Shown here piece by piece: positions 1 through 64,000 of a stretch of DNA of 64,000 nt. This DNA is from Mytilus galloprovincialis. Taxonomy: Eukaryota > Mollusca > Bivalvia > Mytilida > Mytilidae. The first letter of the stretch is position 1. The number at the start of each line of letters is the position of its first letter. Under the pieces are notes generated by a model, which made no database searches, had not been told where the DNA came from, and saw nothing but the letters and a program-made list of their open reading frames with translations. The stretch spans positions 60,905,078 to 60,969,077 of the forward strand of contig NC_134841.1 of the NCBI RefSeq assembly GCF_965363235.1. Direction: 5' to 3'. The translations under genes and the position numbers were made by a program.

Positions 1-2019
1 ATTGGCAAAACATTTCTAAAAAATCCCTTTCGTATGGACAAACATATCATCATCGTATCTATTTTTTTCTGTCACCTTGTTTACGTCAAAGTTGGTTGAA
101 AATTCCCACTTGAGATTATTGTTAATTAAATATTTTATTATCTACCCGTGAAGAACATACATGAATGACTTTCGCCAACATTTTAGCGTAATGGAACAGA
201 AATACCCTTCTGAAAAAAATGTGTGATTTTGGACAAATATGGTGCAATTGATTATAATCAGCGTATCATATAAATCGGGAAGTTTGACAAGTTAGCTGTA
301 CACTCATATTTAACCATGAATATCATTTAATTCATAACTTTAATTGTATGGATAATTCATAACTTTACTCTGTGACCTGAAATTCATATTTTTCAAAATA
401 CATTTAAATCGAAAAAAAAAGATAAGATAATATTCTTTTTTCTTACGTAATTGGAAATGAAACATATAAGGACATATTTATTAAAGGAGTGTTATTTCAA
501 ATTTTATTAATAATGTTAGATCAGCAACATAAGTTAACATTAGTTGAATAAATACCTAACCCCTTCTAAATCAGAATATCTACCTATTTAGATTCACAAA
601 TAGACTGGGAGCTAAATCATATTCTAATTCGTGAAACTCTTTTACATATCCAATAAATTGATGTGATCGCGAAAGAGTTGTACACTCGCTTCTCAAAGAT
701 TACAAAAGAAGAAGGAAATATTTTTCAGCTTCTTAGTGTCTTAAAGTGGTGTATAGCAACATTTATTTGAATTCATCCATAAAAGCAACATAACTACCTC
801 GCTTATTCTACCATGCTTTATTCAAATAAAAAAGTATTAAAAAATCAAAGCTTATATGAACAGTTTATATAACTTTATTAAGGGGAAATTACATCCTCCG
901 TTTGAATACTGCTACTTGGTAGAGAAAAGACGTTTTGAATATAACTTCTTAGGAGGGTAAATTTCAAAATCATTATCGGGCTGGTCATAATAAAACAATA
1001 AAGGCAATTTATTTCGCACCAAAGAGAACATTTCATTTTTCTGAAATACTGAAATATAAATAATGATGTTAATTGTTTAATAGGTTTAGTTTTTGAATGA
1101 AAAAAAAGAAAGATGATTCATTAAATACGAGTGTTGTTTTGTTGTTGATAAATGTACACTTGAGAAATATAGTGAAAAACGAATAATTTGTTTGAAATAT
1201 CAATATCAATATGTCCTTTTTTTATAATCAAGGTAAAACATTTCAAAGATTAACTACAATGTTTACTTCTTAAAACAATTGATACGTAGTTTGTTTTTAA
1301 AGAAGTTTTGTTAATAAGGTTTTTTAAAGCAAATATCCTAACAACAGGATATACGTTTCAAACGTCGAAGCGATTTTCTTGATTTACCTTCCTCAGGTAC
1401 GCCAAGTGCCGAATCAGAACCGAAACAGTTGACGATCTTTATGACCATTAGGGACCGAAATTTGGAAGCAATAATTTATCAATAATAGTTTTATCCGAAA
1501 CCCTGTACAAAAACAACACCTGATGTTTTAAGAGATAAAACTAACCTTATTATTTCAAATCATTTTATCAAATCCATTGCATTCAAGATTTTCAACTACA
1601 AGAGTGTCATATTATAATCATCAGGGGATCGTAGCATCGTAAACAATGTACTTCCAAGACAATTGTTATCCAAAGGCCAAAAATATAGTTTTCCACAGTC
1701 AATAAATGGGAAAAAAACTGAGGACATTGATTGCTGCAGTTACGGACTAAGTCAAGAAAATGGCAAAGCGCGGGCAGTATGAACGTAAACTGGAGACTTT
1801 ATCTAAATGTATCAAAGCTGCTTGATCATGCATTAAGAGTTTCATTACACAACTACGTTATAACATGAGCACACAGGTTTCTGAAACATTCAAGGAGTCT
1901 GAGGTTGTGAATGATTCATTTAATGCTTGTTTCGAAATAGATAGATATGTTCTAGCAGAGATAGCCTAAAACAATAGACTTCAGAATGCACACATGTTTG
2001 TTTGCAATATCTTATCAAA
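1..2019. other. No feature recognised
   Basis: AT-rich DNA without a convincing frame, splice pair or known repeat. Confidence 0.6.
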
Positions 2020-2690
2020 GGAATAGATTGCCTTAGCCGTATTTGGCATAATATTTTAGGAATTTGGGTCCTCAATTCTCTTCAACTTTGTACTTGTTTG
2101 GCTTTATAACTATTTTGATCTAAGAGCGTCCCTGGTGAGTCTTATGCAGACGAAACGCTCGTCTGGCGTATTAAATTATAATCCTGGTACTTTTGATAAC
2201 TATTGATAAAGAAGTTGAAATTCGCAGCGTATCTTGAGAACTGACATAAACCCCTTCATAATTCACGAAAGAGGAGACATTAGAAAATAAAAAGCGAAAA
2301 CTTCTCTTCCCTAACATTGGGGAACAGAGGGCGTTGAAAATATCACGTCTTTAACAAGAAATCTTGATTTCACAAAAATCATTATAAAAAAATCCTATTT
2401 GGAACAAACATAAAAACATGTTGGAAAGAAAAACTACAAAAATACTGAACTCCGAGGAAAATTCAAAAAGGAAGGTCCCTTATCAAATGAATGGACAGCA
2501 ACTGTCATATTCCCGACTTGGTACAGGCATTTTCTTATGTGAATTCTTCGTCCATTGTCAAAGGGCTTAGGCCGTACAGGGATGTACAATTATTACTAAT
2601 TCATTTAGTCTCTGATGGATAATTTGTTTTTATTGGCAATCATAATACGTCATTAAAGACAAATCACAAGCTATACTTACATTATTAGAC
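2020..2690 (+). repeat. Composite of three mussel repeat fragments
   Basis: In order: the AGACGAAACGCTCGTCTGGCG family (2020..2215), the CTGAACTCCGAGGAAAATTC family (2410..2540) and an AAGGCCGTACGGTGACC fragment (2560..2690). Confidence 0.6.
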
Positions 2691-3229
2691 AAAGTATATA
2701 TTTCTAATGAGATAATAATTGTTTTAGAATTGACTGATGTTAACAAGCAATCACAGACAGTTTCAATTTTGGCAACATTTACAACGCCTTAATCTCATGT
2801 AAAAAAGAGATAAGATGAAATGATAGAAGATCGATTGACGAGAGTTGAACATCACTTAACTACCATCGCCTTAATTTAGCTGTTAAAATGTCAAATACAC
2901 ATCACTAAAAGTTAAATGAAACATGAACAAAAAAATTATGATTCTATACATGATTTAACTGAACAATATCTGCAATGCATGTTTTTTTCTTAATACTTAT
3001 TATTTATTATTTCGGGTTTTTGCAATAGATATGTTTTTCTATAAATAGAATGCATCTTTGTTTGAAATGATTATTCAAACTGACTAAGAATGTATCTATG
3101 AAGTAAAGTATTTGTGGGGAACTTTTAATCTAGAATTTGTTTCATTGTCAGTGCAGTGTTTGTAATAAGATAAAATCAACTTTTCAGTGAGGGCCTGATC
3201 TAATATATCCCAATGAACTTGATATAATA

Positions 3230-3370
3230 AAGGATACATACTTGAAGGTCTGCTTCATGCGCTTCAACTTCGTATTTTATTTTGGTGTTTTTATATGTTT
3301 TATACCAGTGTCGCTGATTAGTCTTTTGTAGATGAAACGCTCATCTAGCGTACAAAAGTCGGATATCTTT
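3230..3370 (+). repeat. Mussel repeat, AGACGAAACGC..TCTGGCG family
   Basis: Contains GTCTTTTGTAGATGAAACGC. Other copies: 10790..10870 (-), 13680..13760 (-), 27790..27875 (+), 32685..32855 (+), 36990..37130 (+) and 38755..38940 (-). Confidence 0.6.
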
Positions 3371-6016
3371 TATGAGAATTTTGGAAAAGTGTAGATTCGA
3401 CTAGCGGTTGATGCATACAAAGTATTAGACGCACTCGATCTCTCTTATTTTGTAGATCATGTGGGTTCATCAGGGTTGTTCTGTTTACTTTCATTTGTAT
3501 CTTCTCAGTTGAGATATATACATCGTTAAACTACAAGTGGTTTAATCTTATTCATGCGTCTTTAATGCATTTGCAGCATTAAAAGTATGTTACGAGTAAT
3601 ATTGCAGGTTGCATATGCGTGATGATATAGGACACATATCATATCAACAGCTTTTCGAGTTTGTATAGCAGTCCTATAGTTTTAGAATTGTTTGATGTTG
3701 TTTACGTTCATTACTATTTTCCTTGTTCGACCGAGCACACGTTGTTTTGTAAATGTTTGTAAAAGTAAAAACAACTATGAACTCATTTTAGTATTGGCTA
3801 TAAATATTCAGATCTAGTGGTAGATTTATTTAATGAAATAACTTAAATACCTACTTGAAATTACTGATGACAACTTACTATGTTTTATGTCTAATTAACC
3901 AAAAGCATACACATATCGTTTTCTGTACCCCATATTCACCATCGTCATTTATAAAAGTGGGTTAATGATTTTTTTATGTGGGAGAAAAACAAATTTGAAC
4001 TTACTTCACGGCTGTACTATCTAAGACTTTTAAAGTTAAATGAGTACTTGTGAATGTAGACCATGAATTCGTTAATCATTACCAAATTAAAGACTTATAA
4101 AGTCATATAACTGTCCAATATGATAAAATTTCCATGCTACATTTCCATTTTTAGAAAAAGTTAAAAACTTTCAATTAGATAATACTTATTCTAAATTACG
4201 ACTTATGTTAAAACGTTATTTAAAACAGTTGTTCAACAGTTTTGACGCCTTAATCTTGTGAGAAAACATTTCGTCAGTAATCGTTCTGTTATTTTGAAAG
4301 TATAATTCTAATCATGATTTCATAAGACATGGATAAGGTCACACTAACTTTTCCATTACTTAGTGGGACCGTAAACTTTCGTTTTAATTTTCTAGCTTTC
4401 CATTTGAAATTAATATAACTCTTCCAGTGACCAATATTTAAACTTCTCTACTTTTAAGCTGATTTTCTATTTCTACCGATAGGTTTATTCATTTTTATAA
4501 TCAGCGTGTGGGTCTTTGATCACAGTTGCTCGTCGTTCGAAATTGAATAATGACGGAAACATATCTTGCTTTCCTCTTAGACTGGTTCCCGATCGCAATA
4601 TTCAGTATGTTACACATATACCTATATAACGACCGGGACGAACTTCACGTTACCTTGAACCTTGTTTACAACGTTCTTCAAAATCGGAGGTATTTCTAAA
4701 CCAAACGTCGTCTATTGGCGAACTTTTTAATTTTGGCGTCTTAGGAGACGCCCCTCACATTATGAATTCCGAGATCCATCTCTCGAAGATGTTATTTGCC
4801 AAGTTGAACATCATAATTAAAAAGATAAACAGGAACAAATGAAAAGAAAAAATGAAATGGTATAAATAAAAAAAAACTAGTTTTTGATTCCAGAACTTCG
4901 ATCTGAATAGAGAAATGATGAGACCTGAACGTACCTGAAATCATAGTTATCAGTTATTCTAACTTCAAATTTTTACTGTTTTATTTTTCAATGGATTTTC
5001 TTCAACTTTATCAAAAAGTTCTATATAATATTTAATAAGAAATTATGAAAAATATTGTTGACCATTGTCAAAACTCGGACCTTAGCGAGGAAATCAAAGT
5101 GGCAGTGGCTATTTTGCCGGCTCTGAATAATACATCTCTGAAATGGCTAATTTATCGGCAACAGCAATATCGTGACTGTGTTGCGGGTGCTGGAAAAATA
5201 GAAAATATGTTTATTGTGTTGGAATGAGGTAAACGGAAGCCAAACTAAAAACTATTCTGTTTACGCATACATGCATGTGTATGCAATTCAAATAACTGAC
5301 CAGTTGTTTCAAAAGCAAGTTTAATTTCAAAAAAATGATTTTTGAAGCTATGTGATTGACTTTCTTATATTGTATAATGTTTTATCAAATTTATGATGCA
5401 ATGATATTTTCAACTTTTTTTTTAACCAACAATTAATAAATCTGAGTTTTATTTTCATATGAAGCATGTATATATGAGGTGGGTCGGACATTTATCGGGG
5501 CTCTAGTCCTATAACATATGACTTCGCATTCTTATTCAAGGTGGCACATTGATCGCAAGAACACTCAGTAAATAGAAATAGTGAATAATGCCCCGAGGTC
5601 ATATGTAATATGACAAATCGGGACTCCAGGGCCAGGATCAGGTGTTTTTAAGCTTGGTATTAGGGATCAATCCTTTCGGGATCCGGGAATTCTTTTTTCG
5701 AAATTTCGTGATGTCGGGATTTCTTTAAATTCGGGACCTCGGGATTTCATATTATTAAGCCCTTGATTTCGGGATCAGCCCTTCGACCATGCACACTGTC
5801 ATAGTACTTTTCAAAAGTAAATATTAAATTTCACTTTTCATACAAAGACCCTTCAAAATAACAAATTAACTATGTTGCTGGTAAAACAGCCTTTCCTAGA
5901 TAAATAGGACATTTAGCCGGCTTGAATTGAAATATTTTAATCAGAGCCGGTAAAATAGCCACTGCCAATTAAAATATTATACCTGTATTGACCAGATGTC
6001 TAACATCCATGGTTAG
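3371..6016. other. No gene; CGGGAT-rich patch
   Basis: A 60-codon frame at 5045..5227 shows no family features. At 5630..5780 CGGGAT, CGGGAC and similar words recur about eight times, probably a degraded repeat. Confidence 0.5.
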
Positions 6017-6231
6017 TATTGACCAGATAATTTCCGATCAAATCTTTTTTTGATAGTATATTCAATTAATGCTTTTGACAAAATCTGGTATTGACCAGAT
6101 AATTTCCGATCAAATCTTTTTTTGATAGTATATTCAATTAATGCTTTTGACAAAATCTGGTATTGACCAGATAATTTCCGATCAAATCTTTTTTTGATAG
6201 TATATTCAATTAATGCTTTTGACAAAATCTA
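6017..6231 (+). repeat. Three near-identical 72 bp tandem units
   Basis: Units start at 6017, 6089 and 6161 with TATTGACCAGATAATTTCCG. The open minus-strand frame across them follows from 72 being divisible by three. Confidence 0.85.
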
Positions 6232-6825
6232 GATTTCAAGGAAATTACTCGAGAAAATAAATGAATGGAATTTATTAGTGAAATTTCAGGTCCATTTAAG
6301 ATTTTAATTCACCATTCAGGTCAGAGTTTTGGTTCCCAAAACATATTTTTCATGATTAAATTTTAATCTGTTTTTCATTTTACAAAATCTACAGTTGAAG
6401 AAAATACATTGAATACTAAAAAAATTATTGAAGTTTAAATAAGTCTGACCTTAGATTTTCGGATCAGTTCAGGTCTATTCATTTCTCTGTTCTACTAGTC
6501 CAGGTTTTGGCATCAAATATTTCTTTTTTATTTGAAAAAACATATTTTTGATAAAGTAGGGTTCATTTAATAGAATTCTTATTTGAAGAAAAAAATCCAT
6601 TGAAAAAAATCAGCAATTGTTATTTGAATAATTTGAGTCATATGTGTTGAGGTCTATTATCTGGGATTCTTTTTGAAATGTATGGGATAGGACACTGCTC
6701 AGCAGTATAAATGTATTCTAATTTCTTGATTTTTTTATTTTAGTGTTTTTTTACATCAATTTCATGTATCACTTAAGATTCAGTTTTATGTAATTTTTTG
6801 TTGTTTGGTTTGTAGCTGATTTTTA

Positions 6826-7015
6826 GCTCACCTGGCCCGAGGGCCAAGTAAGCTTTTCTCATCACTTGGCGTCCGTCGTCCGCGCGTCCGTCGTCGTTAA
6901 CTTTTTACATTTTGAACTTCTTCTAGAGAACCACTAAATGGAATTAAACCAAACATGGCATGAATGTTCCTTATGAGGTGCTGTCCCAAAAGTAGTACAA
7001 AACACGGTAAAAATT
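6826..7015 (+). repeat. Mollusc repeat, AGCTCACCTGGCCC family
   Basis: Starts AGCTCACCTGGCCCGAGGGC, continues CACTTGGCGTCCGTCGTCCG and AACCACTAAATGGAATTAAA. Confidence 0.7.
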
Positions 7016-7017
7016 TC

Positions 7018-8170
7018 TTGGAGAGAGCGCAGGTGGGATTTTTTTTATTTTCATTTATGTTCTAAAAGAAATGCACTACGAAATAATTGGGTTCTCGGAC
7101 CTAAGAGGTGAAATCTGTAAATATAGAATCTGTACTTTGGCAACTTCCCTAAATGATTTGATGGTGTCAATTTGTCAAATAGCATGAAACTAAAGGATTT
7201 ATACTTTTATTTTATAGAATTTCTGCAAAAATGACCAATTTTGGCATTTTATGGTCAAAATAGGCATTTTATAGATTTTTCAATATTGATGCATAAATGG
7301 CATCTTGATTTTCTATCTGACAGGTTTTCATGTGTCAATATTTGTGTTTCTATGCTTTTATCTAGTTCTTTTACTTATTTATGAACTCTGAATCTACAGA
7401 AAAGAAGATTGTCTCAGACAATATGTGCAAAATGTGTTGTATAAATGACCCTTGTCTAACGCCCTGTTTGGATGAAGTCAAAAGTGGGGAGCTTGGTACA
7501 TAAAATTTGAAGTCCATAATAAAGACCTCACTAAATATGTACCAAAAGCACTTTACAATGTCTATTGTACCTGTTCCATTTCACATAATATCTTTCTGTT
7601 CTTCTGTAAGATAGCAAGTGGTTTAAATATAAGCCTGATGAGAATAAATTGCATGCAAGTTTTTCCCTAAAAAGGCAAAAATCTTTGTATCAGACCATAC
7701 TGTCTGTAAGAAAAGTTAAATGCAAGAGTCTTTTTGTGCTCAGATTTGTTGTTTCATGTCACATGAGTATAGAAATGATAAAAAAGACACACATTTTTAT
7801 TTCTTATAGCCTCAATATGCATTTTTAATGTAAATATGTAGCACGGCCTAAATAGACCCTAAATTATTTCCAGTCTTACTTGGCCTAAGACTCTTTTAAA
7901 CTAATATGATATGTTATTTGTAACTTTTCTTTCCATTTAAAGTACATTTAATACACATGTAAGGATTATTTATAACCAAAAAGCGTCACAAATTTAAAAT
8001 TGCTGGAAAATATCACATCTTCATGTAAGGCCCCCCTTTATTGAAAAATCTCAATTTTTAGGCACAGGCTCATATAAATTTCTTTGAGAAAGCGCAGGTG
8101 GGATTTTTTTTATTTTCATTTACGTTCTAAAAGAAATGCACTACGAAATAATTGTGTTCTCGGACCATAA
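7018..8170 (+). repeat. Direct repeat pair of about 85 bp, 1.07 kb apart
   Basis: GCGCAGGTGGGATTTTTTTT through CACTACGAAATAATTG occurs at 7028..7105 and 8090..8165 with about three differences. The DNA between shows no frame or known family. Confidence 0.65.
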
Positions 8171-11100
8171 TAATTAATTCTTTGTTTAATTGTGCAATTA
8201 ATTTCTTCAGAATTTTAAATCAACATTAAGAAATTAAAACTCAACCCTCTGAAGACTGCAATTCATATTTAAACCTGTGATTCCAGAAATATTTCAAAAT
8301 TTTAGAATATGAAATCTGTAGTCTCTTGTGTCTACAATGTATATCCAGATGCAGCATTTAATTTATTGCCCATTTCTTTGCAGAATAATCATTTTAATTA
8401 CAAAACAAAGTATAAAATACAACATAATATGAACTAAATAAAATAACATATAATTTTTATTATTATTTATATTAAAATTATTCAGTTCTTGTTTTGTTTT
8501 TTAAAAACTAGTTCTGTAGCAGCAGCTGATTGATCTAAATGGTATCATTAATCAATAAACAGATTAATTTGTTTTCATCATTAAAAATAATTGGTGGTCA
8601 GATAAACATGTGCATTTAACTCATTTATGATAAATTATGAAGACTGCAAACAAACTATATATATATAATACATGATATATAGCATGTATAGAGTGGACCA
8701 TATATCAAATGAAACCGTCAGAAGGGGGGGGGGGGGGGTACAAATCTCTTGAGATATCAAATGTCACTCTTTTTTGTTACATTATTAAACCTGATGGATT
8801 TAAACATTTTTAGTTGAAGTCATGCACCAGTTTGTCTACACCCATAGTAAATTTTCAGGTGCAAATGTGACCATATGTGTAAATTACCTGTAATAAACAG
8901 ATGGTCTTCATGTTTTTCATTTGTATAAGTGCAATATAGACATTTCCCCACATATATGTCATATCTGGTCATACATGTATAATATAATTCTGCTTCAAAA
9001 CTTACTGCTTACATTAATTTATCATGATTATAGCCCGTCGTCATACATTTATTGTTAAACTATTGCGGTGATTCAGCCAAACAAATTTGATTTTTTTCTT
9101 TATTCTTTCTTGTCCGATACTTATCAACTGCTATTAAGTCTTACAGGGTGTAATTATTTATAGGTTGACATTGGTCTGACCAACATACAAGTCCTTGTCG
9201 TTCATTTGTCGTTGGATGTGCTTGGAATAAATCGTTTGCACATTTTTTGTCTGTGTTCCAATTTCAATCATTAATGTCTTAAATCAAAGAAAATACTTTT
9301 TTGCAGAAATGTGCAAAGTCGTTTTGTTATTTTCTGTCTCCTAAGGCCAAAATTTAAAGCTTTTGTTTACTTGAGGCGGACTCCCAAATGCCAACTTCCG
9401 GTCCATTTTGAAATTTAAATAATAACCCCGTACCGGGACCTCGTGAGAGAGTATGGCTAATAGCTAATACCTGGAACGTAGTCCCGGGAACCAGGATACT
9501 TTCCTCTGTATTTGATATTGTGACGTCATGAAATAGGTGACCATGCCAACTGAGGTCACATAAAACGTCTTAATATTTTCAAACTTTCAAAGGCAAACAG
9601 TATAAGATCGTATAACATAAGGAGATGTGGTTGGGTTGAATGCAATTTAGACAACTTTAAGTCGTTACTTTTTACATGTAGCATGAATATTTATAAACAA
9701 TCTGTGTAAACTTATCGATCCTTTGAGTTAACTTATGCTTTGATTATTATTTCACACTGAAATAAAAACTTTGAATATTGTGTTTTTATCATTACCAACA
9801 TTGATTAAGTTACCAATGAATAAAACATGCCTAAATTGCTATGGAGCTATAAAATAAGCGGTCCTATATTCTTTTGATACATATCTTTTGGCATTATAAA
9901 AGATAATTGTTTTCTCGGACTGTTTCTAACACCTTCACACGAAATCCATGGGATGTGCACTGATTGATGTTTTAGCCTTAGATACGACAATTGTATTTGC
10001 TATTTTCTTCAGATTAGATTATAGTAACTGCGATTACTTTTTTGTATTTTGTCTTTTTGTCGGTTTGTGTGTATGTCGATCTAAAGAGTCGAGCCATATT
10101 TAACTGATATGGTTTGTTCGTATGTCGTTCTGTTACAATATTGTCACTTGTCAGAGGAGATTTGGGCGCCAAAATATTTTTAACTCCGTCATATCCTTTA
10201 TGTGTCTGTCCTAAGTGTTGCTGTATATCAAATTTATGATTTATTTATTGTTTTATTTTACATACACCAGTTTACTTGACGTTTCGATTGTTTTGCATTG
10301 TCATGTCGGTGCTTAGTTTTCTCATTGTTTAAGGCCGTACACTGATGTACAATTATTAACTTTTAATTCCGTTAGTCTCTGGTGGATAATTTGTTTTTAT
10401 TATCTTATTGGCAGTCTTAATACATCTTTTTTCTAAACATAGCAGAATAGTTAACTAAAAATCTGCAGTCTTCGTATTTGTATTCTCACTCAAACCACCC
10501 ACAACTATTTACATTGTACAACTCTGACATACTTACCTACTTACACACTATACACTATTACCTTCCTGGTACATTTGTATCCGGCCTTTAACAATAATCC
10601 AATAACAAAAGAAAATCGCACCCGTAACATTCCACATATTTTACTACATTCAACTTTTAAACCTATTCAAAATCAGATGTTTAAAGGCGAAGATTGTATT
10701 AATTATACAATCCAATTTTTATGAAATAATTTTGTCATGGGTAAAAGACTTTTAACTGTATCTTTATGAACATGAACATCAATAAAAACTTATGAAAGTT
10801 GCTAGACTAACAAATGTGTACGCCAGGCTCGCGTTCCGTCTACAAAAGACTCACCAGTGACGCTCGATTAAAAAAAAAAAGCTAAAAGCTCAAATCAAGA
10901 ACGAAGTCGACGAGTAGTAATGACCAAGAAGTCTAGAGGTTTTGATTAATACAGCTAAAAAAATCTATTCTTGGGATAGAAAGTCCTAAGTATGTCAAAA
11001 TTTCAAACTTTATATAGGACAGTCACTTTATATATTATATATACATGCGTTAATATTACCATATCATAAATGATTGTCACAGAATAGTCTTCAACGGCAA

Positions 11101-11999
11101 CTGTAACATGCGCTTTTAAAAGTAGTTTAATACAACTGTGTTTCAAAAATCTTTTGAATAGGAAGTTGTTTTTTTATGATAGAAAAAATAAATGCTAGCC
11201 ATGAAAATCCTCATTTCTCGTGAGTTTATCAAAATAAAATTTATAAAGTATGAAACGAACATAGAGAAAACGGCAAAAAAATCTGTGAAACTTGTAACAT
11301 TGAACAAGCATAAAATACAGTTTTGACCTAAAATTTATGCTAATTAAACTTGTTTTCCCGCATTTTCGTATACTAATAGTTTTCAGATTCGGACTATATG
11401 AAATTGACCGCCAACAAAAAAATGGCCACGGTGGATGTGTTTGGAATGCAGTTTGTTATGTGTAAGAAGTAGTAATTTGGAAGGATTAATATTCGAATAC
11501 GGAGGAATCGGTTAAAAAAATGTGAAATTGCTATTTTTTTTTATTTCAAAATAACTTGATATTCCAAATGTGCATAACAAGAGGTTAATAGATATCGCTA
11601 TTTTTTTAATAGGGTCCACGATATAGTCGCTTATTATTTCTATTACACTGCTCTTAGCATATATTTATAGATATTTTTAAAATTTGCATTTGCTGCATTT
11701 TGTTGTATGAAATGAAAAGAAATGTGTTGAATGTTTATGTTTAAAGTTATGTGATAAAGTAAGTGTCCAGTGTTTTTGTTACGAGTTGGTTTTTCATGGG
11801 GGAAATCCCGATGTCGTAAATGATAAAAGTAATTTGAAGACGTTACTTTTGTGAACAAAGCTTTGTGCACGCCGTCATTATTATCGTATGAATTGTTTAA
11901 CATTGGAAACGACCCATTATTTTGTAGCTTGTTGTTCTATCAATGGAGTTTGTTCATTTTCGACGGCCGCTGGAATCTATATACATCAAAAATATACAA
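8171..11999. other. Intergenic, repeat fragments only
   Basis: Contains the G run, an AAGGCCGTACACTG fragment (10330..10435) and a repeat fragment at 10790..10870. Otherwise nothing recognised. Confidence 0.5.
8724..8738 (+). repeat. Run of 15 G
   Basis: Uninterrupted G run in AT-rich DNA; the length may be inexact in the assembly. Confidence 0.7.
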
Positions 12000-12285
12000 C
12001 CTACCCTAAGTAAAGAAAACGACGAAAAGACAAGCAACAGTATAAAAAACACTTAATAGAAAAGTAGACTGTTCATCGCGAATCCCATCAAAAATAAGGG
12101 GTGATCTCAGAAACTCGTATGGGTAAACTAACACTGCTCTACCCGTGACACCGCTGGAATATGACAGTCGACAAATGAAATAAAGCATATTTAAATTCAT
12201 TATATACATTCTATATGGTCGGGTTGTTGTCTCTTTGACACATTCCCCATTTCCATTCTCAATTTTATTGTATTCCATAATTATA
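12000..12285 (-). repeat. Two adjoining mussel repeat fragments
   Basis: A GGGGAATGTGTCAAAG fragment (12205..12285) and a divergent GAGTTTCTGAGATCACCCC fragment (about 12000..12130), both on the minus strand. Confidence 0.55.
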
Positions 12286-14676
12286 TGTATAAAACAAAAT
12301 TAATCGAAAATAATCATAATTGTACCAACTCAAAGCAGTATGAAAGCTGACACACCAACATTGTAAATAACTCTTACTAAACGTGAATTAACATCGCCAG
12401 ATTTAAATATAACATCCAGTTGTAAGTTTCAAGTTGAAAGTGGAGGGATTGAGTTATCTATGACAGTTAATCAACAACTGCTATCACAATTAGGGGAATT
12501 CAGGTCAAATACTGGTAAATACAGTACCTCACAATTTTTATAATTCAAATAAAATAATTTGACTGTATAATCAAAAAAATAAAAAGTTTTCTTCCATATG
12601 GAAACTTTTATGCATAACGCACTACAATGCCGTACTGTCCAATTATGTCATCTATAAGTGTCTCAAAGGAATACAATTAAGATAATAGTTAAAAATCTAT
12701 AATACGGAGTAGACTAAAAATCATATATGTTAAATTCATAATGAATTTTTCATTGATATAAAAAGATGTTTGCTTTATGTATAGGATAACAAATTAACGT
12801 AACACGTACAGTATTTTTTCCGTTCAGTTTGCTTTTTGTAATAAATAAACTTTGTCAAAACATACCAAAATTTTAAGGAGGAAAAGAAAGATAAAGAATA
12901 AGCAGATACGATCATAAACAATGCCTTACACATGCTTCTCCATGTTCAAATTTTCAAAACAAAACTCAGTTGTCCCGTTGTAACGTGTTCGAACAATGGC
13001 CGGTTGCACCCAACGACTTAAAGAGGAAGTCAGTTAAATACGACCACTAGCAAAGCATATTTATTTTGTGGGATGAACTGTTCGAGTTACAACAAGTTGT
13101 TTCTATTCATAAACAACTTGACAAGTTCGTATATTGAACGCATACTTATTTTCCTTAATTTTTAATCAATGATGTTAATGTTTTTGAATTGTAATTTGTA
13201 AAGATTACTATTTTTAAGAAAATCAATTATTTGAAAAAATATTGTTGTGTTTTTATTGTGTCACATGTTGATCATAAATACAAACGGTAGTTCGAAATTC
13301 ATTAATCGATTGAGAAAAAATCAAATCCGGGTTAGAAACTAAAACTGATGGAAACGCATCCAATACAAGTGGAGAACTACAACACAACAGAAACACATCA
13401 TTAAAATGTAACACACACAGAAACAAACTATAATATAACATTGGCCATTTTCCTGACTTGTGGACTCAGCTTTGTGCACGCCGTCAGTATTTTAGACATT
13501 GTAAGAAAGAAATGGTGGATTGAACCTGGTTTTGTGGGATGCCAAACCTCCCGCTTTCATGGAAATTTTTAATATAACACTTAAAGACTACATTACATGA
13601 CAGAACTACAATACAAATAAATGGGAGAACATATAGGACAGAGAAACACACGAATAATAGCTAACAAAATGTACCAGGTTTTAAATACAATACGCAAGAC
13701 GCTCTTTTCGTCCACATAAGACAAACCAGTGACGTTCAGAAGAAAAAAGTTCGAAAGCCAATACTAATTTTCTTTTCCATAGAAATGAAAGTTTATCTTG
13801 GTATTTCAATAGGAATTTGAGAGTGCGGTAACAACTCAATAAAAAATAGCCTCTTTTCTCGTTTTATATAGACTAGACCGTTGGTTTTTCCGTTTAAATG
13901 GTTTTACACTAGTAATTTTGGGGCCCTTTATAGCTTGTTGTTCGGTGTGAGCCAAGGGCTCCGTGTTGAAGGCCGTACATTGACCTATAATGGTTTACTT
14001 TGATAAATTGTTTTTTGAATGGAGAGTTGTCTCATTGGCACTCACACCACATCGTCATATATCTATCTTAAACATCTCGCATACAATTAAACTAAAGAAC
14101 AATAAACTAGTCTCTAGAAGACTATAAATATTTTTGCACTTCTGGTTACCAAGGACCCGGGAATAAAATTTAGTTATATGCTGTATTTTGAATATTCTGT
14201 AAGTCATTTTTATTAAGCAGTACCAATAGCATACAAACTTTCATACATTTTATTTTAAACAATTTTTTTTTCTCATAAGTAGCATATTCATTTTTTTGCA
14301 GATGTCATCTTGTTTGCATAAATGCAGCCATATACATTATATAAAGGATTTATTTTATATCAAAGTTCACATTTCTAAGTCACTGACACAAATTTTTGTA
14401 ATACATTACACGGTACTCATGATCCTAACTTTGGCGTACGGAGATTAGGAGACGACAACAGATAGGTACATGATATATGCATTTAGAAATTACATATCCC
14501 AAGTAAAGGCACCAGAAGTATACCCATATTAAAAAGTCACAAGTAATAGAAATTATAAATTTATACCTATCGTGAACATCGAAGAAGGTCATATCTCACG
14601 GTCGGTAAAGATTTAGTATACAATGGTATGAATTATCTTTAATGTTCTTGTTTAATACAACCTATCATACATATCT
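12286..14676. other. Intergenic, repeat fragments only
   Basis: Minus-strand CTGTACCAAGTCAG family at 13240..13470, a CGTCTGGCG-family fragment at 13680..13760 and the copy at 13870..14070. The rest is unrecognised. Confidence 0.5.
13870..14070 (+). repeat. Mussel repeat, AAGGCCGTACGGTGACC family
   Basis: Contains GAAGGCCGTACATTGACCTA and GGAGAGTTGTCTCATTGGCA. Other copies: 2560..2690, 10330..10435, 38255..38365, 39230..39305 (divergent), 44510..44805 and 58570..58700 on the + strand; 56095..56300 on the minus strand. Confidence 0.7.
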
Positions 14677-15032
14677 TTAACAATGTAAGAAGTTGATAGT
14701 TGTACCAACAGATGCGATAAATTCGTAAAGTTCGAATTCCAATTTAAAACGATAGCTTCCGTCAATAATTTGTTCTGATTGGATCGATTCATTCAGCAGT
14801 TCTTTCAAGTTTTCTGAGCCCGGTGCTTGTATGAAAAATGCGTAAAATTTCGGAGAATTCACACTACTACTAAGACGTCTGTGTAAAACTTTCAAATCTT
14901 TCCTCAACAACGTGTTGGTTTTACAAGGGGATGTTACAGCACTATTTACCGTGTACTGAAATATACCCCGCCGTCTAACCCCATATTGAATATACACGGT
15001 TTCCACGCGGTTGCTTTTAACAAAACATATCC
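14677..15032 (-). CDS. Orphan coding-like terminal exon, unrecognised
   Basis: The minus strand is open for 117 codons from a good acceptor (cctatacatttctag, at 15033) to a TAA stop. The first base pair of the exon completes a split codon. The peptide has three cysteines, a basic YGVRRRG segment, a helix-like LLRKDLKVLHRRL and a C-terminal RFKLEFELYEFIAS followed by NFLHC. Codon use looks coding rather than random. I could not find upstream exons between here and gene A, and I do not recognise the family. It could be the last exon of a small extracellular protein gene or a gene remnant. Confidence 0.35.
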
Positions 15033-15431
15033 CTAGAAATGTATAGGAGGTAAGATAAATATAAACATATTGGCTTTTTCGTGTCTCGAACTTTTTTCAT
15101 TTTATGTATATATATTTGTTCTATTCCTTTGCAGTCAACTCACGTCACATGTTTTTAAAAGGAAGTGAAACCTTGTTTTTTGGGGGGAATATGGAGCGTT
15201 ATATGCGTCTTGTCAACATTCAGTTTAAGGATAGTTTGCAGAAACAAATCAGTTATTCAGAAGTAATCCTTAGGAAACAAAATCCTCAATGTCTTAGGAA
15301 GACAACATCTTTGTAGTGAGATGACTTTATGCACGTCTGCACAAAAGTTACTCCTACTTCCTATCTTTTTGCTGATTTAAATCATTTGTGTTAAACAGCT
15401 ATGTTAATATGATTATTTATTAGATTTGAAA

Positions 15432-15712
15432 ACGGAAATGGGGAATATGTCAAAGAGACGACACTCCGACCAAAACGCATATAAAAGCCAAAGGCCACTA
15501 ATGGGTCTACACCGCAGCGAGAAAATCTCGCACCGGCGGTCCTTAGTTAGCCCTCAATAAAAATGTGTACTTCTAGTAGTAAAGTGAACATAGACTTCAT
15601 ACTAAACTCCATAACATATAAATGGACTAAAAATAAAAGACACACAAGACTAACAAAGACCTTCAGCGGGGTTAAACATGTTTTGTGAGATCTGAACCCT
15701 CCTCATATACTT
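15432..15712 (+). repeat. Divergent GGGGAATGTGTCAAAG-family copy
   Basis: Starts AAACGGAAATGGGGAATATG and runs to the GTGAGATCTGAACCCTCCTC part of the family. Older than the copies at 25.6 and 57.6 kb, judged by mismatches. Confidence 0.65.
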
Positions 15713-16493
15713 TTAGTCAATTTATAATCAGAAACACACAACAATTCGCTTATTAAAACTCAGTTTTAAAAAGTTCGAGTCCGATGTCAGAATAGGTAAC
15801 AAAAGTAACTAAGCAAAATGACAATGATACTTAAATCAATTGTATGCTTTTTGTAGAATCAATTTAAATAAAATTACAATTAAGATTCTACTGATTATCT
15901 CCCTTGTGCATAGGTTCTTGGCTGGGTTTGTCTATACCTATGGTCCTTTTCTATTATATCAACTCTTCCGCGGTTTTTGTTTGTGGCCTAAAACACAACA
16001 TACTCTTTCTAGCTGAAATTCATGTATGCTTCAATGAAATCGGTGCCTTTTAATCAAACGTAGGAAAGACTATTTAAGATCCATGACATAAATATCTATA
16101 GAGGATGTCAAACTTTTCATTACATGATAAAATATTCGATAAATAAAAAATTAAAATTATTGTACGTTATAAAGAATTTTTTGTTTTGTTTTTATGAATA
16201 AAATTATTGTGTTTAAAAAAAAAAGTTTTTTTTTTCAAATGAATATTACAATTACAACAAAATTAGGTATAACGTAAAATAACAAAAACAAAGAACTCCA
16301 AGGTAAATTCAAAACAGAAAGTTTCCTAAAAAACGTCAAAATCAAAAACCTCAAACACATCAAAATGACGTAAAAAGATGTTATATTCCTGACTTGGAAC
16401 ATGCATTACCTTATGTCGAAAATGGAGGATAAAACCTGTGGTTATAGCTTATTAAACCTGTAACTTGTTTGATGGTTTACCAGTATTTGTAGC

Positions 16494-16697
16494 TTAGGCA
16501 TTTGGGGCTTCTTTGTAGTTTAATGGGTACATATTTGGGGAAAATATATATGTAGCATACATTGTATTCCCATCAAAATAACGAAGCATAGCGCCAAACG
16601 AAACAAAGAAGTGATCATAAACGTCTTTGGACCGTCTTCTGTGTGTCAACGAGTCACATTTGAAGTCATAATGGTATTCATAAAAATAATGAGGCAA
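16494..16697 (-). CDS. Orphan coding-like fragment, unrecognised
   Basis: 67 open codons on the minus strand ending in TAA, including DHFFVSFGAMLRYFDGN and YIFSPNMYPLNYKEAPN. The composition is protein-like. There is no ATG at the 5' end and no convincing acceptor, so it may be a fragment of a gene or of a transposable element. Same strand as the orphan exon at 14.7 kb; a link is not shown. Confidence 0.25.
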   Translation of the reverse strand: MPHYFYEYHYDFKCDSLTHRRRSKDVYDHFFVSFGAMLRYFDGNTMYATYIFSPNMYPLNYKEAPNA

Positions 16698-17259
16698 AAA
16701 AAAAAACGAAGTACGAAACTTAAATTATAACTTTAACAACAAGTTTCTATAGTTATACTAAATCAGTAATAATTGTGATTAGGTGTTTTCGTGTATTTCA
16801 AAAATCCCAAGGCCGACTACTTATTCGCGAATATCCTTATTACGTCCAGAGTGTATTTTTCGCAGAATCATTCTCAGACAAAGGTCAAGAGAATCGACAC
16901 ACATAAAAATAAATTGTAACGGAAACAATCTCGATAACCATTTATAAAATTTTCAATTTCTTCTAATAAGAATCGATACAAGTAGAAATGTTACAGACAA
17001 CCTAAAGCAAACAATAGGGACAAAGAATTGAAAAACTTATGCAATGAAAAAAGCAGGAGAAAAGATATTTTTAATACCGTATTTGCAAGACAATACTTCA
17101 TTGTAAGTGACTAGTTATAGTGCATGCGATTCTTAACTAACAGATTACAAACTGAAATGCGCATCGTCTAATGTGTAATAATTACACAACTGAGAACCAA
17201 TTTTTACATGATTTAACAAACTTTACTAAAATTGTCCGTTTATAAATTTTGAAATTATT

Positions 17260-17470
17260 AAGAGACTAAGGTTTCAATCCCTCAGGCAAAGTTGACTTTA
17301 GATGAATTTGGCTATTTATTTTAGGTATTTTTGACATATAGCTCTTCAACGGTTTCGGTACTTATACATCTACGGATTTCAAATGTTTGGCTTTGAGCGT
17401 TCCTAATGAAGGCAAGTCCTGAAAAGCGCTTTGGACGCAAGAAATTATTCAAGGGGTTGTTTTCAATTTT
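17260..17470 (+). repeat. Mussel repeat, CGTTCCTGATGAAGG family
   Basis: Contains TTTGGCTTTGAGCGTTCCTA and GGACGCAAGAAATTATT. A second copy is at 26395..26605 (intron 3 of gene A), and a fragment is at 49995..50100, all on the same strand. Confidence 0.65.
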
Positions 17471-18576
17471 TTATGCATTAAGTAAAACCAGGGCTGTTCT
17501 AGGTGTTCCTCAAATGTAAATAGTATCCAGTTTTACATGCTCTTATAAAGTGTTTCTCATTTAATCTTCGAAGAACGCACCAATGCGACATAGCATCAAG
17601 CGTTTGTTTGTTTAGGAACATCTAGCTCAGCCCTAGTTTTTGTGGGGTTCATGTTGTTCATTTTGACTTTGTGTCTAGCGTAGTGTGGATTTGTGTCATT
17701 CGTTTCATTGCTCCTAATTGTGTCTTGACTCTACCGTCACAATAATTTTCTTTAGAAGCAACTGAGGTAACACTTATTGAAAAGAAAATGTAAAATAACG
17801 TAATTGAGCAGAATTAACAAAACCTAATAGTAAAAATATATAGTATTTAGATCTAGTATTGAATAAAAGTTATTTGTTTTTGAAGTATTAAAATTATTGA
17901 AAAAACAATTTTAGTTTATTATTTAATCTCTTTTGCATTCATTCATTGACTTTCTGATTTGACCCTGTGGATAACAGAAATGTATGATGAGAATCGGCCG
18001 TACCTTTTAACTTTTCAAATACTTCATTTATTTTTAACAAAGAGATTTAAAACCCAGTAAGTATCTCTTTTATGAGAAAAACCTTCAATTTTGAATGGAA
18101 TAAATACCACAATTATAAGTAAATAAATAAATAAAGACGGTTTCTTAATAGGTTGTTCAAAACGAATATAAAAAGAATGTACTATAGATTGCTTCAATGT
18201 CATTCCAAACTTCCTCTTTTATTGGGGAAATTATATGATATTAAATGCAAATATTTTTATATAACATTGATAATTTCAATTAATATCTTTAAAGTTATAA
18301 TATCTTATATTAAACATTTATGGAAATTGCTTTTTTTTCAATATTTAACAGTTAATTTCCTTATACTTTTTTCTCAATTGTAGCTCCAGGTATCTGCGTT
18401 GTAAATTAGCGGAAGGACATGTCACATGACAAAATTGTTCTCGTAGAATCATTCTATTGGTCAAGTTGATGGTATGAACAGTAGTAGTTCCGAATAGGGT
18501 TAGGTCGGATAATTGTCGTTCAACTTGTCTGTAGTTTTGTTTTAAATTAAAATTGGAATATACGTTTCTTCCTGGC
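17471..18576. other. Upstream region of gene A
   Basis: A weak GGAGCACC-type fragment may lie at 17560..17700 (TTTTTGTGGGGTTCATGTTG). No exon was found upstream of the TATA box at 18623. Confidence 0.4.
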
Positions 18577-18630
18577 GGAAATTTCCGATTTTGGTAAGTA
18601 TAACGACAAAGGATGGTTCTTTTATAAATA
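18577..18630 (+). promoter_or_regulatory. Gene A core promoter: kappaB-like site and TATA box
   Basis: A perfect palindrome GGAAATTTCC (18577..18586) fits an NF-kappaB/Rel site. TATAAATA follows at 18623..18630, so transcription should begin near 18655, leaving about 45 nt of 5' UTR before the ATG at 18699. A donor-like gtaagt at 18593 lies between the two and is not needed for the model. Motif assignment is by eye. Confidence 0.5.
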
Positions 18631-18698
18631 GGACTGTAGAAAGTCAGAATTACAATTATATAATTCAGCTTATAACAGGATACTTCAAACTCTTAAAT

Positions 18699-18723
18699 AT
18701 GAATTTCAAAAAAATATGTACAT
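18699..18723 (+). CDS. Gene A coding exon 1 (start of signal peptide)
   Basis: ATG plus eight codons and one base, ending at a consensus donor (ACAT|gtaagt). Phase 1 matches exon 2, and the joined codon TAC gives Tyr9. The ATG lies 76 bp behind a TATA box. A longer frame with an ATG at 19345 reads through the acceptor of exon 2 and is less likely to be the true start. Confidence 0.75.
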
Positions 18724-21700
18724 GTAAGTTTCAAAGGTAGTATAAACATTCGACATCCGCAAAATGTGATATCTTCTTATAGGAGATATGAACATGGTTT
18801 TTTTTAGTGGAGCAATAATTATATAACTGTATGAATTCAAATTGACACATTTAAAAAAAAATATTCTCAAATCTTTATTCCAAATTAATTTGATTTCACC
18901 AAAAATAATCCTCACAATTTTCTTAATATTACCTTACGATAATTGACTATAGGTAGTAATAATTGTCCCTACATTTTATTCTTTATTAAAATTGCCTTTA
19001 AAATTATCTTAGTAGTATATCACTTCGAATGTTCATCCCAAATAAAAACATTAACCTTTTCGTATTTAGTTTTATTGTTTTGTGTTTCATTTTTTAAAAT
19101 TCGACAAATAGGTTTGTAAAAAAGATAAATATTTCTATATGGATAAAATATAGGTCAAGATCAATTATACAGAAGACTTAAACGTGAAATATATGAATGC
19201 ATGACTGACAGCAGTAAAAAGACTGAGACAAAAAATAATTATCGTTATTTTGGAAGGAAATAAATCTAGCTGTCACGTATCAAATTATAATTTATATTAT
19301 ATGTTTCTTCTTATATATTTTTCTTTTACTAGATTATTTACAACATGATTTTATTTTCAGACTTTCTAATAATTTTTATTCAATTAACAATATTTGTTAA
19401 TTCTGCAAGACACGTGTGCGGGGGAAACAGTCAGCTACAAGTCATTCATGATCTTTTTGGGGAAAACCCACATTCCAATAATGGACAGAAACTTGAACAT
19501 ACATTAAATACGTGTAGGAAAAAAGCCGGGTACTTAGAAATACATGCAAAGCAGCTTTTGAATAAATATGTAAGTTCATATTTATATATTGATATGTAAT
19601 TATAATAACTTGATTACTATTTTTTATAATGGAAACATATATATATATATATATATACAACTCGTCTAAACATCAACCCAACAATGTTAGATCTGTAAAT
19701 TTGCTTTCGCAAATTTTTGGTTCTTCCCTCGCCGGGATTCGAACCCATGCTACTGTGATATCGTGACACCAAATCGCCTGCACTGCAGCCGTCCCGCTAG
19801 ACCACACGACCACCTGGGCTCTCATCTATATATATATATAAGACAGACGTTTTCTAGCAGTATGTCATCTGCCCGCATTTTTTTCAGTAAATTGCAATAT
19901 CAATTGTGTGTTCTTGATGTTCTTAGTGGATTTTTTTCTCATGCAGTTTTTTATTCTATAAAATGATCTTGATCTTCATATGATTTTTCTTATACATAGA
20001 AAGTGCTATATTCATATTTGATTCATAATCCGAATCAAAATTAGAAAGTCCCTTTAAATAAACTTTCACATGAGTTTTATTACCATATAAACTTTATAAC
20101 AACCGGGAATCGAACCCGAATAATTCAGTTGTTACATCCCGCTGATCTACGATTTCTACATTGACGTCTGAATGCATAGACAATGAATAATCTTCAATCA
20201 ATCATTCGGATTTAGCTCTGGGTTTACCTATTTAAATAAAAGTGGGCTGATTGCTGATCGGTCACCTCTTTTAGAGAGCACCAACCAAAATCCTGGATTC
20301 ATGAAGAGTTGTTAGCGTGTTAGGAATTCCGGTCCAGCCAAGTAGGAAAGGTCGATAACGGGGAAGGACTGAATTATTCGGGTTTCCAGGAATCCAAATT
20401 TACGTACTAGTGCAGTCTTGAAAATACATCATAAATGAAACGGCTATTTCTGTGAATCTGTATATTGCTAAATAAGCTCACCTTAGATATCAAGGCAAAA
20501 CAGATGTACGCTAGATTTTGTTTTCAAATATGTAAGATGCAACGCACGCGCTAGTGAATTAATTATAGTCTTAAACGGTCATTTTGAAGTTATCATATTC
20601 TTAAAACTCTTAACAAATAAATCATTCAGTCATGTTCAGTTTGTCATTCATTTTTTAAGACTTATCCTCTGTGGTAACGTTGGCACTGTTTAGACAATTC
20701 ACTTGCTGGCAATTCAGTACTTTTTAGTAATATGTTTATTTTAACAGGAGGTAAATAGCTATCTCTGAACAGTCTGAAAAAAGCTTGAACCGATGTTTAT
20801 CGACATTAAGCGAATTATCTTAACAGTAATAAATTAAGCGTAGTAGATAAGTCTGAAAATATACTTCAAAACTGAAAATGACAATATCATTTATTGTTAA
20901 GTGATTGAAGAGCTGATCAGATCAAAATGACCGTTTCAGATTAAAATTGGTGTACTAGATCATTAAACACGATATCATAGAATCATTAAGCAAATGAAAC
21001 ATATATATTACATGAAAGTTTGAATACATGGCGCATATTTGTGTTAATTGAACCAAGGAGGTTATATTAAAAGGAGAGTGAACACTCTGCTTGATACAAA
21101 ATTAGCATCCCCAGGATAGCTGTTCGATCAGAGAAAAATTATAAAATTATAAAGAAACCGACATGTTTATCACCCACTTGACATGGCTCTTTGATGTACC
21201 GGGCTGTTACCGCGAGCAGTTCAGGGTGTTAGATAAATCGCATATGTCACGTGATTGTTATCAGTGACTGGGACATTAAAGTTCAGGTGTATTTTTAGTA
21301 ACAGTGCAGTGCATAGGTGTTTATGATTTGGAAAAAGATTTGACGCGCAATTTCAAAATCAACCGTCTGTCTACGGTGAAAAAAGATAAAGAAATGACAA
21401 AGTTATGAGGGTTTAAAGGAAAGTTAATGAGCGATTTTTATTCAACACTACATTGCTTTAAACAAAGATTTTCGCTTCACCTGTCAATTTCTGTTGATGA
21501 GAATTGGCAGGTAATAATCATAGAAAATATACGAATATGCAAAGCACTTTAGTTACGGTGACCGGTAACGACCGGAAGGAATATTTACAATTGAAACATA
21601 AAGAAATTTATCGGGAACAACGTAAAAGTGACTTTCTGTTATGACTGTTGATATTAACATTGACGGCAATGAGACGGATATTAGTTTTTATTTCTATTGG

Positions 21701-24700
21701 TAATAAGTTTACTTTTAGCATAAACTTTTAATTTTTAATTACTTAATAAAAAATATCACAAAAAATCTGATTAACATTTCAATAATTGTATATCCGGTCA
21801 GTTTATGACACCTCGGGTGTTTCCGTTCTTACTCGGGTATGTAATTAGGACAAAATCTCCCTCTGTGACAGAGTCGATCTCAACTAATTAACACCCACTT
21901 ACAGAAAAGTCGGTAACATTTTATGTGTAATTATCGTCTTTCGTCATCTCTCCTTCTAATATAACCTCCTTGATTGAACTCAGGACATGTCATTATCTGA
22001 GACTAAATATTCGAACAGTGGCTAAAAACTATCTTGCTGTATTATACTTTCACTGAAATGTCGATCTTTAAACATATTGATATTGATGAACAGACGTTGT
22101 AGTCTTTCCAGGAGGCAGGTGAGGTTTTGAACACAACACATGGTCCGTCATCTGGTGTTACTCTAATTAAAAAGAATTAGTGATTTTTTTATGTACCCAA
22201 AATATTCTACTCGCAAACCATTTGTGACTGGTAACGGTTATACCGTGTTTCAGTTCAGTTCAGTAGTATTTCAGAAATTTTTAAATGTATGAAATGTATA
22301 TTTTATATAAATAGGAAAGAATTATATCAACATTTTATCAAGAGGTAAGATAGCGTGAATGCTTAACGTAATTTGTTCACTGCTTTTAAGTAGCTAATTG
22401 ACTTAATCGCCATTCAGTTTCATCGGTTGAAGATGTCGTTCATTTCATATATATTGGGTTACATCGGAGATGGTAAAAACAAATCTTTTTTTTCTAAATC
22501 AATGTCTCTACCCTTAACCAGTTTTTAAATTTGATCCAGAAATCCAATTATTCCCTCATTTAATATCAAAATCGTAAAACTGAAAGGCAAATAAAAATAA
22601 GACTTTTGGTGGTCAAGATAATTAAGCGATATTTCGTTTGTAATTAACGAATTGAAGTTCTAAACTTATTTTGATTGGACGGTTTCTTAATCTTTTACAA
22701 TCTGTGGTGTATGACTTTGATTAACAATATTTTTAACCAATCTAATATCTTTTCTGAACAGAAGATGTAGCGGTCTTTAAACAGACCCTGAATATCTAAT
22801 TCTTTGATTTTAATCTGGTTAGATACAACGAATATTGGACACTAGTATGTCTAACAATCATATCAAATATTGAGTTTGATATATAACTCTTAACAATATA
22901 TCTATATAAAAATAAACAAGTACAATGAGTTAAAACTTAACTTAATACTAACTATAGAAACTAAACAATCTGGACTAGATCTTATTTTAGTCCTCTAAGT
23001 ATTGTTATTATGATTATGATGTATTATGATTATTGAAACAATCTGTTAATCTGACCATGTGTTTCTCTGCACTGACATTCCTTATCTGAATAATGTTAAT
23101 TAAAAGTTTCCTTTCTCAATCATGAAAGTACAATCATTAAAGAGGCTTTCGAAATGAATAAACGTTTATAAGATGACGGAGAAGCTTCTTGGTATACATA
23201 CGCTAAAAATATAACAGGGGCTTGAGAAGCAGATCCTGCATTGCCTGAAACTGTAAAAATGATAAGGATCTGATACAACTGAGAAATAACTGAAAAGTAT
23301 TATAAAAATTATAGTAGTTATTATCTAATAATCTGACTACTATAAAGCGTGAAACCTTAATTGCAGAAATTACAATGAATGGATACATAGATAAATGATG
23401 ATGAATGAAAGTGGTATATTATTTATAAAACAAAAATAAAATAAAAAGGCTGAAGTATTTTTTTGATATGATCATGAATATTCGAAAGAACCGATAAGTT
23501 ATTTCAGGTGACAATGACAAAAAAAAAATATTAATAAAGACACTGAATTCATCTGCATCTCACCAAGAATTAGAACTGTTTTTCCTTCATAGAACAATCA
23601 TAAGAACTGTTACTATGAAGTTCTATTGAAATATATATGTTTCTAGTTTACCATAATGCTTATTTTGTACTGTGTATGACCATCTTTTGATGTGCATTAA
23701 ATTATATGTGTGTATTCTAAGTGTATGCTATGTGAGGATCTTTGTCTTCAGAAATAAAGATGTGTAATCAGGAGCGCAGGAGTCAATGGTGATAGTGGAC
23801 CTATTACGTCAACCACGTTCAACAGTTCGGCGGGAAAATATTTTTGTCCAATACCATTTTTTTAACAAAAATATGTTTAAACTGACAGCTGTGATTGACT
23901 AACTTCTAGACAATAATGCAAAAAAATATCTTTTCGAAATTAACCACCACCACAACCACAATCTTTTTAGTCTACTACTTTTCCTCAGTGTATAATCCTC
24001 CTGTCCTAAATATTGAACTTTTACAATTTTTACTGATATTGTATTAATGCATTTTAGAGACAGTCAAGAATAATAATGAATAGTCAACGTATTTTATCAG
24101 CCGTTGCTCCTGACTGCATGAATTCTATAAGCACAGAACAACTAGAGAATGCTATATGGACAGAGGTATGGAGCTAAGCAATAACATTTTTATATTCGTG
24201 TGACGCACAGTTCGTAATTCTATTATACTATTTCTGTGAACTCGTAAATTAATTTTATATCTACGTTGTTATTTTGAGGTAAACATTTCGAAATGTACTT
24301 TTATATAATTCATCTATGAATTTCTCTGTCCTGAGTGTTCTTGGATTTACTTGTACTGTATTGTATTCCTGTCATGTCATGTTGTAATTTTAGCGGTATT
24401 TTCAGTTTTGCCATTTTTTTCTTAAAATGTCCTGTACCATGTCAGAAATATGGTAGTTGTTATCAAGTAGTTCGTTTCTATGTATGTTGCATTGGCGTTT
24501 TATTTTGTTCTTCAGTGTCTCTGTTGTTCCGTTGTTTTCCTCTCATGGTTTTTAAATGTCCTGTACCGAGTCAAAAATATGGCAGTTGTGATCAAGTAAT
24601 AGGTTTCTATGTATGTTGCATTGGCATGAGGGTTTTTTTTTGCGCTTGTTCCGTTGTTTTCCTCTTATAGTTTATGTGTTTCCCTCGGTTTTAGTTTGTA

Positions 24701-27700
24701 ACCTTGATTTTTCTCTCTCATACGATGTATGACTTATGAACAGCGGTATACTACTGTTGCCTTTATTTTTCAGAAATTCAAATATTTATAACTTTTAAAA
24801 CAGGTTTTCCCTTTTGATTCGTGTGTTTTATTAACAATTTTTTTTTCTCAAGAAAATGGAAGTTGACTCTATAAACAACACCGGCGTTAAAAATTAGGAT
24901 GTGATATTCCGTTTTAAATAAGACATCTACAATATACAGCCTTCTTTACTAATGTTAGCTACATGAAAGAATTTTGTAAAGGTTTAAATCAATTTGCTGT
25001 AACTAAATTACGTAGAATTCCTTTAGCAGAAGCATACGTCGTTTCACGTTAGTATAACAATATAACAAAATGCTAGTTACAACTGTGCATATCTCAAAAT
25101 ATATTTTAACATTTTACCTATTATGACTGACTGTTTTGCTCACAAATTGTTTTCAATATATTGGAATTTTGTGCAACTGTCATACTAGTTAGAGGTTTAG
25201 ATAGGTATAAAAACCAGGTTGAATCCACCATTTTCTATATAAGGAAATGCCAGAACCAAGTCAGACATATAACAATTGTTTCCCATTCATTTGATATATT
25301 TGAGCGTTTGATATTTCCATACGATAACAGACTATTCAGTTTGAATTTAACTTGTAGTTTGGTATTTTTGCTTTTTTAATTTTGGTTACGTTTCTGTTTT
25401 TGTTTAGTTCCCAAGATATGATAGTGTTAAACTAAAGACACACAAGAACTATACCATTAGCAAAAATTAATACATATTGTAGTATGACATTTAACCATGA
25501 ATGGTTTATGTTAGTATGGTCCAATGAAAACATCAAATAAAGGCGGACGTATTCCTTAAAATTAAAAAATATTAAGATTTAAATACTTAAATAATTAAAA
25601 AGAATTTTAATGTGCGTATTGTTATGCGTTTACTTTTCTACATTGGTTAGAGGTATAGGGGGAGGGTTGAGATCTCACAAACATGTTTAACCCCGCCGCA
25701 TTTTTGCGCCTGTCCCAAGTCAGGAGCCTCTGGCCTTTGTTAGTCTTGTATTATTTTAATTTTAGTTTCTTGTGTACAATTTGGAAATTAGTATGGCGTT
25801 CATTATCACTGTACTAGTATATATTTGTTTAGGGGCCAGCTGAGGGACGCCTCCGGGTGCGGGAATTTCTCGCTACATTGAAGACCTGTTGGTGATCCTC
25901 TGCTGTTGTTTTTTATTTGGTCGGGTTGTTGACACATTCCCCATTTCCTTTCTCAATTTTATTGTATATATATTTTGCTATTCGGTCTCTTCAATATAAC
26001 ATTATAAAATAACTGTTTTCTCCTACACTTTCTGAAAAGGAGTAACAGTATTTATATCCATGTGTTGTGGGGTTACCGGTTTATGTTAAATGTATATAAG
26101 TCATCAATTGATATTCCCTGCAAAAACTCACTGGTAAAACCAAAACCATTGAGCGAGAATCAACTAGTAAAGTTCAGTACCCAAAAATTGCTTCTTCACA
26201 TATAACCATGAATATTTTTTTCTATTTTTCGGTCTTTTTCATAAAATAAATTTCTGCTCCTTCCTATATAAGGGTAATTTTAAAGGATATTGGTTTTTTG
26301 TCACCCACTGTTCAAATTTATTGAGTATTCAAAACGTTTGTTCTAGAATATTACATAGAAAATACTTGTTTCTTTTTTCAAATAAGATTAACTATTATGA
26401 AACTAAGGTTTCAAGTCCCTCAGGCAAAGTTGGCGTTAGATGAGTTTGGCTATTTATTTTAGGTATTTTTGACATATAGCCCTTCAACGAATTTCGGTTC
26501 TTATACTTCTTCGGATTTCAAATATTTGGCTTTGAGCGTTCCTGATGAAGGTAAATCAAGAAAAACGCTTCGGACGCAATAAATTATTACACGTGTTGTT
26601 CTCCATTTTTGTGTATCTATTTTGAAAAAAATCATTTTTCTTTTCAAGCTAACTAAAAATCTCAAAGGGATCTCTTAAATAGAAGTAACAATATTTGTAA
26701 TACTGCCTAAAAAACAAAAGTAAACATCAAAGGTTTGTGGTGTATTTTATCTACGTCCGACTTTCAAAGGAAGGCATTAACTTTTAATTTCATTTGGAGT
26801 ACGTCATATATATGAAAATGTACTATAGCGTCCTAAATGAAAATGTACTAAAGAGTCATATATGCAAACGAACTAAAGCGTCCTATATGAAAATGCAGAA
26901 CAGTCATTTCAAAGATCTTTTTTAAGATTTTTTTTCGACAAAATACCAGTCCTTTTCAAGATATAATGATCAGAACATTATCACACTTACATGGATTCAA
27001 AAATGTATGTCTAATTCGATTTGGTTTTTATAGGCTTTGATCTATCTAGACGTTAGAACATACTCATCCGTTCTTATCCTCGGGTTTTAAATATTCATAA
27101 AAACATGACCAAGTATTACCCAACCTTTTTAAAGTTTCGCTTTGAAATTGTTACAAGTTTTGTTATCCCATGACTTTGTATAGCTTACGAACTGGTCTGA
27201 GATTTATTCATTGTTAAAGGATGTACGGTAACATGTAGTTGTTTATACCAATGTCCTTTGGTCTTTTAATAGACATATGCTCCATTAGCATATCTCCGTA
27301 TTTTGAAATACGTATTGTTTTGAAAATGATGACGCTTTTCAGGTCCTTAATTACTATTCGAACGGAATTGTTAGTAAATACAAGAAAAACGTATGCCAAT
27401 TATGATATTTAAAATTATGAAAAAGGAAATAATCAGGACATCATGCAAAAAAAGCATTCTTTTCAATAGATTTTAAAAGTTGTATATTCTCTATTAAATC
27501 TTTTTTTTCTAAAACTTGTTTTCCTTTTTTATTCATCACAAAATATTGTAAACTTCTTGGTCTTTCCATCCATTACTCATAAAAAAAAACATCGTCTTTT
27601 CCTGTAAATCTTAATGAAATAGAATGTCATAGTTATTTTTGAAAGACCAAGCGTCACAAATAGTGACGTATCTAAAACATTATTTATATTATACTTTATT

Positions 27701-28580
27701 CAAGCTAAACCACAAAATATTATCTATAAATAATAACAAAAAGGGGATTTTTTTTGTTGTTCTGGATGGTTACATTTAACCATTTAATATTTACAATTTT
27801 TGTAACTACTTTGATCTGAGAGTCACTGATGAGTCTTATGTATACTAAACGTGCGTCTGGCGTATTAAGTAATAAGCCAGTATCCCTTTTCACAAAAAAT
27901 CTTAAGTGTAAAATTAATCTTACGATAAAAATATTTAGTTGAATTGATAAGGAATATTTTAGACTTAAGATAAATTTTACACTTAAGATTTTTTGTGAAA
28001 AGGGCCACATTTTTTTTCTTCAAATTTTTACATACTAGTACACCAAATTCGGAAAGAAAAGTACAACCTGTTCGAAAATACTATTGACCTTATTCACAAA
28101 GGAAGAAAATGTGGATGGATCAATGAGATATAAATATAAGATATATAAAAGCAATGAAAAAATAATTCAATAAACATCAACACTTTATATTCTAAGGTTC
28201 TTAATGTACATTTATTATATTTGCCTTTAATCTATTTTCTTAATTTTTAGACTGGAGCGTTGTTGCGTGAGCAGTTTATTATTTTTACAGAGATTATTGC
28301 AATTCTAACAACAATGGAGGATGAAGAATACAGTAATGAGAACACATATGAGTTATACCATGATTTAAGAACATTGCGATCCGATTCACAGCAATTATTA
28401 TGCGAAATTTACATAGCAATTGACCTATCAGGAAGTCCAGTTCCTGATCGTGAACTTTCTGCTTCTGTACCCCTGTGTATTGCTACAGGACGTTTAGATA
28501 GATACGAAAGGGACTATTTCCTTATCAATAGAATTAAGCGTATATCGAAGTTGTTGCAGAACCAATATATTGAACTATAA
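18699..28580 (+). CDS. Gene A: putative secreted class-I helical cytokine (LIF/CNTF/CT-1-like), 4 coding exons
   Basis: Coding exons 18699..18723, 19361..19569, 24058..24165 and 28251..28580 join into one open frame of 223 residues; intron phases are 1, 0, 0. Residues 1-24 form a signal peptide (MNFKKI start, hydrophobic core 9-21, cleavage likely after NSA). The mature protein has no other membrane segment and has Cys at 28, 60, 98, 165 and 190. Likely helices: about 52-78 (contains HAKQLLNKY, close to helix A of cardiotrophin-1, YAEQLLQEY as I recall it), 116-136, 146-171 and 195-221. Signature CEIYIAIDLSGSPVPDR spans 165-181. Gene B downstream is a paralog with the same exon layout and all five cysteines. 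Seen: splice sites, frame, signal peptide, paralogy. Inferred: four-helix cytokine fold and receptor signalling of the JAK/STAT type; no search or structure model was run. It could instead be an unrelated small secreted helical protein. Confidence 0.8.
19361..19569 (+). CDS. Gene A coding exon 2 (signal core, CGGN motif, helix A)
   Basis: Acceptor ttttattttcag, donor TAT|gtaagt. It encodes the hydrophobic core of the signal peptide, the RHVCGGNSQLQV block just after the cleavage site, the second cysteine in NTCRKKAG, and the first long amphipathic helix. Gene B exon 2 aligns along its whole length. Confidence 0.82.
19661..19825 (-). mobile_element. tRNA-derived SINE
   Basis: On the minus strand an A box (TGGTCTAGCGGGAC, 19791..19804) and a B box (GGTTCGAATCC, 19735..19745) form a tRNA-like head. 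A body containing TAACATTGTTGGGTTGATGT follows and ends in a TA tail. Lies in intron 2 of gene A. Not a working tRNA gene: the head lacks a clean cloverleaf. Confidence 0.65.
20095..20160 (-). repeat. tRNA-like sequence, probably SINE remnant
   Basis: The minus strand contains a B box GGTTCGATTCC (20106..20116) and a poor A box about 30 bp upstream. The 15-mer CCCGAATAATTCAGT recurs in inverse at about 20368..20382. Confidence 0.4.
21054..21972. mobile_element. 919 bp non-autonomous DNA transposon with TIRs and 7 bp TSD
   Basis: Terminal inverted repeats of about 25 bp begin CAAGGAGGTTATATTA and match with one difference. ATTGAAC directly flanks both ends (21047..21053 and 21973..21979). No long frame inside. 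Lies in intron 2 of gene A. Superfamily not assigned. Confidence 0.75.
21980..24057. other. Gene A intron 2, 3' half
   Basis: AT-rich; no exon-like frame or known repeat between the 919 bp transposon and exon 3. Confidence 0.5.
24058..24165 (+). CDS. Gene A coding exon 3 (inter-helix loop)
   Basis: 36 codons, phase 0 on both sides, acceptor gcattttag and donor GAG|gtatgg. It carries the third cysteine in APDCMNSI, matching YPRCMNFI in gene B exon 3. The match, the equal phases and the near-equal length (36 against 35 codons) are the evidence; the exon is too short to stand on its own. Confidence 0.75.
24320..24785 (+). repeat. Mussel repeat (CTGTACCAAGTCAG family) with internal duplication
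   Basis: Two partial units, from about 24427 and 24550, share ATGTCCTGTACC, ATATGG.AGTTG and TTTCTATGTATGTTGCATTG. It ends with GAACAGCGGTATACTACTGT. Confidence 0.7.
25632..25975 (-). repeat. Mussel repeat (GGGGAATGTGTCAAAG family), near full length
   Basis: Minus-strand copy ending in GTCGGGTTGTTGACACATTCCCC, which lacks a few bases of the usual sequence. In intron 3 of gene A. Other copies: 12205..12285 (-), 15432..15712 (+), 41395..41570 (+), 43220..43365 (-), 45215..45275 (+) and 57603..57875 (+). Confidence 0.75.
26803..26905 (+). repeat. Degenerate tandem repeat, about 26 bp x 4
   Basis: Units begin GTCATATATATGAAAATGTA or GTCCTAAATGAAAATGTACT. In intron 3 of gene A. Confidence 0.55.
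27884..28004. repeat. Inverted repeat, 39 bp arms
   Basis: CCCTTTTCACAAAAAATCTT at the left pairs with AAGATTTTTTGTGAAAAGGG at the right, 38 of 39 bases over the arms, with a 42 bp loop. It lies about 250 bp before exon 4 of gene A. Confidence 0.7.
28251..28580 (+). CDS. Gene A coding exon 4 (remaining helices, stop)
   Basis: Acceptor cttaatttttag, then 109 codons and a TAA stop. It holds FIIFTEIIAIL (second helix), LLCEIYIAIDLSGS (third), PLC and RDYFLINRIKRIS (fourth). Putting the last three helices in one terminal exon is the layout I recall for LIF, CT-1 and CLCF1. Confidence 0.85.
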   Translation, partial: TGALLREQFIIFTEIIAILTTMEDEEYSNENTYELYHDLRTLRSDSQQLLCEIYIAIDLSGSPVPDRELSASVPLCIATGRLDRYERDYFLINRIKRISKLLQNQYIEL

Positions 28581-28771
28581 GTTATCAAATTGCTTCAAAA
28601 GTATCAATGTCTGCATTCTTACCTTTAAAAAATGTAATGGGAGAAATTTCGTTTTTTTAAAAGATTTATCAAAGAAGTGGAGTTTTTTTGGGATCTAATA
28701 TAATGTGAAAAAAAAACAATAATATAACAATACCTACATGTAAATTTGATTTCAAAAGTTAACGTTTAGGT

Positions 28772-29005
28772 GGATACCAAAAAGGAACTATTTCCTAATC
28801 AATATAACTAAACGTATATCATAATAAGTTCTTACGGAACCAATGAATTAAAGTATTGTTTAACACATTGATACAAAAAGTTGCAATGTCTCCATTTTTG
28901 TCTACCATCTTGCCTTTATATAATGGTTTTGCAAGATAAATTTGGAAATTTAGAAGTTTTATTAAAGAAGTCGGTTTAAGTGAGAAAGAGTGGGGATAAA
29001 ATCAA
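28772..29005 (+). pseudogene. Decayed partial copy of gene A exon 4 end
   Basis: The sequence GGAACTATTTCCTAATCAAT and its downstream bases repeat the end of exon 4 (GGGACTATTTCCTTATCAAT, from about 28500) and then the first part of the 3' UTR (TTGCAATGTCTCCATTTTTG against GTATCAATGTCTGCATTCTT). The copy has small indels and no open frame across the C-terminal helix, so it would lie inside the 3' UTR of gene A. It looks like an old local tandem duplication of about 210 bp. Confidence 0.6.
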
Positions 29006-29194
29006 AATATTTCAATCTATTCATGCAAATCTCATTTTCATTACAAACAAGTGTCACGACGTTTTTAAAGATTCATAAAACATTGGTTGTTCATGTAAAA
29101 GATGTAATACTCCGTTTGATCTCAATAAGTCTGCATATTATGTACTCAGCACTGCCATGTTGATATTTTATCTGTTTATTTTTAATTTTACTAT

Positions 29195-29387
29195 TTATTT
29201 ATTCATTGTCTATGTATTTTTTTTGTATACTATGTAAAACACATGTACCATTTTTTTTGTGAAAACCTTCTCTGGTTAAGAGAATACGACCCTTGTAGCA
29301 ACTAAGTTGCAATTATTTATATCAAATCATGTATTAATACAGTGTAGTTCTATATTCGAGTTTGTGGTAAAAACAAATTAAATAAAT
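29195..29387 (+). promoter_or_regulatory. Gene A 3' UTR: AU-rich element and poly(A) signal
   Basis: About 615 nt behind the stop is TTATTTATT (29195..29203), the nonamer of AU-rich decay elements, within a T-rich tract. The first AATAAA after the stop is at 29382..29387, so the 3' UTR would be about 820 nt. The nonamer alone is common by chance in DNA this AT-rich; its weight comes from gene B having it too. Confidence 0.4.
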
Positions 29388-29395
29388 GCTAACAG

Positions 29396-29752
29396 TTTAT
29401 TCATTGTATAATGAGTATTCACTATGTTTCATTGTATAATGTGTCTTCACTATGTTTCATTGTATGATGTGTATTCATTGTGTTTCATTGTATGATGTGT
29501 ATTCATTATGTTTCATTGTATGATGTGTATTCATTATGTTGTATGATGTGTATTCATTATGTTTCATTGTATGATGTGTATTCATTATGTTGTATGATGT
29601 GTATTCATTATGTTTCATTGTATGATGTGTATTCATTATGTTGTATGATGTGTATTCATTATGTTTCATTGTATGATGTGTGTTCATTATGTTGTATTAT
29701 GTGTTTTCATTATGTTTCATTGTATGATGTGTATTCATTATGTTTCATAGTC
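29396..29752 (+). repeat. Minisatellite, alternating 28 and 23 bp units
   Basis: Units of TTCATTGTATGATGTGTATT followed by CATTATGT, and a shorter form lacking TTCAT, alternate to give a 51 bp higher-order period. It begins 10 bp past the poly(A) signal of gene A. Frames on both strands here are repeat-derived. Confidence 0.85.
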
Positions 29753-32379
29753 CAAATTCTAGTCTTGACATTTATAACAATTAACATTTTTTCTTATTTA
29801 TATTTTAGAATACTTGCAACGTGATCATCTTTCCTAGTCTTTATACGTGATATATTTTTATATTAAACTTTTTATGAATATTCTATAGTCTTCATTTGAG
29901 TATTAATATCTACACTGTCAAAAAGTATATTATTTGGGAATCCGAAATACCAATAGTGAAAACATGGATTTTTTGGAAAGTATACATAGAATTTTTTATA
30001 TCTGATGTATTGCAAATCTCAATTACTTTGTTACTAATAAGAAACCGTCTGTATTCTTGATAAGAGCCATGTCGATTAAAAAAATCAATTGTCGGGACTT
30101 CTAAAAAAAGGTTCACACAGAACAATATAAAAGTTTATCCATTTGTATAGCTCATACAAATAAATCTTATATTTTCCTTCAGGTCTAAATACATTGTTTG
30201 TATATCTAGATCTTTGACAGAGACACTAAGCCAGCTGCTAGATTTTGTCATTGTTATTTTTTCAAGATCTGTTGGCTCCTCGGATATCCGTCATCTTTGT
30301 AGAAAAAAAAAACATCTGTTCAGAAAACAATGTAGAATTATAGAAAACCAAAAGACTTGTCTGGTAAATAATTACATTAAATGTATGTTTCGTTATAATA
30401 CACTATTTTGTTTGGCTAACAGCAATCTCGCGTCATTCGGAAATTAACATTCATTGCACAATGAAATGTTAAATCCATGATGACACAATAAAGTGCACAG
30501 CTAACTATAGTGCCTAACAAGATTTTGTGAGGTAGACGAAATTGACTTTAAAACGATCGTATTGACTTTTGATGTCCAGAAATAGGCAGATCGAACATAT
30601 TTTGACTTATTTACTGACTTTTTAAGTTTGGGATTAATTGTAATTAACACTTTCCAATGAGACTGAAAAATGCTTTTTTTTGTTATGATAAATAATAATT
30701 TTACCTGCCGTAGTCGTGCGTAAAATATATTTCGGCATTTCTCTTAAGAAATGACTTGTTTAATGGAACAAAACGTCTTATTTGTAAACTTTCTCTTTTA
30801 TCTACACAATAGGCTTTTAAAAAATAATCTTTCAACTGTGTATTCAGAAAATTTTGTGAAAATAGAAGAAGTGGCAATTCTTACCTTTCATACCTTAACT
30901 TTCATTGATAAAACATAATATTGACTCGTCCAGTGTCCAGTTTGAAGGTAATTTTCGTTACCGTACACATTCATGCACGTTCTAATTAATCAATAGTCAT
31001 GTATGAAAGGCATAAACAAGTTTGAAGGTAAACTAATAACAACTTAATCCAATCAAATTGCCTACGATTCAATAACAATGACCAGTCCACATCATAAAAA
31101 TGTATAGGGGTAAACTGGGTAGGGAGAAAATGTCAGATATTTTAAGTTCATTATTTTGCAACAACGAATAAAAATTTATTAACCAATAGATTTGCTATAA
31201 TTTCATAAACATGTCATTCTGTATTGGTATAGTTTTTGGATCTTTTATTTGCGTATTTAAGGCTGTAAAAAGTTTGGCCTTCAAAAGTCAACATAATCAT
31301 TGACTTTATACAGAAAATTCGCCTTTTTAAAACATTGTATGTATCACGAATAATACGCGACAACAAAGTAAAATCATTTCTTAAAACACTGCAAAAAAAA
31401 TCATTCTGATTGATCCAGTGGTATTGTCATAAATTGCGCTGGAGTGAACAGTGGTACAGCAAACGTCGAATTCCCTCACACAATGTTATCACACACTATA
31501 GTAAACAATGTAATTATAAGTATTGAATTCTTTTTCTAAAAATTTATAGTGTTTTAAAAAGCTTTGACCGTGTGCACATTTATAGAATTAAACACCTCCC
31601 GTGCTTCATATAAAATGTACTTCGGTCAACACTATTACACTTCAATGAATTTACAAAAAGAAGCGTTAAATTCTTAAATGAGGAACATAAGTTTAATCAT
31701 TAACAATGTATAAGGGTTTATAATGACATTTACCTATCGACACTTCTGTCTTTTTATTGGTGTTTTTATCTACCTTATTTCGTAAAGAAATGGTGGTTTT
31801 AGGTTTTTTTTTAAAGATCTTTCCAATGAAATGTACAGCCCAAGGATAAAAAAGAAAGTTATTAATTTATGTTACTGAATACTACAAAAAAAATACCGTA
31901 AAACGCATTAAGCATTTCATTTACACTTTAATAAACGTGTTCTTAGTTAAAAGAAGAAATTTTATTTATTAATAAGCTGCATTTAAATCTTCATATTTAT
32001 TTTACTATCTTTCAATCACAAATAAATCTCAATTTACTAAAATTTAATCTTTTGGATCAAAGGTAATGTTACCGAAAAAAACACATTTTGACGTTTAAAT
32101 ATTTTGATCTTTTTAATGTTATCACTTCAAGCTTATTCAATAGAAGGGTTGACACTAGTTGTTGGAGCTATTATTTCTAATCAAGATACAATTTTATAAA
32201 GAGTATATAGTATATTTAGGATGACTTTCTAAACAATTTGAATAGCGGTATACTACGTATACTGTTGCCTTTATGTATTATTGTAAAAAGTTGTATATAC
32301 AATTCAAGTACCCTAGAGTTTTAGAAACTAGTGCATAAATCAATGGACCTTGTACTTTTAACGATTTTTCATGTAAAAA
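29753..32379. other. Intergenic, nothing recognised
   Basis: Only a GCGGTATACTACGTATACTG repeat fragment at about 32240 and AT-rich DNA. A 77-codon frame at 30214..30447 lacks recognisable motifs. Confidence 0.5.
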
Positions 32380-33235
32380 GTAAATCACAAAAATACTAAA
32401 CTCCGAGGAAAATTCAAAACCGAAAGTCCCTAATCAAATGGCAAAATCAAAGCCTAAAACACATCAAACGAGTGAACAACAACTGTCATATTCCTGACTT
32501 GGTACAGGCATTTGAAAATGTAGAAGACGGTGGATTGAACCTGGTTTAATAGTATGGTAATCAACTTTAAATGCAAAGTTGAAAATCTTAAATACGAAGT
32601 CCAAAAAAAGAACGAAACTCACGCCTGGCGTTCTAAATACTATAAAAGTAATAAGCGTAGTATTCTTGATGAGTTTTTGTTTTAGTTTGTATACCCTAGC
32701 CGTATTGGGCACAACTTTCTGGAACTTTTGGTCCTCAATGCTCTTCAACTTTGTACTTTTTTTGGCTTTCAAACTTTTTCCATCAGAGCGTCTTTATTTA
32801 GTCTTGCGCGGACGAGGCGCGCGTCTGGCGTATTAAATTTTAAACTTGGCACCTTTTGTTGGCTATTGTTCGTGTGTTTTTCTGTCCTATATGTTCTCCT
32901 ATTTATTTGTATTGTACTCCTATCGTGTAATGTTGTCATTTTAATGTTATAATTAGCATTGTCATACAAGCGGGAAGTTTGGCATGCCAAAAAAACCAGG
33001 TTCAACCCACCATTTTTTTTTTATTAAAATGTCCTGTACCAAGTCAGGAAAATGGCCATTGTTATATTATAGTTCGTTTCTGTGTGTGTTACATTGTAAT
33101 GTTGTGTCGTAGTTTCCCTCTTATATTTGATGTGTTTCCCTCAGTTTTAGTTTGTTACCCGGATTTTTTTTTTCGCAATCGATTTATGAATTTCGAACAG
33201 CGGTATACTACTGTTGCCTTTATTTATAGACTGAT
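32380..33235 (+). repeat. Composite mussel repeat
   Basis: Starts AAATACTAAACTCCGAGGAA, continues through CTGACTTGGTACAGGCATTT and the GCGGACGAGGCGCGCGTCTG block (32805..32830), and ends at GAACAGCGGTATACTACTGT (33210..33230). Short open frames here are repeat-derived. The CTGTACCAAGTCAGGAAAAT part also occurs at 13240..13470 (-), 24.4 kb and 32240..32285 (fragment). Confidence 0.65.
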
Positions 33236-34329
33236 TTTTTTGCCTCACAATAGGCATACCATAGACTCTTCAAATAGTTGTTGCAATGTATCTTTACGAT
33301 GAGAGAGTTTGGAACTCTCCTTACGGGAGTTGTCGAATATAGCATCCTTATTTTGACTGTACCTTGTTGCATATTCATACAGCTTTTAAAAGCTCATCCT
33401 TTGCATGTGGTTTATAATGCTTCAGCATTCAAGTCAATTTTAAAAAAATGTTTTCAGTCAACTAATGAGAATTAAAACAGATATATAGGAAATTTGAAAA
33501 TTAAAATTTTACGAAGAATAATTGTTACGAAATGTAGAAAGTTGAGAAATAATGATTATAGATTCATAAAATAATAATGCATCAATAGTACATTTAAAAA
33601 GGTCACAAAAACTAAGACAACCACATACATCCAATTTCTTATAATACAAGTTGTATACAAATAACAAGACATGGTACACATCATGTTATGTTATCCTCAA
33701 ACAAATATTGGCTATCAAAGCATAAATGTTTCTCAAGATCTATAAACACCCGAATACACTGTACATAAATACATATTCTAATGTATTAGTTGTTTTCTTT
33801 TAAATTAAACAAGGAAAATTGTTTCACCCTTTTACTAACAAAAATATCATTACGTTTCCTGTAAATCATAAAGTATATTTGTGATTTATATTGAAGTTTA
33901 TAAGTATTCCTGTACGCGTATTCTTCTTCTTAACTGGTAACATAAAATATCATCTGAATGGTTAACATTTTTAAAGGTAATGTATGTTCTGAATGATTAC
34001 ACTTGAATAATATCATTATATATATGTTCATCACTTTTTAATATATTATAATGATATTAAAAAACGATGCTTTTTCTAAACCTGCTGAAAACAATTTAAA
34101 AAAAAATCTTTGCATAGATTGAAAAAAGACAACATATGAAGATGTCAGTCAAATATAACGTGGAAATGTGTGAAAGAAGAAAAAAAAGAGGTAACAGGAG
34201 AGCAAACATTAATGTGTGTTCATGTTTTGGTATAATAGTTGGCTGATTGCAGGATAATACTACATTTCACCATCTTTAAGGTCATAATATGCATCCAATA
34301 TAGTTGCGTTTTAATCAATTTCAGTTTGT
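33236..34329. other. Intergenic, nothing recognised
   Basis: AT-rich, with small runs of AT and A only. Confidence 0.5.
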
Positions 34330-34500
34330 CTTTTGTTTTTTAATTCATGGAAATTGCTGTGAGAACTATTTAAAATCATCAAAGATAATGTTTTATCTTC
34401 AACAACTACGTATACCGAGCATTTAGAACACAATGATGAGAACATATTTAAGTTATTCCACCATTTAAGAAATATAGTTTTTCCACATTTCAAACGCAAG
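34330..34500 (+). pseudogene. Decayed copy of gene A-type exon 4 (third paralog remnant)
   Basis: The stretch 34433..34473 matches the gene A exon 4 stretch that reads NENTYELYHDLRTL: 31 of 41 bases agree without gaps, on the same strand. The matching frame here reads DENIFKLFHHLRNI and is preceded by ATCAAAGATAATG, whose TAA is in that frame; it soon meets another stop. No other exon of a third gene was found nearby, though a weak resemblance continues to about 34660. Best read as the remnant of a third family member between A and B. Confidence 0.5.
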
Positions 34501-35187
34501 CCTTCGATCTCTATTGTTTTTTAATTGTGTTTCATATACTATAACATGTTGTGAGTTTTAACAGTATTAATGAACATTGTAAAGTCCTAGATTACGTCGA
34601 AAATTTGCCCCTGTCATCAGGTATGCGGAGTATTCGATTCCTTCATCGTACGTTTTTTTGTTATACAATTAACTTTTGGAATATGGCATAACAAGTTGCC
34701 GAATATACTAGACTGACCGTAGGTAAAATTGAACCGTTTATGCAGCGAATATATCACCCCGCTCTACCACGATTAAGATTCGCCGAAGAACTTGTTGTCA
34801 ACCAGCTGTAGCATTGACGAATATAACAGCACTACAGAATTTAAAATAAACGAGTTCTTACAATCTCAAGTTGTTTTTTTAAAACTCACATATTGGATAG
34901 ATTTTTAAGTTGTTTGAGAGAAAAATGAATTATCTAGTATACCTCGTACACACTATGCCTTTAAAATCCGGGTTTGACCAGAATTTGTGAATCCGGGTTA
35001 AACTAAGCCAGTGTGAACGCCTTAACCCAAGGTGAATCCGGGTAACGAAATTTGTGGTTTAAAGAGAAGAGGAGAATTTAGCTCATAATATATATATTAG
35101 GATTGAAAGAAAGATACAACAGGAGCTTGACTCATCCACTCAGAATACCCATATAATGTTGGACTACCAAATTGGAACCTATTTTTT

Positions 35188-35213
35188 GCATGAACCCCCT
35201 GAGGGGTTCATGC
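35188..35213. repeat. Short perfect hairpin
   Basis: GCATGAACCCC and GGGGTTCATGC around a four-base loop. Function unknown; no neighbouring gene seen. Confidence 0.6.
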
Positions 35214-35764
35214 TTATATATTGGCGAGTTTTGGATGTGTCTATGGGCCACTCGAGGCTCTCGGCCGGAAGTCAGAATAAAATTCTAGGAACGTCTCGAA
35301 AGTTTTCGGTCATTTATAAAGGTCTTAACAGGTTGTTATCTACGTCTTTGATATGGTCCCTTGATGGCCCTTGACGACGCAATTATATTTGTTTTCAAAC
35401 GACCACTGTACATTGTGTGTATCTGGGTCAATTATAACGTGGTATTGTATGTTGTCTCTAATTATGTTTGAAGATTTAACCACGGGATACTGACCGATAC
35501 TGAGTGTGTATTTCATCCTAGACTTACGGGAGAGAAGATTCTGGTTAAAATATTAATATTAGATCGGAAAACAGAAAGATAATATTCTTATCAAAAGTAT
35601 TCAATTCAATCGGAATCAAAGAAAAATATACAAAATATATACTGTATTTATGTTTCTGAAGAAACTATAACAATGATTGAAATCAGAATATTTTCAGAGT
35701 TGCAATTAAGAAATAAGTATTTTATATTACAAGATACTCTGCTTTGATATTTTTAAATATTCAT

Positions 35765-35923
35765 TGGCTGATCCAGGGGGTGGGGTTGGGTCCGGGGGTT
35801 GGAACCCCCCTATTTTTTGACCGATCAATGCATTTGAATGGGGACATAAAAAAAATGGACCCCCCTTTTGTCATGGGTTGGGGACCCCCCCCCTTTTTTT
35901 TTAAATGGCTGGATCCGCCACTG
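35765..35923. mobile_element. 159 bp hAT-type MITE with 8 bp TSD
   Basis: Left end TGGCTGATCCAG, right end CTGGATCCGCCACTG, flanked by ATATTCAT on both sides (35757..35764 and 35924..35931). GATCCAG termini with G/C runs are a widespread MITE type in molluscs; an 8 bp TSD fits hAT. Confidence 0.75.
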
Positions 35924-35931
35924 ATATTCAT

Positions 35932-38254
35932 TTGTAAAGAAAACATCAAAAATAAATCTAAACAAATTCTTGCATCCTACAAAAAAAATGTTTATAAACA
36001 ATAATCATTACGTTAATTATTTCATACCATTTTAGTATTTAGGTTTTATGAGTAATTATTATTTATTTTTTGTATTGTAATATATCCATAAAACGGAAAG
36101 TACGATAAATTTAGTAAATATTTAAATTTTAAACGGTCGTGAATAAAAATACTTGTGTGTTTTCAATTCATAAAGCATGATTTTAAATCCTTGCAACTCA
36201 CAACAACCGTAAAAATAATTTACAATAATCACAACAAAATTTAATTACAACCATAATGTTGATTATTTTATACCGTTTAAGTATGGGTTTAGAAGTCTTT
36301 GCTTATATTTTGTAAAGTAGATTCATTCGATAAATAAATTGTCCATCCGTAAATACTTGACGTTCGTGTTTATTGATATTATATATATTCAAAAGAATTT
36401 GAAAAAACTAACAGGAACGTTAGTTTTTTATAAAATTTAAATTCAATTTTTCGGTTTGTTTGTTTTAATAGTTTAAGCGTATAGCATCTACATATTTGTA
36501 CTATATGGTACGGTTTTGAAAATTGTATTCATTGTGTTGACCAACTATCCTACATCTCTTGATTCATTCACATTATAGATCACATTTCAAAAGCACACTA
36601 TCGGTTTGCGATCTCAAATATTCCGGATAAAATGTCAATGAATCCGGAGTCAAAACATTTAATGTAGGCCGTTTGACAATCCAATTCAACTATTAGATTA
36701 AGAAATGTGATGATGCAAATGCGTATTCTTTCCCTTAGTATCAGTGAGATGCTTTCTATTTACTATTTCGTGCGCTAAGATACTACTTGCATGCAATACT
36801 ATTAAATTCACTCGTGAAAGCTTATTTTCGTTTTTGTTATCTAAATTCAGGACACGGAAGAAAGAGCTTCACATATGACTTTCAAGCACGGTCATCATTT
36901 CTAACGATATTCTGACCTCGAGTTGTTTCTCTTTTGTTTCTTTTTTGAGTCACTGTCCTATTATAAACTTTGACCTTTTCGAAAAGCTAAGGATTGTCAA
37001 CCCAAGGAATAGATTTCTTAACTTTGTAATGTATTTAGCCTTTTAACTTTTTTCATTCGAGCGTCACTGGTGCTTTTTTTTTTTGTATCTACTGAACTCG
37101 TGTCTGGCGTACATCATTTCAATTCTAGTATCTTTTTATATCTACATACCTTTTTATATAAATTGGTTATTTTGAAAGTGTGTACAGGTGTTCATAAACT
37201 TCTGAATTAAGAAATTCTTCGGCAAAACTAAGTTTCCCTGTAGAATGTTTGAATTGATTTAAGTAAAATCGGGAAATCCTTAAAATTTGAGATGTTTTAT
37301 GAGACCAAAATCAGTCTCTTCATAAGAGGTCCAAATCAATTGCATGCCACAGGTTTCACCGCATACAACATCTACCATGAGTAAACTTGAGACAGCTTCA
37401 AATACGAGTTAAGAATATAAAGGCATTCATGTAGGAAACAAAATATAAAGATATGATAGATAAAATAAATGCATCCAGAATTCCACATTATAAAGCAAAC
37501 TGAGTAGGTTTGTGCAATTTGCATAAGTCATCCGGTTAGTAGAAATTAGGATTTGCCAAAGGGTTATAATCGGAAAAATTATGTACATTCCCAAGTAATA
37601 AATAAAATAGTCGAGCTTTAAAATAACTATTCAAATAGAAGCTGTAAATATATACTTTCAACTGGCTTCTTATATTCACAGTCAATTATTTCAATTCAAA
37701 AGCAAACACAAATTCAGCAACAATCTTTTGGTGACCCGGCAGTCAGCGGTCTTAGGTTCATGTATTGCTTTTCTTTTTTTAAAAAGAAAGCAACTTGTTT
37801 TACCTATTAACATGTCTTATACTTTTTTTTCTAATATGCATGGTAATTAAATTAATTCAACTTACGTGTGTGTACCCAATTGTTCGTATTTTGACAATTT
37901 TTTTCAACTTCGTTTATGTAAGAAACATACATCAGTTTCCATCTTGTGTTTATTCTGTAGATGTAACCCGGACTCAATTGCAATAAACGGTTTCACAAAT
38001 CTAATTTCAAATTCATTAGGAATCATCGCAAATGGACCAACCAAGATTATGTAACGAGTTTCAAACATGCTTAATTTTTACTGCATGGTTTTTTCACACT
38101 TTAAAGAACAATTTGACAATATTCCATGCTTCATGCCTTTTTTAAACAAATGATTGCTTGAGATAAGTTACAATTACTCATTATAAAAGTTTTCGGAAAT
38201 GTTTTCGTAAATATTACGTAAGAAAACATAAATATATTAATTTGTTGATCATTG
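35932..38254. other. Intergenic, nothing but a repeat fragment
   Basis: CGTCTGGCG-family fragment at 36990..37130. Frames near 37795..38054 are short and AT-driven. Confidence 0.5.
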
Positions 38255-38754
38255 TTGTAGGCCGTACGGTGACCTATTATAATTGTTTATATTTATGTCA
38301 TTTGGTCTCTTGTGGAGAGTTGTATCATTGGCAATCATACCTCGTTTTCTTTTTTATATATCTATAAGATTTCTGTTGCGTTTTAATTTTGCAAAATGGG
38401 TGGCAATTTGGGTACTGGGAGGTTAACAAGTGGCTGATGTAAATTTGCTCCGATGTTGTCAGGTGTGCGTGGGGAAAATCCAGATTTTGAACAATGCAAA
38501 TGTAATGCTAACATTGTAAACAAGTACAATGGACAGATTTTGGGTTACAATTTTGGCACTTAATTACATTTCTATTTTTTTAGATAGCGAAAACCCCAAA
38601 ATCGGTAATTTCTTCGAATCAACTACATGTACCTGCGGAGTAGATTACATAGTGCTAACACGGTATATTGGGGAAGGTTGAGCACTCATACATGTCTAAC
38701 ATGATGGTCACATTTTAAGTGTCTTTTTCAAGTCATACGCCTGCAATAGTTATC

Positions 38755-39095
38755 AAAGGTACCAGGATTATAATTTAGTACGCCAGATGAGCGTTTCGTC
38801 TACATAAGACTCATCAGTGACGCTCATATCGAAATATCTATAAAGCCAAACAAGTAAAAAGTTGAAGAGCATTGGGGATCTAAAATTCCAAAATCTATGC
38901 CTGGAATAGCAAAATCCTTAGTTTTTCGAAAAATTAAAGTAAAAAGTAAAATCACAAAAATATTGAACTCCGTGGAAAATTCAATCGGAGGGTCCCTAAT
39001 CACATGGCAAAATCAAACGAAAAAACACACCAAACGAATGAACAATAACTGTCATATTCCTGACTTGGTACAGGCATTTTCAAATGTTTTCTTAA
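38755..39095 (-). repeat. Composite mussel repeat
   Basis: GATGAGCGTTTCGTCTACAT block followed by ATTGAACTCCGTGGAAAATT and CTGACTTGGTACAGGCATTT; the same two modules as at 32.4 kb in another arrangement. A related CCAAGGTAAATTCAAAACAG block is at 16270..16440. Confidence 0.6.
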
Positions 39096-39305
39096 TTCAG
39101 TGTTTGCTATAGTTGTTTCTGTTTGATTTTTTCATAAATCAGGTTGTTGGGCTGATATTTCTTATTTTATCGTGTTTACCCTTTTATAGTTTCTTTTTGG
39201 TCCTATGCACTTCAAAACCGTATTTAGTTATTATGTGTTTTGTGCACGGCGACCTGTAGTCTGATTCTGATATAAATTGTCTAATTGACAATCATACCGT
39301 CATTT

Positions 39306-40570
39306 TTTTGGAAGTCCAAAAGTATCAAACGTTAAAGAGAAATAATTGTTTGAAAAAATCAAAGAAGGGTGTAAAAAATCATTATGTAATTTTTATCTCG
39401 AAGAGATATTAATTTATCTATCGAAATAATGTCAAAACTCAGGTAACACACGAACAGTCTAGAAGGAAGATATCTTGTTCTGTCAAGGACACTTAATAAC
39501 ATCAAAAGTATAATAACAATACGTCATTGTGCAGGTTAATCAGTTTATATCATCACTGAAAAGTGTGAATATGATTATGTTATGAAAATGTATAACAAAA
39601 GTATATAATTATCATCATTGCATATGGTTTTTATAGGTAGGTGAATTAATCTTATTTTATGACACAAATGTTGCAGGCAGAATAGAAAGGAAATGTTCTG
39701 GACTTTAACGGCTCTTAATCAAAGATGTTCATAATGGGTGGTATGGTATGGACACGAAAATAAAGACTAGAAAGAAAGGAAGGAAACAGAACTAGTTTAA
39801 AAAGCATCGAAACGTAAATTACAATAGATTTTCTTGCATTAAGTTCAGTTACTGAATTAATTCTCAATTGTATAGAGATCATCATGGCTCTATAACAGAT
39901 CGTTGCATTAGTTATTATTGAACGCTCTTGTTTCAATTTTGTTATTCTTCAGTTGTTAAAAATAAACTTAACAAACTTATTTACAAATGTTAATAAAAGA
40001 TGTGACATATGAGCACTGATTTTACTAATCGTATAAAAGACCTGCTAAATTGGATTTTAAAGTTTTTTTTATTTGTTTGCTTTGACAAAGAAATGAAAAG
40101 ATATAACCGTATTGCACTGTCGCGTAATGAACCCCCAAAAAACCTTTAACCATGTGTTTTATTACCGTTATTTTTAGCACTGACTCAATAACAATAAAAA
40201 AAAATTGGTAATGGTTGTACTTTTAACACTCCCATTAATGTTTCAGTGGTGGTTCTTGCGATGTTTAACACATATCGTAGATAATTATATCCTTGTACTT
40301 TTTAATCAATTACGAAACGGGTCGCAATTACCTGCCGCAACTTATTGATCGATAAATGTAGCTAATAAATGTAGCAAAATGACACTGTTCATTGAGGCTA
40401 AACTTTTATTGGTTCATTTTTACGATGTGGCAATTTTTCTTCCTTTTGAATTAACCACTCATAAAAAGTGCATCAAAATACACCCTTAGGTTTCTGATTT
40501 ATTTTTACATCTGCTAAACTCCCTTATAATTTTTATCGTAGTAAAATAAATCTAACAATCAATTGAATTG
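39306..40570. other. Upstream region of gene B
   Basis: AT-rich; nothing recognised until the promoter sites at 40571. Confidence 0.5.
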
Positions 40571-40616
40571 TTACGCAAAACATTTGGGAATTTTTCAATC
40601 TTAATAACACTATATA
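40571..40616 (+). promoter_or_regulatory. Gene B core promoter: C/EBP-like, kappaB-like and TATA sites
   Basis: GTTACGCAAA around 40570..40579 differs by one base from the C/EBP consensus RTTRCGYAAY. GGGAATTTTTC (40586..40596) resembles a Rel site. TATATA follows at 40611..40616, 71 bp before the ATG; the spacing in gene A is 76 bp. C/EBP plus kappaB next to a TATA box recalls vertebrate IL-6-type promoters. Read by eye; the surrounding DNA is AT-rich and TATA-like strings are frequent. Confidence 0.4.
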
Positions 40617-40681
40617 CCTATAATAACTATATGTTTATTGCATCATTTATTTTACCATTTATGACGAACAACGTTCTAAAT

Positions 40682-40718
40682 ATGACTTTCACAAAGAGAG
40701 GATACTTACTGTCCATAT
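40682..40718 (+). CDS. Gene B coding exon 1 (start of signal peptide)
   Basis: ATG plus 11 codons and one base, ending at CATAT|gtaagt. The joined codon is TAT (Tyr13). A second donor-like site at 40998 (ATG|gtaagt) would give the wrong phase and was not used. Confidence 0.7.
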
Positions 40719-43700
40719 GTAAGTCACCTATAATGATTAGTATTTTCAAAATAGTTGAATTTGAATTTGTGCTTTCAAATATATCGTCCCGTTCGGTTTT
40801 TATCTAATTAACTGATTTCATTGGCAAATGCAGCTACATTTTAGTAAAGGATTCTTAAACAATTGTTTTTGGCATATGGTATGTTTCATCAAATAGATCC
40901 AGCCGCGACTGTGTATTTCTTTATTATAAATGATATATTTTTACAAAGTGTTATTAAAGTTCTAGAGTCTTGTGAATATTCCATGAGGCATCTAATGGTA
41001 AGTCTAACATAATAGATAACGTAACAGACTGTGGCATCGACGTAGTGGTACAGTGGTACAGTGGTAATATTAACGGTGCCAACTCTCCTGTATCAGATAC
41101 GCATTTTAACAATTGATGTCTCTTCCTTGGTGCCCGAGGGCCAAAATTAAATGCGTCATTTAACTTCTCTATTTTGTAGATATAGTACTTTTTCAGATGG
41201 TAATCGCCACTGCGAACCGACATGTTTGTGGTGGCAACAGTCATTTGCAGGTATCAATGCCATCGGAACCATTCCAGCCGATAGATGACGATGATCGTCT
41301 ACGTGTTGTGATAACAAACTGTAAAAAGAAAGCTGGGACAATTAATTCACTTACTACCGACCTCCTTGAAATGTTTATGGTAAGTATATCTAATAAAATT
41401 GAGAATGGAAATGGGGAATGTGTCAAAGAGACAACAACCCGACCAAATAAAAAACAACAGCAGAGGGTCACCAACAGGTCTTCAATGTAGCGAGAAATTC
41501 CCGCACCCGGAGGCGTCCTTCAGCTGGCCCCTAAACAAATATATACTAGTCCAGTGATAATGAACGTATGCCATTAAATTAGTTCTAATCCTGTTTCGTA
41601 AACTAAATGTATATTTGAGGGATAACACACCATCTTTTTAATCTAACAAGGCCATCATTCACCATATCTATTGATTAATAAATAACTTTTTTAAATTTCA
41701 ATCCGAAAGCATAACATAAAAAAATCGAATTCATGATGACGAGAATGTTTGTGTGTTTTAAAAGACATTACACAAGATATTGTATAACTACACTGCTGTT
41801 TAAAAATCTACATGGAAGTACAGTGGCTTATTATATTAAAGTTTAATAAGCCAAGATTCTTATAGCCCTAGGATTAGTACTTTGGGCTTGCTGTCAGAAA
41901 CTATACGAATTTTGTTTGACTGGTACCTAATTTCTATGCTTATTTTATGTTTTCACATCTACCAAATGTATATGTATGTTCGGTTTTTTTTTTTGCAATG
42001 GCTTCTCAATTGTACTTGTACTTTTTATCCTAGGAAAGAAGAATTCATGTATTGTATGGTCTACAGCATTTAAGAAATTATCCTCGTTGCATGAATTTTA
42101 TTCAAGTCGACAGTCTAGATTATAGAGACTCATTGTCCGTAAGTATGGCCGTTTGTTATTGCGTATATTTAAGTTTTATGTATCGATTCTTAATGCATGG
42201 ACTTTAATATTTCGGATTTAAAAATTATAAAAGATAATTTGAATTAATCATCTTCTATTTTTAAATATTCCTTCAACTCGTGAAAATGCGTGAAAAAAAG
42301 AGAAAAAAAAAAAACAACGTGTAAGATCAATATGTTTTGAAAATGGAAAAACGACCATAGTATATTGCCTACAGAAACAACTGTTCTTGTGTTGAAAGAA
42401 ACAATTAAAAATAACGCAGATTTAGTTCAGATTGATGGCTTCGAAAGAGAAGATTTAAATAAATTTCCGAGAATATCATATATTGAACTCAAACTTATAG
42501 GCAGAATTTTTATCAAAACTATTCAATGATACTCCGTTTGAATAATTCTCATGATTTAAACTAATATTTAACCTGGCGTTAGTTCTACTTTAATCAGCAG
42601 CAGCTGATGATGTTTTTGCACGGGGTGGGAAGGGGAGAATCGAAATATACCCTGCATTTGGTCCGTGTCTGCCCCTCAACAGAGAAAATTGTAAAACAAA
42701 AGTTTCTTGTTCTCGTTATTTTCTATGTTACGGTCATCATGTCGACAAAAACAAAGTGTTCAAAATTTAGAATTGCATATCCTAAGGGAAAACTGTTTCA
42801 GTGCAGATTTTTTTCAAGAAATGAATGGGACATAGAGTGCATTATTGACAATGTTGGGTTTTTGCGAGAAAGTGAATATGCCTTATGATCGTCATTGACC
42901 AATTCATGAGTAACCTTATTTTCATATCGTAAAATAATTATCATATGCACAAAGAGGTGGTTATAGATTAGTTTAAACAATATTTTATTCAAAAAGTGCA
43001 TAAATTATAATTATACAATATAAAATACAGGGATTCGGAAACAAGAAAAACTTATATAAATCCGTCTCCCGTGGTTATAGATTGAAATAATTTTAGGAGA
43101 ATAAAAGAGTAAGCAAAAAAAGGCAACAACAAAAAAAAAAAAGAAAAAAAAAATGCTATCTGAGAGGTATTTGATTAAAAAAATAAAATTTCTATTATGA
43201 ACATTAAATAGTGTCGGTTAAAAAAAATCTTACTTGGACGCCTTCGGTGCGGGAGTTTCTCGCTGCATTGAAGACCTATTGGTGACCTTCTGCTGTTGCC
43301 TGTTCTATGGTCGTTGTCTCTTTGACACATTCCTCATTTCTATTCTCAATTTTATTGTACTAATTTTAACTCAAATATGAACTTATTTCAGATACACGAG
43401 AAATTAAATAACCATTTTCACATAATGACTGAAATGATCTCCGTACTCCAACGTATTGAGGTAGATGAAAAAATACATCGTAGTACATCAGCCATTGCAG
43501 GAAAGATTGAAGAAATGTTTAAACCCTTTGGTGTATTAATTTGTGAAGTCTATACCGCCATTGGCTTAACCGGAAGTGACGTTCCTGACAGAACGATGCC
43601 ACTGAGTCCTGCTATTCTTTGTTCTGTGAATTCTAGAATATCAAGACACCTTCGTGATTATATTTTACTTGATCGGATGAGAATTACGTCTGCTTTTTTA

Positions 43701-43739
43701 CAAAATGAGTATGAACATCTGCTACAACAGATTCCATAA
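40682..43739 (+). CDS. Gene B: putative secreted class-I helical cytokine, paralog of gene A
   Basis: Coding exons 40682..40718, 41180..41379, 42034..42138 and 43392..43739 join into a 229-residue frame with intron phases 1, 0, 0, as in gene A. Residues 1-24 are a signal peptide (MTFTKR start, core 9-22, cleavage after ATA). Cys at 29, 60, 98, 165 and 191 match those of gene A nearly one for one. Shared blocks are RHVCGGNS.LQV, N.CKKKAG, P.CMN.I, TE.I, CEVYTAIGLTGSDVPDR and RDYILLDRMR. Identity outside these blocks is low, so the duplication is old. Introns are much shorter than in A (461, 654 and 1253 bp). The class-I cytokine reading rests on the signal peptide, the helix pattern, the exon layout and the regulatory sites; no homology search was possible. 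Confidence 0.8.
41180..41379 (+). CDS. Gene B coding exon 2 (signal core, CGGN motif, helix A)
   Basis: Acceptor ctattttgtag, donor ATG|gtaagt. A second AG at 41195-41196, followed by an ATG, is possible but would remove the hydrophobic core IVLFQMVIA that aligns with the gene A signal peptide. A mussel interspersed repeat begins about 15 bp after the donor. Confidence 0.78.
41395..41570 (+). repeat. GGGGAATGTGTCAAAG-family copy in gene B intron 2
   Basis: Begins AAAATTGAGAATGGAAATGG, 15 bp behind the donor of exon 2. Confidence 0.75.
42034..42138 (+). CDS. Gene B coding exon 3 (inter-helix loop)
   Basis: 35 codons, phase 0 on both sides; acceptor ctttttatcctag, donor TCC|gtaagt. Carries YPRCMNFI, the match to gene A exon 3. 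Confidence 0.78.
43220..43365 (-). repeat. GGGGAATGTGTCAAAG-family copy in gene B intron 3
   Basis: Inverse orientation to the copy in intron 2; it ends about 27 bp before the acceptor of exon 4. Confidence 0.75.
43392..43739 (+). CDS. Gene B coding exon 4 (remaining helices, stop)
   Basis: Acceptor gaacttatttcag, 115 codons and a TAA stop. Encodes three predicted helices with FHIMTEMISVL, LICEVYTAIGLTGS and RDYILLDRMRITSAFLQNEY. It is six codons longer than gene A exon 4, mainly at the C-terminus. Confidence 0.85.
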   Translation: MHEKLNNHFHIMTEMISVLQRIEVDEKIHRSTSAIAGKIEEMFKPFGVLICEVYTAIGLTGSDVPDRTMPLSPAILCSVNSRISRHLRDYILLDRMRITSAFLQNEYEHLLQQIP

Positions 43740-43859
43740 CATATGAATCTTCAGATATTAAGAATGTAGTTGTACGACATTAAACGTTCTTTGATAAAGA
43801 TATATTTAATAGGGCAACTGAGTTTCGATTGTATTTAACCTATTACATGTTGTTTACTT

Positions 43860-43920
43860 TTATTTATTAAATGTATTTATTAAATCGTTTGATATTTCAG
43901 TATCGTTTAAACTAAATTAA
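43860..43920 (+). promoter_or_regulatory. Gene B 3' UTR: AU-rich element and ATTAAA signals
   Basis: TTATTTATT lies at 43860..43868, 121 nt after the stop, followed at once by a second ATTTATT and by several ATTAAA hexamers that could serve as poly(A) signals. Confidence 0.4.
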
Positions 43921-44509
43921 AAAAAAAATGAATATGTAAGCAACGTTCATTTGCGGTTGTCGCCACCAAGTATTATTTACAAGTATCTAAAATCTGGGTA
44001 TTGCTGCAGTTTTGATCGTCTTAAGACTGTTTTACTTGAGGTTTTACTGCAGCTTATTTGGACCATAAGGTCTTGACTACCCGTGAATCGTCTGCGTGCA
44101 TTAAAAATCATTTGCGCTTACTGTTGGATAGTATAGGTATCGCGAAATATACGAAATTCGCATCATATTAATTTCCATCTTGATATATCGGATGTGAGAC
44201 AAAAACGAATCGTTTATCATGAATTGATCAATATTTATAAGTTATCGGAGCGCGATTTATCAGGGGAAATTTTCTTAACATCACCAACATTCTCTGTATT
44301 CCCATTCTCATATCTTGTCAGATTATTGTCCGTGTTAGATACTCTTTTTCTAAATGACACTGGGGTTCATTCCCTGGCATATACATAAATAATCTTCAGT
44401 CCGTCAAGAAGATTTTGGTGTTGAAAGTCGAAGTGACACTATTTTTTCACTTAACAAAGTTCACCATGTCCCACAGGCTTAAAACGTGTTTCTGAATGCC
44501 AATAAGGCT

Positions 44510-44805
44510 CTGCCACATTATTTATGTATGTGCCTGTCCCAAGTCAGTAGCCTGTAATTCAGTGGTTGTCGTTTGTTTATGTGTTACATATTTGATTTTC
44601 GTTCGATTTCTTTTACATAAATAAGGCCGTTAGTTTTCTCGTTTTAATTGTTTTACACTGTCTTATCAGCTGACTATGCGGTATGGGCTTTGCTCATTGT
44701 TGAAGGCCGTACGGTGACCTATAGTTGTTAATGTCTGTGTCATTTTTGTCTTTTGTGGATAGTTGTCTCATTGGCAATCATACCACATCTTCTTTTTTAT
44801 ACTAA
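44510..44805 (+). repeat. AAGGCCGTACGGTGACC-family copy, long
   Basis: The most complete copy here; ends TTGGCAATCATACCACATCT. Lies in the 3' flank of gene B. Confidence 0.7.
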
Positions 44806-45214
44806 CATACAAAAAAAGTTAATTTACTTTTTATTATTCAATTCGTTAAATTTTGCTGAATTTTTATTTAGATTTAAATATTTTGATTATTAATTATATG
44901 GCAAATTCAAAGTGCTTTATGTGAAAAAGAGGAAATGTGGGAAAATGAAAATATTTTTTGTTTTTATCAATATCATAAATTATCGATGGTTTTAGGAATG
45001 AACACATGAAAACAACTGTTTCAATGAGTCTATATACATCCAATGGAGGGAATACGGGGAATTGCAGAAAATGGTACAAATCTACCACTAAGCAGTGCGA
45101 GGCGAAACATTTTTTTACCATTTTATGTAGAAAACTATATATATTGAAATCAAAGAAGGCCCACGCCCTCTACGCCCTCTCCCCTGAATCCGCTACTCAA
45201 AAAGCAAAAAGACA

Positions 45215-45446
45215 TAAAATTGAGAATGGAAATGGGGAATGTGTCAAAGAGACAACAACCCGACCATAGAACAGACAACAGTTTATATATATGGAGTAGT
45301 GCATGAGGTTTAAATGTTATCTATGCAAGATTATGGGATATATATATATATATATCCCATAATATAAGTACGTCTGAGCCAGTGACAACTCTACAACAGA
45401 TTTATCCATATTTATCCCATAATATATTATATATATATATATATAA
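45215..45446 (+). repeat. Repeat fragments and TA-rich palindromes
   Basis: A short GGGGAATGTGTCAAAG fragment is followed by TTATGGGATATATATATATA and its inverse, a fragment of the SINE-like body (45365..45420) and an AT run. Confidence 0.6.
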
Positions 45447-45895
45447 CTCGTATACAGAAGAGTATTCATCAACTCCCAAACCACATACAGACCGAGATAC
45501 AGCCCGTAACAGAGAAGTGATCGAATTGATGTTTCTTTACCGTCAAAATTAGCTACGTTATCGACAAACTTAATTGAGTAGTGACCGAACTATTGGTACT
45601 TTTACGTTAAAAAGATTGACAATGCTGACAAACTTTCATGTGTCGATAATCAAGTTTAATACCGATAATATTGAAAATAATTCTAATAATATGAAACAAA
45701 ATATGTCCATGCACCATTTCGATTAGGCGAAAAGTAGTCATTTCTTCAAAGTCAGAACAGAAAAAAAAGATTTATGGAAGGACGTCTTGATAGTATTAAA
45801 ATATTTCCTTTACAATTTTACCCAAAACTAAAAGAAATATACTGGTAAACAATTAAAAAGGTGTTTGATAGGAATGAAGTCTTTTATTTTTACAA

Positions 45896-45896
<1 letters not shown>

Positions 45897-45928
<32 letters not shown>

Positions 45929-48125
45929 TTTTTATTGGTTTAAAATCCAAAATTACAGGATTGATACCAAGACAATACAAATTTGTTATACACAAAAATA
46001 CAAACATATATATATCATAGCAATTTCATAAACATTATATGAGGAGGTGGTACCACAAAGTTATTTAGTGCTTAATAAAGCATTTCTAGAAATGTACATG
46101 TCGCTTATAAATTTAACAATAATTCTAATTATATCAGTCTCAACACACGTATATAAAAATTTAAATCTTGCTTCATTAGTCATATTTAAAAAAGAGGGAA
46201 CTATTTCACTAATTTTGGAAAACAGTTGGTCTCTAATTATATTTAGTTTTGTACATTTTAAAGTGAAATGAAATTCATCTTCAACTTCTAAGAAGCACAA
46301 AGGACAAATTCTTTCTTCTACAGGGGTTTTAGTGTGACGCCCTTGTTCAATTCTAAGAACACTGTTACTAATACGAATTTTAGCAAAATGCCCTATTACT
46401 TTTCTGTCTATATTTAACAATAAATAGTTTTCCAATTTATAATTTTCTTTAAGCTGTCTATATGTTCTCAGCTTATTACCATGTACTGATTTATTATCAC
46501 AAAATATATTTTCTTTCCAATAATTAAGATATCTATCATTAAGTTTGGTATGAATTGCATATAATAAACGTCTTTTTGAAATAGTATCATGATTTTTCCA
46601 AACATGTGAAAAATTTAATGTAGCAAGTAACTGTTCAATCTTTTTAGCAAATCCATTGGTTAATTGCAGGTTGGTACAATATACATCTTTTAGTAAACAA
46701 TTGTTATCAGATTTGATCACATGCAACCAGAAGCCAATTGACAGTTTTAAAGCTTCTATAAAAACTGGATACATACCAAGTTCAGCTAGTACTGCTAAAT
46801 TGACAGCTGATTTATTTACTCCAATTAAAGTTTTTGCAAATTTAATTTGGACTTTGATGGTAGCCAATGACCAATATTTTGACTCTAGATTTGTAATATC
46901 TTTTATCATATACAGAGACCAAACTTCACTACAGTAAAGAAGTATAGGTTTAACACAAGCATCAAAAAGCTTTAAGTGAGGTAATACATTGATATCTTCA
47001 GAAAATAACAGTTTTCTAATACAAAATATAGCTTTTGAGGCTTTTTTACAAAGAAGTCTCACTGCTTCTGTAAAACTACCAGATGGTTTAAACAGTATAC
47101 CCAAATATTTATATTCTGTATAGTGTTCCAAAATATTATCACTAAAAACAAACTTGTCTTTTGTAAGTTTTTTACCTGATTTGTTAAAAATCATAACTTT
47201 GGTTTTGTCAAGATTTACTGTTAAATCCCAACTAGTGCAATATAAACTAAGCTTGTCAAGGCATTTTTGTAAGCCATTAGCCGATTCAGAAATAAGGACT
47301 AAATCATCAGCGTATAACAGACATGATATATCATTATCATTTAACTTGGGTGGTTCACATGTTGAGTCAAAAATAGATGGTAAATCATTAATATATAAAG
47401 AAAATAATGTAGGGCTTAAAATACACCCTTGTTTTACCCCAACTGAGGAATTAAAAAAAAATCAGTGATACCTTCCGAGATCTTTACCGAGTACAAAACC
47501 TCTTTATACATATCTTTCATTATACTAAAAAAGGGACCATCTATGTTGTAATAAGACAATTTGTAAAAGAGGGCATCTCTGTTAATAGTATCAAATGCCT
47601 TCCTGAAATCAATGAAACAGGCATATATCTTTTTTGATGATTTAAATGCTTTATCAATTATAGTTTTTAGAGTTAAAATATGGTCACTTGTTCGACTTCC
47701 CTTTCTGAATCCAATTTGCTCACGACAAATAAGTTCATTTCCTTCAAGATACTTTTCTAATCTGTTATGTAAAACTTTTAGAAAAAATTTTCCTAAACAA
47801 CTTGAAAGGGCTATACCTCGGTAATTAGATGGATCATTAAAACACCCACCCTTGAAAATGGGCTTAATAAAAAATTTTCTCCATAAAGTTGGGTAGATAC
47901 CAGACTTAAGTATAAGATTAAACAATTTTACATAAACATCAATATTCATATAACAAGATATTTGTAACATTTCATTTGTAATACAATCTGAACCACTTGC
48001 TTTATTATTCTTTAAAGATTTTGCTGCAATAACCACCTCCTCAGTTGTAATAAAAATCTGTACCGTATGTGTGATGGATTTGAATTCAATCAATAACTTT
48101 GAGATGTTTTCTCATATGTATACAC
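45897..48125 (-). mobile_element. 5'-truncated LINE (non-LTR retrotransposon)
   Basis: On the minus strand two frames, 48093..47434 and about 47450..46061, together give most of an ORF2 reverse transcriptase. Visible are LKNNKASGSD, NYRGIALSSCLGK, EQIGFRKGSRTSDHI, FIDFRKAFD, GVKQGC, the catalytic LLYADDLVLI, and a C-terminal CPLC-x8-H-x4-C knuckle. The endonuclease domain is missing. The frames are offset at a run of nine T (about 47453-47461), one frameshift that could be real or an assembly slip. The 3' end carries eight GTAA units (45897..45928 on the + strand), as in LINEs with simple-repeat tails. Clade not assigned. Confidence 0.85.
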
Positions 48126-49568
48126 AAAAGGGAGGACTGGTATTTGTACTTCTGTTAGAATATGTCTTCGTCCGTTTCACATGCCAAACTTTTTTCTAGT
48201 AAAGTTTAAACGGGAAAATTTTGTTGAGAATTTTTTTTAATATGACAAAATAACGAGAAAAACTATTTATTGCAATGGCACACACAGAGAATATTTTTTT
48301 TTTAGTAAAAATCAGTAAAAAAAATTTGACCAAAATATACCATGGCCAGGAACTGACAGTTTTTAGCAATGTACAAATGAAAATCGTCCGGAAAACTGCG
48401 CTTGCTGTCATTTTGAGGGATCATGCAACATTTCACCTATTACCCATAAACGACATAGGTTCTCAATTACTAATAAAAGTTCTAAAAGATAATTTCAAAT
48501 CAGAGTAAACATATTAACTTCCTTATATCCAGTCAAATTTGTCTATAGGTTACACAAAGCTGGTTCTTAAAACGTTTGTATCAGGGGAAACATTTTTCTT
48601 GGACTTTTAAAACATGTAGGGGAAACGGATTTCCTAACCATTCACATATAATATTCCGTGTTTCTGATTTTTTGTTCGATAACGTAAATTGTAGGACTTT
48701 TTTTATGACTACGTGAACTTGTTCCATTTATTTTGGCTTGTCTTTAGGAAGACAATTTACAATTGTGCAGTGAACGGAGGCACTTATACATAACCTTATA
48801 ATTCTGTTTGGAAACAAAAATAAATTCCCAATTATAAATATACATGTATGAATATACATGTATTATATGTCGTGTATATGATTGGATTTTGTAGATATAA
48901 CTACCGCACAGAAAAAGTATCATGGATTTCGAGGCTTTCATACTCAAGGTTTTGAATTCTACCCTTGTTGAAAACCTGTGGAGACCTCTACAGTTCCTTA
49001 AAACATCAATTATTTTTTTTGTAAATTGAGTGCCGTCTCCCTGAACATGCTAACACTTAAGTCATATCTTTTCATTTTCATATTTTTTCCCTGTTTGTCT
49101 CTGTTGTCTTGATTGTTGGAACGATTAGTGGTATCTAACAATATTTATGAAAACTTTCTGAGAATTATGAATATTTCTTCTCTGTCAGATATGGATCATT
49201 ACCAATGATAAAATGAAATGCCGTACATCACATCTTATAGAGGTTTAAATTTCAAATATTCGTCAATAGCTTAAGATATAGAGCAATTTTGTCATCAACA
49301 TTTCAAATGTTAAAGGGTACATTTGTATTTTTTACTTCGATTTGAAGGAAATTTATTTCAGTCAGTTTTTCTTTGACAAAGTACAAGCATGTCGGTATTG
49401 CAACAATGTATGATTGGCATAATCCCGGGGACATAATAAACAGATAGGTATGAAAAAGAAAAGATATGGGGTATTCTGTATCACACGAAAGAAAAACTAT
49501 TACAGTGTTGAATCCCATAAATATTCACAGTGCAAGCAGTATATAATATCTACATTGAGCAAACCGAT
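48126..49568. other. Intergenic, nothing recognised
   Basis: Short frames only; lies between the LINE and a foldback element. Confidence 0.5.
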
Positions 49569-49713
49569 GAGGTCATGTTTATTGTAGACACGATGGATGC
49601 GACCCCGATAAAGTCATGATCAATGTCATTCAATCAATGAGTATTTGTGCTATTCATAATGAATTTATCTGAGTCGCAGTCATCGTTTCTACAATAAACA
49701 TTTCCTCGTAACA
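49569..49713. repeat. Foldback element, arms about 37 bp
   Basis: ATGTTTATTGTAGACACGAT near the left end pairs with ATCGTTTCTACAATAAACAT at the right end, both bordered by GAGG/CCTC. The loop is about 70 bp. Confidence 0.6.
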
Positions 49714-50799
49714 AAGGATAGAAATTTCGGAGATCCCGTATTTGATCCTTTACCGTAAAAATGAACTTGAAAATGAGGTTGATTATAAAAAATGTTTTAC
49801 TGTGTTAAAAAAACTTCGACTTAAACAATGAAAACTTACACGTTGGACATGAAATATTTTGTCGATGAAGAAAATTAAATTATGTCACTTCTGAAATAAG
49901 TTTGTCGATAACGTAACTTATTCTGACGGTAAAGAAACGCAAATTCGATCACTACTCTGTTACGGGCTGTATGGCGGACCGTAATTAAAATACATCTTCG
50001 TCAAATGTTTTGGCTTTGAGCGTTCCTGATGAAGGTGAATCCATAAAAGCGCTTCGGACGCAAGAAATTATTTAACGTGTTGTTTTCAATTTTTTATTTT
50101 TTTTCTTAATTTTGATGCAAATATTTTTTTTCAAAATATAAACTTTTAATTAGTTGTGAATCATATATACAAAATATCACCCTGTTGTGTATAAGGAATC
50201 TCCTTTTTGTTTGAAAAAGGGTATATTTTCGTTTTCCTATACTATTTGATACGATAACTATTTCGATCAATATTTAATTCTAGATAATTTTTAAATAGTT
50301 GAATGAAATCATTTTTTGAAGTCAAGATATATATTTTAAAATGTTTCGAATTTTCCAAGTAAACTGAAAAAAAAAATGGTTGGAAAAGTTACAATAATTT
50401 AATTTTTGTGCAAATGGTGTTTTTTTTTTTGTTGTTGTTTTTTTTAAATTATTTTTCGAACGATTTAACCGCAATATAAACAGTTTATATTTGAAAAAAA
50501 ATACGAATAACAAACAACTTTAATACATTGAAATATCGAAAATAAAATGAAAGAAGAAAGTTAAGAATGCCAAATATGATGATTGATTTACAATTGACAT
50601 AGTGCACTTGACAGCAGATTTTTAACCATCATTTTGCTTTCCATTAAAAGTCTAAAGAAAATAGAACGTTGGTTAGTGTACTTAAACAAAGTACCAAAGA
50701 CAATGACTTTTTTGACTAATTGCTTGTTCAAATAAATAAAAAGTACTTTTAATACAAATATTTTCTCTTATTTACGCAACAATTATCGTGTTTGTGTCT

Positions 50800-51005
50800 T
50801 CAGGGGCGAGTATTGATTGGTATATCCTCGTTGATGCCTGCGGCAGAATAACGGTAAATGGTTCGAGCTGCAGCTCGCTGCTGGACACCGTTGTTGAAGT
50901 GTCTCTTGTCTATAATTGTTTTGTAGAAGTTTCGATATGACAATATTGTTATGCTTATAGTCAATGTGGATCCCGGACTCTCGGAGCGCGACATCGGACG
51001 TGAAC
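50800..51005. promoter_or_regulatory. GC-richer block upstream of the bHLH promoter
   Basis: This 200 bp block is clearly richer in G, C and CpG than its surroundings. It ends about 130 bp before the TATA box and holds the perfect 14 bp palindrome CGAGCTGCAGCTCG (50864..50877). Two minus-strand frames of 64-79 codons overlap here and share no recognised motif. A proximal enhancer is the simplest reading; an exon of another gene cannot be excluded. Confidence 0.35.
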
Positions 51006-51134
51006 AAAATGACTGTCATCAACTATTTAATTAGTTCCAACATTTGAAAATGACATCTCGATTGGCATGTAATTAAAATAGTATATAAATATGAAATCTT
51101 AAATCTTAGAATTAATAATTGTCCATCCCAGTCT

Positions 51135-51165
51135 TATATAAAGTGTCACCAATGTCATCACTAAA
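51135..51165 (+). promoter_or_regulatory. bHLH gene core promoter
   Basis: TATATAAAG at 51135..51143 with TCATCAC, close to an initiator, about 20 bp further on. Predicted 5' UTR about 115-120 nt without an intron. Confidence 0.55.
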
Positions 51166-51280
51166 CAGTTCTACAAAGTTGCTTGGCGAATATTGTCACC
51201 AAAGTCAAACAACTTAAATCTATGATATATGGAAAAATTGGAATAACATTATTATTAAGAATTTCAATTAAACAGCAGAC

Positions 51281-51806
51281 ATGGATGTGCAAAGAGACAT
51301 TCCTTTACAATTTTACAACTATTGCCGTGCGTTTGAAGAAGATGTGGTCAACGATTGCTGTGATTCCGGCCCTTTGCTTGTCGACACGTCTACCGACTCA
51401 GGAATGTACAAGCACCAAATAGACGACGGACAAATGCAAAGTCATGTTGGACCACACCAATCAATGTGTATTGGTGAAGATGATGTCTTTGTTGACAGTT
51501 TCGACGCCCGTAGAGATTATTTTGACTATAGATTCGGCATGAAGCCACAGAGACAAGCGGCAAATGTAAGAGAACGGAAGCGAATGATGAGTATCAACTC
51601 TGCTTTTGAAGAACTCCGTTCGTTTGTGCCAACATTTCCGTATGAAAAACGACTCTCTAAAATAGACACTTTACGTTTAGCCATTTCTTACATTGCTTTA
51701 CTTAGAGACATGTTGAAATCAAAGGAGACAGATCCACTACTCTTTCTTGAGCAATCTCTAAAATCTGGTGTTGGTGGAAGAAGGAGAGCTATTTGGAACA
51801 CTAGTG
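51281..51806 (+). CDS. bHLH gene coding exon 1
   Basis: ATG to the donor AGTG|gtaaga, phase 1. The ATG lies about 145 bp behind a TATA box, and the frame contains the entire bHLH domain. Confidence 0.93.
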
Positions 51807-54682
51807 GTAAGAACTCATTAATCAACTTTTATTAGACAGAAACATTTATACGCATTGCCATTAATAGTTGTATTTAGTTATAAGAACTATATTTTTTAAG
51901 TTAGTTTTCATGTTGTAAAATAGTATGCTTCTATACTACTTCTTAATCTTTTCTTTATAGTTTTGCATTTTATTTTAAAGATAATTATCATCTCTAACAA
52001 ATATAATATTTCAAAACCATTATTGACAGATATATTGTTGAGGGTGTGTCTTTTTAAATGTTTTGAAGCAGGTAAGTTGCATTACTGATACTTATTATGA
52101 ATTCTATCGTTTTAAAACTTATATATTACTGACGTTTTATCTTGATACGGTGCTGGAAATGCTTATCCTTCCGGAGCACCTGATTTCACTCCCGGTTTTT
52201 AGTGGAGTTCGTGTTGTTTCTTATTTATTATTTGTAACTGTTGATGTAAATGTCTTTTGGTTTTATGAGTCTTGGTTTACTCCTTGATTTTGATTGTTAT
52301 TGTCTTAAAGCATCAGAATATTTTTTTGGAACATTACCGTGCTTTACCTGTCTGTCTTTGATAAGACATATTAAATGAATTACATTATCATTTTAAGTAA
52401 GAGACAAAATAGATATATTCTGTATTTGAGATATGCTTAATCGTTCAAATGACTAATCATAATAACTTTCTTTCTTTTTTGTGCCTTTTTGGCTCCTGTA
52501 CAAGGAAAGTATTCCTTCATTCTTTGAAGTTTGTAGCATAAAAAACACTGTCATTTATTTATCTTTTCGTTTTAACAAGCACTTTTCATGTTTTAAACTG
52601 TCGCGAATTGGGATTTTTTTTTTTTTTAATTTTTTTGCATTTAATTTGAAAAAAATTCCGGTGCAGTCAAAAAATCATGTATATACACTATATTTAGAAA
52701 GATGGCTTTAAAGCATCGTTTCATTTATTCTTTTTGCTACGAAATTGATATAAAAAAGAGAGCTGGTTCTTTGAATTAAATACATTAATGTTATTTAAAC
52801 CATATACGGTGCTGGAAATGCTTATCCTTCCGGAGCACCTGATTTCACTCCGGGTTTTTAGTGGAGTTCGTGTTGTTTCTTATTTATTATTTGTAACTGT
52901 TGATGTAAATGTCTTTTGGTTTTATGAGTCTTGGTTTACTCCTTGGTTTTAATTGTTATTGTCTTAAAGCATCAGAATATTTTTTTTGGAACATTGCCTT
53001 TACCTGTCTGTCTTTGATAAGATATATTAAATGAATTACATTATTATTTTAAGTAAGAGACAAAATAGATATATTCTGTATTTGAGATATGCTTAATCGT
53101 TCAAATGACTAATCATAATAACTTTCTTTCTTTGTTGTGCCTTTTTTGCTCTTGTACAAGTAAAGTATTCCTTCATTCTTTGAAATTTGTAGCATAAAAA
53201 CCACTGTCATTTATTTATCTTTTCGTTTAAACAAGCACTTTTCATGTTTTAAACTGTCGTGAATTGAGATTTTTTTTTTTGCATTTAATTTGAACAAAAT
53301 TCCGGTGCAGTCAAAAAATCATGTATATACACTATATTTAGAAATATGGCTGAAAAGCATAGTTTCATTTATTCTTTTTGCTACGAAATTGATATAAAAA
53401 AAAGAGAGCTGGTTCTTTGAATTAAATACATTGTCACTAATTTCTAGAGCAGTTTATTCAATCCAAATAAGAACTAAAAAAAAAGATGTCAAGTCGGCCT
53501 ATACAATTTTCATTAATTTTTTTCGTTTGACTTTTTCAATATCAATGCAAGAAACTGTATTTTAGAAGCAGGCACTCATATTAATATGAAATTCATATTT
53601 CTAAATAGAAATATGTATTTTTTTCCCCGTATATTAATAGTACATGGAATTTCACAATAAGTTTTGAAATATTTGTTTTCCTTTCGTACATATATAGTAC
53701 ATGGAATTTCACAATAAGTATTATATATTACGAACTTTGTCTTATTTTCTAAAAATTGATTGGTGGCATCCTAAATAATTATAAAGCAGACTCGGTAAAA
53801 ATGTGAAATTTTTGCTTAAATGTTCTTTTTAACAGTCATTGACATAAAATAATATTAGATGATGAAACATTGGGAATGTCTTGATAAGAACAATCCAGAT
53901 CTAAATCTGATTGAAAACTGATCTTCCACTCTGCTTCGTTTGCCAGTGACGAGATACTTATACGAGGTAACGGCGGTGAATTTTCAATGTGCATTGTATT
54001 TGCTTTATTCAAAAAATCAAAATCTGTTGGAATTTGATTCAGAATATTAAAAAATCTACATCATTTTCTTTAAACTTTTATCAACAAATCTGCATGTTAC
54101 CCAGTTGTTTTTTTTTTTTTTAATATTTCAGAGCTATAAGTTATTGTTGACTGCGAATTTTACCATTTTTTTGTACAGTAGACATATATTTGTAAAATTG
54201 TGTTTCGTTAGACATAAGCGGTTTTATTTGAGAATGTCCATATTCATTTTCCGGGCAAATACGGAAAATTAAATCGTCACCATTGAGCCATCCTAATGCA
54301 TTTAAAATCATGTTAGAAATAATCCTTCATATTTTTAATATTTGAAAGCACACGCATGGAGTTGTAATACAATAAATCAAAATTTAAGATTTACAGAGAT
54401 TTTGAAAATGTTCCTTCTGTGAAATAAATTCAGAATATTGAGCTGATTTTTATCAGATTGTGTATATCTGAATCACCCATTGGGTGACCGTTATATGACG
54501 GAAAAGATGCTGAAAAAAACCCCACCAAAAATAAACTACTTCACAAAGGAAACCAATTTGAACAAGTTAAATAGATATAATATATTTCTATTTTTATTTC
54601 AGATCTTAAAGCCCGTTTGTCTTGGATCAGATGGGATAATCTTGGAGTTCATCGTAGACCAAAGCTAGAGGACCTTTCGTGA
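51281..54682 (+). CDS. bHLH transcription factor, Ptf1a/Fer family
   Basis: Two coding exons, 51281..51806 and 54603..54682, join in frame into 201 residues. The bHLH domain covers residues 91-145: basic region [12 protein letters not shown] (the ERxR motif reads E-box DNA), helix 1 around INSAFEELR, loop with [14 protein letters not shown], helix 2 [16 protein letters not shown]. The PYEKRLSK(I/V)DTLRLAI block is the hallmark of Ptf1a, Fer and nematode HLH-13. Exon 2 completes [13 protein letters not shown], a C-terminal motif I recall from Fer-type proteins. The first 90 residues are acidic and unrecognised. Family members pair with E proteins in the nucleus and specify neurons or gland cells. 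A PTFa, PTFb or Fer3 placement needs a tree. With exon 1 alone the frame would run into the intron and end at 51835. Confidence 0.93.
52145..53432 (+). repeat. Direct duplication of about 640 bp inside the bHLH intron
   Basis: Copies 52145..52786 and 52804..53432 are nearly identical (short indels, scattered substitutions) with 17 bp between them. Each begins with a mussel interspersed repeat (GGAGCACCTGATTTCACTCC, then GTGGAGTTCGTGTTG). Low divergence implies a recent event. Confidence 0.85.
53433..54602. other. bHLH intron, 3' part
   Basis: Apart from the 24 bp direct repeat, AT-rich intron sequence with the acceptor at its end. Confidence 0.55.
53637..53718 (+). repeat. 24 bp exact direct repeat, 58 bp apart
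   Basis: The string TAGTACATGGAATTTCACAA with four further bases (TAAG) occurs at about 53637 and again at about 53695. It lies in the bHLH intron. Confidence 0.6.
54603..54682 (+). CDS. bHLH gene coding exon 2 (C-terminal motif)
   Basis: Acceptor ctatttttatttcag, 26 residues, then TGA. Joined to exon 1 it reads [18 protein letters not shown], fitting the family tail, which supports the junction. Confidence 0.85.
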
Positions 54683-54748
54683 TGAATCGACAATACCACT
54701 TTGTACTGTGTTACTATTTATATATTTATTTTTTCGTTTTTGTTTTGT

Positions 54749-54754
54749 AATAAA
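54749..54754 (+). terminator. bHLH gene poly(A) signal
   Basis: AATAAA 67 nt after the stop codon; the first such hexamer in the 3' flank. Confidence 0.6.
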
Positions 54755-55082
54755 TATAGATTTTAAACATATGTATGCAGTCGCATTATCATCGATCCCG
54801 TTCTCAATTACAACCAAGAACGTAAATATGGTTGTCAATAAGACGGCAATCACACGACTTAAAACAACACAACATCATTAGGTCAACAAACATGCAGTCT
54901 ATGGACAAATATATGAACCGTGCACATGACAAGCCCCAACGAGATAGTCGGTAAAAAGCTTAAATAAATTGAAAAGAGACTAGAAAATATCTGCCAGCAA
55001 CATCAAACTCCTTAAAGACACGAAATACGTTATAATTAACTAAAACATTTCAATTGACTAAAACAGTCAATAGTTCGGCGCG

Positions 55083-55505
55083 TGTTTGCGCTTTTTTAAA
55101 TGGACATTTGCGCTTTTTATAAACAACATTTGCGCTTTTTATATAGGACATTTGCGCTTTTACAATATTTACTTATAATGACTTCCCTACTATTTTATCT
55201 GCGCTTTGGACCTGGTAGAGTTTTAAAAAAGTCGTATTTTATTTTATCATATTTAAAAGTCATCACGTGTAATAGTCGTATAGTCATCACAGATCAGTTT
55301 TAGATTCGTATCTGAAGCTCAGAAAATGAACAGTAATCTGTCCTGACTGGTATTTCGCCCATATTTCAAGGAATATTCTAGTTTCTTTTTCTCAATTCAG
55401 GATCAACAATATAACGAATCTTGAATAAATTAAACCGACTGTTCATAGTATTTGAAGCGCAAATGTCCTTTGGTGTTACAGGTAAAAAATGCGCAAGCGT
55501 CCTGT
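55083..55505. repeat. TTTGCGCTTTTT tandem units with an inverse copy
   Basis: Four units of about 23 bp containing ACATTTGCGCTTTTTATA lie at 55083..55165. GCGCAAATGTCC and ATGCGCAAGCGTCC, the inverse, lie at 55457..55500. Could be the subterminal repeats of a small element of about 420 bp. Confidence 0.45.
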
Positions 55506-56094
55506 GTCCCAATAATTATATGTCTGACTTGGTACAGGAACCGTTATCCAATTTCTGTATCAAGTGCCTGTGGAATTTACCAAGAAGCTCTTAGACTCTT
55601 ACAAACCAGTTTCGATATATAATACAAGTTTACATTCATGTGGAATCTGTGGTGGGATCTTTTAAAACTTAAAAGTGCTCATTTTTAAACTATTTGATTA
55701 TTTAATTGTTTACTGATAATTCTAAGTATATAAAAGAAACTTAAAATGATTGGGAAAATATTCAAGATTATCCGTCAACGGGAGATAACCGAAACTAGAT
55801 TTTAGTTTTATTAAGAGCAACACAGTAGACTCTGTTTGCGATATAAGAATCCTATGATTTCCACTACTGCACGGAATTGAATAACTTAAATAAATAGATA
55901 GATGTTTATAATCCTGTGTCTGTCCAAAGTTGCCAACACGTATATTAGCAAGTCAGAGGGTTGTCCTAATGCATATCTTATTATTGTTATCCTTCAAAGA
56001 AATTTGGTGTTTGTGAAAGACCTTCAGTTGTGTAATTTTTATTCATCACGTTACGGACGTACAGCTTTCTTTAGACTCTGGTAGATTAAGTAGA

Positions 56095-56300
56095 TATAAG
56101 AAGATGTGGTGTGAGTGCCAATGAGACAACTCTCCATCCAAATAACAATTTATAAAAGTAAACCATTATAGGTCAATGAACGGCCTTCAACACGGAGCCT
56201 TGGCTCACACCGAACAAAAAGCTATAAAGGGCCCCAAAATTACCAGTGTAAAACCATTCAAACGTGAAAACCAAAAGTCTAATATATATAAAAAACGAGA
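56095..56300 (-). repeat. AAGGCCGTACGGTGACC-family copy
   Basis: Minus-strand copy, recognisable from AAGATGTGGTGTGAGTGCCA to the GGGCCCCAAAATTACCAGTG part. Confidence 0.7.
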
Positions 56301-56684
56301 AACGAGAAACACGTATAAATTACATAAACAAACGACAACTACTGTGCATCAGATAAGAGCTTGATATATGGTAAGGATTCTTAAGTGTCTTTTGTTTAAG
56401 ATTGTAACCTTGTCTGTCTCTTTTTTTTTTTTTTTTAAAACGGAAATTTCCCGAAGGGTATCATCTTCCTTTGTCGTTTGGTTTGTGAAAATTAATAATA
56501 CATTTTGTACGTGTAACATGAGATGAAATATATACTATTTAATCAAAAGAAATTAGAAACTCCGTTTTTATAACCGGGGGTTTATTAAAATATCATATAG
56601 CTGGCATGTTTATGGTTGATTTTTACCCAACAAACCTGGATTGAGTTTTAGTAGAAAAAAAACAAATACAGCTATAAACAAGAA

Positions 56685-56975
56685 TGTGTCCCCAGTACAC
56701 GGATGCCCCACTCGCACTATCATTTTCTATGTGCAGTGGACCGTGTAATTGGGGTCAAAACTCTTATTTGGCATTAAAATTAGAAAGATCATATCATAAG
56801 GAATATGTGTACTAAGTTTCAAGTTGATTGGACTTCAACTTCATCAAAAACAACCTTGACTAAAAACTTTAACCTGAAGCGGGACGAACGGACGTACGGA
56901 CGAACGGACAGACGGACGAACGGACGTACAGACTAGAAAACATAATGCCCCTCTACAATCGTAGGCGGGGGCATA
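56685..56975 (+). repeat. Mussel repeat, CAAGAATGTGTCC..GGGGCAT family
   Basis: Runs from CAAGAATGTGTCCCCAGTAC to the inverse-like GGCGGGGGCAT end, with a run of ACGGACG-type units before the end (56880..56930). One of the commonest interspersed repeats I know from mussels. Confidence 0.75.
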
Positions 56976-57602
56976 CTGAAAAGAAAAAAAAGTGTTTAGA
57001 CAGATAAAAAAAACTCGCACAATAGGGCACAAAAGAACAATAAGGAACACAAAACGAAATGAAGAAAAAAAAACCAGATTAAAAACTGGTATCATGCAAT
57101 GTCTCGTGAACAGGACAAGCATGCAATCCAGTGTGATTTATTAAGTTTCCGATGACTTGTCAATGCTTCTACTAAAAGTTATATTTTGTATCCTTACTCC
57201 TCTAATCGATCGTTATTGTTTATTGAAACTTTATCAGAATCTTAACTATCTAGAATGTACGTTTTCCTTCCGTATACAATTCTCTTTACGAATTTTTACT
57301 ATAGATTTCCCTATTTTATAAATCACCATTAACTTTACATTTGCTTTGTGTGCGGTCGGAGATAATTATTTCGTCGGGCTTGTTCAGTACCTGTAGATTT
57401 GAATTGTTCTCAAATATAATCTTTTGAAACTCCTGAAATTAAATCTAAAAAATTAATCAGGTTAGTAAAAGACAGTCCTTACATTTTGCTTCAGTTAACG
57501 TTGGCTTTGACATGTTGAATATTGGCAGTTCTAATGACGTGCTTCTTTCGCTTTGTGAATAAACCCATGCTCTAAATCCAATAAAATTCGTTTACACATA
57601 AA

Positions 57603-57875
57603 AATAAAATTGAGAATGGAAATGGGGAATGTGTCAAAGAGACAACAACCCGACCATAGAAAAAACATCAGCAGAAGGTCACCAACAGGTCTTCAATGTA
57701 GGGAGAAATTCCCGCACCCGGAGGCGTCCCTCAGCTGGCCCCTAAACAAATATATACTAGTTCAGTGATAATGAACGCCATACTAATTTCCAAATTGTAC
57801 ACAAGAAACTAAAATTAAAATAATCATTCAAGACTAACAAAGGCTATAAGCTCCTGACTTGGGCATATATTGACT
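57603..57875 (+). repeat. GGGGAATGTGTCAAAG-family copy
   Basis: Near full-length copy in the 55-58 kb repeat-rich tract. Confidence 0.75.
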
Positions 57876-58203
57876 ACTGCAGAATAATCATGAATTTTGG
57901 CAAATTGGCATACATTTAATATATTTCATTAACTTTAAACACTTCGAAAGTCTTAAATGGTGCACATGTTGTTACTTTATCGTGACTGTAAAGTGTTGCA
58001 ATTAGAAGTTGACATATTTGACCTAGATACGACAACCGTTCATGCTGGCTGTTCAAAACTCCTGAAAAATCACATTGCCTGTCATTTGCTTGTTTACAAA
58101 TGTACAACAAAAAGGGAGATTCATGGAAGAGCCTACTATACGGACACTCTACACTTATACACATCGGACCATAGAAATTACCTTAATTGTCCTAATCAGA
58201 ATC

Positions 58204-58366
58204 GAAATAATTGATGCAAGCTATACTTTATTGTAGTTTTAACATGTTTAGGCATTATATTCGTGTTATTTTAGCCCGCGCTATCGCTCGGGCAAATTTA
58301 ATCACGTATATAATGCATACCCATGTTAAAACTATACATTAAAGTATAGCTTGAATCAATTATTTC
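58204..58366. mobile_element. 163 bp foldback MITE
   Basis: GAAATAATTGATGCAAGCTA at the left is the inverse of TAGCTTGAATCAATTATTTC at the right. Arms extend about 60 bp and surround a small GC-rich palindrome (GCCCGCGCTATCGCTCGGGC). No clear TSD. Confidence 0.65.
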
Positions 58367-58569
58367 TTAAATTTGCAGAAAAATCATGATTAATTTTATT
58401 TAAAAAAAAAAACCTCAAAACTTTGCAATCTGTCTTACTAAATGAACAAAAAACTTTTTTAAATTTGTATTCTCAATGTTTACAAAATTGTTTTCATATT
58501 AAAACATCAAGTTAAAATATTCCTAAAGATACCGTGACATCTAGGAAACACGGCTAATATGTTTGGGCT

Positions 58570-58700
58570 TACATATGGTTTCGGCTATGCTCATTGTTGA
58601 AGGACGAACGGTGATCTAAAGTTGTTAATTTCTGGGTTATTTGACTGTTTCTTTCGGAGAGTTGTCTCATTGGCAATCATACCACATCTTCTTTTTATGA
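58570..58700 (+). repeat. AAGGCCGTACGGTGACC-family copy
   Basis: Contains GAAGGACGAACGGTGATCTA and ends GGCAATCATACCACATCTTC; shortly upstream of the 226 bp MITE. Confidence 0.65.
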
Positions 58701-58776
58701 CCAAATTAACACCGGGACTTATTTGGATTCACTGTTATTTTTTTTAATAGTTTTCCAGACCGCTACACACATTCGA

Positions 58777-59002
58777 GAGGGCCCTCATGGGGTTTTTGAT
58801 TATGTGATTACTTGGCCGTTTTTTTAATGATTATTTGATTATTAAGCCAAATATTTCATGATTATTTGATTACCTAAGGACTGTATTTTAAGTTTATGAT
58901 TATTTGATTACTAAAGATAAGCAAATATTTAATGATTATGTGATTATATTGGCAAAAAAATGGTGATTATGTGATTACTAGGACCCCCCCATGAGGGGCC
59001 TC
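58777..59002. mobile_element. 226 bp MITE with 6 bp TSD and repeated GATTATTTGATTA motif
   Basis: Ends GAGGGCCCTCATGGGG and CCCCATGAGGGGCCTC are inverted, flanked by ATTCGA on both sides (58771..58776 and 59003..59008). Inside, TGATTATKTGATTA occurs about six times. Confidence 0.75.
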
Positions 59003-59740
59003 ATTCGACGGATGCATATATATACATTAATTATTATATATATGCATACCATATATGTCTTTTTTCGGTTATGGAGTCGTAATACTGTCAGATTGCTGAT
59101 GTAAGGCCGGGGTGTTTTTTTGCCCCAACTGGCCGAAGTTGGCTTGCCATTAAAACATGCAAGGCTATTATGTGACTCACTGTATTTAATTTAGTTATAT
59201 ATGTTGGAATTTCTTTCAAACATTTTTATTTTAACTGAGTATCTAATTAAGCGGTATTTTTTTTAATGATAATGCTCATTAATTTGCTGCCGATATTTTC
59301 GTTGAAGAACAGTTCTTGTTGGTGCTCTGTTTATCGGAGGAAGTTAATTTAATAACAAATAACAAAACGTTCGTTTACCTTCCTTACTCAGAAGGACTCC
59401 GATGTGTTTGCAGAAGAAAGAAATAATCTACACAACATTACAGTAATATTCAGCTAATAATTTGAATATCTGGTATTTTTTATTTTGTATATTTCATCTA
59501 AGAGATTTATAGTTTTTGTTGTTGAAAACATTGCCAAAAAAATGCCAATCTAATAATTATCAACTTAATAAAATTCAAGGATGTTTAGTCTCACTATTCA
59601 TGCTATTCAAATCCTTGTAAAATCATAGTGTTCTAGGCATCGTACTACAGTACATGATATATAAGGCATGAAGATGTTATTTTTACAGATCAGATAAATT
59701 ATCTAAAAAAATTCTATAGTAAAGGATCCTACAAATTAAT

Positions 59741-60404
59741 GGGTATCGGGACCGTTCGCCCTAATAACATGTTCGCCCAGAGTCCGTTCGCACTACTATG
59801 AAAATAATAATATTCAGGGCATTGAAGTTGAATAAACTTATTCAGATATTTCTATGGTATATATATCATGTATAATCTTGAAATTTATGGAAACATTGAA
59901 ATATTTAAAAGTTTATGGCTTGTTTTTGATCATAATTGTTCAATAACAAAATAATTCGGATAACTGATTATTGTGAAACTTGTCTTTTGATGGATTAATA
60001 ATAAAAACAAACGTTTTATTTTGATAAAATATTCAGCTTGAAATTAATAAAACCAGATATGTCTCTGATAAAACTAATGATGTACGAACTGTAAATTATG
60101 AAACAGATTTACAAGTTCATTTATCTATACTGCATACTTTCGTGATTGACTGATTACAATTATTTTGTTAACAAATATCAATAAAGATAAATACATTGTA
60201 TTCCAGTATTCTACTCTGCAAATCAAAGGGAAAATGATAAATTGATTGCGGCAATATAAATATTCTGTCAATTTTTCAACAAACTTTAACATAATTTGTT
60301 TAAACACTTAAAATAATGCGACTAGACAACAATTAGAAAAAAATAATAATCAGGGCGAACAGGTACTAGGGCGAACATGAATCAGGGCGAACGGACCCGG
60401 ATTC
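59741..60404. mobile_element. 664 bp MITE with GGGCGAAC termini and 8 bp TSD
   Basis: Left GGGTATCGGGACCGTTCGCC and right GGGCGAACGGACCCGGATTC are imperfect inverted ends. Both contain extra subterminal copies of GGGCGAAC or its complement. AAATTAAT flanks both sides (59733..59740 and 60405..60412). The size of the TSD suggests hAT or a P-like superfamily. Confidence 0.75.
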
Positions 60405-60442
60405 AAATTAATGTAAGATACAGTCACAGAAATAATTACATT

Positions 60443-60769
60443 TATAAGTACGTCTGAACCAGTGACAACTCTACAACAGATTTATCCATCAGATAACCAG
60501 CAGTGATGGTGATACATGTTTTTTTGTACATGGCTGTGTACATTCTGTATATATATATACAACTCATCTCAACATCAACCCAACAATGTTAGATCTATAA
60601 ATTTGCTTTCGCTAAAACGCGAAAGTAAAAGATACAGATCTAACATTGTTGGGTTGATGTTTAGACGAGTTGTAAATACAGAATGTACACAGCCATGTAT
60701 CACCATCACTGCTGGTTATCCGATGGATTAATCTGTTGTAGAGTTGTCACTGGTTCAGACATACTTATA
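60443..60769. repeat. Palindromic dimer of a SINE-like body
   Basis: The left arm runs from AAGTACGTCTGAACCAGTGA, and the right arm is its inverse ending near 60769. The arms are about 150 bp and nearly perfect, with a short CTTTCGCTAAAACGCGAAAG centre. Parts recur at 45365..45420 and at 19661..19710, the latter joined to a tRNA-like head, so this is an inverted pair of SINE bodies. Confidence 0.7.
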
Positions 60770-60930
60770 TATATATACATGTATGTCTTTGTTGGGTTAT
60801 GGAGTCGTAGTACTGTCAGACTGCTGATGTAGGTTTGGGGGAAAAGGTGGGGGGATTGTTTTCTTTCCCTAACTGGCTTGCCATTTAAACATTCAAGGCT
60901 ATTATGTGACTCACTGTATTTAAATTAACT

Positions 60931-63900
60931 TATTTTAATCAATTTCGGCAAATTTTTACAAACTGCCTTATCTCAAACTAGCACATTTTAGACCTAAATT
61001 AAATCACTATTCTTTACACCTTGAGCTGGTAAGAATTGATTTGAGGAGATTTTTAATAGCTGTTCAGAAAAAATTTTGAGGCGGCAAAATCAGAAAATCA
61101 CTTTGGACTCAGAATCCCTAAAAAGATGAATACTATTAGAATAGTAGCACTTCCTTAAACATACTATGAGCAATAATGAATTGAAGAAGGTAGTCAGTAC
61201 ACAAAATCAGAAAAGAAAAAAAAAGTGGTAACTAACATCTGAATATGATAAATATGAGTCAGAAGGATTTGAAAATGAACATCCTGGCTTGGTACATGTA
61301 AGTGCTGAAAATTAATGAACTTGAATAAAACAGGATGGAAATATATTTTGAAATGAATAAAAAAAGTTAATACTACATGTATTTTAAGTGAAAATAAATT
61401 TTCCTGCGGTTAAAAAATAAATAATGCAGAGGTTATGTTGCAGATGGTGATAAAAAAAAGCTAGTCTGAATCTGCAAATTTATTTTTTTTAGCTTTCTTG
61501 ATGGCAAAAATGGCTCTGTTCCAGACCATATGAGTATTTGGACAATATGATTAAGAGATACATTTGTAACACCTGAAGAACAACTTTGAAAATAATTTCT
61601 TTTTCATGTTTAGTTTGGTACTGATAGTTATTCTTAGTTTTTAGGCAGTTAACATACACATAGTCAAGGGTTAAATTTTTCAGACATCAATATTAAACTT
61701 TGTTAAACCTTTATTGAATGTTACCAAATTTTGACAGAAGCCTCATCTGCATAATTTGAATTTCTTATTTAATATTCCTATCATTGTCTATATTGGATTG
61801 ATAAATGAATAGCCAATATAACACTTTAACAGTGACAGCAGTAAGGAAAGGTGTGACACACAATTTCACAAGGAACTCTATAAAAAAATAATGATACTTC
61901 CTTTCCTTTGAGATGTCAAAGGAATATTTTTTTTTGCCAGAATTACCTTTGTCCATGCCACAGTGGTATTAAAAAGTCTAATGACCTATGCAATGTGTTG
62001 TCTTGTATCAATCTGGTACACAAAGATTACCCACACTGTCTAATACTGATACAGTCATACTGTTACTATTTCATCAAAAATAGTATGCTGTACAACTTTG
62101 CAAACATGATAATGTTTGATTGATAAAAAATACAAAATGTGTATATTCTTCTATCTATGAAGTTTTTATTCTAATCAATTGAGGAAGGATTGCCTCCCCT
62201 GACTCACTGTGAGACAATATTGCAAAATTATGTACATGTATATATATACACAAAGAAAATACATTAATGTGAAAAACAACCATATTCTATCAATGTTGTT
62301 TGGGATAGGATTTCTATATATATGTATAGGCTGAGCCTTTATCCATTTCCTTAATTGTTTTAATCAATAAAATCTTTGGATAATTAAATTGAAATGTATT
62401 CTGTATCACTTTTGAATCAAATTTTCTAACAAACAAAACCAGAAAGAAAAAAAACTGAAAAAGATTTAACATCATAGAGAAAGTTAGTCAATTTCCAGAG
62501 ACTTCTGTTTTTAACCCAATTTATTGATGGTACATGTATAAGCCTAGACGTACATTAATTTACATAAGGGGGTTCAAAAGTAAGTCTAGAATATCTATGT
62601 ATTTTACAATAATCTTTGTATTATATTTTATACTGTTTACATTTACAGTGATTCATTGATTTTGACGCTTGTCTAAAGAAATAATTACTCTTTTCCTCTT
62701 GTACACACTGCTTAACATGTAGCAAACTGGATTTTTTTAAATTATCTATAAAAATGTGTGACTTTCAATAGATTTTTCACCTGTTTGATATATTGAGGTC
62801 CTATTGAAGAATTTTGCAATCTAAAAATTCAAATTCCACTATAATTTATCAGGCTTCCATTTAATTCCCCATGCCATTAATTGAAAAGAATGATGGGGTG
62901 TAAAAATCCATTTGTTGATATAAATAATTGTTGATGATAGTGATTGTTGCAAGATAGACAAAATTTATTATCATGATCAACAAAACCTAGATGGGGTAAC
63001 ACCACTAATTCAGGCCCGGCAAGAAAGCACATACATTGTACCAGAAAGTAGTACATATTTAACACAAAATAGTTCCTACGCATGAGTGTAACTTTCAAAA
63101 TTTGTAGAATATTTAAGTGTTTTAGGTTTCAAATGAAAGGTGAAGGACTGGTGAGCATTGTAGAACACTTTTTGACTTTAAATTTTGAATTTTAAAAAAA
63201 CTGCACCAAATTTAAAAAAGAGGGTACTTTTTGCCTGTTTGTCAGATCTGAAGTACCTGTTTTGATACATCCGAACTTCCGGGAACCAGTTCTTTCTGAT
63301 ATGCCATTAAAGGTATGTTGATTTTTTTCAGTACAAGTCACCATAAAGTGTTGCTTTGACATGCAATTATTTTCACTTTATTTGAACTTAAAACAAAAGA
63401 GGTGTGCCTGCTTGAAATGGAGGAATTTAACATAGAAAGCAATGGGACCATGAATTAGTGGTGTACTTCCAGAAAGAACAGATGTCATTACTGACATTAA
63501 TTTAGTCTAAAGCCTCCGCCACATCTTGGTCTTTTTGATCTTTGATCTTTGTATCATATTTTGGTGATAGAAACTGTAGTATACATTTAAGGAATTAGAC
63601 TAGTTTGAGTGGAATAGAATTGATCATTTCTGGAGATAAACATTCTTAGTCTAGACTGCATCTTTTAACACAAAATTATTCATTGACTGACTAAGAATCA
63701 ATTTGAAGAAAAATAAAAATCATCTCTAGGGCAACTTTTTACGGCTTATGAAGTTAACATTTAGTTACTGTCTTGGCACAAGTTTTTATGATTGAGAGAC
63801 ACATGAGAGATAATGTGACAAAAGTCACAGAATGTGATCGTGAGACAAATGGATTAATGGGTGGAATTACCATCTGGCTGTGATTGTGGTGGCAGCATTT

Positions 63901-64000
63901 TGTTGTATAAAACTTTATATTTCAGAGGGTAAGTGACCTGGAAGCTCCATAGTTTGTAGATGTATGAATTATGTTAAAAAGTTTTCCTCTGCCGTATGTC
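60931..64000. other. Right end, nothing recognised
   Basis: No known repeat family, frame over 75 codons or splice pair that I can defend. It may be intron or flank of a gene outside the window. Confidence 0.5.

Follow-up and report, generated by a model that had tools for sequence, protein, structure and literature searches.

Within the 64-kb window, by which we mean the whole stretch of DNA analysed, the forward strand carries two genes, A and B, that lie in head-to-tail order and consist of four exons each. Gene A opens with a 25-nt coding exon (18699..18723) that encodes the start of a signal peptide and ends in a phase-1 donor, GTAAGT. Its second exon (19361..19569, 209 nt) supplies the remainder of the signal peptide, an RHVCGGNS block and a first long helix, placed by the structure model at residues 49-77, and the third exon (24058..24165, 108 nt) contributes 36 codons, including that of Cys98, between helices one and two. 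Exon 4 (28251..28580, 330 nt) contains the CEIYIAIDLSGSPVPDR block and the stop codon and, by comparison with the model of protein B, probably encodes three more helices. Gene B follows the same plan, with a first exon of 37 nt (40682..40718) that encodes the signal peptide start and has the same phase-1 GTAAGT donor, a second exon of 200 nt (41180..41379) with the signal peptide remainder, the RHVCGGNS block and the first helix region, a third exon of 105 nt (42034..42138) with 35 codons and again Cys98 between helices one and two, and a fourth exon of 348 nt (43392..43739) with helices modelled at low confidence, the CEVYTAIGLTGSDVPDR block and the stop codon. The products comprise 223 (A) and 229 (B) amino acids. 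All six introns are of the GT-AG type, with GTAAGT as donor in five and GTATGG in one, and the intron phases are 1, 0, 0 in both genes. An earlier note had described this locus, and the division into four exons, the intron phases, the cysteines and the motif blocks that it named were all present within 18699-43739. By its gene structure the window comes from an animal, and features of its repeats suggest a mollusc, probably a mussel.

The splice junctions of A and B were inferred from the two genes together, each paralogue supporting the other. For exon 1 of gene B, 13 phase-1 candidates in the intergenic stretch passed the donor filter, and 40682-40718 was chosen because it combines a GTAAGT donor with an in-frame extension of the hydrophobic signal peptide. 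Two longer starts for gene B, at 40631 and 40661, share this exon 1 donor. A and B are tandem paralogues: 75 of 225 aligned positions are identical (33%, E 1e-32), and aligned locally they score 271, against a mean of 32.2 and a top value of 62 for 2000 shuffles. Searching the window by tblastn with both proteins returned the known exons and revealed no third copy; the best candidate elsewhere, at 34354-34476 (E 0.044), was rejected, as it contains a stop and the conserved block does not follow in its flanks. Dispersed repeats are found at the locus, one inside intron 3 of gene A and another inside intron 2 of gene B. These repeats, and the derivation of the gene models from sequence alone, could be taken to indicate a gene-model artefact or a pair of pseudogenes. 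We give such an explanation almost no chance, given that the two gene models match in phases and in the order and length of their four exons, and encode proteins that are 33% identical and free of stops. As far as sequence can tell, A and B are real genes.

Both proteins start with a hydrophobic stretch followed by RHVCGG and, judged by eye on the spliced sequence, these N-termini bear out the signal peptides assigned to them before. The mature proteins are about 23 kDa each, and neither contains an N-glycosylation sequon. Five cysteines align between the two, at positions 28, 60, 98, 165 and 190 in A and 29, 60, 98, 165 and 191 in B, and A has one extra cysteine, C7, within its signal peptide. 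Upstream of gene A, a TATA-like box, TATAAATA (18623..18630, forward strand), starts 76 bases before the start codon, and a kappaB-like decamer, GGAAATTTCC (18577..18586, no strand assigned), begins 46 bases ahead of that box and 122 bases before the start codon. The consensus GGRRNNYYCC occurs nine times in the 64-kb window, the exact decamer twice (the second at 56442) and TATAAATA 29 times; the candidate kappaB-like site of gene A, which was found post hoc, is offered as a lead only. The kilobase before gene B contains no kappaB-like site; an AP-1-like TGACTCA lies 501 bases upstream of this gene.

We then compared both proteins with known families. In Pfam, protein B had no match up to an E-value of 10, protein A had three matches, all below the cut-offs, and exon 4 taken alone gave sub-threshold matches only. 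The weak helical match of A alone to DUF3843 (E 0.0019, 17.9 bits against a cut-off of 25) was rejected as chance, as were seven weak helical matches of A alone to PRMT5 among the sequences of solved structures (E 0.028-0.094). In the same collection (PDB), B had no match, and a two-row profile of A and B gave four, none convincing. Pattern searches yielded 18 and 213 matches in viral contigs and 142 in prokaryotic genome contigs, with no relative confirmed in either; these collections are not expected to contain animal genes. A description of the family was not found among the open-licence papers listed by the literature searches, judged by their titles and abstract openings. The earlier designation of the family as undescribed holds within these searches, which found no Pfam match above cut-off and no convincing relative. 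Even if the cytokine interpretation developed below is set aside, A and B define a secreted family that lacks a Pfam match above cut-off.

Comparisons with helical cytokines were read against controls made of known family members. In global alignments, A reached z-scores of 1.3 with LIF, 0.2 with OSM, 1.0 with IL-6 and 0.6 with G-CSF, and B of 0.6, 0.1, 2.8 and 2.1, respectively, while reversed decoys for the eight pairs ranged from -0.8 to 1.5. Two of the eight pairs, B with IL-6 and B with G-CSF, thus exceeded the largest decoy and six did not. These two values fall inside the range of 1.2-3.3 obtained for known cytokines across subfamilies (LIF-IL-6 1.2, LIF-G-CSF 1.5, OSM-IL-6 2.1, OSM-G-CSF 3.3); the other two known pairs scored 4.8 (LIF-OSM) and 7.7 (IL-6-G-CSF). 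Alignment by hhalign of one- and two-row profiles with LIF, OSM, IL-6 and G-CSF did no better than reversed decoys, and neither did the positive control; as known cytokines were not separated from controls, this result counts neither way. Overall, neither Pfam nor PDB nor hhalign linked A or B significantly to a known class I cytokine, by sequence or by profile. In the PDB search, however, LIF and OSM missed each other at E <= 10, and IL-6 and G-CSF found each other only weakly (E 1.6 and 0.33), so the lack of a sequence match is weak evidence against membership.

The spacing of the cysteines was compared as well. From C60 through C98 and C165 to C190/191, the gaps are 38/67/25 in A and 38/67/26 in B. 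The corresponding gaps are 42/71/32 in LIF (cysteines 18-60-131-163) and 43/78/40 in OSM (6-49-127-167), using sequences identical to the PDB chains and leaving out C28/29 of A and B, cysteines 12 and 134 of LIF and cysteine 80 of OSM. When five cysteines were placed at random, four of them fitted the LIF gaps as closely as those of A and B in a fraction of 0.0046 of simulations; the fraction was 0.013 when the limits were relaxed and centred on the mean of LIF and OSM. We count these LIF/OSM-like gaps as suggestive, in a comparison that was chosen post hoc among several families. The cysteines of the mature IL-6 (45/51/74/84) and G-CSF (17/36/42/64/74) chains form a pattern unlike that of A and B. 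In LIF and OSM, one disulfide joins the N-terminus to the end of helix C and another joins the AB loop to helix D. The spacing of four cysteines in A and B would be compatible with such pairs; the last of them precedes the modelled helix D and does not fall inside it.

Structure models were made for contiguous pieces that each fall within a single exon, namely exon 2 (A aligned with B) and exon 4 (B aligned with A). For the mature part of A encoded by exon 2, the model contains one helix of 29 residues (piece residues 25-53, corresponding to A 49-77), with a pLDDT of 87-92 from piece residue 31 onwards and of 69 for the block 21-30; the helix extends almost to the last residue of the piece, stopping at most one residue short, and may continue into exon 3. 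The model of exon 4 of B, which is of low confidence (mean pLDDT 58.7, residues 59-82 under 50; 38.8-47.6 on average in the other four models), places helices at exon residues 2-28, 33-56, 74-81 and 85-113. Its three long helices would thus span 27, 24 and 29 residues, separated by a loop of 4 residues and one of 28 that includes the short helix. Across the four modelled helices of 24-29 residues, the connections would measure at most about 38 (AB), 4 (BC) and 28 (CD) residues, where the AB value combines the models of exons 2 and 4, made separately, with the roughly 36 residues that exon 3 contributes. Long loops are described as a requirement of the up-up-down-down fold, and a short helix as part of the CD loop of IL-6 (PMC7378365). 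The long-short-long order of the predicted loops agrees with an up-up-down-down long-chain cytokine without proving it, the directions of the helices relative to each other not being visible in these models. Helical periodicity exceeded that of shuffled sequences on both scales for helix C and on one of two for helix A, and did not exceed it for helices B and D; as most control helices of known cytokines fail as well, these helical-moment tests count neither way. Of the helical-cytokine fold proposed in the earlier note, the three helices in the last exon and the fitting order of helices and loops are retained in the models, whereas a complete four-helix fold goes beyond what models of exon pieces can support.

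A Foldseek search with the low-confidence exon 4 model returned 53 matches at E <= 10, none of them at E <= 0.001, and no cytokine was among the best 50 of the 53. The top match was a designed antiparallel three-helix bundle (TM 0.37), with several similar ones next among the matches listed. The absence of a convincing cytokine match by sequence or fold would be expected if A and B belonged to a mollusc-specific secreted helical family unrelated to class I cytokines, acting for example in haemolymph, reproduction or defence, whose four-helix appearance and phase-1 intron in the signal peptide would be convergent or due to chance. Bundles of helices have arisen many times. Phase-1 introns, for their part, are common near the signal peptides of secreted proteins, so the phase pattern 1-0-0 alone is weak evidence. 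Taken together, however, the loop order, the helix and exon lengths, the phases and the cysteine gaps are more specific than any one of them, and we regard an unrelated family as the main alternative, to be taken seriously, though we would not favour it.

Instead, the most likely reading, to which we assign a probability of roughly one half, is that A and B are a pair of molluscan secreted helical cytokines resembling the long-chain class I type. The agreement of both the helix and loop order and the intron phases with long-chain class I cytokines supports this reading. In such a scenario, the signal peptide would direct the export of A and B, and the mature protein of about 23 kDa would form a bundle of four long helices, in which the AB and CD connections are long and the BC turn is short. 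One disulfide, C60-C165, could tie the start of helix A to the end of helix C, and a second, C98-C190/191, could tie the AB loop to the CD loop. The folded ligands might then attach to a gp130/Domeless-type receptor at its cytokine-binding region and bring receptor chains together, and this assembly would start JAK/STAT signalling. Gene A, finally, might be inducible through its kappaB-like site. The bundle, the disulfides, receptor binding, action through JAK/STAT and inducibility are, at this stage, inferred only.

Components of such a pathway have been reported in molluscs. According to a 2026 survey, IL-6 is reported only in vertebrates, whereas molluscs have IL6R-like receptors, JAK and STAT; the survey suggests that other ligands activate these receptors and, by its account, no IL-6-type ligand is known there (PMC13203501). 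Among Mytilus edulis transcripts, one report lists JAK2, three STAT and two SOCS contigs together with IL-17 and IL-16 fragments and, as far as its account goes, neither an interferon-related sequence nor a convincing interleukin or interferon receptor (PMC3308963). A further-reaching and more tentative proposal, which we consider less likely than not, is that the ligands missing for the molluscan IL6R/Domeless-like receptors are A and B, and that their IL-6/G-CSF-like exon layout was inherited from before the protostome-deuterostome split. If molluscs do have a class I ligand, the missing-ligand gap would close and the receptor would gain a partner that can be tested. IL-6-type genes would then date back to early bilaterians, and a long-chain class I cytokine gene with an AB-loop exon and phases 1-0-0 would not have arisen in vertebrates.

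Compared with vertebrate genes, the values for which are those generally known, the layout of A and B resembles that of IL-6 and G-CSF with the last two exons fused. Human IL-6 has coding lengths of 19/191/114/147/168 and human G-CSF of 40/164/108/147/156, both with phases 1-0-0-0; in both genes, the second exon stops close to the end of helix A, the AB loop is encoded by exon 3, and exon 4 starts at the beginning of helix B or close to it. Shared by A and B with these two genes are the short first coding exon (25 and 37 nt), the phase-1 intron followed by phase-0 introns, an exon 3 of some 105-114 nt that separates helices A and B, the beginning of helix B in the next exon and a similar total length of the last-exon part, and in first exon and phases they match what characterizes class I cytokine genes. 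Unlike IL-6 and G-CSF, they encode helices C and D without an intervening intron. In the group of LIF, OSM, CT-1, CNTF and CLCF1, the last three helices are encoded in one exon and intron 2 lies near the end of helix A, as in the models of A and B, which carry one additional intron in the AB region. The earlier note had likened the first helix (HAKQLLNKY) to that of CT-1; we rejected CT-1 as the particular relative, as the link rested on a likeness of nine residues and the IL-6/G-CSF layout fits at least as well.

The phase pattern is not specific to the IL-6 family, as the growth hormone and erythropoietin genes also have phases 1-0-0-0 and a very short first coding exon. A and B might accordingly adopt a class I fold and still be hormone-like ligands of the growth hormone, erythropoietin or thrombopoietin type and not members of the IL-6 family. 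We judge this very unlikely, since a third exon of 105-108 nt and the length of exon 4 come nearer to IL-6 and G-CSF, and since the receptors reported in molluscs are, in the survey cited above, of the IL6R/Domeless type (PMC13203501). Five exons are described for the G-CSF gene (PMC6389648). Class II cytokine genes, in turn, are described as usually having five coding exons with all intron phases zero (PMC8863823), and teleost type I IFN genes as having four phase-0 introns (PMC4929537), whereas A and B have four exons and phases 1-0-0.

This gene structure bears on whether A and B could be class II helical cytokines of the interferon/IL-10 type, for which a bivalve precedent is on record. 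The oyster protein CgIFNLP is interferon-like and described as structurally similar to class II helical cytokines (PMC9756803), has a size of about 15 kDa and acts with a receptor reported to activate human STAT3, ISRE and GAS reporters (PMC8218723). Like A and B, CgIFNLP is a bivalve cytokine candidate, and one with a JAK/STAT link; it differs from them in its class II-like description and in its size, the mature A and B being about 23 kDa and their genes having a phase-1 first intron. We thus consider a class II assignment improbable, and return to the class I-like pair as the preferred reading. For this pair, the Upd ligands of Domeless offer a further comparison. Pfam has a model for Upd, and B gave no Pfam match and A none above cut-off. 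Drosophila Upd3 is reported to be mainly helical by circular dichroism (PMC7378365), and the likeness of the Upd proteins to A and B lies in the proposed role, that of a secreted helical ligand for a receptor of the Domeless/gp130 type.

Gene A, the first of the two four-exon genes proposed to encode helical cytokines, is flanked and interrupted by repeats. A direct repeat pair at 17278-17471 and 26416-26610, with copies 9.1 kb apart, consists of a 74 nt piece that is 95% identical and a 119 nt piece that is 85% identical. The pair represents a dispersed element, with one copy upstream of gene A and the other inside its third intron. Less than 1 kb 3' of the gene lies a tandem array (29409-29793) with a period of about 51 nt, in which the spacing alternates between 28 and 23 nt; a 118-residue open frame crosses this array and has no evident meaning. 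Also upstream of gene A, a TATA-like box and a kappaB-like decamer lie side by side at 18577-18630. A minus-strand open frame of 139 residues (14677-15096) gave nothing above the Pfam cut-off, DUF6657 being sub-threshold (E 0.0054), and is possibly an exon.

At gene B, the paralogue of A, one copy of a 68 nt repeat (41393-41460) begins 14 bases past the end of exon 2, and a second, 94% identical copy is located beyond the gene (45214-45281); this is probably a common bivalve dispersed repeat. Reverse transcriptase matches in two overlapping frames (46061-48111, minus strand; RVT_1, E 1.1e-18 and 8.6e-15) mark a broken retroelement, presumably LINE-type, with gene B on one side and a bHLH frame on the other. 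The latter, an open frame at 51272-51835 (plus strand), matches the Pfam model HLH for the helix-loop-helix domain at E 2.1e-21 and seems to resemble the PTF1A/Fer group of bHLH factors.
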